Below are positions 1-64,000 of a stretch of 64,000 nucleotides of DNA, piece after piece. The position numbers were made by a program, and so were the translations under genes. The notes beneath the pieces were generated by a model, which did not search any database, was not told where the DNA came from, and was given only the letters and a program-made list of their open reading frames with translations. The stretch is from NCBI RefSeq assembly GCF_029962835.1, contig NC_080588.1, forward strand, positions 66,178,001 to 66,242,000, in the 5' to 3' direction. Source of the stretch: Magnolia sinica. Lineage: Eukaryota > Streptophyta > Magnoliopsida > Magnoliales > Magnoliaceae. The stretch's first letter is position 1, and each line of letters begins with the position of its first letter.

Positions 1-35
1 TAATCGATTCTCCTCAAAACAGCTAAGAATTCTGA

Positions 36-236
36 AAATGGGGACCATGCGTGTGCAAAATGAAATACCGTGCTGATGCTTTCAAGCATTCATTAGTTAA
101 CGGGTCTGATACGATGAGAATGGTTGAAAAGAGAGAGCCATACATTCAAAAGGATGCTGCACAATTCTCGAAGAACCAGACCTGGGAGATTGGCAGAGCT
201 GCAATGCTGATGATGTCTAAACCCCTGGCCGTGTAA
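36..236 (+). CDS. Possible terminal exon of an unrecognised gene (speculative)
   Basis: An open frame runs from just after a stop at 33-35 to a TAA at 234-236. It encodes about 66 residues of mixed, protein-like composition (for example HSLVNGSDTMRMVEKREP and QTWEIGRAAMLMM). It carries no transposon motif that I recognise, and it could be the last exon of a gene entering from the left. There is no convincing start codon of its own and no certain splice acceptor, so it may equally be chance. I do not recognise the family. Confidence 0.2.
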   Translation, partial: KWGPCVCKMKYRADAFKHSLVNGSDTMRMVEKREPYIQKDAAQFSKNQTWEIGRAAMLMMSKPLAV

Positions 237-239
237 GGT

Positions 240-734
240 TCCAATACCTGAAATTCACAAACACCAGTTTTGCTTATCCAAACCAGAAAGTCAGCCGATT
301 GACAATCGCTTTATTGAATATCCGGTGTGACTAACGTTTTTAAATTCTTCTTTTGTCTTTGGTTTCACCACTAGTTGTTTTGTCACTGAGTTGGAAGGAT
401 GATTAATACTCGAAGTGCCCATCAATCACTTTAAAAAGAAAACACACGATTATATGCAAGAAGAAATTCACAGTTATATCAAGGAAAAAGCGGAAATCAT
501 GCTTGATATCTTCCCGACACTCAAAATCGAAACTTATCTAGTGAAAATGAGTTTTTGGATTGCAATAAATTTCATGATCAATCAGTCTAATTTGGTGCAA
601 CCAAACACACCCTCAGAGATTATAATTTATATTAATTATGGATTATCATGATTTTTTATACTTGCAAATATTATAATAGACAATTACTGCTAACTAAAAT
701 GAGATGAACTCATTTTAAGCAGCAACACAAATGG
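240..734. other. Unassigned DNA with one MITE-like end
   Basis: AT-rich DNA with no supportable gene. At 592-614 it holds GTGCAACCAAACACACCCT, the outward-facing end of the Tourist-like MITE seen whole at 32545-32645. No matching left end is visible here. Confidence 0.4.
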
Positions 735-1090
735 GGCCTAAAGGTAAGCCAGGAGTGGGTGGAAGTGGTGGTGGTTGTAGGGACCACTGCTGTAGATTTA
801 TATTTGCATTTTGGCATGCATATGGGACTGTCCAATCTAATTGCTGAGATTAGAGTGATGGTCGATGGGCAAGGGCATTGTGACCAGCTGGGTTTGGATG
901 ATGTAGAGTTGGGAAGTGACTCAAAGCTATGGCTTAGGTTTGAAGGCCTCTCTCCCCGGGTGACTCAGTTTTTTATTGAAGCTTATAAAGGACTTCTGTT
1001 TGAAATGGTCAATTTGAATTAAGAATGCGTGTCAGTAAAGTAATGAGGTGGCAGATGTTTTGGAAAAATGGGAATATGTTTGAGAAGAAG
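735..1090 (+). pseudogene. L1-type LINE RNase H domain remnant
   Basis: Three frames together read as the RNase H-like domain (RVT_3 type) at the C-terminus of plant L1 LINEs. A glycine-rich stretch leads to FIFAFWHAYG near 785-815. After a frameshift near 830 comes AEIRVMVDG...LGLDDVELGSDSKLW (840-935), which contains the E of AEIR and the D of SDSK. A second shift precedes EVADVLEKW near 1045-1070, the usual NxxADALAK end of the domain. It is broken and cannot make a functional enzyme. The sequence downstream resembles a LINE 3' UTR. Confidence 0.65.
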
Positions 1091-1605
1091 CAGAGTTCAT
1101 GTTTTGGACAAGGACGTCCTGTCTTAGTTGGAACCACAAGGTAACTCTTCGACAATATTGCAGAAATAAGGTATGTTGCATCAGATGCTCCTAGACGTTT
1201 TAAAGTGAATAGATTGCTCCTGTTTGAGTTTTTGTGCGCTTATCGGTGGCCCCGAGCCTGGATAAAGGAGAAAGGTTCAGGTAGGTAGCTGGCACAAAAC
1301 TTTGGCCATATCCTTGTTCTCACAAATCTTGACATGACAGTGGCAGTGGTGGAACAGCAATCATGTAGCCAATCCAAATTAGTTGGTATAAGGCTTAGAT
1401 GATTGGGGGTTGGGGGGTTACAATCGGTGCCTCCGAAACAAAAGTGTGTCGGTTATGGATGTCTTCAGAAGAGCGAAGTTAGATGTTCTAGATTGGATAA
1501 ATTGTATTAAAGCCTCCAACCATAGTGATTGGTCCGTGTTGGCTGGGCTTTAGTTGTGTTTTTTGCCTTTTCGATGCTTCTTTTAATAAATTTTTTGTCA
1601 TCTTT
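1091..1605 (+). mobile_element. L1 LINE 3' UTR remnant, with an RTE-like 3' end inside
   Basis: This follows the broken RNase H domain. It ends with TTTTAATAAA and an A-rich tail (about 1580-1620), much like the tail of the L1 piece at 2265-2317. At about 1365-1405 it contains a version of the plant RTE 3' terminus (AATTAGTTGGTATAAGGC), suggesting that a small RTE 3' fragment landed here. No genes. Confidence 0.45.
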
Positions 1606-1774
1606 AAAAGAAAGAAAGCAAAAAAGGCTTCGATGACGAGGATGATGATAAAATGGTCTGATGAGATTTCTGAGTAAGGCCTTTATGCCCCCTCTTATAT
1701 ACGGGTTAATAGTTCCCTATCAATAAAAACACTGTTGCCTAAGAAAATGGAAAAGATTCGGTCTCCAGATAGAC

Positions 1775-1787
1775 AATCTGGTGGGTG
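1775..1787. repeat. Left target-site duplication of the L1 insertion
   Basis: AATCTGGTGGGTG, repeated exactly at 2318-2330 after the poly(A) tail. Confidence 0.8.
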
Positions 1788-2317
1788 GGGAGGAAGAAAG
1801 TCCTCACCATAGACAATCTTTGGAAGAGAGGGATGGTGCTCCCAAATGTCTTTTGTGTATGCAAGATGAGGAATCAGTGGACCATCTCTTTATGCATTGC
1901 TCCCATGTAAGACACATTTGGGCTGATATGTTAGGTCGTTTTCGGATGATGTGGGTTTCCCCGAGTTCAGTGGATGCATGTCATACCCTCTTGATTTGGA
2001 GCCCGCCTTGGGAAAGGTAGATCATACCTTTGGAGAATGGTGCTTCGTGCTATTTGGTGGGCGGTTTGGGAAGAAAGGAATGCGAGGTGCTTCTCCAATA
2101 TGAGCAAGCCTTGTGCGAGCACATCCCATAGGGCGAGGAACTTAGTTATCGAACGGGCCTCCCCTCTTGTGATCCTAAGCTGAAGAATTTGTAATTTAGG
2201 TTTTCTTAGATAGTGTGGGCCGTCTTCTCGGCGCCCCTCCTGTATTTGTATTGTCTCTTTTTAGTTTGCTTTTAATAAAATTTCAGTCATCTTTCAAAAA
2301 AAAAAAAAAAAAATAAA
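1788..2317 (+). mobile_element. 5'-truncated L1-type LINE with poly(A) tail
   Basis: The piece opens in one frame with LTIDNLWKRGM. It then shifts frame into CLLCMQDEESVDHLFMHC (about 1837-1905), a zf-RVT zinc-binding domain with C-x2-C and H-x4-C spacing typical of plant L1 ORF2 C-termini. A further shifted segment reads AIWWAVWEERNARCF near 2050-2090. The 3' UTR ends in AATAAAATTTCAGTCATCTTT and a run of A (about 2296-2313). A perfect 13-bp target duplication brackets it. Target-primed insertion with 5' truncation is the simplest explanation. The host of the insertion is an RTE element. Confidence 0.85.
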
Positions 2318-2330
2318 AATCTGGTGGGTG
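2318..2330. repeat. Right target-site duplication of the L1 insertion
   Basis: AATCTGGTGGGTG, identical to 1775-1787. It continues directly into the RTE reading frame. Confidence 0.8.
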
Positions 2331-3321
2331 TTGGGAAAGAAATGAGCCTCAAGATCATATATTGACATGGTCAAGGAAATGTACAAGGGAGTGGTAACTA
2401 ATGTGAGGACCTCCGGTGGGGAGACACATGAGTTTCCAATTACAGTAGGCCTCCACCATGAGTCAGCATTGAGTCTGGATCCTTTTGCATTGGTTATGGA
2501 TGAGTTAACTAGGCATTCACAGGAAGACATTTCATTGAATGTAGTTTTTGATAGATGAGAGGGGGGGGGGGGGGGAAGGACAAAGCTAGAATTATGAAGA
2601 GATGCTTTAGAATCTACAATTTTAGCCGCATAAAATCAGAGTATATGAAATGCAATTTTAGTAACTTATCAGTGTGGAAACAAGGAATTAGTTAAGATTG
2701 AAAGCCAGTAAGTATCCCAAAATGATCACTTCTGATATCTATGGTTGATAATTAATGAGAACGGAGAATTTGGGAAGGATGTTGCTTGTAGAAATAGAGC
2801 TAGGCAGATGAAGTGGAGATGTTCCTCTGGAGTTTTATGTGATCAACGCATACCAATCAAACCAAAAGTGAAATTTTATAGGACAGTTATAAGACTAGCC
2901 ATGCTTTATGGAACAGAATCTTGGGCAGTCAAGGAATAGCAAGATCAGAGAATGAGTATAGCTGAAATGAGGATGTTGAGATGGATGAGCGACAATATGA
3001 GGATGGATAGAATTAGAAATTAATACATTTGAGGGAACTTAGGATAAGCCCAAGAGGTATAGGAGGGAAAGTAGACTTGGACAGTTAGGCCATGTGTATC
3101 AGCGACAAAGAACTACACCAATTGTAAGGATTGAATCCGTTCAAGTTGAAGCTATAAAAGGATAAGGGAAGGCCCAAAAGGACTTAAAGGACTTGGCTGA
3201 GGTAGTAAGAAAAGATCTGATGACCTATGTAACTGAGGATAGGTCCATGAAAGTGGCATGGCAGAACGGGACACGTGTACCACCCCAAGTAGTTGGCATA
3301 AGGCTTTAATGATGATGATGA
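2318..3321 (+). pseudogene. RTE-clade LINE reverse transcriptase remnant and 3' end
   Basis: Reads through the fingers/palm part of a plant RTE reverse transcriptase. WWVLGKK lies just after the L1 target duplication. It is followed by VKEMYKGVVTNVRTSGGET and FALVMDELTRH (about 2367-2515). The C-terminal part follows (KFYRTVIRLAMLYGTESWAVKE and MSIAEMRMLRWM, about 2868-2990). The frame is broken by several stops and shifts. The catalytic FADD segment is deleted at about 2548, next to a run of 15 G (2561-2575). The element ends in the family's AGTTGGCATAAGGCTTTAATG followed by an ATG/GAT microsatellite (3290-3321). A few bases of the same element precede the L1 insertion (about 1750-1787). Confidence 0.8.
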
Positions 3322-4014
3322 GTTTTGCTTGCCCCATGCATACATGAAAAAAGGGTGATGCTTGTGATTTGAATGGTTCATGTGGGAAGTCAACCAAGCA
3401 TATATGTGTGATGCATGACATACTCGGTTGTGTGGGTTCCACTACCTATGCTTAATCAATGAAAGTGAATGTGGCACCTTTCGCCAATGAGTGCTTGTGG
3501 TATCAGCAATAGAATTCCTCTATAAAAAAAAAATAATAATAAAATAAAAAAATATCATGATTGTGAATCTGCTGCTAAGTAGACCAACTCAGTAGAGGAT
3601 ACAAAATTTTGGAGTTTCGAAGTTTCAAGTAATGAAGTCATATGTAATCTATGATTGTTGGACCCGCTTTGGAACGATCTTGGCAGATAGAGGCATTATT
3701 GGATCCTTGAGCTGAGGATGGGTAAATGGTATATTTGTGTCATAGTTTGTGTATGTAGGGGCCATGATTCAGTGATCCAGACCATTGGCCCATCAGGTCC
3801 CACCATCAATCCACCTTGACCTGAAAGCCTCCCTGATAGAACAGTCCCCACCTTTTTTTTTTTTGAAGGCTAAGGAGGATCCTAACCTAGTAGTTTGTGG
3901 CCTAAAAGTGAATGGTTAGAAGACAAATATATCAACAGTCCACATTAAATTGTAAAATGGCCCAAGATTGGTTTGGGGAATGGTCCATCTACAGTGGTTT
4001 GCAACATGCTCCAT
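3322..4014. other. Unassigned intergenic DNA
   Basis: No gene seen. There is an A-rich run at 3524-3553 and a short T run at 3852-3863. The phrase CATCAGGTCCCACCATCAAT near 3797 resembles the local MITE termini. Confidence 0.4.
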
Positions 4015-4215
4015 ATGACTCTATAAGAGTTGAGATCTATATCTAGCTATTTGGGGTCTACTCTGGGATGCTTCTGATGTCCTCATTCTTAATTCTACCC
4101 TCCTAGCTTTTCCATACATCCATCTCAACATCCTCTTCTGTGCCACACTCATCCTCTCCTCATGTTGCCTCCTAATTATGCAACACTCAGCCCTGTGTAG
4201 CAGCGCTGATCGAAT
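4015..4215 (-). pseudogene. RTE LINE fragment, minus strand
   Basis: The reverse complement encodes RRQHEERMSVAQKRMLRWM, the conserved C-terminal block of plant RTE polyproteins also seen at 2940-2990. An AECCI remnant lies upstream and a degenerate KARRVELRMRT lies after it. Short and broken. Confidence 0.65.
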
Positions 4216-4382
4216 AGGTCATAGTGGCTAGTTATTATTCAAATTGATCCTTTTTAGAGGACTACTTAAATCTCAGCTCCTAAAGACACTCCACATAGAC
4301 AAGTCGAAATAAAGAAAGAAAGAAAGAAAAAGGTCAGCATAAAACATTGTGGAGGCTTACAATATAAGTATTGGGGTGACAT
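4216..4382. other. Spacer between the two RTE pieces
   Basis: Contains a short GAAA microsatellite at 4310-4330. No gene. Confidence 0.4.
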
Positions 4383-4440
4383 GGATGCTGGCGCCCAATT
4401 AGTTGGGATAAGGCTTTGACAATGATGATGATGATGATTG
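4383..4440 (+). mobile_element. RTE LINE 3' terminus
   Basis: CCCAATTAGTTGGGATAAGG followed by a GAT/ATG microsatellite is the characteristic 3' end of plant RTE LINEs. It faces opposite to the RTE fragment just upstream, so two insertions are probable. Confidence 0.6.
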
Positions 4441-5594
4441 AAGCAACATGGATAGCGGACGCTCATGGATTTTTACTCGAATATTCTAAAAATTATATTT
4501 CTGAACTTGGGTTTGCAAATAACAAAGTAGAAGATACTCGGAGTATTCAGCTCATCGGGTGAGGCTTCTAATCTAAATTAATTGGTGATGCTTCATTGAG
4601 CGTCCCATTGGCTTTAGTAGTTCAAGCTACACACAAAAGGTGTTCCCTTCTTAATTATTTTATATGAAACTGATCAAGCAGCAGAACCAACGCACAATTC
4701 TAGGTAGGTATTTCATGGAAGGAAAAGACAACTTTAAAGTATAGAGTCATGCATATTGCTTGAAGTATATCTAACTTTCATACCTATTCTAGCTTGGTGT
4801 CTGAACAAGACTCCAACATCCACATTTTGTAACAAAAAATCATTGTTCCACATCCGCTCTTGCACACTCTAGTTCCTCCTCGCAGAGAAGCTTACATTGG
4901 TCAGACATCATTCAGCTATATCTCCCACTACTTGTAGAAAGTGAAAGGCTTGATGAGAAATGATCACAACAATGGGATCACAATAGCTCAATGACACCCG
5001 ATATGGCGGGTACAGGATGTGGGTGATGAAAATCCCCTAAATTCTAAATTCTTGGGATATTTGGTATGGCTAGGACTGATTACAACTCATAAGTATTATC
5101 CAACAACTTTACTAAGCTGGGTTTGCATCCCAGTTGGTAGGACTTGCTGTGAGTAATAAACAACGAGCAGGTTTAGAGTTTAAGCCTAGGTAGATTTTGA
5201 GTTCGAGTCCAGCCATCCACTCTCTAATTTCTAATCATGTTCAACCAGTGGGTGTTGGATAGAGTTAAAATGTGATTTATGTTGTGGGCATACCTACGAT
5301 AATGTTTGATATTCTAATGTAGTTTTTGATTTCCTTGTTATCCTGTGCCATTTAGAGGAAGCTTGTCCCTCTTCCTTTGCCGATTGTGCAATGAAGTGTG
5401 AGAGAGGACAAGGGTAACTCAAGGGAGAAACAACTAAGCATTTGGTGATACAACGAAAAGTGAAGGATTTTAAGAAACAAATGTTCGAATAATAGTGTGA
5501 TCATATTCCACACACTCATAATTACAATACAAAGACCTGGTTTTGTGGATTTTAAGGAACATCAGTATTTCGAAGGCTGTGGTCTTCTTGAGGG
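4441..5594. other. Unassigned DNA with one weak SINE-like stretch
   Basis: No gene supported. Positions 5126-5215 hold CCCAGTTGGTAGGAC and, about 70 bp later, GAGTTCGAGTCC. These resemble pol III A and B boxes of a tRNA-derived SINE but are spaced too far apart for a normal tRNA head. Confidence 0.3.
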
Positions 5595-5815
5595 TCTTAG
5601 TTTTGTTTAGGGATTGGACCCCGTAGTTTTTGTTAGCCGGGGTTTTCTTGCCAGCCAGGAGGCTGGTTCTGTATTTTTTTTGTTTCCTCTTTCCTTTTTT
5701 CCTTTCTTTTCTTTTTTGTTTTCTTTCAGCTCTGTTTGTGTTTTTCTTCATTTTGTATTTTGTTCCTTTCTACTAAATAAAATTCTCACCTTCCAATTTT
5801 TTTTGAAAAAAAGAA
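5595..5815 (+). mobile_element. Probable L1 3' UTR remnant
   Basis: A pyrimidine-rich stretch ends in CTAAATAAAATTCTCACCTT and a homopolymer-rich junction (5769-5812). It resembles the AATAAA-plus-tail ends of the L1 pieces at 1605 and 2317. No coding remnant is seen. Confidence 0.35.
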
Positions 5816-6811
5816 GTTAGAGCCATCTAAGGAGAACTGAGGAAAGGTAAACACGTGGAGGGGAAAAAAAAAAAAAAAACTTCAGTAAAACGTGAACAAG
5901 ATCCAGCTAGAAGATGTTTAACCAACAAAAAAGGATTCATATTGCATTTCAATCAATTGTGCTAAAACAAATTTGCAATCCACAAAGCTTCTAATGCAAG
6001 AAACATAAGCATGAAACCCAAATTGCTAAAAACTTCATAGCTTGAAGGTTTGAAAACACATTCAATTTCACACACAACTGTGAAAGCATGAAGAAAAATA
6101 ATTACAGAAATGCCCCATAGCTTTGAAAAGGAATCTACTAAGCTAACACCAAGGAAAACTGATTTAGTATCCAGGGCGTTGTTAGAAACTTGGAATTCCT
6201 AACATGTAGGTGAAATTCATTGTACACAACAGAAGATCCAAGACTTGCATTGATGTCTTCGCCCCATCATGCCTCAACAGGGGTATCATAAAGACTAATG
6301 AGCCAAATAGTGCAAAAAACATATTCTGATACCATAGAGACCTAGGATAAATCACATTTGCAGTCACTAACTGACCATGAAGCCCGTATTGCACCTAGAG
6401 ACGAAGATTGCATCGAAGAGGAAACAAATTATGTAGCAAAAATGGAAATAAAAGCATAGAGCTAGCTTTTTTTAAAAAAAAAAAAAAAAAAAAAACGGCA
6501 TATTTTATATCAAGTAAAGATTACCTATATCCAGTAAAGATTACCTACTACACAAAAATTCTTCGGAATTACAATACAACTCATGCCAAAATGAGGTTGA
6601 GAAAAAGCTGCCACAGATCATATTTATCAAAATTGAATTTGAGTTTAACTTGTTAGGACTGCAGATGATGAACCGATGAAGATACAGGCTCATGCAACAG
6701 ACAAGATAGTTCAAATCCGTACTTTGTGACCCTAGGTGGCAACCAACAAAATCCACCAGCATACATCACTAGTCGCTCATCTGAAACACCCAGACAGCAA
6801 ACATCTCTAGC
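5816..6811 (-). other. 3' flank of the PPR gene
   Basis: This lies downstream of the PPR stop codon and probably includes its 3' UTR. It carries an A run at 5861-5878 and another at 6473-6494. I cannot place a polyadenylation site. Short open frames here show no family resemblance. Confidence 0.4.
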
Positions 6812-8647
6812 CTACATCTTAACTGCCACATGCTGTGCGGAGCTTTTCTTCATGACCCCTCTCGAGCACAGCTCATTCAACAACTCCAAAGCCTCCTTTG
6901 TCATACCTTCATAAGCTACACCTTCGATAAGAATCGTGTAGGTTGCTTCTGTAGGCTTACAGCCTTTAGACACCATATAAGCAAAGAAATCGATGGCACG
7001 GTCCGTCTGGCGAGCTTTACAGAGACCCAAGATGAGCGAATTGTATGTGATAACATTGGGTCTGATACCCAACTCTTCTAGCTCGTGAAAGAACTTGATT
7101 GCTTCATCAACCTTCCCTTCTCGACTAAGGCCAGCCACCAACGAAGAATAAGTGATTATATCTGGGTGGAGCCCCTTCCCCAACATCTCCTCGAGTAGCT
7201 CTACAGCCTTTTCTGTATTCCCTATCTTCGAAAGCCCATCAATTACCGTATTATACGTTATCAAAACAGGTGAGCAACTTTTGCTGCTGAGCTGTTTAAG
7301 TATCTCAACTGCTATATCGACCTTCCCATCCTTGCATAATGCAGTAAGCAAGGTGTTATAAGTCACAATGTCCGGATAACACCCTCTAGACACCATTACA
7401 TCCAAGTACTCGATTGCGCGGTCCATCTTCTTCTCCTTGCAAAACCCATGAAGCAACGGATTGTAACTCAGCGAGTTGGGCATGCACCCATGCTGCGGCA
7501 TCTTCTCCAAAACATCAATTGCACGGCCCAACAACCCCTTTCTACACAAGAAGTTGATAAGGATGTTGAATGTCACGACGCTAGGCAAACAACCCTTTTG
7601 AACCATATCGGCTAAGAGTTTCTCCGCATCCATCCACCGTCCCGTGCTACACATGCTACGCAGAATGATATTGTGGGTAATCACATTCGGTTGACAACCA
7701 TACAACAGCATGCTATTCAAGAACTTGATCGCTTCATCCAATCTCCCTTCCTTGCAAATCCCATTGATAAGAACGTTGTAGGTAACCACATCCGGTTTAC
7801 ATCCCTTACTCCTCATCTCATCCAAAAGCTTCATCGCCTGCTCAACTCCACTCTCCTTACAGGTCGCTTCAATCAATATCGTATACGTAATGACATCAGG
7901 ATAACACTCTTTCTGCAACTGATGATCGAGAACTTCCATCGCCTGCTTCAACTTCCCCTGATCACATAAACTACGTAAAATTGTATTATATGTCACAACA
8001 TCTGGAGAGACACTCATTCGGTCCAAAAGCAAGAGAGCGTTGTCAATCTCGCCCATTTTGCAATACCCGCTGATTAAAACATTATACGTAATGACATCAG
8101 GAACGGCCCCCGATTCTTCGACAATCTCCAAAACCCGGGTCGCCTTCTTGGTCTTGCCAGCTCTACAAAACCCACGAATTAGGCTCGTGCACGGGATGAT
8201 ATCAGGAATCGCACCATGGCCCACCATGTTCTCCAAGAACTTCAACCCTTCCTCCAACTCCCCATTCCTAACCAATCGCCGGAGACGGTCATTAGTTTCA
8301 AAATCATCAAAACTTCGCGAGAAATGCCTGTTACTCGAATGCGCATCTGGGTTTTTGGGGCGATTCGATAATCTACCGTTAGAACTAGCGGTCTCGACCT
8401 TCGTGACAGCCGAAACCCGGTTCCTCTGGTTTTTCCGATACTTTCCGGGCTTTTTCATCTCATCATCAGAAGACAACAAACAACAACAGGCCTTGTAACC
8501 GAGAAATCCATTCACACAGGAACTAGTGCTGCTTAAATTGAAGTCATAGAAGAATCTAACCTTAACGCCAACCTCACTCTCCTTTTGAATGCATTTGAAG
8601 GGGGAAAACCCAACATGGGTATGTTTGGCAGGCACCACAAAATCCAT
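6812..8647 (-). CDS. P-class pentatricopeptide repeat protein, At1g09900-like
   Basis: Intronless frame of 611 codons. After an N-terminal region of about 115 residues that is basic, serine-rich and plausibly an organelle-targeting presequence plus linker, a partial repeat is followed by 13 P-type PPR motifs. These begin near residues 149, 184, 216, 251, 286, 321, 356, 391, 426, 461, 496, 531 and 566. Spacing is 35 residues throughout except one 32-residue repeat (184-215). There is no E, DYW or SMR domain, so this is a P-class RNA-binding protein, expected to act in mitochondrial or plastid RNA stability, processing or translation. From memory it closely matches Arabidopsis At1g09900 in length, start (MD...), the CSTGRWMDAEKLLADM block, the short repeat and the KKSSA..VA.KM end. 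The ATG at 8645-8647 fits that homologue's start. No lesion seen. The precise RNA target is unknown. Confidence 0.95.
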   Translation of the reverse strand: MDFVVPAKHTHVGFSPFKCIQKESEVGVKVRFFYDFNLSSTSSCVNGFLGYKACCCLLSSDDEMKKPGKYRKNQRNRVSAVTKVETASSNGRLSNRPKNPDAHSSNRHFSRSFDDFETNDRLRRLVRNGELEEGLKFLENMVGHGAIPDIIPCTSLIRGFCRAGKTKKATRVLEIVEESGAVPDVITYNVLISGYCKMGEIDNALLLLDRMSVSPDVVTYNTILRSLCDQGKLKQAMEVLDHQLQKECYPDVITYTILIEATCKESGVEQAMKLLDEMRSKGCKPDVVTYNVLINGICKEGRLDEAIKFLNSMLLYGCQPNVITHNIILRSMCSTGRWMDAEKLLADMVQKGCLPSVVTFNILINFLCRKGLLGRAIDVLEKMPQHGCMPNSLSYNPLLHGFCKEKKMDRAIEYLDVMVSRGCYPDIVTYNTLLTALCKDGKVDIAVEILKQLSSKSCSPVLITYNTVIDGLSKIGNTEKAVELLEEMLGKGLHPDIITYSSLVAGLSREGKVDEAIKFFHELEELGIRPNVITYNSLILGLCKARQTDRAIDFFAYMVSKGCKPTEATYTILIEGVAYEGMTKEALELLNELCSRGVMKKSSAQHVAVKM

Positions 8648-9270
8648 TTTTTTTCAGGATTGTATTCCAAGAAACTTATACCCAGATGCTCATGGAGAAA
8701 AACCCAGAAATATCTGATTGAGATTGAATGGAAATAAAGAGAACATGGAAAGAAGAAAAGAAGATGGGGTTTTGGAAATGAGGGTTTTGCTTACAATAGA
8801 ACTGTCTACAAATGAGAGGATTTTAGGAGGATAGTGCAGCACAGGGATAAGATTTTATTATTTACGGAGGGATGTCCTTATGAGGGGACTCTTTTGATAC
8901 GCTGGGGGAGTGTGATTATCCATATGTACGCACGATGCTACTGTGCATTCAATCGAGACCGTCCAAAAAAAAATTTGGTATATTTTGATGAATGGGAGAT
9001 TATAGTTTCCCATTTTTTGGATATAAAATGATGGTTTAAATGGAGAGTTTCAGCTGTTCAACTTCAAGATGAAAATGCCGGTTGATGGAATTTGATATAT
9101 TTTTTTTAAAGTCTGATTTTGAGTTTAACCTGTTTCTTTAATTTGGACGGTCTGAATTGATGTATCTGGTGCATAGAAGAGGTGCATGTGTATGAACAGT
9201 CAACCTCTTGCAGAGCATCAGTGTTTTTCTCGTTCTTAAGTGGTGTATTGCTATTTGCTTATAGGATGCA
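8648..9270 (-). promoter_or_regulatory. Upstream region of the PPR gene
   Basis: The 5' UTR and promoter should lie here, since no other gene is visible. An A-rich stretch precedes the ATG on the minus strand. I cannot assign a TATA box or transcription start with confidence. Confidence 0.35.
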
Positions 9271-9530
9271 ACTGGGCCGGGTCGGGGTGGATCAATGGGT
9301 CCCGGACCCGACCCATTTAAGAGTTTGGTCAGAAGTTTGGACCAAAAGCCATCCCATTTAAATTTTAGAACTGTCCGGGTCAAAAATATATGACCCATTT
9401 AAATCTTGGAACTGTCCGGGTCAAAAATAGATGACCCATTTGTGTAATGGGTCAGGTCGAGTACCATAACCCAGACCAGACCATCTATCACACGGATCCG
9501 AGTTTAGGTCGGCTCTAGGACATATTTGTG
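9271..9530. repeat. GGGTCGGG/GACCC-rich repeat with 41-bp tandem duplication
   Basis: Opposed GGGCCGGGTCGGGG and CCCGGACCCGACCC motifs surround two 41-bp tandem units starting at 9353 and 9394. Each contains AGAACTGTCCGGGTCAAAAA or a close variant, and a third partial unit starts at 9435. Non-coding, probably a degenerate transposon. Confidence 0.55.
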
Positions 9531-9591
9531 TTGGGCAAAGAAATTACAATTGAGTTTTTATAGAAGTAATGTTCCACACCATTGAATTAGT

Positions 9592-10048
9592 GGTGGCTAG
9601 GCCCCAATCTCACCCAAGACTGTGTGGCCTTACAGTGGGGCCCACCTTGATTTATGTTTTCTTTGTCCATGCGGTCCATCTATCTTGTCACGTCGTTTTA
9701 AGGCATGAGATAAAAAATGAAGTAGATCTAATTCTCAGGTGGACCATATCAAAGGAAACAGTGGTGATTGACCATTAATGGGCCACATAAGTTTTGATTC
9801 AAGCTGACTTTATCAACATTTTGGATGGCAAATAAACATTACGCTGGGGCTTTGGAAGCTTTTAACGGTAAGATGTTCAATCACCAATGTTTCTTATAAT
9901 ATGGTCTACTTGAGATTTGGATCTTCATTTTTGGCTTAATGCCCTAAAATGATGGGGGGAAAACAGATGAACGGCATGGATATAGAATATATACAAGGTG
10001 GGCTCGATGGCAAGGGCCGCACTGTCTTGGGTAAGGCTGGGCCGCACC
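9592..10048. mobile_element. Long-TIR MITE (Mutator-like), copy 1
   Basis: The arms read inward as inverted repeats. The left tip CACCCAAGACTGTGTGGCC (9611) matches the complement of the right tip near 10010-10035. Both then run into the family core: CCCACCTTGAT, a GTCCAT block, CAGGTGGACCATATCA, GAAACAGTGGTGATTGA. The centre holds GATGGCAAATAAACATTACG. No coding capacity. Confidence 0.7.
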
Positions 10049-10239
10049 TAATCCTCTCCCTCAATTTTGATGGTAAAAAGTAAAGAATGAAGTTGCCAGT
10101 GGTCCAAAATTAAATTGGTATAATAAAAAGTTATGGTCCAACTAATGTGAATTTTGGTCTATATCCATTAACAGTGGCGGTCGATTTGCCCATTACAGAT
10201 GTTATGATTGGTGGATGGTAACATTCCTTTGAAACTCCA
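10049..10239. other. Unassigned spacer
   Basis: No gene seen. Confidence 0.4.
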
Positions 10240-10525
10240 CAAGGTCGTTGTGAGTGGTGGATGTGGATATTGGAACCCCACATGATGGGTAATAACATTG
10301 ATGTAGACCATACATCATGTAGGCTCCACATTTGAAGTGGGCTGTCCATTGCACCGGCAACTTTGGATGTGGGCTATTTATCATTAGGGGCCGACCTTTG
10401 ATGTGAACCATCCATTTTGTAGGCCCACATTAATATGAGGACATGTATCATGTAGGACCTAACTTTGACCTGAGCTATCTATCATTTGGGTTCCACCTTA
10501 GATGGGTACGGTCTATCACCTAGGA
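10240..10525. repeat. Degenerate minisatellite, about 50-bp units
   Basis: About six imperfect units of the type CCACCTTTGATGTGGGCTAT followed by CCATC(A/T)T(G/T)TAGG. Starts are near 10260, 10320, 10368, 10425, 10455 and 10490. Non-coding. Confidence 0.5.
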
Positions 10526-10529
10526 AATT

Positions 10530-11098
10530 GGATTGCTTACCTATAGTAAACTCTTATTGTAGTGAGTAAACTTTGTTAGCCCCACTATGAATTCATGTGG
10601 TTTATCTATGCTGTCCTTTCGTTTTTGCAGCTCACTATGAATTCATGTGGTTTATCTATGCTGTCCTTTTGTTTTTGCAGCTCATTTTAGGATTGAGCCC
10701 CAAATTAAAGCATATCCAAAGCTCAAGTGAACCATACCACAGAAAACAGTGGGAATAATGATTTCCACCGGTGAAACCTTGCTAGGCCTCACAGTGATGT
10801 TTATTTGTCATCTAGACTGTTCATATGATCACACAAACATGGATGAAGGGAAAACCCAAATATGAGCTTGATCCAAAACTTCTGTGGCCCCCAAAATTTT
10901 TTCAATGGTAGAAGTTCAATTTACACAATTTCCCATGGTGTGGTCCATTTGAGCTTTGGGTATGCTTTGATTTTGGTGTCAACCCATAAACCTCTCTGGT
11001 AAAATGGATGGATGGAGTGGATAAGATAAATAAATCACAATGAACCTCACAAAGTTTACTCATTACACTTGGTATACTAGTCACTCAGTATGCAATCC
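10530..11098. mobile_element. Long-TIR MITE, copy 2
   Basis: The left arm begins GGATTGCTTACCTATAGTAA and contains GTGAGTAAACTTTGT. The complement of the right end (11092-11098 inward) begins GGATTGCATACTGAGTGACT and contains ATGAGTAAACTTTGT. The interior has the family blocks CAAGTGAACCATACCACAGA and GAGCTTGATCCAAAACTTCT. No matching flanking duplication is visible. A 50-bp tandem duplication sits in the left arm. Confidence 0.7.
10583..10682. repeat. Two tandem 50-bp units
   Basis: CACTATGAATTCATGTGGTT and the following 30 bases are repeated at 10583 and 10633 with one mismatch. The duplication is recent and inside MITE copy 2. Confidence 0.85.
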
Positions 11099-11559
11099 GA
11101 CTCCATCCCATTGGGCCTCCTTTGATAAGCAGCGTGAGAGTGAGGAAGCCTCCTTTGGCATGTGCTGGGGGGAAAGTAGAGCCTCTTTTGACATGTGCTG
11201 AGAGGGAGAGTAGAAGAAAATTAATAAGCAAGAAGGTTAAAAACAACAACTCATCCACATGAGTAACTTTTGGCACTTTAGTTACTTTTATGATGGGACT
11301 TACCAAACTAACTTAGGTGAAAAAAAAAAATAACTTATTTAGTAGTATCCAAACAACCCTTAATTAACTACTTTTTCTTCGTTTGAGTTGAGTTTGAGGC
11401 TGGGTATGGTCCATTATACCATGACTCACACCGTACTGACAAAAACTGGGTGCTGGTTTAATTGGGTTGGGCTAATTTTGAAAGGACCAAATCCACTAAT
11501 TGTTGGATTGAATCCAATGACTTGTCAGATAACCTGACCCATTTGCATCTTTAATTGAT
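11099..11559. other. Unassigned DNA
   Basis: Contains a local GA-rich duplication (CCTCCTTTGATAAGC / CCTCCTTTGGCATGTGCTG, 11117-11195). No gene. Confidence 0.4.
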
Positions 11560-11710
11560 AATAGGGTTGCAAATTGAGCTGTGCTGGCTCGAGTGGCCCT
11601 GAGCCTGAGGGTCATAGGCTGAATATTAGGTTGTGGCCCTGTCGATGCCTAGGACCGAGGTTCTAGTTCAGGGGGCTGAGCCAGGTATTAACTCGGCTGT
11701 CACAAGTTGG
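11560..11710. mobile_element. Possible hAT-MITE end fragment
   Basis: TAGGGTTGCAAATTGAGCTG followed by GAGCCTGAG-type motifs resembles the start of the hAT-like element at 30078 (TAGGGCGGTACAC...). No partner end or duplication found. Confidence 0.3.
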
Positions 11711-11889
11711 TCCCATTCAAAGGGTTGTGATCATCCGATCAACAACGTAATATTTTCACCATGGTTTCTCCCAATTGCATAAATGAACGAACAGTCTAAA
11801 TCAATAATTGGACACTTCACATGTTACTTAAAAGCATTGGTGGCGACATTAGCAAAGCCCATGTATATGTGTACACACACATACAGAAG

Positions 11890-12258
11890 GTCCGACGGGT
11901 TGGACCATAGGTTATGGTCCACCCAGCAGGCAACTTAACTTATCAAGCGGATGAGACATCACCCTGTTCAATAGATTGATTGGCCCCACCAAGAAGAGCA
12001 ATTAAAAAAATAAAATAAAATCAGCCATATCCACTCATCAAGTGGACCACACTTGTATATATGTTGCTATTTATCACTGGCTATACAGTGTTTGCTACAG
12101 TGTGGCTCACTTGATGAGTGGATAGATTTTTTTTTTTTGGCACTAGTATCCACACGGTAAGGCCAACCTATTAGAAGGATTGGATGTCATATATAAGTAT
12201 ATAACAGGTTGGGGGTTGTCCACTAGGTGGACTGTCACTTACGGTCCAACTGGTTGTT
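11890..12258. mobile_element. Second long-TIR MITE family
   Basis: The left arm GTTGGACCATAGGTTATGGT continues through GGTTGG-type blocks. It pairs with the complement of the right end, AGTTGGACCGTAAGTGACAG. Nearer the centre, CCACTCATCAAGTGGACCAC (about 12033) pairs with CACTTGATGAGTGG (about 12108). The core differs from the main MITE family. A related fragment with CCACTCATCAAATGGACCAC occurs near 28655. Confidence 0.55.
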
Positions 12259-12840
12259 GAGAGGTTATCCATGTTCCCAAACCATTTAAAGCACATGGGA
12301 AGACCTACCATCAGTCTAAATCATCCATTCATTCATACAACTAAGAACAAGCCATGGTGTAAATATCACACCAATTGAATGATCCTAACCTTTTGAATGG
12401 GGCCAATCTGTTACAACCATATGTTGTTATGAGATATAAAAAAAAACATTATTATAATAATCAAATCAAATTGTTACTTCATAATTATGTGAAATACAAA
12501 GTGAACTCTCTCTTAGTTGTTTGGAGATGATTGTACTTATTTGTTTCTTCAGTCATCATTTTCAACCTATTTGGCAATATAAACCATTCATTCATTCATT
12601 CTTACAATTAGAACTTGTTCCATTTTTTGTTTAAACTTAGCAGAAAATATAGTAGTTTTTTCGAAGATCCAATTAATTTGTTCTCAAGAAGTCTTATTTG
12701 CAACAATATCAAATTTTTCACAAAGATTAAAACTGAGAGTTAAGATCTTACATGATTAAATTATGTGATACCTTTTTATGATGATTTTGCCAATAAGATC
12801 CTCTAAACGAATTGTAAATGAAAGGAGTAGTGCTATGCCC
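12259..12840. other. Unassigned AT-rich DNA
   Basis: Contains a short ATTC microsatellite (12585-12602). No gene. Confidence 0.4.
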
Positions 12841-13290
12841 TTCCATTATTTAGGCCTTTCACTATAAATCTTGTTTCCATCCAGATCAAAGTAGTGGGCC
12901 ACCATGTTATCATTAAGGCCAATTAAAATAAGTTTTGATGGTTAAAAATATTCATAAACCCGATTAAAACTTTTAAGTGTAGGGTCTTTTCATTTTTTAG
13001 GTCATTCATCATAATCAATGTAGTGGACTATTGGATTTGGGCCACCAAGTTATAATTAAGGCCGATTAAAAAAAGGTTTGATGGTTAAAAATATACATAA
13101 ACCCGATTAAAACTTTTAAGTATAGGGTCCTTCCATTATTTAGGCCATTCACTATAAATCTAGTTCCCATCCTGATCAAAGCAGTGGACTATTAGATCTG
13201 GGCACCCAGTTCTCATTAAGGCCGATTAAAATAAGTTTCGATGGTTAAAAATATTCATAAACCCAATTTAAACTTTTAAGTGTACGGTCT
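12841..13290. repeat. Three tandem units of about 145-160 bp
   Basis: Unit starts are near 12841, 12987 and 13131. Each runs from TTCCATTATTTAGGCC through AAGGCCGATTAAAATAAGTT and GATGGTTAAAAATATTCATA to AACTTTTAAGTGTAGGGTC. Unit 2 has lost part of its first block. No coding frame is maintained. Confidence 0.8.
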
Positions 13291-13985
13291 TATGATAAAA
13301 TCATTTGATGAGTACTTGATATAATTGGATATAACATACAACAAGATTCTATATCTATGACACACTTATGCTACCGTGAAAGGTAAGGGAAAAGACAAGT
13401 AATGCCAAGTTGTCTCCTAATGGTAGAGGTCTTCCACCACCTTGACTCTGAGTCAGTACCCCCATATAGAATGATTATACATCTCAAAGCATGACGTTCA
13501 TGTAAGATTTCTATATGGTGGGCATAATTGATCAACGGTCTAGATCTGCCCAAGAGTTGAATATCATGATCGGGCATGTAATTGGACTCCACTCTCAAGT
13601 TGTGATTAATCAAAAATTATGTATAGGTGGTGCACTACAGCTGTGTTAAATGGACAATGCCATAGTTGGACCAGGATTCTTAAATTTTTATAAAGCTTAA
13701 AGGAAAAAGTTTCATTGGGTTTCAAACTCCCTACACTTAATAACTATATAAAAGAAGATGGGTCCCAAAAGCTACACATGTCTGAAGTTATTTTTCCATC
13801 CTTAATACTTTTCTCATAAGGTGTTTGTTTTCTTGATTTCCACCGTAAATAGAATTAAATTGGTAATAATTACATTTTGCCACATTTTGAAGCAAAAAGG
13901 ATGCAAAAGGCGAATCGTGCATTAAATGCCTGATGAAAAAGGTGATGGCTCGTATGGGAATTATGCGAGATAATTAATGAGTTTC
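13291..13985. other. Unassigned DNA
   Basis: No gene or recognisable element. Confidence 0.4.
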
Positions 13986-13989
13986 AATA

Positions 13990-14410
13990 CAATGTGTGCT
14001 TCTAATCCACACGGTCCATCTGTTTTAGGAGTTCATTTTAGGGCATCAGCCAAAAAATGAGGCAGATATGAAGCTGAAGTGGGCCACACCACATGAAACA
14101 ATGGTATTAATAACGTCCACTACTGAAAATTAAATCCTTATCAGGGCCAACAGTGATGTTTATTTTTCATCCAGACTGCTCATAGGATCACAAAGATATT
14201 GATAAAGTTAAAATACAAAATTCAGCTTCATCTAAAATTTCTATGGCCCTATATAGACTTTTCAACGATAGAGTCAATTCCTACTGTTTTCTACGTTGTG
14301 GTCCATTTCAAACATGTTACAACCTTAGCTTTGGGCTCATGCCATAAAATGAGCTGCTAAAATATATGGACGACTTGGATAAGCCAAAAAAAATCACGGT
14401 GGCCCCAAAA
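13990..14410. mobile_element. Long-TIR MITE, copy 3 (degenerate)
   Basis: CACACGGTCCATCTGTTTTA, TTTTAGGGCATCAGCC and GGCCACACCACATGAAACA form the left arm. TTGTGGTCCATTTC, GGGCTCATGCCATAAAATGA and GGACGACTTGGAT form the right arm. The central GATGTTTATTTTTCATCCAG is retained. Confidence 0.6.
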
Positions 14411-15732
14411 AGTTTTTACCTTTTCTCCATTTATGTAACAAACATATTTTCACTTGTACTGTTATAATTAAAAATGTTGCTGGAATTATTTGCATAAACA
14501 ATTATTACTTATTTGCAAGTATTTTCTAAAGTAAAATAAAAATAGGGTGTGAGGTGCAGATCAAGGCTACAACATTTGGACTACAACAATGGCCTCTCAA
14601 CTAAGTATGAATTTTAGTTTAGTTTTCTCGGTCTCCATCTTTGATGTATTGTACTATCCTTTCAATTCCGCTACAATTCACGGATTATTCTAAGCATTTG
14701 TGCCGGTCGTGGCTAACAAGGTATTGAGATCCATGGAACATAAATCTCCATAGTCAATGTCTACTATTGATGCAAAAATTAGGCATCCTCCTTAGACCAC
14801 TTGAGACCTACAAAATAGGACAAAGATGGAGACCCCGACTGCTGCAGGGGACCCTCCGATGCCAAAGTCAGATAGGCAAGATATGCCTAGTAGAATGTAT
14901 GGTTTTAGGATATAAAATTATGTGTACCTTTCACTATTAGGGATGCTCCTATTTATAAGTGAGAGAAGAAGGTGGCGTAAATGGAGATTTTCTTATTTAG
15001 CAGCGACGTATTCTAGAGGGATTCGGATCCCCAGCGTATCACATTGATCTTTCAAAATCTTCAGCCCAGGTTGGAATTAGTAGAAGCACGCAGTGGGAGG
15101 CCGAGGTGGAGAGTTGTTCCAAGGTAGGGTTCGACCAACTTGGGTTCTTTTGTCGAGTTGTTACCGAGCTCCTTTTGGTGTTGAGTAGATTAGCGGTCAG
15201 TCGAACTACCTTTGGAAACTGTGTAAGAAGACCGAGGTCGATCTCCTTTCCTGCTCGAGTTGAGCTCTCTGACGTATTAGTTGTTAATCGACCTCGTAGT
15301 GTGCACAGATGTTCGACTTGACTTTATCTCATTGGTCAATCCATTTTTACCCATAATATCTACTATGTATAATATTAAGTTTTTATAGACGAGATGATTC
15401 GTTATTCACATGACCCATATTATATAAGTTTAAGGTAGTATTAAATATAAGTTAAGTCATAACACTATGAGTTTTAGTTTTCCTGATTGCACTAGTATAC
15501 TTAAACAATCCAATCCATTGATCTAGATTGATCACTACAACGAATGTTCCATGGACTATCATGAAAACATCAAAGTGATTTAAAAATAGTAGCCATTTGA
15601 ACAATGGCATTGGTGAACATCATTTACACAAGATAAGTCTAAACAATAATTAGTTCATCTATTTGTTAGGGACCATCATGGTTGATATATATATATATAA
15701 TCACCATGGTTATGCAACGATAACCATCCTTG
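14411..15732. other. Unassigned DNA
   Basis: No supportable gene. An AT dinucleotide run lies at 15688-15701. Confidence 0.4.
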
Positions 15733-17520
15733 TCACGCTCCAAACTTGGAAACCAGGCTTACAAAATTTCTGATCGCTAAATCCGACGTCGACAACATCC
15801 ATAGTACCCCATTCTCAGCTACCGGTGCCCATACGCCAGATTCCGATCCTTGGATTCTACAAGGAAAATTTTTCAACATACATTTATCCCGTAAGAAGCA
15901 TGACCATAAGTTTACCCAAATCACAAAGGCAATATCATCATCACATATCCACTAATATAAATACTTGAATACAGTGCTAAAAGGGAAAATACATATATCA
16001 AAAATCAAAGCTCCAGAAGACAGTTGTAGACTCCAAGCTCAACGCTGCTACGACCTAACGCCACCTACACGCATCTATCCTGCATAAGCTTATAGAAAGC
16101 TTAGAGGGTGGTGTAAGTTTGTGCGATGCACGTGCCATGCATATAAATATCAAAGTAAGTGAAAATATTGACAATCCATAAATCGTACAATATCAGAGTA
16201 ATACGGAAATATGCTGGTAAGTCCATAAATATCATCAACCTTATCCAAGCTATGCGATGCAAAAACATAATAAGCTAATATCATATACTGAGGAAACAAT
16301 GTAGATCAGTTATGCAATGCAGAGATATAGTATGCCAAATATCATATACTGAGAATGCAATGCAATATACAAAACCTAATGAGTCCACAAATACAGTTAT
16401 GATCATTTATGCCATATAAATGCAGAAACATAACAACCCAAAATGTCATATGCCGCGAATGCAGTATGCGGTCGAATGTAATGACCAAGCCAGAGTGTGA
16501 AGTCAGGATGATAGTACGTAGTATCGCAAGCTATGGGGTCCATCACAAGGGAATTCTATCTAAACCAGTCTCATACCTAAATTTGGATAGATAGACTCAA
16601 TGTAGTAGACTCTTGATCTCCGGTTGGTTGTGCGCTCCGACCGAAATCGTGGCCATTGCTAAGGTATACATAACAATTAGTTGCGCACTACCAGCCCGAG
16701 TGGATAGTGAATGAATGAATGAGTATAATGTTGAGTATGCAACTCCTACTCAATAAGTCCACATATCAGTACCGTACATCTCTGGGATCATCACCGGGGT
16801 TTATTACACTCGACGCCACCTAGCGCCCTATCAAACGTACAACTGGGTAAGTGAAAAAGACCTCACTATCCACCTACCAGCAGTATACCAATACCTACCA
16901 GGCTCGTTGATAGCGGACTCATTTATGAGCTGGTTAAACTCAGCCTAACATCGCCTACTCCCTCGGGTGGGTAAGGCCACACCCCCTCTCAACCGATCAC
17001 GACATAGTGGGAGACGCGACCTACTAGTATTCGGCACTCGGGCGCTCATGTATCCACTCGTTGTAGACGTTGGGGCGTCTTCTAGTACCTAGAGGGTTTA
17101 GAAACTTTCACTTAGGGATATCTATGACACCTCATGTAGAAAAAGATTTTCGGTGTCTTATCTAGCCATTTTCGATATGCCTGTGGAGGCTACGGCCCTA
17201 ATGTCGCTAGGGCGTATGGTGGTCATATCACAAAATGTGAGATGCATGAGTCATATCATCCAGTCATGCATCAAATTTGCGCGTACCGCGCATTCATATA
17301 GGTCAACTCCGTCTCTCAGGAAGTCTCATAAACAATCAGCCCAATGGCACATGCTATGCTCAATCATTCCTTATAACAAGCATGTGGATGATGCGTATGG
17401 GCATGTATCATGATGTAATACTATACATTTACTCACAATCAGTATCGATAATCGGCCTAACAAAGGGTCTAAGGAAAGGTCACAATGTAGACATTTAACC
17501 ATCATTGCCCATCATTGTGG
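15733..17520. other. Possible LTR-like sequence, unassigned
   Basis: Begins TGTCACGCTCCAAACTTGG, a start reminiscent of plant LTRs. Further in, a 58-bp period with ATATCATATACTGAG repeats at about 16252-16353, and ATGCAATGC motifs occur. I found neither a second copy nor a matching end, so an LTR identity is only a suggestion. Confidence 0.25.
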
Positions 17521-17595
17521 ACATTTAACCAACATTGCTCCCAAGGAGTGGCCCACATAGAGCCAAACGCATAATGGGATCCGTGGCCTCACTCA

Positions 17596-18190
17596 AGGGC
17601 CTAATATACATCATATTGGGCTCACTTATAGGCTGCATATACATCACGATGGGCCTCGGCACATAGGCGATAAATACATCACATTGGGCCTCACTCATGG
17701 GCCACATATACATCACAATGAGCCATAAATATATTACATGGGCCGGGTATACATCATAATGGGCCTCGACACATGGGCCATAAATACATTACATCGAGCC
17801 CCAACACATGGGCCGGGTATACATCATATTGGGCCTCAAACGTGAGCCTCGTATACATCAAGTCAGACCGCATTAATAGGCCGCACCAATGGGCTACATC
17901 TCATGGGCCTAATATACATCATAATGGGCTGCATCACATGGGTCTTATATACATCAAGTTGAACCGCATCAATGGGTTGCACCAATGGGCCTCATATACA
18001 TCAAGTGGGCCACATCACATGGGCCTAATATACATCACAATAGGCCTCATTACATGGGCCGTAACAAAGGGACTCATATACATTAGGTGGGCCCTGCATC
18101 ACATGGGCCTCCTATACATCAAGATGGGCCTAATACACATCATGGTGGACCCCACGCCCCATGAACGGTGTGGATATACTTCAAGGTAGG
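17596..18190. repeat. Degenerate tandem array of TATACATCA/GGGCC units
   Basis: Seventeen occurrences of (A/T)ATACATCA or close variants, each followed within about 10 bases by GGGCC, AGCC or a variant. They are spaced mostly 30-45 bp (for example 17602, 17637, 17672, 17706, 17749, 17817, 17914, 17994, 18029, 18112). The unit resembles the terminus of the local long-TIR MITE (ACATACATCATGGTGGGGCC). Non-coding. Confidence 0.7.
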
Positions 18191-18860
18191 GTCCACATCC
18201 AGTAACAGATGGACGGATGGTTATAGGATACATGCATCAAGAGGCCCACAGTCCACAGCAGATAGTCGTTGCAGATATAGAATATATATACATTAAGGTG
18301 AGCCCTACCCGTCCCAGCCTATGGACGGTGTGGATAAGACCTATACATCACAGCAAGTTTCACACAGATAGACGGTGTGGAATACAATACATACATCAAT
18401 GGACCACCATCCACGTCCAGGGACTGGACGGTGTGAATGAAACACATACATTATGTGGGTCCCACGTGTGGAGCCACGTGCCACCAGGGCAGGCCCCATG
18501 GATGGACAGAGCAGATAAAGCACTTACATTGGTGGGACCCACTGTCCTTTGCTGGACGGTGTGGATTTCACACATTCCACATGGAGGGGTCTACGGATTG
18601 ACAGAGTGGATAAAACACTACATCATGGTGGTGTTCCACCGTCCAGCAACAGATGGACAGTGGAGATATAACACAGACATCATGGTGGGGCCCACATGTG
18701 CCATCAAGGCAGGCCCCACAACTTGCTGACATCAATGTCAATACAACAGCTATATAGCTGTTGTGAGGTACACCAGCCGATCCAACCTCCCACCATCCAG
18801 AGGTTGGACTGTGAGGATACAACACATCCATCGTGGTGGGGCCACACGTGTGGCCCACCA
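18191..18860. repeat. Degenerate array of GGACGGTGTGGAT...CATCA...GTGGG units
   Basis: Continues the preceding array with longer units of about 65-90 bp. Each carries a variant of TGGACGGTGTGGAT, then ACACATACATCA, then GGTGGG(G)CCCAC and often CCGTCCAGCAACAGA. Units are seen near 18210, 18325, 18372, 18425, 18500, 18555, 18600 and 18655. Confidence 0.6.
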
Positions 18861-19115
18861 TAACGTTTATCTTCCATCCAGTCTGTTGATAAGGTCATAA
18901 AGACCTGAGCAGGAGGAAAAATAAATTTCATATTTATCCAAAACTCCTGGGACCTAAAAAGGGTTTCAAAGGTAGACGTTCAACCTCCTACTGTTTTTTG
19001 GTGGTGTGGACCACTTGAGTTCTGTGAACGGCTGATTTTTTGGGGGATCCCATTTCCTAAAGGGGACTCATTAAATGAACGATGTGGATGTTCAACATAC
19101 ATCATGGTGGGGCCT
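18861..19115. mobile_element. Long-TIR MITE, partial copy 4
   Basis: The central block (AACGTTTATCTTCCATCCAG, TTGATAAGGTCATAAAGACC) is followed by a right arm (GTAGACGTTCAACCTCC, GTGGTGTGGACCACTTGAG) and the terminus AACATACATCATGGTGGGGC. The left arm is replaced by the tandem array. Confidence 0.6.
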
Positions 19116-20060
19116 GTGGTGGGTCTACTGTCCCACCCTTCAAACAAGCAGCAAGGACGCTGAGGACGCTAGCAGCAACAACGTCCCATATATATATATT
19201 ATTATTTTTATTTTTGTAAGGTTTTTCATAGGTGGGGCCCACATCAAGGGGATCCATGCCGACTATTGGTCTCTCTGACTCGTAACAGGTATAACGAGTT
19301 CAATATGTAATATTTTTTGGTGTATAGAAACATCGTAGTGGGCCCTAACAGTTTATATCCCCAAAACTACTATTTTCTTCAATGTGGCCCACCAGAGACT
19401 GTGTTGGGCTTCTTTTTTTTGGCTCAATGCCTAAAATGAGCTGGGAAATAGGATGGATGGTGTGGATCAGAAACATACATTAAGGTGGGGTCCACGTGAG
19501 TGGCACACCATAAATTTTTTGGACCAAGCTGATATTTCCATTTTTCCCTCCAGCAGCGCCTGCTGCTGGGCGGTGCATATACAACACATATATCAAGTGG
19601 GCTCCACTGTCCTTTACTGGACGGTAGACAACATTGATGAAACACATATATCAGGTGGGGTCCACGTCATGCCCACCCGTTTTGGATCAAGGCTGATATT
19701 AATGTTTTCCCTCTATCCATGCCTGTACCAAAATGGACAGTAAGGTGGGCTCCACCAGCTGGACAGACAGCTTGGATAAAATGCATCACGGTAGGCCTGC
19801 TGGCCTTGGACGGTCTGGATGTGCTGTGCATATCAGGTGGGCCACACATCATCAAAAAAATAAAGAGAGAGAGAGAGAAGAGAGAAAATGGTTGTGGGAG
19901 GGGCCCCACCACTATGGGCCCCTCTTGCATTACAATACATGCATACGATCAAGGTGGGCCATTAGCCACACCTAGGGACCAAGATGGGATCCTCACCATT
20001 GATTGGTGGGTCCCACTTGCCCTATAAAAGAAAACAAAAGGATTTACCTAAAGAGCACTC
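19116..20060. repeat. MITE right-end pieces and array-like units
   Basis: A right-arm fragment at 19400-19495 (GGCTCAATGCCTAAAATGAG, ATGGATGGTGTGGAT, AACATACATTAAGGTGGGG) is followed by further GGACGG...ATATCA...GTGGG(G)CCAC units to about 19850. A GA-rich microsatellite lies at 19864-19887. No gene. Confidence 0.5.
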
Positions 20061-21005
20061 ACCGATTTCGCTTCTTCCAGGCTCCATGGACTCTTTAGCT
20101 CCTAGGCTTTCCTTTTGATGGGGAAGATGAAGATTGAAGTGGAGATGGGAGATCTTAGGGTAGGAAGGTGGGCCACACCCTTAGCTCTCTCATGGGAAGC
20201 TTGGACGTCCACTCTCTCTTGGGATCTGCTTGGAATGAGAAATGAGAGAGGGAGGAGTGGTGATGGGATGAAAATGGATGGGTTCTCTTGACTTTTGGTA
20301 AGAAAGGAATGGGCTAAGCATGAGTTGCTTTGACTTTGGATAAGAGAGGGATGGGTGTGTGATGGGATATGTACTTGACTTGTACATTGATTAATTGATT
20401 TAAAATTTGGTAGAGATTCTTTCGGGATTGTAAATACACGGCGTTTTTTTGAACTGAACGTGGGCCCACATCTCCTAGCTTGAGTATCTCCTCAGCGCGC
20501 GAGACGTGGTGACGGTACAGTCGTTAAGGTACAAGTTTCGGATTGAGCCAACTCTGGAATATGGGATACGACTCAGGGTTGCACGTAACTGTTATCTATA
20601 CATCGCGGGTCACCGGAATTCGACCGGGAGGACCGCGGAAGCCTATGGAATAGTACGGTCTATGATACATGTCTCACAATTTTGTCCATGGACAGCTCAG
20701 ATAAATAGATTGGACTGTCCAATTGAACATATGCAACTAGGAGCACCATATAACTTATAGTGCTCAAAGAGCATTGGACACACACTGATATAATCTATTT
20801 ACACGCAATTGATTGAAGGGTTAGGATTGACTTGTCATGAAGGATTTCAGGGAGTCCGTGGACAGTCGGCTCAATCATCTGAATGGCCTGCAAACCACAC
20901 CCCACATGTACAAACTGAAAGTATGAGCGGCTGAGGATTACGTACACACTTCCAAATTCTAACACACCTTATTGCCAGCTCATCTGAGTTGGGCTTGATT
21001 CAGTC
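20061..21005. other. Unassigned DNA
   Basis: A GA/TG-rich stretch at 20120-20370 shows no coding similarity in either strand. No element end was recognised. Confidence 0.35.
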
Positions 21006-21224
21006 TAAGGCCCCGTTTGTTAAATCTAAAGTCTAAAGCCTGAATCTAAAATCTGAAGCTGAATCTGAAATCTGAAGCCTAAATCTGAAATCTGAAGTCA
21101 AAAAACTTGTTTGATAATTATGGCTGAAGCCTGAAAATTTAGTATTGAATTTAAAACAATCTGTTTGTTAACAAATATCTGAAATGTCTGAAATATGTTA
21201 ATTTGATCAAGCTGATTTTTGTTT

Positions 21225-21508
21225 TTTTTTTTACTTCATCTGGGAATGTATGACCTAATCAACATATTGGATGTTAAATAAACAGTACAGTGGGCCCTAG
21301 GAGGATTTTAATGGTGGATATCTAATCACTATTGTTTTCCTGTGGTGTGGTCCACCTGAGGTTTATATCCCTCTTATTTTTGGGATAAAGACATAAAATG
21401 GTACATAAAAATAGATGAATGGAATAGATGAAACACATGCATCATGGGGGCCACAGAGCACCAACCACCACCAACCGGGATGGTGGCAGGGGAGTAGCCA
21501 ATCCGTTT
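21225..21508. mobile_element. Long-TIR MITE, right half only
   Basis: Runs from the central ATTGGATGTTAAATAAACAG through GTGGTGTGGTCCACCTGAG and AACACATGCATCATGGGGG to the tip GGGGAGTAGCCAATCCGTTT. This is the same tip as the intact element ending at 29605. The left arm is absent. Confidence 0.6.
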
Positions 21509-21571
21509 CTGTATCCAGCTATATAGCTGGTGTAGATGAGCACGGATTAGATACTGACGAGACTCGCTACT

Positions 21572-22035
21572 AAGTTACGTCACCAAGTTCTGTGGACCCC
21601 ACTATGATGTATGTGTTGTATCCACAACGTCCATTCATTTGGATATATTATTTTAATGCATGACCCGGGAAATGAGGCAGATCCAAAGCTTTAGTGGACC
21701 CCACCACAGAAAATAATGGGAAGATTGATGTCCACCATCGAAACCTTCCTAAGGTCCACCATAATGTTTTTTCGAAATCCAACCTATTCAAAAGTTTAAA
21801 AAGCATTAAAGAAGGGAAACCACAAACATCAGCTTGATCGAAAACTTTTGTGGCCTTTATAAGTTTTTAATGGTGGTGTCACTCTCTCCACTGTTTTCTA
21901 CAGTGGGGTCCATGGGATCTTTGGATGTAACTCATTCTTTAGATCTTATCCTAAAATGATCTCTCCAGATGGATGGATGGCATGGATACAAAACATACAT
22001 CATGGTGGGGCCCATAGAACTTGGTGACGTCACTT
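21572..22035. mobile_element. Long-TIR MITE, copy with ACGTCACCAAG tips
   Basis: The left tip AAGTTACGTCACCAAGTTC (21572-21590) matches 18 of 19 bases of the complement of 22017-22035. Both arms continue through CCCCACTATGATGTATGTG, CCACCACAGAAAATAATGGG and the family interior. No clear flanking duplication was identified. Confidence 0.75.
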
Positions 22036-22114
22036 CAATAGCAATCACGTCCCCGCCCATCTGCTCCAAGGCGGATTGCGTCCAACCCCCGCCCGGACAG
22101 ATTACCATCCGGGC

Positions 22115-22535
22115 AAGCTCTGTGGAGCCCACCGTAATGTAAGTATTTTATCTAAGCCGTTCTTCATTTTTCTCATATTATTTTAATATATAATCTTAAA
22201 GATTAAGCAAGTCCACAATTCCAGTGAACCACCCCAAAGGATGCTACAGTGATAACGACATCCACTGTTGAAACCTTTTTGAGGGCCACTATGATGTTTT
22301 TTTTTACCATCCAGCCTATTCATTAGGTCATGTAGACGTGGATGAAGTGAAAACACAAATATCAGCTTGATCCAAAACTTCTCCAGCTCCTAAGAAGTTT
22401 TTAATGGTAGACGTTCAATCCCCACCTTGTGGTCCAATTAATCCTTAGACCTAACTCTTTTTTGGCTCACACCTTAAATAATATGAAAAACTTGATGGAC
22501 GGTGTGGATCAAACACATAAATCATGGTGGGGTGT
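22115..22535. mobile_element. Long-TIR MITE, degenerate copy
   Basis: Begins at AGCTCTGTGGAGCCCACCGT, carries the central ATCCAGCCTATTCATTAGG and AATATCAGCTTGATCCAAAA, and ends at AATCATGGTGGGG. Confidence 0.6.
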
Positions 22536-22830
22536 AAAGAAATTTCAAAGGTTAAAAAGTTGGTTTTGCATTGCGCAAAGAGAAACAATTGCCGTATTAA
22601 CTTAAAAGTGGATAATTTTGAAAATAAAAATTTTTGTTTAATAAAAAATTTGTTGAGCGCATTCCGCGTTCACCATTAAGTCAGACTCCTATCACTGAAA
22701 AAATTCAGTGAAAAACCTCTTAGCGCTTTCCTTCTTCCGCGTTACTGATGCATTAACAAACACCACTAAACACGGAATATTTTCCCCATTCCGCGTTAAG
22801 TGCAAAAATTCAGCGTTAACAAATAGGGCC

Positions 22831-24230
22831 TAAGTCAGGCATATTTAAGATGCCTCGGCCAAACATGGGCCGTCAACTCATTTAGTGGGCCGCACCTATA
22901 TGCTGAATGTGAACCATACACAAGCAGCTCGCTTGATTGTCAGATTGACCTATCTTTGGGCTTAGGTATCCATGTGGTCCACCAGATTACCATCTCCGCA
23001 AAAGTCTTGCATTTGACTCATTTTTCGGATTATGTCCTAACATAAGATGCAGAAATTGGACGGAGAATTTCTCATATACATCTTGGTGGGCCCCATGTAG
23101 CTTCTAACGGTAGGAACGTCCCGCGGCCGGGCAGTGTGGCACATGCAATTCGCATCCCCTCCAATCTGCCATACGTACGTGTAAGACATCCGTGCAATGA
23201 AAATAAAGGCCTCACAATGAATATCACTAGACCGGTGATATTAGCAATTGGCCTCCCATCCGAACTAAATGGGAAATTGACGGTCTGATTCAACACAAAG
23301 GTGTGACGTACCTAATAATCAGAGGAAATGATGAGACTACAAAACATTAGAGAGCAACCTATTGTATCTGATCAATTCTCCTTTCAAAAAAGGTGTGGCC
23401 ATGCCCGCACATGTGTAGAAGGGAGCCCATCCACGTACCACCCCATGAGCTATTATGGCACATTTGTACCAGATCCAGTCCATTATTTGAGTTCCCTTGC
23501 CTTAGATGCCCTCGCCAAATTTAATCTGATCCGCTTATTAAATGTGTGGCCCATCTCTTCATTGAATCAAACCTTTGGTCGTCCAATGAATCCAGATTTG
23601 TGGCTCACCTGATCATATTACCTACCTTTCCTTTTTGCCATGTGATCTTCATGGTCGACCCTACCTTGAGGCTAGCTTAAGCCCAGCCCAGAGAAGATTA
23701 GACTCCTTATCAGGGCCATCCCATACTAGTTTCCAACCTACCTTTATACCCCACTTATCACATGGGTCAGATTAGCCTTATTGTCCCATCAATGGACTTT
23801 TTCTAGACTGGGGTCGTACCGTATTCATTGGGTGGTATAGGCTTCATCAATGTGACTTTTAGGTTATGGCCCATCCAAGAGGTGGCTCATTATTGGACGG
23901 TCCAGATATACCGTCACGTCAAAGAAAAATGGATGCCCTGCATCAAATTAAGAATGTCCAATGATCAATCGGAATGGTTCATTCAATAGTCCATTTTGGA
24001 TGACATGGCTCTATGTATCCATTTGTAGCCATCTTAGCCGTAGTAGTGTTTGGAGAACGGACGGTCACTAAATGAGAGACCCAGTGTTTAATAGTTTAGC
24101 GTCAACCAACGAGAATGACATGTTCATGGCAGCCCAGTAAGGGTGGGGCTTACCTGATGAGAGGTCCAGATCAGAGGACTGGATTAAGTAGTGACACGGC
24201 CAGTACCCACCTGTGTGCTGGTCGGTTCTG
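22831..24230. other. Unassigned DNA with short MITE-like motifs
   Basis: GGTGGGCCCCATGTAG near 23083 and GATTAGGCCAT-type phrases resemble MITE termini, but no pair of arms can be drawn. No gene. Confidence 0.35.
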
Positions 24231-24234
24231 GAAA

Positions 24235-24600
24235 ATCTGTGGGCCCGCCATGATGTATTTATTTTATCCACTCCGTTCATCCATTTTGAGAGATTATAAT
24301 TGGGCATGAGCTCAAAAATAAGGTAGATAAAAATCTCATGTGGACCACACCATGGGAAACAGTCGTGATTGAACACCCATCATTAAAAACTTATTAAGCG
24401 CCATAAAAGTTTTCTGTATGATCTAATCAACGGGTTGGATGGAAAATAAACATTACAGAAAGCCTTAGGAACTTTTTAATGGTGGGTGTTCAACAAATAT
24501 TGTTTTCCTGTGGTGCAGTCCACCTGATATTTGGAGCTGCCAAATAGGCTGATGCCTTAAAATAATAATTTAAAATGGATGGACGGTGGAACTCGAAGGG
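24235..24600. mobile_element. Long-TIR MITE, truncated at right tip
   Basis: The left arm starts at TGTGGGCCCGCCATGATGTA. The interior and right arm are present to ATGGATGGACGGTGG, then similarity stops before the CATCATGG terminus. Confidence 0.6.
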
Positions 24601-24871
24601 TCACTATCGAATCCGAATTCCCTGTCCGTGTGTCTTTTGGTTTTGGTCCTTAGTGCATTGCACACAGCACACCTGTGACTAAGCAGCTCTATGCAGAAAG
24701 GAAAATCCAAATGATTAGTTCCCTTCCCTGTAAGGTTTTCAAAGGACGCTATTTACACGTGACCTTACAGTAATCCGTGTAATCCTTACATGTCCCCCCC
24801 TAAAAATGTACAAAGCCTAAACATTAGATATGAGTACCCATCCTATGGTTGTCACAAGTCTAGGTTTTTCT

Positions 24872-25021
24872 GCTGGATCCTTGCTCTTGATAAGGTGGTA
24901 GACTCTTCGGAGTTTCAACACCTGGTCAAGGTTCGAATATCCATAGGTGGTGAAAGCCCACTAAGGCGTGAGTGTGTGGGGGTGTGCGTGCTTGTTTTTT
25001 TTTTTTTTTTTTTTTTTAAAA
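24872..25021 (+). mobile_element. tRNA-derived SINE with poly(T) tail
   Basis: Starts near GGATCCTTGCTCTTGATAAG. The A-box-like part is AAGGTGGTAGACTC (24891), and the B box GGTTCGAATATCC is at 24930-24942. The body is GT-rich and ends in 23 T (24995-25017). It is flanked by AAGTCTAGGTTTTTCT (24856-24871) and AAGTCTAGATTTTCT (25022-25036), an imperfect target duplication. A second copy lies on the minus strand at 26240-26369. A T-ended tRNA SINE recalls rice p-SINE1, but I do not claim that family. Confidence 0.7.
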
Positions 25022-25147
25022 AAGTCTAGATTTTCTCCTTGTTGCAATAGGATTGGGCCACAACAAATATGGCTCAATCACATCGTGACAAGCAAGAAAT
25101 CCCTACTTGCTGGTCCAGACTTATCTCACACACACTGGTCCAGACTT

Positions 25148-25148
25148 A

Positions 25149-25196
<48 letters not shown>

Positions 25197-25198
25197 TC
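25148..25198. repeat. (CT)n(CA)n compound microsatellite
   Basis: About 12 CT repeats followed by about 12 CA repeats. Confidence 0.9.
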
Positions 25199-25200
25199 TG

Positions 25201-25530
25201 TTTGGTGGACCATTGAATTGTAATCAATTAACCAAATTCACAATGGAGGTCAGCCACTTATACATGTATATAATCAAAATGTCATATGTAAAAGGCATAT
25301 ATGAATGGACAACATGGATAAAACACATGCATCAATGTGGGGCCCACATGTATAGTAAATTTCAAAATCCACTAAAATCTTACACGGGACCAAATGTAAT
25401 TCCATCCCAACTAATCCCAACCTTTTCCATACTCCTCAAATGCTGGACCGAATTTGCACGGAAGTAAATGCAATTTCAATATCACACTTAATCCTATTTA
25501 ATACCATGCGCCAAATGCCCCCTACACAAT
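25201..25530. repeat. Direct duplication, unit A
   Basis: TTTGGTGGACCATTGAATTG, through ATGGACAACATGGATAAAAC and CCATCCCAACTAATCCCAAC. Repeated in the same order at 25610, about 409 bp downstream, with many substitutions. Confidence 0.75.
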
Positions 25531-25609
25531 AATTGCATGTTTGGAAATACTCCCATGCTTGGGATGAAATGATTGCTATCGAAAAAACACTAGATTAAGC
25601 AAAAACCAA

Positions 25610-25910
25610 TTTGGTGGACCTTGGAAATGTAATCAAGGAACCAAATTCACAATGGCTGTCAGTCACTTGTACACATATGTCACTAGAAAGTCACGTGTAA
25701 AGGACAAATATAGATGGACAACATGGATAGAGCATATGCATCCATGTGGGACCCCACGTGTAGTAGATTTCAACCAGAAATCTGAGGACCAAATATAATT
25801 CCATCCCACCTAATCCCAACCATCTTCGACTCCCAAAATGGTGGATGAAATTTTACACAGGACCAAATGCAATTCCATTCCACCTAATCTCATTTACCAA
25901 ACAACCCTCT
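25610..25910. repeat. Direct duplication, unit B
   Basis: TTTGGTGGACCTTGGAAATG, through ATGGACAACATGGATAGAGC and CCATCCCACCTAATCCCAAC. Divergent copy of 25201-25530. Confidence 0.75.
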
Positions 25911-26184
25911 TCATTGCTAGTTTCACATCCATGGGCGTTGCTAATTTGGAGGATCCTTGGATCACCGAGGTGGGTGAAACCCTGACCGTGGGGCTCCCTA
26001 TGATGTATATGCCTTAAATCCACAATGTCTAACCATTTTGACCGCTCATTTTAAGCCATGATCCAAAAAAATGAAGTTGACCCAAATCTTAAGTGAACCA
26101 TACCATAGGAAACAGTTGTGATTGAATCCCCACCACTAAAATCTTTATGGATTCCCCCGTAATGTTTATTTGCCATCCAACCAC

Positions 26185-26186
<2 letters not shown>

Positions 26187-26215
<29 letters not shown>

Positions 26216-26278
26216 CCCATAATGTTTATTTGCCTTCCAACCTCTTTACACACACACACCCACACACCCACACACTCA
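26187..26278. repeat. CA-rich microsatellites at the SINE tail
   Basis: Two CA arrays (26187-26214 and 26248-26278) separated by a copied piece of MITE centre. Confidence 0.85.
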
Positions 26279-26369
26279 CACTAGTGGAATTTCACCACTC
26301 ATGGATACTCGAACCCTTGACCGGGTGTTGAAACTCCTGGGAGTCTACCACCCGGGCAAGAAAGGATCC
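26240..26369 (-). mobile_element. tRNA-derived SINE, minus strand
   Basis: Complement of the SINE at 24872. GGATCC lies at its 5' end (26364-26369), GGGTGGTAGACTCCC follows, and the B box GGGTTCGAGTATCC is at 26303-26316. The GT-rich 3' part has expanded into a TG microsatellite in place of the T tail. Confidence 0.65.
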
Positions 26370-26724
26370 AAAGACTTAGATGAAGAGACCAAACAGATAT
26401 CATCTTGATCCAAAGCTTTTGTGGCCTGCAAGAAGATTTTGATAATCATTTACCACTGCTTCCTATGCTAGATCTGATTCATTTTTTCGATCATGTCCAA
26501 AATTAAGCTTTCAATATGAATGGACGGCATTAATGTAATCACATGTATCATGGCGGGCCCACAGCCAGGGTCTCACCCACCGCCGCACCCCACATCCATT
26601 AGGCCACATGAGGGGAGATGGGGTCACCGCTAATTGGCATCCGTTTTCAAGCATTCAATGTATTTACAAATGGCACACATATATTGATCCTCTTTCTCTG
26701 TTAGTTTCACGAGTTCAAGGCAGG

Positions 26725-27010
26725 AGCCTTTTAATGGAATATATCAAAAACTTAAGTAGGCCACACCACTAGAAACGGTGGGAATGGAAACACCCACCGT
26801 TAAATCCCATTTATAGTCCACCACGATTTCTCATACCAGCCATCCATTCAATAGATCATTCTTTCATTCCACGTAAATATCTGCCCAGTCCAAAACTTGT
26901 ATTCATATAAAGAAGATTTCAATGGTCAGTATTCCATCCTATCATTTCTTGTTGCGTGTTTTCTCAGGTTTTAGATATGTTTGATTTTAATATCACATTT
27001 TAATTACGTG
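26725..27010. mobile_element. Degenerate long-TIR MITE-like sequence
   Basis: GGCCACACCACTAGAAACGG, CACCCACCGTTAAATCCCAT and CATACCAGCCATCCATTCAA follow the order of the family's left arm and centre. The right arm is hardly recognisable. Confidence 0.4.
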
Positions 27011-27826
27011 AACTACTGCAATAAATAGACAAAGTTTATATAACACAAGCACGCCATTAGACCCCACAATTACCTAAACCTTGATACAGTAGGTGAGTCA
27101 GCTTGACTCATCCAAGTCTACTTTAATTTAGGCTAAATTGACTCATTCAAAGAGAAAGATATCAAATATCTAGATTTTTTTATTTTTTATTTTTATTTTT
27201 ATTTTTATTTTTTATATCCTGTATGGATGATTCGATCCGCAAGAACCTTGATTGGGAATTCTTTGATCGTCTTTCTCCGGGTAAGAATGAACCTAGGATT
27301 GAATATTTCAGTCCCATGGTCCAAGCCAAAGTCGCCCAAGTAGGACGGGCTACCCGGTCCATTGCCACCCTTACCTGACGGTCGGCAGGCCATACATCTA
27401 AGGTACACTTTTCAGACCATCCTAGCCATAGATTAGACCATTCATTTTTTGAATTTAACATTAGCCACTGGTTAGATTTCTTCCTAACCATTCATTTGTT
27501 AATGCTCAAAGAGTCCTCCAATCAGTGGCCATGATCACCTGACTAATGGGCTTTTGAGGTACTCCCCATCCACTATATGGCCCAATAGATAAAGGGTCCG
27601 GATCATCCAATACACGAATTGAATGCTTGATAAGTAAGAGTTATAAAATGTTAATAGCTCTAGATCCTCCATCACTTCCCTAAGAATAATAAAATGGGCC
27701 ATCCACATTGAATAGTGATGCTTTAAAGACCCTTGAATTAATGCCTGCATATGTACCTCTTTGATTGAAATAATTAAAATTAAAATAACAATAATACTGC
27801 AATCCACGAACTCAAGAACTCAATAC
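27011..27826. other. Unassigned DNA
   Basis: A T-rich microsatellite lies at 27176-27213. No coding similarity was recognised in the open frames. Confidence 0.4.
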
Positions 27827-27917
27827 ATAAAGGTGCGTTTGGTTGCACCAAATATCTAATATGAAATATCAAGAAAAAAAAACCTACAATTAAAAAAAAA
27901 AAAAAAAAATCTACATA
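27827..27917. mobile_element. Tourist-like MITE left end plus A run
   Basis: AAAGGTGCGTTTGGTTGCAC followed by CAAATATCTAATATGAAATATC matches the left end of 32545-32645. The right end is missing and A runs follow. It lies directly downstream of the small minus-strand gene and may form part of its 3' UTR. Confidence 0.45.
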
Positions 27918-28247
27918 CTAGCGTTTCTTGAATTGGGGAACATCCCATCTGACTTCCTCAACCGCTAGCGGTGGTAGGTTAGATTCGTCATTCTTGAAAC
28001 CGTCGTCGAAGTTCTGCGAGTAGCTAACGACATCGTATTGGAAGCTAATAGGTTTAGAGCTGTAGATGGTTTTACCTTCCCTCATTAGTTTTCTAAATAG
28101 ATTTCGCCACCTCCGGCTTCGGGAGGAAGCGCCGTGGCTGAGAAAATGAAAGCGGGAGTGGTCATTGCGTAGAGGAAACCATGACGGCGATGCCATGCAG
28201 CCGGAGAAGTATGCTGTCTGCCGTTGGTGGGTCAGATCGGAATCCAT
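27918..28247 (-). CDS. Small plant-specific protein of unknown function
   Basis: A 109-codon frame with its ATG at 28245-28247. The features are YFSGCM (residues 13-18), a basic patch SSRSRRWRNLFRKL (41-54), and ISFQYDVVSYSQNFDDG (67-83), then an acidic-to-neutral tail ending FKKR. I recall the same order (YFSGCM, RRWRNL.RKL, SFQYD..SYSQNFD.G) in uncharacterised, widely conserved small proteins of flowering plants; no function is known to me. There is no signal peptide or membrane segment. Composition is unlike the neighbouring repeats and no transposon domain is present. The frame extends three codons upstream of the ATG but without another ATG. Confidence 0.6.
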   Translation of the reverse strand: MDSDLTHQRQTAYFSGCMASPSWFPLRNDHSRFHFLSHGASSRSRRWRNLFRKLMREGKTIYSSKPISFQYDVVSYSQNFDDGFKNDESNLPPLAVEEVRWDVPQFKKR

Positions 28248-29004
28248 TGCACACAAGAAAACTAGGGGGACTGTGGTTTGTGAGTTGTGACGTTTGTGGA
28301 TGGAAGGAGTGGATGTTGTTTCATTCTAGTGAAGGATTATAATGTGTGTTTGTCACACCCACTAAGATGTAGCAACTCATGCCCCCGAATAAATCTCCAC
28401 TGTCGAAATCATGGGACCCATCTTCAATGTAGTGTAGCCCAAAAATCAACCTGTTGTGATCTCAACCATTTGGTTTGGATATTTTCATCTGGACCATGTA
28501 TCAGTGTATTTCTAAAGAAAATGACTCTAGTGGGACCGCTTGAACAGTAAGTGGTTGTCCACCTAGTAGATAACTTCCAACATTTCATATGAGTGAGATC
28601 CGATTAAATAGGTAGGTCCCATCACGAGGATGACCTTGTGCAAAAGTCAGCGACAACCACTCATCAAATGGACCACACTTGTATTTTGTTGTCTATGAGT
28701 GGCTAACCGGTTAAGATGATCTCATTTCTAAACATCCAACGGATGACCAATTGGATGGTTAGGATCTCCCGATTGTTTATGTCCAGCTGTGTCAAACGCA
28801 CATTTTATTATACGCCTTGGCCCCTGAGAACCCCTAGCGGTGCCTAGCTCGAGAGTAGGGGTAGTACGAATCCGCGTCTGATCGGCTCTCATTTTCAAGT
28901 TAGACACAATCATATCATGATTTGATGTTTATCATTTTGCCATGCACTGGGTTGTATTGATAATGATGCATGTCATAGTACATTTTCTCTTTTATCCCGC
29001 GAGT
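28248..29004. other. Upstream flank of the small gene; MITE-like pieces
   Basis: The promoter of the minus-strand gene should lie at its left end; no element was identified. Positions 28540-28705 resemble the second MITE family (CCACTCATCAAATGGACCAC). Confidence 0.35.
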
Positions 29005-29013
29005 TATAATGGA
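29005..29013. repeat. 9-bp target duplication, left
   Basis: TATAATGGA, repeated exactly at 30062-30070. Confidence 0.85.
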
Positions 29014-30061
29014 GGGAGCGGATTAGGTGTTGCCTGGGTAACACCCATGGGGCCAACCTTGATGATGTGTTGTATATGCACCCTGTCTATCTTGTTTTTG
29101 GAAACGGAGTGGCTACTCCCCCTGCTCTGTGGGCCCTATCAAGATGTATGTGTTTTATTCCGTTAAGCCATTTTTAAAGATCATTTTAGGGCTTTATCCC
29201 AAAAATTAGAGGTATATAAATCTCAGGTGGTCCACACCACGTGAAAACAATAGCGATTGGATATCCACCATTAAAATCCTCCTAAGGCCCACTGTATTGT
29301 TTATTGGATATCCAATCTGTTGATTAGGTCATACAGGCCTAGATGAAGGGAAACAACAAAAATCAGCTTGATCCAAAGCTTTTATGGCCCCCAAAATGTT
29401 TTTAATGGTCGACGCTCATTCAACACTGTTTCCTGTAATGTAGTCCACTTGAGATTGGATATTACTCATTTTTGGGATCAAGCCCTAAAATGATATTTAA
29501 AAATGTATGAATGAAATGGATGAAACACATTCATCATGATGGGGCCCACAAAGCACTGATCATCAGCCATTGGCTGGTGTAAGGGGGAGTAGCCAATCCG
29601 TTTCCATCTTTTTTTTTTTTTTTTTCTTTTTTTTTTGTCCATTTTAGGATGTCACACCAAAATGAAGCAAGCACAAATTTTAAATGGACCGCACCATAAA
29701 AAACAATGGTGATTGGATGCCTACCATATTAAACTTCTTAGGGCCCACTGTAAGAAGATCTATAATTTTTATTTACCATCTAACCCGTTGATAAGGCCAC
29801 CAGTCCGAGATGAAGGGAAAATCCCAATATCAGCTTGATCCAAAACTTTTGTGGCCCATACTTTGAACGTCATTCACCACTTTTTTTTTTCATGGTGCGG
29901 TCCATAGGAGTTTTGGATCTACTTAATTTTTATGATAACATCCTAAAATTAACTGAAAAAACGGTGGGTAGCATGAATATACAGCATATTAATCAAGGTA
30001 GGCCCCACATAGTAGGTAATACCCGCTAAGGTGTTACATGGGTAACACATAATCCACTCCC
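29014..30061. mobile_element. Long-TIR MITE (outer) with exact 9-bp duplication
   Basis: The left tip GGGAGCGGATTAGGTGTTGC and the complement of the right tip GGGAGTGGATTATGTGTTAC are inverted repeats. Both continue to GTAACACC and then the family core. TATAATGGA flanks both ends. A 9-bp duplication with long TIRs is the signature of Mutator-like elements. A second element of the same family (29100-29605) is inserted in its left arm. No coding capacity. Confidence 0.85.
29100..29605. mobile_element. Long-TIR MITE (inner), nested
   Basis: The left tip GGAAACGGAGTGGCTACTCC and the complement of the right tip GGAAACGGATTGGCTACTCC match at 19 of 20 bases. They are followed by the core (GGGCCCTATCAAGATGTATG and its partner). 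The flanks ATCTTGTTTTT (29089-29099) and ATCTTTTTTTT (29606-29616) agree at 10 of 11 bases, consistent with a 9-11 bp duplication, the right one later expanded as a T run. Confidence 0.8.
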
Positions 30062-30070
30062 TATAATGGA
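30062..30070. repeat. 9-bp target duplication, right
   Basis: TATAATGGA. Its last base is also the first base of the hAT element's duplication. Confidence 0.85.
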
Positions 30071-30077
30071 TTGCAAG
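30070..30077. repeat. 8-bp target duplication of hAT element, left
   Basis: ATTGCAAG, identical to 30633-30640. Confidence 0.85.
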
Positions 30078-30632
30078 TAGGGCGGTACACAAACCGAGTT
30101 AGTTTGGTTAGCTTGCTCGACTCGACTCAAAAAAGCTTTATCGAGCTGATTTTTTTAGCTCGAAAAAATTTCAAAACTAGTTCGAGCTTGCCTAAGCTCA
30201 ACTCGACTCGGATCAAACTCAACGCGAATTGAACTCGAATCAAACTAATTTCGTGATTCGGTTACTTTGATATTGATGTTGCTCACCAAGTGTTTGATGA
30301 AATGACTCAATGAAATGTTTGGCAAGGAAGGTATGTTTCATCAAACAAATACCTTTGATGTTGCCTACAAGGTGTTTGATGAAATACCTGTAAAATCGCT
30401 ATTGGTGTTTTATATATAGTGAGAATTTGAAGGTGCAGTCCATGTGTTTGTGAAAATGCTGAATAGATGGACTTAGCTCAATCTTGGCTTGAACTCAGCT
30501 CGAATTGGCCCGAGCTGCTAACCAAACCGAGGACCGAGCCAAGCTGAGCCAAGTTTGAGCTGAAGTCAGCTAGTGGCTGAGGCGAGTCGACCTATGCCAA
30601 GCTCGACTCGGATCAACCAATGTACACCTCTA
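30078..30632. mobile_element. hAT-like non-autonomous element
   Basis: Termini TAGGGCGGTACA and (complement of right) TAGAGGTGTACA match at 9 of 12 bases and are flanked by a perfect 8-bp duplication ATTGCAAG. Subterminal regions are packed with GAGCTCGA / CTCGACTCG motifs on both sides. The 555-bp body has no transposase. Confidence 0.85.
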
Positions 30633-30689
30633 ATTGCAAGAACAGAAAACCTCTCAAAGGTATCACAGTACCAGTTTCCATGCTCATAT

Positions 30690-31045
30690 AATATTGGTTT
30701 TAAACATGGGTATAAGCCCAAAATGATTAGATCTAAGGCTCAAGTAGACCACATGCCGGGAGCTAAATGCCCACCATTAAAAACTTCTTAGGAGCCATGA
30801 AAGTTTATATTAAGTTGATATTAATTTTCTTTTTACCATTCATCCAAGTTTACGTGACCTTCTGAATAGGTTCGATGGCAAATAAACATCATGGTGGGCC
30901 AAGAATGCATCATTGTCACTTTTTTGTGGTCCACTTGAGCCTTGGATCTACCACATTTTTGGGTTTATACCCTTAATATGATATGGAAAAATGGATGGAA
31001 GGTCTAGATAAAACCCATACATCACAGTGGCCCCTCAGAGGCCTT
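30690..31045. mobile_element. Long-TIR MITE, degenerate
   Basis: TCAAGTAGACCACATGCC and CCCACCATTAAAAACTTCTT form the left arm. CCACTTGAGCCTTGGATCTA and ATGGATGGAAGGTCTAGAT with CATACATCACAGTGG form the right arm. The centre (GGTTCGATGGCAAATAAACA) is in inverted orientation relative to most copies. Confidence 0.6.
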
Positions 31046-31600
31046 GCCTGTGTCGAGCTCAGGCTGGGCAATGGTCGCACCAATCCAGTATCCGAACTGA
31101 TTACAAACAGGCTAACTGGCTTTCCGGCCACATCTTTCTGCCCATATGCCCCTTGTGTCCAGAATCTATACCATGAATATAGTAGGCCCCACCACAAAAA
31201 TAGGTAGGTCGGACTCAAAGGTGAGACCCACTTCACATAATGAGCGGACCCATTCCGTGCCAGGTGATCTTGATGGTACGTAGGGCCTACCATTTGGATG
31301 CGGCACGGATTTCCTAAGCAAGTGGAATGTTGACCAGAAACATGTGGCTAGAAGCATCCGTCCAGTTGTATGTGATCAGTTATGTGATTCAACATAACTA
31401 AAGTCATGAACTAAGAAGGTATGTGGCCCACTGCTTGATTACCCCAAAACATGATCTGATGGTGATGATTCCACTATGAAAAATGTATTGCATGTGGAAC
31501 CACTACTTAGACGCAGGGAAGAAGTTTGGATTTGTTTCTCTTTAGGTGCGTCACACCGGTGGTTTCGGTACCATCATAAGCTACGGTGGTACCAGACAGA
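31046..31600. other. Unassigned DNA
   Basis: No gene. Open frames here overlap MITE-like sequence and resemble nothing known to me. Confidence 0.35.
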
Positions 31601-31604
31601 AGTG

Positions 31605-31990
31605 GGGTTCACCTGATGAATTTATAAGATCTAACCCGTCCATCAGATTGATGACCTCATCTTACCCCAGAAGGTAAAACTAATTATCCCCATCTAAAAT
31701 AAATTGGGCCACACCAAGTGGAACAAGCTTTGAGTGGACGCCTAACATTGATTTGAATTGGGGGCCACAGTGTAGTTTATATTCAATCCAGGCCATTCAG
31801 ACCGTTCATCTAGTATGGATGAAGGGCAAATTTTAAATTCATGCTGTTATTCAAGCTAGGTGAGTGAAGGGTCAGTGTTCCTCCCATCTTGTTCCCTGTG
31901 TTTTTGGCTCACGTAAGTGCTGGGTCAGGCTTATTTTTTACATGTACAGCTAACATGAGCTCATGCATTTAATGAATAGTCTGGATGTTC
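31605..31990. mobile_element. Degenerate long-TIR MITE-like sequence
   Basis: TGGGGTTCACCTGATGAATT, AAATTGGGCCACACCAAGTG, a central TTTATATTCAATCCAGGCC, and the terminus ATACATCACGTGGGCCCCAC follow the family order with heavy divergence. Confidence 0.4.
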
Positions 31991-32544
31991 TTAATACATC
32001 ACGTGGGCCCCACATCTGGCTGGTGACCGCATCAAAAATTTCTCAATCCATGGAAATCTATTCCTTGGAATTCTGTCCTGGAACTCGAGGGGAGAGTTTA
32101 CCAGACACCCAAATGACCTTTGGAGGTAAGAGAATAGGAACATGGTAGAAATACAAGAAGACCCACGTAGGAAGTGACATGACCTGATGTGGGGACTTGA
32201 AGTGTTTGTCTTCTTTAGACTCTCAAGGGAAGAGACAAGCGGGCAGTCTGTCAAAGAAAGGAAAGATGGTGCATGGGATTCCTCCTGTATTTTGGGCGTC
32301 TCATCACCCATATCTCATTTATTTATCGTCTTCTTAGATTCCTTCACGTGAAATGCTGCCAAGGAAGACACTCAATGCATCTCAGTCTGAAAATGCTGGA
32401 ACTGAAATTACTAGAATACCTCTCTCTCACTCTCTCATGCACGTTCGCATGGTTCTATGTACCACTTTTCATGAGGAATTAGGAAGCACTTCTACATTTC
32501 ATTGGGTTAATCTTGCTGATTAGGACAAATTTTTGGTACCTCTA
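31991..32544. other. Unassigned DNA
   Basis: No supportable gene. Confidence 0.35.
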
Positions 32545-32645
32545 TTAAGGTGTCTTTGATTGCACCAAATATCATCAACTATAATGATTAATCATGAAAT
32601 ATCATGAAATTTTCTGATAATTAGTGCAACCAAACAAACCCTTTA
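32545..32645. mobile_element. Tourist-like MITE, about 100 bp
   Basis: The left end AGGTGTCTTTGATTGCACC and the complement of the right end AAGGGTTTGTTTGGTTGCAC form an imperfect TIR. TTA flanks both sides (32545-32547, 32643-32645). The interior has ATCATGAAATATCATGAAAT. Confidence 0.55.
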
Positions 32646-35634
32646 ACAAATTTCTAGAGAGGTTTTCTCAAATACATCCACCTAAGGTATTATGTTAAGA
32701 CATGTGGGTATTCTAGCTGTTGGATTTGCTCTTTTTCAATGACAAACTGTTTATTTGATAGAGATCTCCTTCAATGGGGGGATGTCCAAAAAGAAAACTC
32801 TCATACTGAATATTGTAATTCACTAATTATACAAATGTTATGGTAATTATTCATGTTCAAACTAAAAGAGCCCAATTAACAGAGGATTGAAATAATTCAA
32901 TGGAGACCTTTTATTTGTTATCTTTCCACCATACAAAATGAGACTTATGGTATAAACGGTTTGGATTATTGTAAAATGACCTAAGTTCAAGGCTAAAGTC
33001 CGGGAGTTCCATATTGCAGTACCTAAAATGTATTCAAGCAAACCTCTTTTCTAAAACCTGATAAAATACATAGCATTCCACCGTGGGTGACTGGGCAGGG
33101 GTGTTCTCATGTGAGTAGAATCAGCAAACCTCCTAAAAGGACAGGAATTTATCTCTTTATATATATAGAGTACTATTAGGTAAAGATAATTTTTTATTTG
33201 TAAGAGACTTTGAATTTTAAAAGTACATAGGTTATTGATATAGAGTGGGTTGCGGACAATTTCATGGCCAAGATGGAATAGAAAAGACCCAGTTGACAAC
33301 AGAAGTGATCTGGACTGTCAAAACCTTAAAATATATGTATCTCATAAACTGGAATGAGTTATTGGACTTGCCATATATGATTCTAGGGTAAGAGAAGCTA
33401 CTTTAGTCACCCAACCCACTATTCCAAGTTGCCCATGCCAAACTTGCGAGATTCCTTCAGATCGACAGTCGAAATCCCAATTAATTTTTGTTTTTACTAT
33501 TTTTAGTAAGTTTTAGTCTAATTATAACTCTTCATCTGTTGGGCTTTAGGAGTTGTGTCCAATATAAAAAGTGGTTAGAAAAGTTAGGAGAATAGCATGG
33601 TTGAGCCACATAGGATGCTCACTATTTTTGAGCAAAAATCATAAGGTCTAGTGGAAATCATGCCTGTATAAATAGTAAGTTTACTATTTAGAGTACTCAC
33701 AATTTCTTTTGGGAGTTTTAGTTGTAATTTGATTATGAAACTTCTCCCTATGGTTTATGTCTTTATTTAAAAGGTTGTAAACTCATTTTTTAAAGAAAAT
33801 CAAGCAATTTATTTTGAATTTTAGAAAATTATTTTCTTATTTTCCTCATGGATTCAAAGTATATCCGTGAGGAGTTTGGAGAACCTCCATGGATTCAGAA
33901 TAGTTATTCCCTCGGGAAGAGGGTTCTTGACCTCAATGTGTCCTTCCCCACGTCAGTTGCTTAGATAATTAAGAGGTATTTATATACTTAACAACCAACT
34001 ATTCATACTTCATCTACTCAACTCTATATGAGTGTTGTGAACTTTATCCACTAAACTAAGGATACGGGCATTTTTGTCATGTTAAAAGTTTGATGTGAGT
34101 GGTCGACACATACGTGTACGTAGCTTGTACCATCTCTCTCCGTGTCTTGTAAACTGCTTAATATTTTCCACGTGTTGTACTGCTATACCTACTAAAAACA
34201 TTTATTACTCTTCTACCGTGCTGGTTTATTAATAACATGTTTGGGTAAAGGTTTGCAAGAATACATTGTGACGTATTGCAACAGGTTATGTGGGGACTTT
34301 ATTTTTTGGTTCATTGTCCTTTTCCAATTATCCGAACTTAGTATACCGCAAAACTTATTGTGGATAGCCAATAGCTATGAAATCTCTCAAATCTAAGTAT
34401 TTTAAGCACTTTGATTATTCAAGAGTTAAGGATGATGTCATTATCAAAGGTTGAAATATTCAAATCCAGGTGTTTAATTTTTTGCCACACCTTATGCAAT
34501 ATGGGCCCATCATATAAAATGGTTCGGATCCCTGAAAACTTCCACAGGCTGAAGTCCCAGCATATCATATAGCAATGCGTTTGGATGTAATTGGTCAAAT
34601 CTCGTTTAGGAATTTGTTTCTACCTGTAAAACTTCTTTTTTCAAGAATTTTAGAATGTACATGTGAGGCCCATTGATCAACGATCCAACCTGTTTATATT
34701 AGTCTCAACAGAAGATCCTATTCGTAGAATACATGGATAAAGAATGTTAATAGTCGGATATTCAGTGGATGAAAGCGAAAAAAGTTACGTATAAGATTTG
34801 CCTAGTGGTTATGATTTTTGAAACACATGGGGCCCAATAGATGGATGGACCAGATTGCAACTAGCTCAACTTAAGAACCCAAGGGTGGCCACAACTCACC
34901 CAAGGTAGAAGTGGAAAAAGTAATATAAAAAAGCCATGCCAACCTAACTTTCAAAATCATGAGCCCCATTGAGAATGGACCATATCGTGAAAATCTAACT
35001 AACTGGTTGTTCTTGCCAATTCAGTCGAACATGAGTCCACGTACGTATATGATCGAGGACCTATATTAGGTTTTTGTGTGATTATGATGCGTAAGCGTGC
35101 CAAAGTTTGCTCGACTCAATATTTGATTAAACCATTATTGTCCCCCGCATCAAGTCAGACTAATTAGAAACTAGATGCAGGATCTAATTATCCTCTCAAC
35201 TACCAGATGTGATTAGCGATCAAGTGACTTTTGAAAGGGTAGAGGTTAGCTATTTTAACTGGATTCTTTTTGCCTTGTGTCCAAGGACCTATTCTTTTAC
35301 TAGTACAATTGTAATACACTTCTTAAAAGAATAAAAATGAACACATAAATAAAAATAGTTAAACAATGTTGATTTCATTAATTGAATATGTGGCTCATTA
35401 CAATTAACAAAGTATTGAAAGTAACATAGAGAAATAAGCAATCGAGAGATAAATACTTACCCCATTTATCGGAACAAATGATTGAGGTGAATGGTCAGCA
35501 GTATGTGACTAGATAAGTGCGATCACCTAAGTAATAATTTGATTGATCATGATCTAACAACTTAGGGTTGTAGATATTTAATCTAATCCTACAATACTAT
35601 AGTGGTGGATGTTGGATAGTAGCGAAATTTGTTA
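32646..35634. other. Unassigned intergenic DNA
   Basis: AT-rich with short simple repeats (33166-33173 AT). I see no gene, RNA or intact element in about 3 kb. Confidence 0.4.
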
Positions 35635-35649
35635 GAGCTAGGCTAAGCT
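35635..35649. repeat. 15-bp target duplication of LINE, left
   Basis: GAGCTAGGCTAAGCT, identical to 36275-36289. Confidence 0.9.
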
Positions 35650-36274
35650 TTTTTTTTTATATACCAAAAAGGCACCGGGCCTAGAATTTCATTCACAAAT
35701 GGGGACCAACTTACATTCAAGCATGTCCCGAAAAAAGGTTGGGCACACCTATCGTAAAAAGGAAGAACAAAAACCACCAAAAAACTATACAATGCTGAGA
35801 GGTGTCAACCCCTGCCTCTAATAGCCCCGAGACTGTTTTATCAAGAAAGATCAACCCTTTCACAAGGGAAGGGAGATCACCAAATGACGAAAAAATTTAG
35901 CTGATTTGAGAATCACTACCAAGGCAGGCCGGCGCGTCCGCCGAGGCGTTCACCTCTCTGAAGGCATGCCCAATCTTGACCTGACCACAATTCTTTAGAA
36001 TGCCAATCCTCCTGATCCAATACTCCCACTTCCACCCTGACCTGGATCTACCATTCAAGATATCAACCACTAACTGGGAATCCACCTCTACCCTTTGAAG
36101 GCCCCTGTTTTGGAAGAGGGAGAGGCCATCATGAATGGCACGAATTTCCGCCCCCGTGTTGGAGCCACGGCCATAGGCACTGGTGAATGCAAAGTTCAAC
36201 TCCCCTCTGTCAGAAAACCCTACGTATGCAAGGTTCTAATGTGAGAGTAAGTAAAACTCTGCGTATGCACTGGT
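35650..36274 (-). mobile_element. 5'-truncated L1-type LINE, minus strand
   Basis: A poly(A) tail (T run 35650-35658 on the plus strand), a 3' UTR and the C-terminal RNase H domain are bracketed by an exact 15-bp duplication. The domain is open from about 36216 down to the stop at 35897-35899. It contains GAEIRAIHDGLSLF, EVDSQLVVDILNGR and FREVNASADAPACLGS, the conserved E, D and A-D-A region of plant L1 RNase H domains; the first catalytic aspartate has been lost by truncation. At the 5' end (36217-36270) about 50 bases are not LINE but resemble 37270-37310. Confidence 0.85.
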
Positions 36275-36289
36275 GAGCTAGGCTAAGCT
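36275..36289. repeat. 15-bp target duplication of LINE, right
   Basis: GAGCTAGGCTAAGCT. Confidence 0.9.
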
Positions 36290-38097
36290 ATGTTAAGATA
36301 AAAGACGATTAATGAAAGATAAATTGAAAAGTAGATAGATGTATTTAACATGAAGGCTCGAGCTCTTCTTTGCGTGCTTCTTTTATAACTCGTCGAGGCG
36401 GCTAAACTCTCATTGAGTTTCCTTGCTGATTATGGATCTTCTGCGTATTTGACATGTATTTCGAATAGAAAGGTCTCAAGATAGATTCAAAATTATTAGC
36501 TTATCGAATCTTCTTCCCATAGTTTATATCTTTTATGCAAAATGCTCATAAGCCACCAATCAAATTTAAGATAAATCAGGGGATCATTGATCTCTGACCT
36601 CAAATCGATCATGGCCATTCATCTAAATGACCCATTCAAACCACCTCCTGCATTTAAATACTTGCTCCCTGATAGTTTGGAGTGTTAGAGGGATTAGATG
36701 GACTATGGTCACGTGATACTGATATGTTATTAGATGGGTCAGATTATATCTTTCGTCAAGCTCTTCCATTCTCTTAATTACAATTAATATATACAATTAA
36801 ACTAAATTTGCCTAATGTTTGCTCTCTCCTGATTTGGGTCCGAATCATAATAGGATTTACTTTGACATGAATTTGATTTTTGGATATTTGGAACCTTCTC
36901 GAATATTATAAAATCTCCGAACATCTATTGGAAGATCTCATATTTTAGAATGACTGTGAGAAACAGCCTCATCGAGTGTATTATAGCCAGATCTGTGATA
37001 GGATACGTAATTCAAAGTCATCCTTACTTCCGACCATATACACTCTTCTCTTCCACCCCTGAACTATATTCCATCAAGAGAGAATCTATTTACACCCGGC
37101 ATAACACAAGAAAATCGAACGATTCAGAATGTGCTACGTGGCAGTTGTGCCACATGTGGTGTACATTAATTTCAAAAGGAAGTGATAGAGGCATGCACTT
37201 ATAGGGGCGTTAAATGTTAGAGTTTTATAAAAAATAACTCTTTGTAAGGTAAGAGTCATATCAAAAGAAAACTCTGTGTATGCAAGGGTCTAATGTGAGA
37301 GTAAGTAAACCGTCCCGTGCACGTAGGATTGAAATAACAAGAGGCGTGCACGATCTCTTGTACACGTAATCATATGTGATAGACTGTGCTTACATGAATA
37401 ATCAAGGAAACTTGCATGATTGACTACCCAAATATCTCACGATATGGAATCTTACGCAATGCTACTGCCTCTCTAAGCCTATAAAAGTACCATTCGATAA
37501 AGATCTTGGAGCCCATGCCAAATACAATATCTCTACACAGCGCAAGATGCTTATCTTATCTTAGTCTTTAGTTCCTCTACTTTTGTTGAGCCTTGCTGTA
37601 GAATATCCAAAGTTTAGGATAGCTTAGATCGTTGTTGTGCAACACCATCGCTGCAGTACACGTGGGAGTAGTATAAATATCCACGACCCACCATCGTCAG
37701 ATCCTCGATGAACCGAATCCTTACATGGAAGATTACAACCTGATGAACATTTGCCATGATTTTTTGTCCATACAGATGATTGGAGGTATTTATCTTTTAT
37801 TTATTTCTCTACTTATTTTATTTATTCAATGATTATACTAAGCTTATATTATAAATCAATAAAATTAGCATTTGAACCTTTAGTTTTTATTCTTTCCATC
37901 AATTACTATATTATTAAGAAATACAAGACCTGCAATCACTATTGAAAGAAAAATTCCTTAGCACAACATAAAATGTTCCCATTAAGAAGAACTAACCCTC
38001 TTCTTTTAAATTGCTTAATCGCTGCAACATTGGTGGTTGAAAAGTCAAGACAACCTTCAAATGCTTAATCCTACAACTGATTTGATGTCTGAAGTCG
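36290..38097. other. Unassigned DNA, possible promoter-like segment
   Basis: No coding similarity. CCTATAAAAGTACC at about 37480 is a good TATA-like motif followed by ACAATATCTCTACACAGCG, but no gene or element body can be assigned. 37270-37310 is the source-like copy of the filler at the LINE junction. Confidence 0.3.
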
Positions 38098-38881
38098 TGT
38101 TGAGGGTCAAATATTGCGTATTAGACCTCATTTATTGCTTGGATTTATGAACATGATACCGTTTAATGGCTTGCTTTAATCATATTTGTGATGCAAAGTG
38201 TATTTACGAGCATGGACTAAAAAGGAAGCTGAAAGCATGGATTTAACGCTCTGATGACACTAAAGGCAAGGGACGGACTCCAGGGGACCAAGATCGACGG
38301 AATTACACGCCAGGGATCCCCGAAAATCGAGAAACTGAAGCTCAAGCGGCCTAAAAGTCAGCCAGAATGCAAGATCACTGGGTTTCCATCATCTATTCGG
38401 CTCGAAACTTTATACATGGCTCGAGGACTAAAAATTAACCGTACACGTAAAATTTCAGCCATTGGATACCTCTAGAAGTAGCACAACTGTCAGACCAGCC
38501 CATAAACAGTTGATTCTGGGCCCCCCTAATCTTCAGATATGCTTCAACTTTGGTCTCAACCCCTTAAATTTGATGATTCAGCAGATGGACGGTGCAAATT
38601 TCTCGCGAACATCATATGTGAACCCCATATGAGACGAGTGTGCATAGTGCATAAGTGCACTAGCCATGCACGGCAACGAAGAGCGTCTCGTGACTGAGAC
38701 TCCTTCCAAAAAACGAAAATTCCATTTTTTTCTTCCAGCGTCCGCATAGGGACTTGCGGACAAATGGGCCACCACCGTTCATCAATGGTCAGATCCAGAC
38801 CGTCTATGAGACTCACACGTCCACTCTCACTCAGGCCTAGGTGGCATAATTTCAAAATATAGCAGATGTTAGATCTCAACC
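38098..38881 (+). repeat. 5' part of a gypsy LTR (oldest-form copy)
   Basis: From TGTTGAGGGTCAAATATTGC it follows LTR1-LTR3 to GATCTCAACCATTT. It carries an extra 392 bp (38349-38740), flanked by AGCG, which the three later LTRs lack. It then breaks straight into integrase sequence. The inverted repeat GTCCGCA...TGCGGAC is present at 38741-38762. Confidence 0.85.
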
Positions 38882-39828
38882 ATTTTTTCTGGGACGATCC
38901 ATATTTGTTTAAATATTGCCCAGACCAGATCCTAAGGAGATGTGTGCCAGACGATGAGCATCAGAGTGTCATCTCCTTCTGTCACTCACAGGCCTGTGGT
39001 GGTCACTTTTCTGCTAAAAAGACCACGGCTAAGATTTTACAGTATGGCTTTTATTGGCCCACTATGTTCAGGGAAACTCATGAGTTTTGTAAGGCTTGTG
39101 AGCGTTGTCAGAAATTGGGAGCATTATCCCGTCGAAACATGATGCCTTTGAATCCTATCCTTATCATAGAAGCATTTGATTGCTGGGGCATTGATTTCAT
39201 GGGACCATTCCCTCAATCTTTTGGAAATCTATATATTTTGCTCGCTGTAGACTGTCACTAAATGGGTTGAAGCGATTCCGTGTCAGAATAATGACCATCG
39301 CATGGTCATTAAATTTCTAAAAGAGAACATCCTTTCCCGATTCAGAATGCCTCGAGCTATCATTAGTGATGGGGGCTCACACTTTTGTAATAGGCCATTC
39401 GAGAGTTTAATAAAGAAATATGATATCTCTCATAAGGTGAGCACCCCATATCACCTACAGACAAGTGGGCAAGTTGAGATTTTCAATAGGGAGATCAAAC
39501 ACATTTTGGAGAAAACGGTTAACCCTGATCGTAAGGATTGGTCAATCCGATTGACTGATGCCTTATGGGCTTACCGTACTGCATTTAAAACCTCTATTGG
39601 AATGTCTCCCTTTAAACTTATCTATAGGAAGGCTTGCCACTTGCCTGTGGAGTTGGAACATAGAGCCTACTGGGCAATCAAAAAATTGAATTTCAATCTA
39701 GACAACGATGGCTCGCTACGCAAACTTCAGTTGAATGAACTCCAAGAAATTCGGAACGATGCATACGAGAATTTATAAGGACAGAATGAAGTATTTTTAT
39801 GACCAACGTATTCCACGGAAATCATTCA
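38882..39828 (+). pseudogene. Ty3/gypsy integrase fragment
   Basis: The first frame (to 39261) contains an HHCC zinc-binding domain (H/H in SFCHSQACGGH, cysteines in CKACERC) and the first catalytic D in WGIDFMGPF. After a frameshift at about 39255 the second frame (39302-39778) contains the second D in ISDGGSHF and the catalytic E in [11 protein letters not shown], with 35 residues between D and E (D-35-E). It stops after an 8-bp deletion near 39770, and similarity ends at about 39828. The LTR-integrase junction shares ATTT microhomology. Confidence 0.9.
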
Positions 39829-40690
39829 TAAGGACCCTTCTTATTTTCCCTTTTAAAATTTTCCTTTTTTAAAAACTAACTTTCCAAAAAGATTAGATAG
39901 GAAATTTTTTATTTCAATTTTTCCACATTGATAAAATTGTTTTTCTTAAATTTCAACTAATATCTTTTTTTTGTTTCCAATTTTTTTTTTTTTTAAATTT
40001 TTTTTTTTTCCCTAAACCCTTTTTAAAATTTTAAAATTTTTTCCCAATTTTCTCTTTTTAATTTTTGCTTTTTGGAAATTTTTTATTTTGAAAATTTTTT
40101 TTTGAAGGGCCTTTCTTTTAAACTTTTTTTTTTTTTTTTTTTTTCTTTTTTTTTAAATTTTATTTTTTTAATGGTCTTTTTCTTTTTTAATTCTTTTTTT
40201 TAATTTTCTTTTTTTTTTTTTTTTAAAGGTGGTTTTTGGGGGGGCCCCGGGGCCCCACGGGTTTTTAAAAGGAATTTTAGGGGAACCCATCCACCCAAAA
40301 TTTTCCAAAGAAATTAAAGGGGCACCCTTTTGGAAGAAATTTTAGGTTTAAAAATTTTCCCTTCCTTTTTTTAATTTTCAAAAACCCATGATGGTTCTTG
40401 GGGTTTAAAAAGGGCTGTTGAATTGACCCATTAACCCCCCATAAAAGATTCCTTTGGGGGTTGGGCCCGAAAACCCTTTGTTTTAGGAAAATAAAACCCC
40501 CGAAACATTTAAAGGAAAGAACCCCCAATACACTTTCAAAAAGGCCTTTTAAATTCAAATTTTTTTCCCTTTGATTTTGTATTTTCCCTTAAACCTGCTT
40601 TGTATGGTATTCCCACCCGGAAATTTAAAAAAAAAAATTAAAAAATTTGGGAAAAAATTAACCTTCTCCCTTTTTACAACTTGAATGTTT
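39829..40690. other. Homopolymer-rich, probably unreliable sequence
   Basis: Begins as a version of the retrotransposon leader (CCTTTTTTAAAAACTAAC), then turns into runs of every base, such as GGGGGGGCCCCGGGGCCCC at about 40237-40256 and long T tracts. An open frame on the minus strand here is an artefact of composition. I treat it as likely poor base calls or gap filling. Confidence 0.5.
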
Positions 40691-41099
40691 CATTTTAGAT
40701 TTCCTTTAAACTTGTATTCTCAATATTCTATTTGTTTAATCAAATTGTATTTTGGGTAAATTTTCCTATATTTTCAATTAATTTTTTTATATTTAATTAG
40801 TTTTAGAATCTACTAATTTCAAGATCTAATTTTCACTAAAAGTTTTGACTTTTTTTAGAGCTGCTAAATTTTAAGGTAATTTTTTGATCTTTTTATCTTT
40901 GCTTTTTACTTTTGGAATATACTTTCTAATTTGGACTTTCTACTTATCTTAGAACATTTCTTGTCTTATTTCTTTAAATTCTTTTTATAGATCTCTTATT
41001 TTCTTTATGATTCATTTTGGTTGAACTATTGATTTGGTCTAATCTACTTGTTTGAGATTATTTCAATTACTTTTTGATTTCTTAGTAGTTTTGATTGGT
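40691..41099 (+). repeat. Decayed retrotransposon leader-like DNA
   Basis: T-rich text with TTTTAGAATCTACTAATTTC and TCTAATTTGGACTTTC resembles the leader at 52600-53400. No frame. Confidence 0.35.
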
Positions 41100-42615
41100 A
41101 ATTTATATTTTCAAGGGGATTTAAAATGGATATCTCGAAGTAGATTCATTAATTAACTAAGCTGGACCTAATAGGATGCAATTTGAATCATCTAGGATTG
41201 ACATTTAAGGGTTGTGAAATTATTCCTCTGTTAACTTAGGAAGCTACCTAGATTAAGCTTGATGACAGCTTTCATGCTTGGCTTTGAAGATTGACCCCAT
41301 AATTGAGTTGGAATAGCTAACCATTGTTTATCGAAGTTGATCCTTCGGCTTAATGAAAACTAAGATTAAAAGAAGGAACCGAATTTCAAGTATTCCCGAT
41401 GAAATCTATTTATATCATCTTATCGGTATTCTTTATGTAACTTACATCGATATTTATCTGATTTCTTGAATAGAAATGGACTAAGATTAATAATCTCATT
41501 AAACTGATAGAAAAATATCAGATGACATGCGACTTGTTCATTCCTGGTTCTCAAGTTTGCACGTATACAATTTGTTCCATAGAGATTTGAGTTTTTCGGT
41601 CATTTGGTAATGTTCTGAGTCAGTGGTCAACATTGATTCATTACATTTTTACCAGTGTGTCTTTTGTCCAGTTATGAATTGCGATGTAATCGACACTGTG
41701 CACGAGAATCAAGTTTTAAGCTTGCACATGGGATTCTGATGCAGATCACGATTACATGCTAGGTTTATATTGGATTATTTTGATTTCTTCATGATTTGCT
41801 ATTTGCTCGACATGGTTACATTATGTCGAACTATCTCATAACTCTATACTCTTCATGTGCATTTCAATTGATGGGTCTTCACTTTAATAGGCATTTGATT
41901 TTGAAATTAATTCTATGGTAGCACTATACTGGGTGGAAGTAATTTCAAGATATTTTTGGTAAAATTATGATTAAATTTATCATTGAATCTGGTATCATCA
42001 AAATCTGGTAATTTTATAAGTCGATTGATATTTATTGATTACCTCTGATCAATTACATAAACTAGTTAGGATTTAAGATCAAGGACGATTCGGAACAAAT
42101 TTGGAATAAGGGTTATGAATGTAAGGAACATCGGTAAAACCTTAAATGAAGCTTCGTAAAACCATGGTCCTATTAGGCCGAGCTATCCAGTACCTAAAGT
42201 GGGATTGTCCAAATGAGATGATTAAGATGGAGAATTGATTAAGAGGTGACGTTATCTGAATTGTTCTTCCTTGAGTGAGTTATTGAGTATTGAGAGTTAT
42301 TTAGAGAATGAGGAAATGTATAGAGAAAGATTTTTTATGAATCTTTTTGTTAGTTATGATTTTAATTAGCAAGCATGATCTTTAAGTGTAAGTGGAGATA
42401 GTGTTGTAATGGTGCATATATGTTAGATCTAATATGTAGGATTTCTTTATTATTTATATTTATTTGTTTATGATCAGAGATACTTCTGATCAGGTCTGAT
42501 TTGAAATTTTCATATCTGAATCTTTCAAAATGTATCATTCTTTTTCATGATATGTTTAGATTGTGATATTTTACCATATTTCTTGGATACTTATCTTGTA
42601 CTATTTAATTTCTTA
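41100..42615 (+). repeat. Decayed 3' internal region
   Basis: Only scattered similarity. The end (AATTTTCATATCTGAATCTT, TCAAAATGTATCATTC at about 42506-42540) aligns with the region just upstream of the LTRs at 50725-50765. No protein frame. Confidence 0.4.
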
Positions 42616-43879
42616 TTGAGTTGATTGAGGATATTTATTTACATTAGAGCTTTATTGGGGATTTGAATTGGATACCATTTAATCTGGTTGATATAATCAT
42701 GGTTGTAATTTGAGATAAAAACGTTAATAGGTATTCATGTTAATTAATAGCACTAAGTCAGGGAAGAATTAATGATGTGAACTAGATTCCAAGTAGATTC
42801 AATCCCTGCAATTAAGGATTAGGGATTAACTTGTCACTCCATCATGGGATCCACTTGCATGATGGCATTACAGTTCCAATGATGCCATGAATATAGGGTG
42901 TGACAATTTAACCATATCGAGGATAACCTTTGGAGTAATTAGGATAGAATTGAAATTAAAGATCAATATTGGCAATATGTCTACTTTGAATTGTTTATGA
43001 TTTGAATATTAATTTATCTGAATTACTACTCATGTTCAGTAATCGTTACAGTAATTTGTTCGTTTCTTTTTTGCTTACTGATTGGGAAATGTGGTTATGG
43101 TAATTCTGCGATTAAAATGTGGTTTTAGCTTTTGAAAATTCCCATGTTAATACTTTTGGGGATTTTGCATACGTTAGGATCGTATTCTGATAACTAATTA
43201 AGGCGACTAAATACCAGACGGTATTAACGGCTCTAAAATCTAATCGAAGCTGTACTAAAGGTTGGAAGGGCACCAAGTCAAATGGTAGATCCGATTGGAC
43301 GATCTCGTCTAGGGATGGCAAATGAGGAGAGAGATAAGAGGAACGAGATGAGATAGATGCATGTGCTATGGAATGTCAAATTGCTTTGATCTAATTTCGT
43401 ATTATTAGAACTTCACTCTACCATCTCTCGAGCGTATTGTATCGTGTTTGAGATTCTGCTTTTGGGATTATTACTGTTATGTTGGATTTTGGACTGTTGG
43501 TTTTAATTGTTTGGGACGTTTTCTTTGATCGGTTGGCTCTGATTGTGATTCATGGCCGTGTTATTCACCCTTGTTAGCATCAATGGCCTACATCGTTCTT
43601 AAGGAGAGTCGAACTGCAGACCCTTCATAGCATGAAATTAATTTGTCTTAAATTGTTTGGTTGCCTTAAGGGAAGGGAAAAGACAATTATAACTGTTTGC
43701 TTCTTTGGTAAGTCAGATAGGATGCAATAAATCTAGATTACAGTGAAGTTCTTCCATCTTAGGCATTTGATTGTTAGTTTCTATTCATACTAAGTTATTA
43801 ATTATTATTTGGAATTCGTTATGGCTTGTTTTAGCTTTATTATAGATTCTAGTATCTTTGGATTACCTGTTCGTTTGCG
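42616..43879 (+). repeat. Strongly decayed LTR
   Basis: TTGATTGAGGATATTTATTT, ACATTAGAGCTTTATTGGGG and ATACCATTTAATCTGG align in order with the LTR start (TGTTTGAGGGTCAAATATTG...). Later parts are too diverged for a firm end. Confidence 0.45.
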
Positions 43880-44640
43880 CGAAGTATATATCACACATAT
43901 TCTACGAGTTTTCCAACTTTGCATTCTTGTTATTGATTTTAGAATTTTAGATTTTCAGATTTTATTGATTCTTATTCTAAATATTGATTCTTTTTCATAT
44001 TGCTTTGTAGACTGACCTTCTTAGATTACTAATCTTAATTCCTATGATTTGTTTACATTTTATCTTTCAATAGTTCTATTTAAATTTTCTGTTATGTTGT
44101 ACTTTATCTTTATTTAAATCTTCTATTATTCTAAATTACACTATGGATCATTGTAGTAGGTTACTAGTGATAGTATTTTTGAATTTACTTCGTTATTTTT
44201 AATTACGATTACAAATTATAGTTTCTATTGTAACATTTTAGTTAATCTTGTAAATCTAATTTGATCTTATTTAATTCTTTATTTAGATCTATTTATTTTA
44301 GATAACTTTTCTTTTTTAGGATATTAACTTAATCCTTAAATTTCTATTTAGGATTTTATTAGTTCTCTATTTTATATTCTATTTTTAATTACTTTTAAAT
44401 TATGTATTTTAAATTTTAGATTTCAATTTTTTTGAATTTTCCTTTTTTTAGAAATTTTCATTAGTTTTTCTTTTAGATTTTTCATTTACTTTTTAAAATT
44501 TTCTTCTAAATTTTTTTTTTATTATCTTTAGTTTTACTTGAGATTAATTTTAATTTAATTCTCTTTTTTTCAATTCGATTTTTATATAATTCTTTTTCTT
44601 GTTTAATTGTCTAAATTTCTATTGGTGTTTCTTTGATACA
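43880..44640 (+). repeat. Decayed leader region
   Basis: TTTTAGAATTTTAGATTTTC, TTGCTTTGTAGACTGACC and repeated TTTAG/TTCTA text parallel the leader at 52600-53400. Confidence 0.4.
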
Positions 44641-44689
44641 TGACTTTTAATAACTTGTTAGTTTTAACTATAGGATTTTGTTCTTCCCC

Positions 44690-45200
44690 TGAAGTTGGTT
44701 TCGATTTTGGATGCAGACCTTTGGGATATGAAGAGTCGTATCATCAGTTTGTCTGTGGTTATAGGTCACCCATGATAAAACTAGCTGGAACTTTAGCTGG
44801 ACTTAGGGCATGTAAGAGTTGCACTCAAACCCCTCCTCTCCTTAAAATTCATGGATACTTATGTGTCGTCGAAGCTTAGCATGAAGACCTTACAAGAATA
44901 TGCATAACATACACACGGATTCTTTGGCGGTATGAGAAGGTACTCTTGTTCAGAATAATCTACGAATATACCGACGTAAAGACTCTTATACCATGATTCA
45001 CTTGATAGGAATTTCAGTACTTGAATTTCACCTTATGACGCTTACCAAGTCATCTTCTTAAGAATGATGCTAAGCCACGCTTGATAAGATGGATCCCCTT
45101 TTCAAAATTTGATTAATAAAAGGTAAAGGGAAGTGATAGAAGAATTCGATATGTTACCTATCTTCTCAACGAATTCCATGCAGTTCCCTGTAAACAATAT
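44690..45200 (+). pseudogene. Decayed RT / RNase H remnant
   Basis: CACTTGATAGGAATTTCA and AAGAATGATGCTAAGCCACG (45000-45080) align with the RNase H end of the young units. Here the text reads LIRWIP with TGG intact, where both young units have TAG. The sequence before it is barely alignable with the RT end. Confidence 0.5.
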
Positions 45201-45384
45201 ATGCCATGTTCGGAGATAATTTTATTTCTTTACTTGGATAGTACTTGATTTGTAAGTACGTTGTAAATTCACATCCGCAAGGATCTAATCAAAAATTTCC
45301 CAAGTCTGGATTTTTTGGACATTTTGTTAAATTGCAGACCAACTAGTGTACATGTGCACTTTGCACATGTCGCTCGATGTCTAA

Positions 45385-45620
45385 ACCTCTTAGGTAAGAC
45401 TTAGAGGTGAAGCTTGTAACATGATGGGGGTCTTTCTATTGTTTTAATTCAAGTTTATTTGGAATTGATTTACTTCATGCATCTTCGAAATACTAATCAT
45501 TATGATCTGGATCCTAATCTGAGATTTGTTGATAATCATCGATCTTAAATTGCATATTGAGTATCTTTCCTGATTAATTCTATGGCTCCTTATTTTGTGA
45601 TTAGATTGTGAGTAATGTAT
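45385..45620 (+). repeat. Decayed LTR (downstream part)
   Basis: CTAAACCTCTTAGGTAAGAC and TTAGAGGTGAAGCTTGTAAC correspond to the hairpin region of the LTRs (51865-51905). It is joined abnormally to the RNase H remnant. Confidence 0.45.
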
Positions 45621-46123
45621 GTAGCGTATAGGAAAGAATGAATTTCAAGTGAAGTCCGTTTCATGATGTGAATCGAAAATTGGAAATGGGTCAACTTTTG
45701 TAAGGATTACGAGTTTATACCATTGTATTTACATATGTCCTTACACTATATGTGAAATTGCATATGGAGTTGACTAGGAGTTGAAATATTGGTAACATTG
45801 ATCACGATGTAAGTTGCAATTATGTGAATCATGATAAGGTTACGAGACGAAATCGCGAGTTTAAATTTGACATATTAATCCATTTCAACTATCAGGGACG
45901 TGTCTAGTCTTTATAACTCGTAATTCATCCTAAATCACTGTAGGGTGACCCTTATTGATGACTCAGGGAAATTGTGATAAGAATCGAGGAAGAGTAAGAA
46001 TGCGTTACCTCTGAAAATTATTTCAGAAATTTCCATGAGTAGTAATTGTAATCTCGCTCCGTTACAATCTCCTAGCGACTAGTTGGTAGTTTATGCTTGT
46101 GATAGGACTAGTGTTTGCTTTCA
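45621..46123. other. Unassigned decayed DNA
   Basis: No alignment to the retrotransposon could be made by eye. Confidence 0.3.
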
Positions 46124-46375
46124 TTACCTGTAAGAGTAAACTTTCGGGAGCACTTCTTTTCGATTATTATTTTCGTAGTTAGTTAGTTCAATTTGGGTAA
46201 TTATGCAACTCTCTATCGAGACTAGATTTACTACCGTTTGAGAGGGTAATTTCCCTGAACTTTGTACCTCTAGCTGACTAATTGTGGTTGCCATCTGGCC
46301 CATCTGATTGTTCAAACTTTGAATATTGGCCCTCGCCTCTTGTTGAAATTGTTTCGTCTCCTGTTGAATTTTCAA
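46124..46375 (-). pseudogene. gag fragment of a Ty3/gypsy element, inverted
   Basis: The minus strand encodes QQEARANIQSLNNQMGQMAT, then ISQLEVQSSGKLPSQTVVN. This is the linker typical of gag C-terminal regions in Athila/Tat-type plant elements, normally followed by a NVSAITLRSGK-type motif, here degraded. It opposes the orientation of all neighbouring retrotransposon pieces. The young units lack this part of gag. Confidence 0.7.
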
Positions 46376-46469
46376 TTGAAGTTTAAATCTATTTTGGGTT
46401 TATGAATTGTCTATATTTTCTTCGACTAATTGTTAATATTGTTAATTTTTATGATTTCATGTATTTGGG

Positions 46470-47015
46470 TTTAAAGATATGGTTAAATAATTATTGATTT
46501 GGTAATTGATGAAATTGGATTTAGCACTTAGATTTCCAGTAGTTTGACTTTAATTATGTTAATTTAGATGTGTATATTTACAAAAACTGTTGAATGTTCA
46601 TGATATTTGAAGAGATTAATTGGTATAACTAACTTAAGCCATGAGAAATTAATGTGGTGAGCAGTTTAATAGGTTCTCCCTTGGATATTCATTCTGGAAT
46701 GATTAAAATGGAAATAAGTTACTTGATTGAGAGTTGTGGATCTTAGATCTTAATACCCTTTGTAACAAGATCGAATATATGTTGAGAAGTTTGGATTGAA
46801 TTCTTTACTATGTATCCTAAATAGAGAGTGAATTTAATTTAATGGATTAAAATCATGAAAATTTAAATCTAATTGATGACTAAATTTGATTTAATTATGG
46901 AAGTCTACTGAATTTGACTTATTCTGATTTTCACTATGAATCGTTCATGGTGTATTTTCAATTGTTCAATTGCTATTCACTGATTTAGAATCTTGTTGGT
47001 GTTATAGGCATTTGC
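46470..47015 (+). repeat. Decayed 3' internal region
   Basis: TTGGTAATTGATGAAATTGG, ATTTAGCACTTAGATTTCCA and AGTAGTTTGACTTTAATTA align in order with 50102-50165. Confidence 0.55.
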
Positions 47016-48260
47016 ATTGGAGTGTTTTGTGGTCAAAAGACTTAACTGGATTAATCTGAATTTGTGGAGATGTTTAATGGTCCAGCTTAAAGATGCTCGA
47101 TCGAACTATCCTCGGAGCTTGGAGCAAACGATTACTGGGACCTAAGTAGATGGCCAGTTGCAATTCGACTGAATCCCTTGGGCAGCCGCAGATTTACGAT
47201 TTGGGCCGATCATCTTCATAGAAGGTCGGATCGATAATACGGTTTAGGTTGCAATTCAAGGGAGCAATAACCATCAAAATCGAGCCAGCGTACTGGACGA
47301 CATTCTCAAGGATAAGTACGTAATCTATCTGTGATGTCATATATTCGATTGAACGTATGGATCTACATTAGGCGTAGCTGACCATTATCTGGCTGATTGT
47401 TGTCAGTGATGGATGGCGATGTGATCTATCGTTAGGATTCAAAATTCCCGGAGTTTGCTTGTTCGGATATCGACGATTGGGTTGAGGCCTTCTGACGAGG
47501 AATTAAATCCATCGTGGGCTCAATCCCATACTTTTGAGCGGAAGCTTGATGTGCTGCTAGACAGGTGTACCTGCCTAAAACACGCTTTAAGGGAAAGGGT
47601 CGAACGATCATCGTTTGGTGACGTGAGAAGAGAGAGAGAAGAAGAGAAAGAGGAGATGAGGAGAGAGAGAGAGTAGATGAAAGTAGTTTAGATTTGTGTT
47701 TTGTTTGTTGAGAGTTAGGTCATTATGTTAACTCTTTATCTAAGCTAAAGGTGAAGCTTGGGTGCGATGGAGCATTATTGGTTTATGATTCATTTATGGC
47801 TTGATTCATGTTAGACTAAGTTGATGTTGATTTAGTTTGATTAATGGGAATGTTTTTAGTTTAATGGTTTGTTGTGACTAAATTATAAGATCTGCGATGG
47901 CTTTGAGTATTTCTTCCTCCTTTTGATGTTTATTATCGGAACCCTATTGTTCACCATCGTCTCATGGGCATGGTCGGATGGTACCCTTCCTACCTCTGCA
48001 TGTTGATTGGATTGGTAATTAGTTTATTCTTTGTTCATGTTTCGTGTTATGGATCTCTAATCATCTATTTAACTCTAAATAGTTACTAATGATAGTAATT
48101 CATTAATTACTTGATGCTGCTCTAATCACAAGGATCCCTAATCCCATATTTCCTCAATTCTTATCAATCTTTACATTCCAATCATATTATTAAATTACAA
48201 TTACTTAAATTTCATCGTATTTAGCTTAGTTTATTCAGTTGTTCTCTGAAATCCCCTAAC
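47016..48260 (+). repeat. Decayed LTR, recognisable over its 3' half
   Basis: GTGTTTTGTGGTCAAAAGAC at the start is weak. GAGAGAGAAGAAGAGAAAGA, GTTAGACTAAGTTGATGTTG, ATCTGCGATGGCTTTGAGTA and ACCATCGTCTCATGGGCATG (47630-47990) clearly match LTR2. The TATAAA box is not preserved. Confidence 0.75.
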
Positions 48261-49132
48261 GGAGTCTAAGTAATTCAACCAACTTGAGTAAGTATACTAT
48301 GCAGCCATATCTAATAATCGATGTTGACAGATCATCTCTTAAAATGCACCTATGTTTGATGAATACAACCATAACCATTCACCATTACTTGATATAAACG
48401 AACCTTTATGCAATTTAATCTCGCCACTATTTACATTCATCCATGTAAATTGGTTTGAAGACTAAATGCTTATACACTAGCTATAATCTGATCACTGAGC
48501 TGTAGGATGTCATGATAAGCCCATACCAATGAAGGGTACAACCGCTCCCTGATAGGAAACCAATCGTCCTAATTGTCCAAGTTAGGAGTCAATTGCGCAG
48601 ATATTAGCCCAGCTTAGGTAAGCACCAGAACAGTTGAGGTCAGCATTAAGCATGACTAATTGCATAGATGTTGGGTTCGCCAGCTGGAGTTTGCCAATCG
48701 GGTGACTAGCGCGATCTACTTGGTCGTAATGGGTCAATCCTGGTTATGTATGCTGACCTAGCTAGTCATGAGTCCTTAATAAGTGAGTTAGATTAAGCCA
48801 ACTAATTGTAATTAGTTTTAAATGCAATGTCGGAAATTTTCTTCTATAGTTGATCCATCTTGTGCATTTAATGCGATTTACCGCTAATTTTATATTTTAA
48901 CTATATATTGGCATATTATACTACACATATAAAATATGTATCATTTTTCTCTTTATTTCTTTTGCTTTTTATTTACTTTGTTAAAAATCGTGTCTTTTAC
49001 ATCTATCCTTAATCTTATCCTAAAGCCTAATATACTTTACTGTCTAATAGGATAGTGTAAGTTGGCCTTAAGCATGTGATCAATAATTGTAATTTAACTT
49101 AATTGTGGTGCTTAAATTTTGATGCTCTTAAG
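48261..49132. other. Unassigned DNA between decayed and young units
   Basis: No gene or alignable retrotransposon segment. It ends abruptly where near-identity to 55134 begins. Confidence 0.4.
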
Positions 49133-50850
49133 AAATTTAATGACGCATACGAGAACTCGAGAATTTATAAGGACAGAATGAAGGCGTTTCATGACCAATG
49201 TATTCTACAGAAATCATTCACACCTGGTCAGAAAGTCCTTTTATATAATTCTCGATTATATCTCTTTCCAGGTAAACTTCGATCTCGTTGGACTGACCCT
49301 TACATTGTGGTCACTGTGTATCCTCATGGGGCTGTTGAGATAAGAGACCCCGACAATGGCAAGGAGTTTAAAGTAAATGGACATCGATTAAAACCATTTG
49401 TCGAGAAATTTGATTCAGAGGAGATGTCCATGCCTCTGACTGCTCCTGTTTACCAGGATTGATCTCCTAGTCTGATGGAGGTATAGGTAGGTTTATCGTT
49501 TTCATAGGACTAGGGTAGTTTGCTTTATTTGTCTGGCTGAAGACGGTAAACTTATCGCTCCTGGGAGGCAACCCATCTTTTCATTCCATTTCATTTTCCT
49601 AGTTAGTTAGTTCAATGTTTGTGGGTAACATTACTGCAAACCCTCACGAGACTACAACTCGTCCACTAGGGGCAACCTAGGGGTTTAAAGGCTTGTTGCA
49701 TACGCTAAATGCAATCGAGAGTACCTGCAAAAGTGGTATAGGTAGGATCTTCTTTTTTTTTGGATTTTATTTTTGTTATTTTGCTTTTATTGATTTCTCT
49801 CATGTGCTGAATCACTTTTACGTTAATATCTCTGGGAAGCCTCTTGATTCTCTCGTTCAGGTACTATCTTTCCATCACTCTTCTTTTACTTTCATTGTTC
49901 CATATGCATGGCATGCTTATTTCTTTTACATTGAGGATAATGCAGATTTTAGGTTGGGGGTGGGAGATTAGGTTACCTAATCAGTATTTTCTTGGTCTTG
50001 AGCAAAAATTGTGAATATTTTTAAATTTTTATGGAATTTCTTGTGAATTTGAAGTGATTTTAAAGGATAATTGTGATTTTAAAATTACAAGATACAGACT
50101 GTTGGTAATTTATGAAATTGGGATTTAGCCACCTGTTAGATTTCACAGTAAGTTTGAACTATTAATCTATGGTTAGAGGTTTTAAATAGTGGTTGAGTCA
50201 TGATTTCACAAAACACATCTCGCTTGCACATTAAGGGTTCAGTTCGATATTGAAGGATTAACTTGGTAATAACTAATCATGAAAGGAACCAACCTGAGAA
50301 AATTGAATGGATTGGGTGAACAGTCTTTACCATAGGTTTGCTCCCTATAAGTGAGGATTCGATTCCCCATGGATGATATTTGAAAAAGAGTTGGGTGTGA
50401 AGTCTTTACCATTGGTTTGCTCCCTATAAGTGAGGATTTGATTCCCCTTCTTGGCGTTACTTTTAATGAGAAAAATGAAAAATTAAAAGAATGAAAAGAT
50501 GATGTGTGAGGCAAGTTTTGGTTATTATGAATTCTCTTATTGGTTACTAATGATATCCTTAAATAGAGAAGTGAATTTTAATGTTGATAAGTCGAGATTA
50601 GACTATACATCCATGGAATTCAATGTTTAGAATTGTTCTAATTGATGGACTAATACTTTGAACTTAATTATGAAGTTTACCGTGTGCTTGAGTCTAGGAG
50701 AGAATTATGCCCAACATTCATGAATCTTAGAATTTTCGTATTTGAATCGTTTTTCAAAATATCACTCGGTTTCACAAGAATTGTCTCGTAATTGTCAACT
50801 TATTTTCCGCATACTTTGCTTGGGACTAGCAAAATGCTGGTTGGGGGTTG
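49133..50850 (+). mobile_element. Partial young unit: integrase C-terminus and 3' internal region
   Basis: From GACGCATACGAGAACTCGAG it is almost identical to 55134-56851 at a constant offset of 6001. It contains the integrase C-terminal segment to the TGA at 49460-49462 ([20 protein letters not shown], then [13 protein letters not shown]). The non-coding region with ACATTGAGGATAATGCAGAT and GGTTGGGGGTGGGAG (about 49935-49970) follows. It is truncated on its left. Confidence 0.9.
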
Positions 50851-51715
50851 TGTTTGAGGGTCAAATATTGCACATTAGACCTCATTTATTGCTTGGATTT
50901 ATGAACATGATACCGTTTAATGGCCCGCTTTAATCATGTTTGTGGTGCAGAGTGTATTTACGAGCATGGACTGAAAACGAAGCTTAAAGCATCGATTTAA
51001 CGCTCTGATGACACTAAAGGTAAGGGATGGACTTCAGGGGACCAAGATCGACAGAATTACACGCTAGGGATCCCCAAAAATCGAGAAACTGAAGCTCAAG
51101 CGTCCGCATAGGGACTTGCGGACGAATCCTTGTGGGCCACCACCGTTCATCAATGGTCAGATCCGGACCGTCTATGAGACTCACACGTCCACTCTCACTC
51201 AGGCCTAGGTGGCGTAATTTCAAAATACAGCAGATGTCGGATCTCAACAATTTAAACGCAGGATGGACGACTGGGTTACAATTCAATGGGCCATACCTAA
51301 CTCGATCCAAAATCATCCATCTCTGAACGATTTTTTCTCGTGAATCGAATGAACTGAATGGATCTATCTGTTGAAGTCGATCATGGACCCCACCATCGTC
51401 ACAGCGTAACTATTTTACGCAGGCCCTGTTTCCGCGTTCGCTGCTAACCGGTTTTAGGGCTATTATATGCCCATGGTGATGATCGGACAGCCGATCTGGA
51501 CCGTCCATCGTGTAGGCCATTCAAAAATGTCCCAAGGGACGTTATTCTTTTGGACAGAATCACAGGAACATGAGCGTTGGGAGGATCCGTTCTTTACTGC
51601 GTAAGGAGAGCTGCGTAAAACTCCACCGACCGGCTTCTCAATGAACTCCAACAATCCACCGACTTTCTGCTGTGCGTAAAGGTGATGTGCGCAAGCTGCA
51701 ACCAGCCCCTGCTCT

Positions 51716-51721
51716 TATAAA
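51716..51721 (+). promoter_or_regulatory. LTR1 TATA box
   Basis: TATAAA in CTCTTATAAAGGGAAG, conserved at 57717-57722 in LTR2 and 63736-63741 in LTR3. Likely marks the U3/R boundary of the element promoter. Confidence 0.65.
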
Positions 51722-51869
51722 GGGAAGAAAGAAAAGAGAAGTGGGGATCGAATCTCGGTTTGGGGCTTGGACGATTACAAGGGAGAGAGAGAGAGAAGAT
51801 AGAGAGTAGTTGTTGTTTTTTGTGTTCTTTTGTTTTTGGAGAGTTCTAGCCTCATTATGTCAGGCTAAA

Positions 51870-51891
51870 CCTCTTAGCTAGGGCTAAGAGG
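51870..51891 (+). promoter_or_regulatory. Hairpin in LTR transcript region
   Basis: CCTCTTAGC, TAGG, GCTAAGAGG: a perfect 9-bp stem with a 4-nt loop, about 150 bp downstream of the TATA box. Kept in LTR2; mutated by two bases in LTR3. Confidence 0.6.
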
Positions 51892-52563
51892 TGAAGCTTG
51901 TGGTGCGATGGGAGCAATTCTATGGTTTTGATTCATGTTATGGCTTGGATTCATGTTAGAATAAGTTGATGTTGATTTAGTTTGATCAATAGGAATGCTT
52001 CCAGTTTTTAATGGTTTGTTGTGACTGAAATTACAATAGATCTGTGATGGCTTTGAGTATTTCTTCCTCCTTTTGATGTTTATGACGTCAGGAAGCCTTG
52101 TTTTTCACCATCGTCTCATGGGCATGGTCGGATGATGGTACCCTTCCTAACCTTTATGCATTGTTGATTGGTTGGTAATTAGTTTAATTCTGTTGTTCGC
52201 TTTGTCTCCTGGGCATGATTTGGTGATGGAATCCATTCTAATTCATATACCTTTCATCTCGTGAAAACTAGATCAAGTAAGTTCAGTTTAATTTCCATGA
52301 TTCTTAATGCAGGCATAAGATCTCCCTGATTTCTACAAGTGGATCCTCTGAATCTCTAGTTTCCTACCTCTAAATTCTTTAATTTTTACATTAATCTCTC
52401 ATCATTATTCCTCAAATTCACCTGATTTAGATTTCATCCTTTTTTAGTTCTAGTTCTAGTTATTTTCAGATTACGTACAAGTTCAGTTCCTTGGGATTCG
52501 ACCTCGGTCTCATCGAGTTTATTACTACATCACAACCCTACACTTGGGGAGTGAACAAGTTTT

Positions 52564-52576
52564 TGGCGCCGTTGCC
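52564..52576 (+). other. Primer binding site, tRNA-Asp type (unit 1)
   Basis: TGGCGCCGTTGCC is complementary to the 3' end of plant tRNA-Asp (GGCAACGGCGCCA). The following AGTGA replaces the usual GGGGA. This primer choice is typical of Athila/Tat-type gypsy elements. Confidence 0.85.
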
Positions 52577-53422
52577 AGTGATTGACGGTTACGATTCTTT
52601 GAAATTAATTAGTTTTAGAATTAGTTTGAGATTAGGATTTTACAAACTTTAATTTTAGATTCTTATTTCTATTTGATTTTTAGAACTAACTTGTTCCTGT
52701 TTTGTAGGATCCTGACATAAACTTCTAAATTGGTAATCCCTTCCTAATTTCTCTACTTTTTCTATGTTTAGGAAATAGTTTATTTTTAGAAACTTTCCTC
52801 TTTTGTTATTAGAAACTAGGTTAGTTATTTCCTCTTTTAGAAATTCTTCCTTTTTTAAAAACTAACCCAACTTTCCTATTTTGTAGGATTCTGAGATAGG
52901 TTTCTAAATTGGTAATTTATTTCTTAATTTCTTCCTTACTATTTTTAAATTAGGATTTATTTTAGCAAGTTTCTAATTCTAACTCTTTTAGAATCTAACT
53001 TTGTTTCCTAATTTATTTTTAAAAATTTTCTACTTATAGATTTTTTTTTTTTTAGAAACTAACCTTCTATTTTTTTAGGCTTTTAAGATAAAAATTTCTA
53101 ATTCGGTAAGCTCTTTCTCTACTTTCTATTTTTCAGATCTCTTTTAGGAACTTACTTGCTAATTTAGGACTTTCCTAATTTATTTTAGAAAATTTCACTT
53201 TCTTTTAGGAATTCCTTCTTTTAGAAATCAGTTTACTGCTATCTTTCTTTTAAAGGATTTTTCTTCTCTTTTTAGAATCTAACTTATTTTGTTTTATTTT
53301 GCAGGTTTTTAACTTAGGGACTCTAATTTGGTAACTTCTTTCTAACCCTCTCTTTCTTTTTAGATTTTCTTTTCCTTTCTTAGGATTAGGTTTGGAGTTT
53401 GATTGAAGGCTGTGAGTGTTTC
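52577..53422 (+). other. Long untranslated leader of unit 1
   Basis: T-rich, with repeated TTTTTAGAAACTAAC and TTTCTAAATTGGTAAT text that looks like local amplification. Nearly identical to 58612-59457 in unit 2. No frames. Confidence 0.7.
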
Positions 53423-53530
53423 ATGCCCAAGTGGGCCCGTGACAACACTCGACGTTTCTTAACTGAAGGAGGATTGGTTGAGGGGTTAACTATCCATCGC
53501 ACCACAAGATTCTTCACCCAAGAACATTAG
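53423..53530 (+). pseudogene. Likely gag N-terminus stub (unit 1)
   Basis: An ATG opens 35 codons starting MPKWARDNTRRFLTEGGLVE and ends at TAG 53528-53530, just past the point where reverse-transcriptase text begins in another frame. Its position after the leader suggests the start of gag, cut by a deletion that also removes protease and most of RT. Identical at 59458-59565. Confidence 0.4.
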
Positions 53531-53723
53531 AGACGTGCGATCCTTCTTAGGACATGCAAGATTTTACAGGCGATTCATAAAAGACTTTAGTCACCTCTCT
53601 CGTCCTTTGTGTAATCTACTTCAAAAGGATGCACCATACGAGTGGACTGATACATGTCAGGAAGCTTTCACTAAGCTTAAGGGCATGTTGACTAGTGCAC
53701 CCATCATACAACCACCCGACTAG
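53505..53723 (+). pseudogene. Reverse transcriptase C-terminal end (unit 1)
   Basis: NIRDVRSFLGHARFYRRF, then IKDFSHLSRPLCNLLQKD, is the conserved connection just downstream of the RT polymerase core. The catalytic YVDD region is absent. The frame ends at TAG (53721-53723), where the family has Trp in the PPDW context. Confidence 0.85.
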
Positions 53724-54068
53724 GGCATTCCTTTTGAACTTATGTGCGATGCATCTGATTATGCTCTTGGGGCGGTTCTAGGCCAGCGAAAAGATAAAAA
53801 ACCCTACGTTATTCATTATGCGAGTAAGACTCTAAATCCTGCCCAAGTGAACTACTCGACTACGGAAAAGGAACTCTTGGCCGTAGTATTCACTTTGGAC
53901 AAATTTCGGTCCCACTTGATTGGATTCAAGATCATTATATACACTGATCATGAGGCGCTCAAGTATCTTCTGTCTAAGAATGATGCTAAGCCCTGCCTGA
54001 TACGATAGATCCTCCTACTCCAGGAATTTGACTTAGAAATAAAAGGTAAAAAGGGAGTAGAGAACGTA
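53724..54068 (+). pseudogene. Ty3/gypsy RNase H (unit 1)
   Basis: MCDASDYALGAVLGQ carries the first acidic residue, STTEKELLAVVFTLDKF the second and IIIYTDHEALKYL the third, so the active-site set is complete. A second in-frame TAG (54006-54008) replaces the Trp of the LIRWI motif. No start codon of its own; it was part of the pol polyprotein. Confidence 0.9.
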
Positions 54069-54646
54069 GTGACTGACCATCTTTCTCACCTTAATCCCTC
54101 TGATTCCCTTGAAACGACAAATATCAATGACATGTTCCCTGATGAACAATTGTTCAGAGTCTCCCATTTACCTTGGTTCGCTGATATTGCTAATTATCTT
54201 GTCACAGGTTCCATACCGACACATTGGACTGCGCAAGATAAGAAGAAATTTTTCACCAAGCTGCGGAATTTTTTCTGGGACGATCCATATTTGTTTAAAT
54301 ATTGCCCAGACCAGATCCTAAGGAGATGTGTGCCAGACGATGAGCATCAGAGTGTCATCTCCTTTTGTATTCACAGGCCTGTGGTGGTCACTTTTCTGCT
54401 AAAAAGACCACGGCTAAGATTTTACAGTATGGCTTTTATTGGCCCACTATGTTCAGGGAAACTCATGAGTTTTGTAAGGCTTGTGAGCGTTGTCAGAAAT
54501 TGGGAGCATTATCCCGTCGAAACATGATGCCTTTGAATCCTATCCTTATCATAGAAGCATTTGATTGCTGGGGCATTGATTTCATGGGACCATTCCCTCA
54601 ATCTTTTGGAAATCTATATATTTTGCTCGCTGTAGACTGTCACTAA
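54069..54646 (+). pseudogene. Integrase zinc finger and first catalytic block (unit 1)
   Basis: A spacer is followed by the HHCC finger and [10 protein letters not shown] unit-specific frameshift lies at about 54366 (CTTTTGTATTCACAGG against CTTCTGTCACTCACAGG in the other copies). The frame ends after VDCH at the frameshift also present at 39255. Confidence 0.9.
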
Positions 54647-54686
54647 ATGGGTTGAAGCGATTCCGTGTCAGAATAATGACCATCGC

Positions 54687-55463
54687 ATGGTCATTAAATT
54701 TCTAAAAGAGAACATCCTTTCCCGATTCAGAATGCCTCGAGCTATCATTAGTGATGGGGGCTCACACTTTTGTAATAGGCCATTCGAGAGTTTAATAAAG
54801 AAATATGATATCTCTCATAAGGTGAGCACCCCATATCACCTACAGACAAGTGGGCAAGTTGAGATTTTCAATAGGGAGATCAAACACATTTTGGAGAAAA
54901 CGGTTAACCCTGATCGTAAGGATTGGTCAATCCGATTGACTGATGCCTTATGGGCTTACCGTACTGCATTTAAAACCCCTATTGGAATGTCTCCCTTTAG
55001 ACTTGTCTATGGGAAGGCTTGCCACTTGCCTGTGGAGTTGGAACATAGAGCCTACTGGGCAATCAAAAAATTGAATTTCAATCTGGAAAACGTTGGCTCG
55101 CTACGCAAACTTCAGTTGAATGAACTCGAAGAAATTCGGAATGACGCATACGAGAACTCGAGAATTTATAAGGACAGAATGAAGGCGTTTCATGACCAAT
55201 GTATTCTACAGAAATCATTCACACCTGGTCAGAAAGTCCTTTTATATAATTCTCGATTATATCTCTTTCCAGGTAAACTTCGATCTCGTTGGACTGACCC
55301 TTACATTGTGGTCACTGTGTATCCTCATGGGGCTGTTGAGATAAGAGACCCCGACAATGGCAAGGAGTTTAAAGTAAATGGACATCGATTAAAACCATTT
55401 GTCGAGAAATTTGATTCAGAGGAGATGTCCATGCCTCTGACTGCTCCTGTTTACCAGGATTGA
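54687..55463 (+). pseudogene. Integrase core and C-terminus (unit 1)
   Basis: A 258-residue open frame with the second catalytic D in ISDGGSHF, and E in [11 protein letters not shown] after 35 residues. [20 protein letters not shown] and the C-terminal barrel [20 protein letters not shown] follow. It is the longest intact piece of the pol gene in the window but lacks the N-terminal half of integrase in frame. Confidence 0.9.
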
Positions 55464-56851
55464 TCTCCTAGTCTGATGGAGGTATAGGTAGGTTTATCGT
55501 TTTCATAGGACTAGGGTAGTTTGCTTTATTTGTCTGGCTGAAGACGGTAAACTTATCGCTCCTGGGAGGCAACCCATCTTTTCATTCCATTTCATTTTCC
55601 TAGTTAGTTAGTTCAATGTTTGTGGGTAACATTACTGCAAACCCTCACGAGACTACAACTCGTCCACTAGGGGCAACCTAGGGGTTTAAAGGCTTGTTGC
55701 ATACGCTAAATGCAATCGAGAGCACCTGCGAAAGTGGTATAGGTAGGATCTTCTTTTTTTTTGGATTTTATTTTTGTTATTTTGCTTTTATTGATTTCTC
55801 TCATGTGCTGAATCACTTTTACGTTAATATCTCTGGGAAGCCTCTTGATTCTCTCGTTCAGGTACTATCTTTCCATCACTCTTCTTTTACTTTCATTGTT
55901 CCATATGCATGGCATGCTTATTTCTTTTACATTGAGGATAATGCAGATTTTAGGTTGGGGGTGGGAGATTAGGTTACCTAATCAGTATTTTCTTGGTCTT
56001 GAGCAAAAATTGTGAATATTTTTAAATTTTTATGGAATTTCTTGTGAATTTGAAGTGATTTTAAAGGATAATTGTGATTTTAAAATTACAAGATACAGAC
56101 TGTTGGTAATTTATGAAATTGGGATTTAGCCACCTGTTAGATTTCACAGTAAGTTTGAACTATTAATCTATGGTTAGAGGTTTTAAATAGTGGTTGAGTC
56201 ATGATTTCACAAAACACATCTCGCTTGCACATTAAGGGTTCAGTTCGATATTGAAGGATTAACTTGGTAATAACTAATCATGAAAGGAACCAACCTGAGA
56301 AAATTGAATGGATTGGGTGAACAGTCTTTACCATAGGTTTGCTCCCTATAAGTGAGGATTCGATTCCCCATGGATGATATTTGAAAAAGAGTTGGGTGTG
56401 AAGTCTTTACCATTGGTTTGCTCCCTATAAGTGAGGATTTGATTCCCCTTCTTGGCGTTACTTTTAATGAGAAAAATGAAAAATTAAAAGAATGAAAAGA
56501 TGATGTGTGAGGCAAGTTTTGGTTATTATGAATTCTCTTATTGGTTACTAATGATATCCTTAAATAGAGAAGTGAATTTTAATGTTGATAAGTCGAGATT
56601 AGACTATACATCCATGGAATTCAATGTTTAGAATTGTTCTAATTGATGGACTAATACTTTGAACTTAATTATGAAGTTTACCGTGTGCTTGAGTCTAGGA
56701 GAGAATTATGCCCAACATTCATGAATCTTAGAATTTTCGTATCTGAATCGTTTTTCAAAATATCACTCGGTTTCACAAGAATTGTCTCGTAATTGTCAAC
56801 TTATTTTCCGCATACTTTGCTTGGGACTAGCAAAATGCTGGTTGGGGGTTG
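55464..56851 (+). other. 3' internal non-coding region (unit 1)
   Basis: Contains CTCCTGGGAGGCAACCCATC (55559), ACATTGAGGATAATGCAGAT with GGTTGGGGGTGGGAG (55930-55970), two 79-bp-spaced repeats (56312-56448) and GGTTGGGGGTTG immediately before LTR2, the probable polypurine tract. No envelope-like frame of substance. Confidence 0.7.
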
Positions 56852-57779
56852 TGTTTGAGGGTCAAATATTGCACATTAGACCTCATTTATTGCTTGGATT
56901 TATGAACATGATACCGTTTAATGGCCCGCTTTAATCATGTTTGTGGTGCAGAGTGTATTTACGAGCATGGACTGAAAACGAAGCTTAAAGCATCGATTTA
57001 ACGCTCTGATGACACTAAAGGTAAGGGATGGACTTCAGGGGACCAAGATCGACAGAATTACACGCTAGGGATCCCCAAAAATCGAGAAACTGAAGCTCAA
57101 GCGTCCGCATAGGGACTTGCGGACGAATCCTTGTGGGCCACCACCGTTCATCAATGGTCAGATCCGGACCGTCTATGAGACTCACACGTCCACTCTCACT
57201 CAGGCCTAGGTGGCATGATTTCAAAATATAGCAGATGTCAGATCTCAACCATTTAAACGCAGGATAGACGGCTGGGTTACAATTCAATGGGCCACACCTA
57301 ACTCGATCCAAAATCATCCATCTCTGAACGATTTTTTCTCGTGAATCGAATGGACTGAATGAATCTATCTGTTGAAGCCGATCATGGACCCCACCATCGT
57401 CACAGCGTGATTGTTTTACGTAGGCCCTGTTTTCGCGTTCGCTGCTGACCGGTTTTGGGGCTGTTATATGCCCATGGTGATGATCGGATGGCCGATCTAG
57501 ACCGTCCATCGTGTAGGCCATTCAAAAATGTCCCAAGGGACGTTATTCTTTTGGACAGAATCACAGGAATATGGGCGTTGGGAGGATCCGTTCCTTGCTA
57601 CGTAAGGAGAGCTGCGTAAAACTCCACCGACCGGCTTCTCAACGCACTCCAACAATCCACCGACTTTCTGTTGTGCTTAAAGGTGATGTGCGCAAGCTGC
57701 AACCAGCCCCTGCTCTTATAAAGGGAAGAAAGAAAAGAGAAGTGGGGATCGAATCTCGGTTTGGGCTTGGACGATTGCA

Positions 57780-57834
<55 letters not shown>

Positions 57835-58592
57835 AGAGAGTAGTTGCTGTTTTTGTGTTCTTTTGTTTTTGGAGAGTTCCAGCCGCATTATGTCAGGCTA
57901 AACCTCTTAGCTAGGGCTAAGAGGTGAAGCTTGTGGTGCGATGGGAGCAATTATATGGTTTTGATTCATGTTATGGCTTGGATTCATGTTAGACTAAGTT
58001 GATGTTGATTTAGTTTGATTAATGGGAATGCTTCCTGTTTTTAATGGTTTGTTGTGACTGAAATTATAATAGATCTGCGATGGCTTTGAGTATTTCTTCC
58101 TCCTTTTGATGTTTATGACGTCAGGAAGCCCTATTGTTCACCATCGTCTCATGGGCATGGTCGGATGACAGTACCCTTCCTAACCTTCATGCATTGTTGA
58201 TTGGTTGGTAATTAGTTTAATTCTGTTGTTTGCTTTGTCTCCTGAGCATGGTTTGGTAATGGAATCCATTCTAATTCATATACCTTTCATCTCGTGAAAA
58301 CTAGATCAAGTAAGTTCAGTTTAATTTCCATGATTCTTGATGCAAGCATAAGATCTCCCTGATCTCTACAAGTGGATTCTCTGAATCCTTAGTTTCCTAC
58401 TTCTGAATTCTTTAAGTTTTACATTAATCTCTCATCATTATTCCTCAAATTACAGTTGACTTAGATTTCATCTCAGTCTAGTTCTAGTTCTACTTAGTTT
58501 CAGATTACATACAGGTATCAGTCCCTTGGGATTCGACCTCGGTCTCATCGAGTTTATTACTACATCACAACCCTATACTTGGAGAGTGAACA
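56852..58592 (+). repeat. LTR2
   Basis: As LTR1 but with a GA run of about 25 repeats (57782-57831). TATAAA at 57717-57722, hairpins at 57103-57124 and about 57902-57923. It is shared by the two units, so it acts as 3' LTR of unit 1 and 5' LTR of unit 2. Confidence 0.9.
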
Positions 58593-58598
58593 AGTTTT

Positions 58599-58611
58599 TG
58601 GCGCCGTTGCC
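58599..58611 (+). other. Primer binding site, tRNA-Asp type (unit 2)
   Basis: TGGCGCCGTTGCC, as in unit 1. Confidence 0.85.
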
Positions 58612-59457
58612 AGTGATTGACGGTTACGATTCTTTGAAATTAATTAGTTTTAGAATTAGTTTGAGATTAGGATTTTACAAACTTTAATTTTAGATTCTTA
58701 TTTCTATTTGATTTTTAGAACTAACTTGTTCCTGTTTTGTAGGATCCTGACATAAACTTCTAAATTGGTAATCCCTTCCTAATTTCTCTACTTTTTCTAT
58801 GTTTAGGAAATAGTTTATTTTTAGAAACTTTCCTCTTTTGTTATTAGAAACTAGGTTAGTTATTTCCTCTTTTAGAAATTCTTCCTTTTTTAAAAACTAA
58901 CCCAACTTTCCTATTTTGTAGGATTCTGAGATAGGTTTCTAAATTGGTAATTTATTTCTTAATTTCTTCCTTACTATTTTTAAATTAGGATTTATTTTAG
59001 CAAGTTTCTAATTCTAACTCTTTTAGAATCTAACTTTGTTTCCTAATTTATTTTTAAAAATTTTCTACTTATAGATTTTTTTTTTTTTAGAAACTAACCT
59101 TCTATTTTTTTAGGCTTTTAAGATAAAAATTTCTAATTCGGTAAGCTCTTTCTCTACTTTCTATTTTTCAGATCTCTTTTAGGAACTTACTTGCTAATTT
59201 AGGACTTTCCTAATTTATTTTAGAAAATTTCACTTTCTTTTAGGAATTCCTTCTTTTAGAAATCAGTTTACTGCTATCTTTCTTTTTAAGGATTTTTCTT
59301 CTCTTTTTAGAATCTAACTTATTTTGTTTTATTTTGCAGGTTTTTAACTTAGGGACTCTAATTTGGTAACTTCTTTCTAACCCTCTCTTTCTTTTTAGAT
59401 TTTCTTTTCCTTTCTTAGGATTAGGTTTGGAGTTTGATTGAAGGCTGTGAGTGTTTC
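58612..59457 (+). other. Long untranslated leader of unit 2
   Basis: By eye nearly identical to 52577-53422, with a single difference noted near 59284. Confidence 0.7.
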
Positions 59458-59565
59458 ATGCCCAAGTGGGCCCGTGACAACACTCGACGTTTCTTAACTG
59501 AAGGAGGATTGGTTGAGGGGTTAACTATCCATCGCACCACAAGATTCTTCACCCAAGAACATTAG
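59458..59565 (+). pseudogene. Likely gag N-terminus stub (unit 2)
   Basis: Same 35 codons and same deletion junction as 53423-53530. Confidence 0.4.
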
Positions 59566-59758
59566 AGACGTGCGATCCTTCTTAGGACATGCAAGATTTT
59601 ACAGGCGATTCATAAAAGACTTTAGTCACCTCTCTCGTCCTTTGTGTAATCTACTTCAAAAGGATGCACCATACGAGTGGACTGATACATGTCAGGAAGC
59701 TTTCACTAAGCTTAAGGGCATGTTGACTAGTGCACCCATCATACAACCACCCGACTAG
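59540..59758 (+). pseudogene. Reverse transcriptase C-terminal end (unit 2)
   Basis: Same protein as 53505-53723, including the TAG at 59756-59758. Confidence 0.85.
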
Positions 59759-60103
59759 GGCATTCCTTTTGAACTTATGTGCGATGCATCTGATTATGCT
59801 CTTGGGGCGGTTCTAGGCCAGCGAAAAGATAAAAAACCCTACGTTATTCATTATGCGAGTAAGACTCTAAATCCTGCCCAAGTGAACTACTCGACTACGG
59901 AAAAGGAACTCTTGGCCGTAGTATTCACTTTGGACAAATTTCGGTCCCACTTGATTGGATTCAAGATCATTATATACACTGATCATGAGGCGCTCAAGTA
60001 TCTTCTGTCTAAGAATGATGCTAAGCCCTGCCTGATACGATAGATCCTCCTACTCCAGGAATTTGACTTAGAAATAAAAGGTAAAAAGGGAGTAGAGAAC
60101 GTA
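59759..60103 (+). pseudogene. Ty3/gypsy RNase H (unit 2)
   Basis: Same as unit 1 with all three acidic motifs and the same TAG at 60041-60043. Confidence 0.9.
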
Positions 60104-60733
60104 GTGACTGACCATCTTTCTCACCTTAATCCCTCTGATTCCCTTGAAACGACAAATATCAATGACATGTTCCCTGATGAACAATTGTTCAGAGTCTCCC
60201 ATTTACCTTGGTTCGCTGATATTGCTAATTATCTTGTCACAGGTTCCATACCGACACATTGGACTGCGCAAGATAAGAAGAAATTTTTCACCAAGCTGCG
60301 GAATTTTTTCTGGGACGATCCATATTTGTTTAAATATTGCCCAGACCAGATCCTAAGGAGATGTGTGCCAGACGATGAGCATCAGAGTGTCATCTCCTTC
60401 TGTCACTCACAGGCCTGTGGTGGTCACTTTTCTGCTAAAAAGACCACGGCTAAGATTTTACAGTATGGCTTTTATTGGCCCACTATGTTCAGGGAAACTC
60501 ATGAGTTTTGTAAGGCTTGTGAGCGTTGTCAGAAATTGGGAGCATTATCCCGTCGAAACATGATGCCTTTGAATCCTATCCTTATCATAGAAGCATTTGA
60601 TTGCTGGGGCATTGATTTCATGGGACCATTCCCTCAATCTTTTGGAAATCTATATATTTTGCTCATTGTAGACTATGGGTTGAAGCGATTCCGTGTCGGA
60701 ATAATGACCATCGCATGGTCATTAAATTTCTAA
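60104..60733 (+). pseudogene. Integrase zinc finger and first catalytic block (unit 2)
   Basis: Here the HHCC finger is intact and in frame with [10 protein letters not shown] deletion at about 60675 (GTAGACTATGGGTTGAAG) differs from the lesion at the same place in the other two copies and shifts the frame. Confidence 0.9.
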
Positions 60734-61398
60734 AAGAGAACATCCTTTCCCGATTCAGAATGCCTCGAGCTATCATTAGTGATGGGGGCTCACACTTTTG
60801 TAATAGGCCATTCGAGAGTTTAATAAAGAAATATGATATCTCTCATAAGGTGAGCACCCCATATCACCTACAGACAAGTGGGCAAGTTGAGATTTTCAAT
60901 AGGGAGATCAAACACATTTTGGAGAAAACGGTTAACTCTGACCATAAGGATTGGTCAACCCGATTGACTGATGCCTTATGGGCTTACCGTACTGCTAAAA
61001 CCCCTATTGGAATGTCTCCCTTTAGATTTGTCTATGGGAAGGCTTGCCACTTGCCTGTGGAGTTGGAACATAGAGCCTCCTGGAGGATAAAAAATTTGAA
61101 CTTCAATCTAAACAACACTAGTTCGCTGCGCAAACTTCAGTTGAATGAACTCAAAGAAATTCGGAACGACGCATACGAGAACTCGAGAACTTATAAGGAC
61201 AGAATGAAGGCGTTTTATGACCAACGTATTCTACGGAAATCATTCACATCTGGTCAGAAAGTCCTTTTGTATGACTCTCGACTACATCTCTTTCCGGGTA
61301 AGCTTCGATCTCGTTCAACCGGCCCTTACATTGTTGTTACTGCTTATCCTCATGGGGCTGCTGAGATAAGACCGACAATGGCAAGGAGTTTAAAGTAA
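60715..61398 (+). pseudogene. Integrase core and C-terminus (unit 2)
   Basis: Second D and E as in unit 1. The downstream half carries many substitutions relative to unit 1 (for example [32 protein letters not shown]) and a short deletion near 61371 that shifts the frame before the normal end. Confidence 0.9.
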
Positions 61399-62870
61399 AT
61401 GGACATCGATTAAAACCATTTGTCGAGAAATTTGATTCAGAGGACATGTCCATGACTCTGACTGCTTCTGTTTACCAGAATTGATCTCCTAATCTGATGG
61501 AGGTATAGGTAGGTTTATTGCTTTCATAGGACTAGGTTAGTTTGCTTTATTTGTCCGGCTGAAGACGGTAAACTTATCGCTCCTGGGAGGCAACCCATCT
61601 TTTCATTCCATTTCATTTTCCTAGTTAGTTAGTTCAATGTTTGTGGGTAACATTGCTGCAAACTCTCACGAGACTACAACTCGTCCACTAGGGGCAACCT
61701 AGGGTTTAAAGGCTTGTTGCATACGCTAAATGCAATCGAGAGTACTTGCGAAAGTGGTATAGGTAGGATTCTTCTTTTTTTTTGGATTTTATTTTTGTTA
61801 TTTTGCTTTTATTGATTTCTCTCATGTGCTGAATCACTTTTACGTTAATATCTCTGGGAAGCCTCTTGATTCTCTCGTTCAGGTACTATCTTTCCATCAC
61901 TCTTCTTTTACTTTCATTGTTCCATATGCATGGCATGCTTATTTCTTTTACATTGAGGATAATGCAGATTTTAGGTTGGGGGTGGGAGATTAGGTTACCT
62001 AATCAGTATTTTCTTGGTCTTGAGCAAAAATTGTGAATATTTTTAAATTTTTATGGAATTTCTTGTGAATTTGAAGTGATTTTAAAGGATAATTGTGATT
62101 TTAAAATTACAAGATACAGACTGTTGGTAATTTATGAAATTGGGATTTAGCCACCTGTTAGATTTTACAGTTAAGATGGAACTATTAATCCATGGTTAGA
62201 GGTTTTAAATATTGATTGAGTCATGATTTCATAAAACACATCTCGCTTGCACATTAAGGGTTCAGTTCCATATTAAAGGATTAACTTGATAATCACTAAA
62301 CATGAAAGGAACCAACCTGAGAAAATTGAATGGATTGGGTGAACAGTCTTTACCATAGGTTTGTCCCTATAAGTGAGGATTCGATTCCCCATGGATGATA
62401 TTTGAAAAAAATTGGGTGTACAGTCTTCACCATAGGTTTGCTCCCTATAGGTAAGGATTTGATTCCCCTTCTTGGCGTTACTTTTAATGAAAAAATTAAA
62501 AATTAAAAGAATGAAAAGATGATGTGTGAGGCAAGTTTTAGTTATCATGAATTCTCTTATTGGTTACCAATGATATCCTTAAATAGAGAAGTGAATTTTA
62601 ATGTTGATAAGTCGAGATTAGACTATACATCCATGGAATTCAATGTTTAGAATTGTTCTAATTGATGGACTAATACTTTGAACTTAATTATGAAGTTTAC
62701 CGTGTGCTTGAGTCTAGGAGAGAATTATGCCCAACATTCATGAATCTTAGAATTTTCGTATCTGAATCGTTTTTCAAAATATCACTCGGTTTCACAAGAA
62801 TTGTCTCGTAATTGTCAACTTATTTTCCGCATACTTTGCTTGGGACTAGCAAAATGCTGGTTGGGGGTTG
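61399..62870 (+). other. 3' internal non-coding region (unit 2)
   Basis: Same order of motifs as 55464-56851. Some blocks (61780-62150) look identical to unit 1 and others (62160-62500) are clearly diverged. Confidence 0.7.
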
Positions 62871-63798
62871 TGTTTGAGGGTCAAATATTGCACATTAGAC
62901 CTCATTTATTGCTTGGATTTATGAACATGATACCGTTTAATGGCCCGCTTTAATCATGTTTGTGGTGCAGAGTGTATTTACGAGCATGGACTGAAAACGA
63001 AGCTTAAAGCATGGATTTAACGCTCTGATGACACTAAAGGTAAGGGATGGACTTCAGGGGACCAAGATCGACAGAATTACACGCTAGGGATCCCCAAAAA
63101 TCGAGAAACTGAAGCTCAAGCGTCCGCATAGGGACTTGCGGACGAATCCTTGTGGGCCACCACCGTTCATCAATGGTCAGATCCGGACCGTCTATGAGAC
63201 TCACACGTCCACTCTCACTCAGGCCTAGGTGGCATGATTTCAAAATATAGCAGATGTCAGATCTCAACCATTTAAATGTAGGATGGACGGCTGGGTTATG
63301 ATTCAATGGGCCACACCTAACTCGATCCAAAATCATCCATCTCCGAACGATTTTTTCTCGTGAATCGAATGGACTAAATGGATCTATCTGTTGAAGCTGA
63401 TCATGGACCCCACCATCGTCATAGCGTAACTGTTTTACGCAGGCCCTATTTTCGCGTTCGCTGCTGACCGATGTTGGGGCTATTATATGCCCATGGTGAT
63501 GATCGGATGGCCGATCTAGACCGTCCATCGTGTAGGCCATTCAAAAATGTCCCAAGGGACGTTATTCTTTTGGACAGAATCACAGGAATATGGGCGTTGG
63601 GAGGATCCGTTCCTTGCTACGTAAGGAGAGCTGCGTAAAACTCCACCGACTGGCTTCTCAACGCACTCCAATAATCCACCGACTTTCTGTTGTGCGTAAA
63701 GGTGATGTGCGCAAGCTGCAACCAGCCCCTGCTCTTATAAAGGGAAGAAAGAAAAGAGAAGTGGGGATCGAATCTCGGTTTGGGCTTGGACGATTGCA

Positions 63799-63853
<55 letters not shown>

Positions 63854-64000
63854 AGAGAGTAGTTGCTGTTTTTGTGTTCTTTTGTTTTTGGAGAGTTCCA
63901 GCCGCATTATGTCAGGCTAAACCTCTTATCTAAGGCTAAGAGGTGAAGCTTGTGGTGCGATGGGAGCAATTATATGGTTTTGATTCATGTTATGGCTTGG
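62871..64000 (+). repeat. LTR3, cut by the window end
   Basis: As LTR2, with a long GA run (63802-63848), TATAAA at 63736-63741 and inverted repeat 63122-63143. The second hairpin has two stem/loop changes (CCTCTTATCTAAGGCTAAGA). Confidence 0.9.

Follow-up and report, generated by a model that had tools for sequence, protein, structure and literature searches.

CACTA and hAT elements carry class-specific short motifs, in both orientations, near both of their ends, where transposase proteins bind them; these elements belong to other superfamilies, with TSDs of 3 and 8 bp. The Mutator/Foldback element Tm1 of root-knot nematodes is reportedly of Mutator type with foldback arms. MULEs are among the closest described systems. 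Muta1 and other MULEs of Aedes aegypti have TSDs of 8-9 bp and long TIRs, in which a terminal motif is followed, in 10 of 12 long-TIR families, by subterminal repeats that measure 9-15 bp and are specific to the family, and their derivatives have TIRs in common and vary in repeat number (PMC5225508). Plant MULEs with multiple long TIRs contain repeated recognition modules in their arms and have TSDs of 9-11 bp (Ferguson and Jiang 2012, PMC3310237), while in bacterial IS elements one TIR has been copied onto the other by TIR-TIR gene conversion (Ling and Cordaux 2010, PMC3004938).

The elements reported here come from a 64,000-nucleotide stretch of Magnolia sinica DNA (the window) and from the 1.84-Gb plant assembly that contains it, which was the search space. 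They resemble Muta1 in belonging to the MULE superfamily and in having a terminal motif with short family-specific repeats immediately inward of it. However, Muta1 has nine tandem copies, whereas the Magnolia elements have three, arranged direct-inverted-direct, and the derivatives of Muta1 keep the same tips around a different interior, whereas the Magnolia classes keep the same core and differ in a subterminal segment (PMC5225508). In the elements of Ferguson and Jiang whole TIRs stand in tandem (PMC3310237), in contrast to the Magnolia elements, where a short triplet specific to the class has been rewritten in both arms. The bacterial IS elements have TIRs of 23 bp and, within the account cited, no subfamily radiation of tips, unlike those of Magnolia (PMC3004938).

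The original prediction described at least six elements between positions 9592 and 31045 that share a core and whose outermost 20-50 bp are private to each element and matched between its arms. Self-BLAST, inverted-repeat search and sequence inspection, by which the window elements were located, bear out a core family with matched arms at all six places. The tips are not confined to one element each: the six are members of six large subfamilies (classes A, B, C, D, E3 and E4) within a single superfamily of Mutator-type (MULE) MITEs, each query having at least 39 other places in the assembly (40 were scored of 6,135-12,041 first-look candidates per query, the counts in the thousands not being exact). 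The inner-arm strings first given for the family are consensus-like, with no exact match in the window for CATGATGTATGTGTTTTATC and one each for GGTGGACCACACCACAGG and GCCATCCAACC.

The class C MULE-type MITE (9590..10060, tip motif GGTGCGGCC) has a decayed left end, its exact start being uncertain, and at its right end, 10060, the box GGGAGAGGATTAGG with motif copies at 10040-10048 and 10015-10023, both on the minus strand; no TSD was found for it, the best match being 7/9 and lying away from the element ends. The class B MITE (10524..11104, tip motif GCGTACTGAG) contains a tandem duplication near 10585-10680, and no TSD was found (best 6/9). The class E3 element (21538..22053, ends approximate) has its left box and motif CTCGCTACTAA at 21563-21573 and a GTGACGTCAC dyad in its right tip; a TSD was looked for and not found. 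The class E4 element (25933..26590) has an E4p-type left tip, with the motif GGAGGATCC at 25948-25956, a shortened right tip, an interior broken up by CA repeats and a perfect 9/9 TSD, CACATCCAT. For these last two the left ends had been set 34 and 38 bp too far in, the positions found here being 21538 and 25933. The class D element (29014..30061, tip GGGAGCGGATTAGG) has copies of its motif GGTGTTACC at 29026-29034 (+), 29037-29045 (-), 30030-30038 (+) and 30041-30049 (-), and a perfect 9-bp TSD (9/9), TATAATGGA. Nested within it is the class A element (29100..29605, plus strand), with a shortened left tip, the motif TTGGCTGGTG at 29570-29579 (+) and a TSD of 8/9 in three equivalent registers (29098-29605 to 29100-29607). 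Self-BLAST also yielded a truncated class A element at 21202..21510 (minus strand, tip AGAAACGGATTGGCTACTCCCC reading inward from 21510), a class F element at 22067..22540 (plus strand, tip GGCGGATTGCGTCCAACCCCCGCCCGGAC...) and a partial member without right tip at 24237..24586; together with sequence inspection it yielded a core-only remnant at 14014..14415, in which no intact tips were seen, and a further partial member at 30709..31045. Of the 26 reading frames of at least 110 aa in the window, none lies inside the tip-bearing elements listed.

The E3 element, originally placed at 21572/22035, sits within a PIF/Harbinger-like composite at 21009..22830 (ends GGCCCCGTTTGTTAA... and ...AACAAATAGGGCC, TSD TAA) that carries three superfamily members. 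The composite has been amplified, with four extended other copies at 90-96% identity; these measure about 2.4 kb, the window copy having an internal deletion near 21204, and all five copies checked have TAA or TTA on both sides, a 3-bp TWA duplication. Eight loci carried in the composite (L071-L078) were excluded from the E3 arm, TSD and tree analyses; the E3 consensus nonetheless includes them.

Superfamily members have long TIRs, with arms alignable over about 190 bp and a mean left-right consensus identity of at least 0.80 out to the inner core; class consensuses are 519-558 bp long, and in two window copies whole-element self-complementarity is 67-68%, the centre between the arms being non-repeated. 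With ends placed using the class consensuses, a 9-bp TSD matching at 8/9 or better is present in 55 of 92 elements (27 perfect), the other 30 of the 122 loci tried having been dropped as both ends were not placed; control flanks reach this match in 10 of 1717 cases. Examined class by class, as had been proposed, 9-bp TSDs are present in all six. An automatic TSD search blind to the tips gave false matches on the palindrome TGGGGCCCA and was abandoned for the consensus-based ends.

Each arm is layered: going inward, a terminal box and a motif triplet are followed by an outer core that is shared and an inner core that is more asymmetric. The box, 12-16 bp resembling GGGARRCGGATTRG, is common to all six classes, so the predicted difference between elements holds for the subterminal part and not for these outermost bases. 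The class-private part consists of a motif of about 9 bp repeated three times, direct-inverted-direct, near bases 12, 25 and 39 of each arm. Tested on the same consensuses on which the pattern had first been noticed, the triplet reaches significance in 11 of the 12 class arms (p <= 0.017, 300 shuffles per arm; A-left, p = 0.07), and its copy positions are near constant (10-13, 24-28 and 36-41). A seventh class, K, fits the triplet (p = 0.003 and 0.007, two copies), and class F does not (p = 0.22, for the window element, and 0.27). Changes confined to one arm do persist: in several C and D copies one arm is shortened between motif copies 1 and 3. At least two such C copies (L032 and L037) have perfect TSDs, which indicates that three motif copies are not strictly required.

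The match between arms is not due to chance, since subterminal left-right consensus identity is 0.94 within and 0.36 between classes; the corresponding values are 0.90 and 0.77 for the box, and 0.80 and 0.75 for the inner core. Locus by locus the predicted agreement stands: both arms were scorable in 112 of 162 fetched loci (50 were not), and 111 of the 112 have the same class on both when E4 and its variant E4p are treated as one, the sole exception being the nested 29014/29100 pair itself. On a core tree of 92 elements the six tip classes require five changes, which is the minimum, and an element with C tips (L041) is sister to the D clade (support 98/75). Tip class and core clade thus coincide, and each class of tip forms a large family that has a core to itself, contrary to tip swapping element by element. 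Such agreement could be built in by sampling or alignment if loci are picked by whole-element similarity, as five of the six class searches used a whole element or a large part of one as query, with 40 candidates scored in each. We regard this artefact as very improbable: a D search whose query lacked the left tip and a D-tip-only search without core both returned matched tips with D cores, and the TSDs confirm the ends. The tip-only search had 39 further matches, and 19 of the 20 loci fetched have a D core; no tip shuffling between cores was seen among these 20.

The tips of classes C, D and E4 have a common framework (GGTGnnnCC three times) and 59-66% identity in subterminal windows. That all tips might align as one diverged sequence is true of the box in the six classes and, among C, D and E4, largely of the whole tip. 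In each of these three consensuses the left and right arms have the same spacer between motif copies 2 and 3, and this spacer differs among classes (CAAGAC in C, TTAGTG in D, GAGGTG in E4), which is not expected from independent selection on binding motifs. This bears on whether the classes arose by ordinary subfamily divergence, in which parallel point mutations at both ends, fitted to one evolving transposase, would produce matched tips without arm copying. The box common to all classes, the coincidence of tip class with core clade, the framework kept by C, D and E4 and the lack of clear copying within classes (see below) are all in keeping with it. However, the arms agree even in motif spacers and class-specific outer-core letters, and since about two thirds of the subterminal positions differ between classes, the same many point changes would have had to occur twice; we consider this explanation unlikely.

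The timing of the change is given by a deletion of 9 bp that affects the inner arm on the right side only. It is found in all class C, D and E4 elements scorable on both arms (15/15, 19/19 and 19/19, respectively) and in none of the A, B and E3 elements (0/29, 0/11 and 0/10). The arms were therefore already unequal in the common ancestor of C, D and E4, and it was later than this divergence that the tips of these classes were rewritten on both sides. Paired tip replacement, which had been proposed for single elements, thus holds for these three classes and not element by element, and the proposed tip replacement followed by amplification fits at the subfamily level. Arm-to-arm copying, also suggested originally, is not supported as a continuing process, as two arms from one element are no more alike, or barely more alike, than two from different elements. 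Per class, tip left-right identity for same-element and different-element arms is 0.819 and 0.817 in A (p = 0.18), 0.544 and 0.554 in B (p = 0.66), 0.683 and 0.674 in C (p = 0.16), and 0.822 and 0.821 in E3 (p = 0.41), with a weak excess in D (0.735 and 0.724, p = 0.049) and E4 (0.759 and 0.746, p = 0.036).

We favour, with some reserve, the reading that class-specific matched triplets were replaced as blocks at the founding of subfamilies and then amplified, and that the triplets serve as a transposase address. The elements are non-autonomous Mutator-type elements (MULEs) with long inverted-repeat arms, whose terminal box may be the general cleavage end and whose triplet may be the address for a class-specific transposase, probably for its FAR1-type DNA-binding domain; all six motif copies of an element would have to agree for recognition. 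At the founding of a subfamily both arms would receive the new tip block, most likely with one inverted copy as template for the other, either through arm-to-arm conversion or through hairpin or template-switch repair of the palindrome at the tip; the founder element would then amplify with its tips unchanged.

Candidate sources of such transposases are MULE genes, 2 of the 10 examined being flanked on both sides by class-type tips, a pair that was not found at the other 8. At L177 a FAR1+MULE+SWIM frame of 772 aa lies within inverted repeats of 1.68 kb, which are 97.3% identical to each other and in which E3-type arms are found (82% identity to the E3 consensus); the same nested members occur in both arms, so long arms here can be copied or duplicated after insertions. 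At L180 a FAR1+MULE+SWIM frame of 881 aa lies between two B-type tips, in an interior otherwise unrelated to the superfamily core. No convincing 9-bp TSD was found at these tips (best 6/9 at L180 and 7/9 at L177), and genes of FAR1 type can belong to the host. The B-type tips of L180, on an unrelated interior with a MULE gene, would suit an exchange of ends, in which an element with matched tips, such as an autonomous MULE, recombined within the homologous outer core, or had a gap repair interrupted there, and in this way gained the common core. E4 and E4p tips point the same way, as their outer 20 bp or so differ while the remaining tip is common, and a C variant (L036) matches E4 in this outer segment. 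However, the D-tip-only search yielded no clear core other than D among the 20 loci fetched, and the tips of C, D and E4 resemble variants of one another and not unrelated imports, which makes such an exchange improbable as well.

Returning to block replacement of the triplets, in E4p the outer motif copy pairs exactly with the inverted one (GGTGGATCC...GGATCCACC). A single locus (L168) is half switched between E4 and E4p and may be a recombinant; it is without TSD (6/9). In the E4 group 17 of 40 loci, with at least one arm unscorable, were dropped, and the E4 tree is one in which the bootstrap had not settled. It is conceivable, and we propose it only tentatively, that the tips are a switchable address, an element changing its transposase by rewriting its six motif copies together via hairpin- or arm-templated copying, and that E4 and E4p represent such a switch caught in the act.

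How transposon ends and transposases change together without loss of mobility, given that both ends must change at once, is an open question. A single genome here contains six or more sister subfamilies that have their core in common and differ in their matched triplets, along with FAR1-type MULE transposases, and the one-sided deletion provides a dated marker for paired tip replacement. From such a set the code relating DNA-binding domain to motif could be read out directly.

The sequence data support a paired replacement of tips on both arms when the subfamilies were founded, followed by amplification, in one Mutator-type (MULE) MITE superfamily with six classes (A, B, C, D, E3 and E4). The assembly searched and sampled comprises 1,838,573,281 bases in 127 contigs and includes the window. 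Matched arms at the elements named in the original prediction were seen on direct sequence reading, and self-comparison of the window bore out a core common to the six named places and found it at several more. Guided by class consensuses, the analysis located both ends of 92 elements among the 122 fetched loci of these classes. Of the 92, 55 are flanked by a 9-bp target duplication with at least 8 matching positions (27 perfect), an equally good duplication being found in 10 of 1717 control comparisons. These duplications mark all classes as MULE-type. A perfect one flanks the class D element at 29014-30061 and the class E4 element at 25933-26590, and in the class A element lying inside the class D one, 8 of 9 positions match; none was found at the 9.6-kb and 10.5-kb elements of the window.

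In the consensus arms, all six classes share a terminal box, in the form GGGAGCGGATTA in C, E4 and the D right arm, GGGAACGGATTG in A and GGAAGCGGATTG in B. Inward of it, a class motif occurs three times in direct-inverted-direct order, its copies beginning at about bases 10-13, 24-28 and 36-41: TTGGCTnnT in A, CGTACTGAG in B, GGTGCGGCC in C, GGTGTTACC in D, GCTACTGAn in E3 and GGTGnnnCC in E4. The triplet beats 300 shuffles (p<=0.017) in 11 of 12 class arms, the twelfth being A-left (p=0.07), on the same consensuses in which the pattern had first been noticed. It also fits two copies of class K, taken from flanks (p=0.003 and 0.007), and does not fit the two copies of class F tested (p=0.22 and 0.27).

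Left and right tips agree by class. The identity of left and right consensuses is 0.94 within classes versus 0.36 between them in the subterminal part, 0.90 versus 0.77 in the box, and 0.80 versus 0.75 in the inner core. Among 162 loci, with E4 and its variant tip E4p pooled as one class, both arms could be scored in 112, of which 111 carry the same class on both; the only one that does not is the window element lying inside the class D element, where the scan hit the outer tip. The tips of C, D and E4 can be aligned, and the spacer between motif copies 2 and 3 is the same left and right and different between classes.

The original prediction held that each element has private tips, which finds no support in these data; tip replacement followed by amplification stands as a paired event in subfamily founders, not element by element. 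Of 40 matches to a 63-base query of the D tip alone, 20 were fetched; the D core is present in 19 (L137 is unclear), and none of the 20 carries a non-D tip class opposite the D tip. Arm-to-arm copying, the other mechanism proposed, is not an ongoing process: within classes, the arms of one element are no closer, or just slightly closer, than those of different elements, and left and right arms retain fixed differences, for example CACCAGCCAATGG versus CACCAGCCCCGTGG in class A. In a number of C and D copies, the stretch between motif copies 1 and 3 is shortened on one arm, which shows that one-sided changes are tolerated.

All C (15/15), D (19/19) and E4 (19/19) elements in which both arms could be scored lack 9 bp deep in the right arm and have a full left arm; none of the A (0/29), B (0/11) and E3 (0/10) elements so scored shows this deletion. 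The common ancestor of C, D and E4 therefore already had unequal inner arms, an inequality that outlasted amplification, while left and right tips were rewritten in the same way. On a tree of 92 cores the six tip classes cost 5 changes, the minimum, and A, B, D, E3 and E4 each form a single clade; the C-tipped locus L041 is the sister of the D clade (98/75), which suggests that D tips derived from C-like ones.

In the E4 group, E4p copies have the outer tip GGCTTYGGTGGATCC in place of GGATTAGGTGAGACC. Of 40 loci, 20 are E4/E4, 2 are E4p/E4p and one (L168) is mixed, 17 having at least one arm unscorable; a target duplication was looked for at L168 and not found. In the rooted core tree, E4p copies fall between basal E4/E4 copies and a nested clade of further E4/E4 copies. 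The tree therefore requires more than one change of tip state, on inner forks that are moderately supported and a bootstrap that is not settled. E4/E4p is a possible tip switch. Two related copies (L126, L133) have a D-like palindrome, GTTACCCGGGTAAC, directly outside an E4p tip in their right flank.

At least 150 MULE domain matches occur in the assembly, and class-type tips lie on both sides of the gene at two of ten loci inspected. L177 encodes a FAR1-MULE-SWIM protein (772-aa frame) enclosed by 1,680-bp inverted repeats that are 97.3% identical and include E3-type arms (82% identity to the E3 consensus). These repeats lie at 380-2058 and 7034-8712, the second continuing into L185, contain the same nested members and each have a (TA)n run on the outer side. 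L180 also encodes a FAR1-MULE-SWIM protein (881-aa frame), flanked by two B-type tips whose interiors are otherwise unrelated. Since no convincing target duplication was found at the class-type tips of either locus, these candidate class transposases are leads, not proof.

Some copies travel within other elements. A PIF/Harbinger-like composite (21009-22830) carries an E3 element, a truncated class A copy and a class F copy; four other copies (L091-L094), extended, align at 90-96% identity, each of the five is flanked on either side by TAA or TTA, and the composite was amplified together with its three MULE-type MITE passengers. In seven class A copies (L009, L015, L021-L023, L025, L030) a GC-rich segment, ATTGGGCGCG...CGCGCCCAAT, replaces one tip and the copy abuts a class-B-like element; similarity among some of the seven loci extends over 2-3.4 kb, which suggests that they are carried by a larger element. 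Elsewhere in the window, at 49130-64000, repeats of about 6 kb stand in tandem at 95-97% identity; they contain retroviral-type integrase (rve) frames (54636-55460 and 60616-61395) and are related to a 0.95-kb stretch at 38882-39828. Diverged tandem repeats (81-83% identical) lie at 12839-13291, and a 613-aa open frame with pentatricopeptide repeats (PPR), at 6815-8653 on the minus strand, is probably a host gene.

No report of this paired-tip triplet pattern was found among the titles and abstract openings surveyed, which does not disprove its existence elsewhere. From the layout, the matched spacers and two precedents, we infer that the triplet may be an address read by the transposase and that tips may have been replaced by copying between inverted copies; the precedents are the subterminal repeats of the MULE Muta1 (PMC5225508) and TIR-to-TIR conversion in IS elements (PMC3004938).
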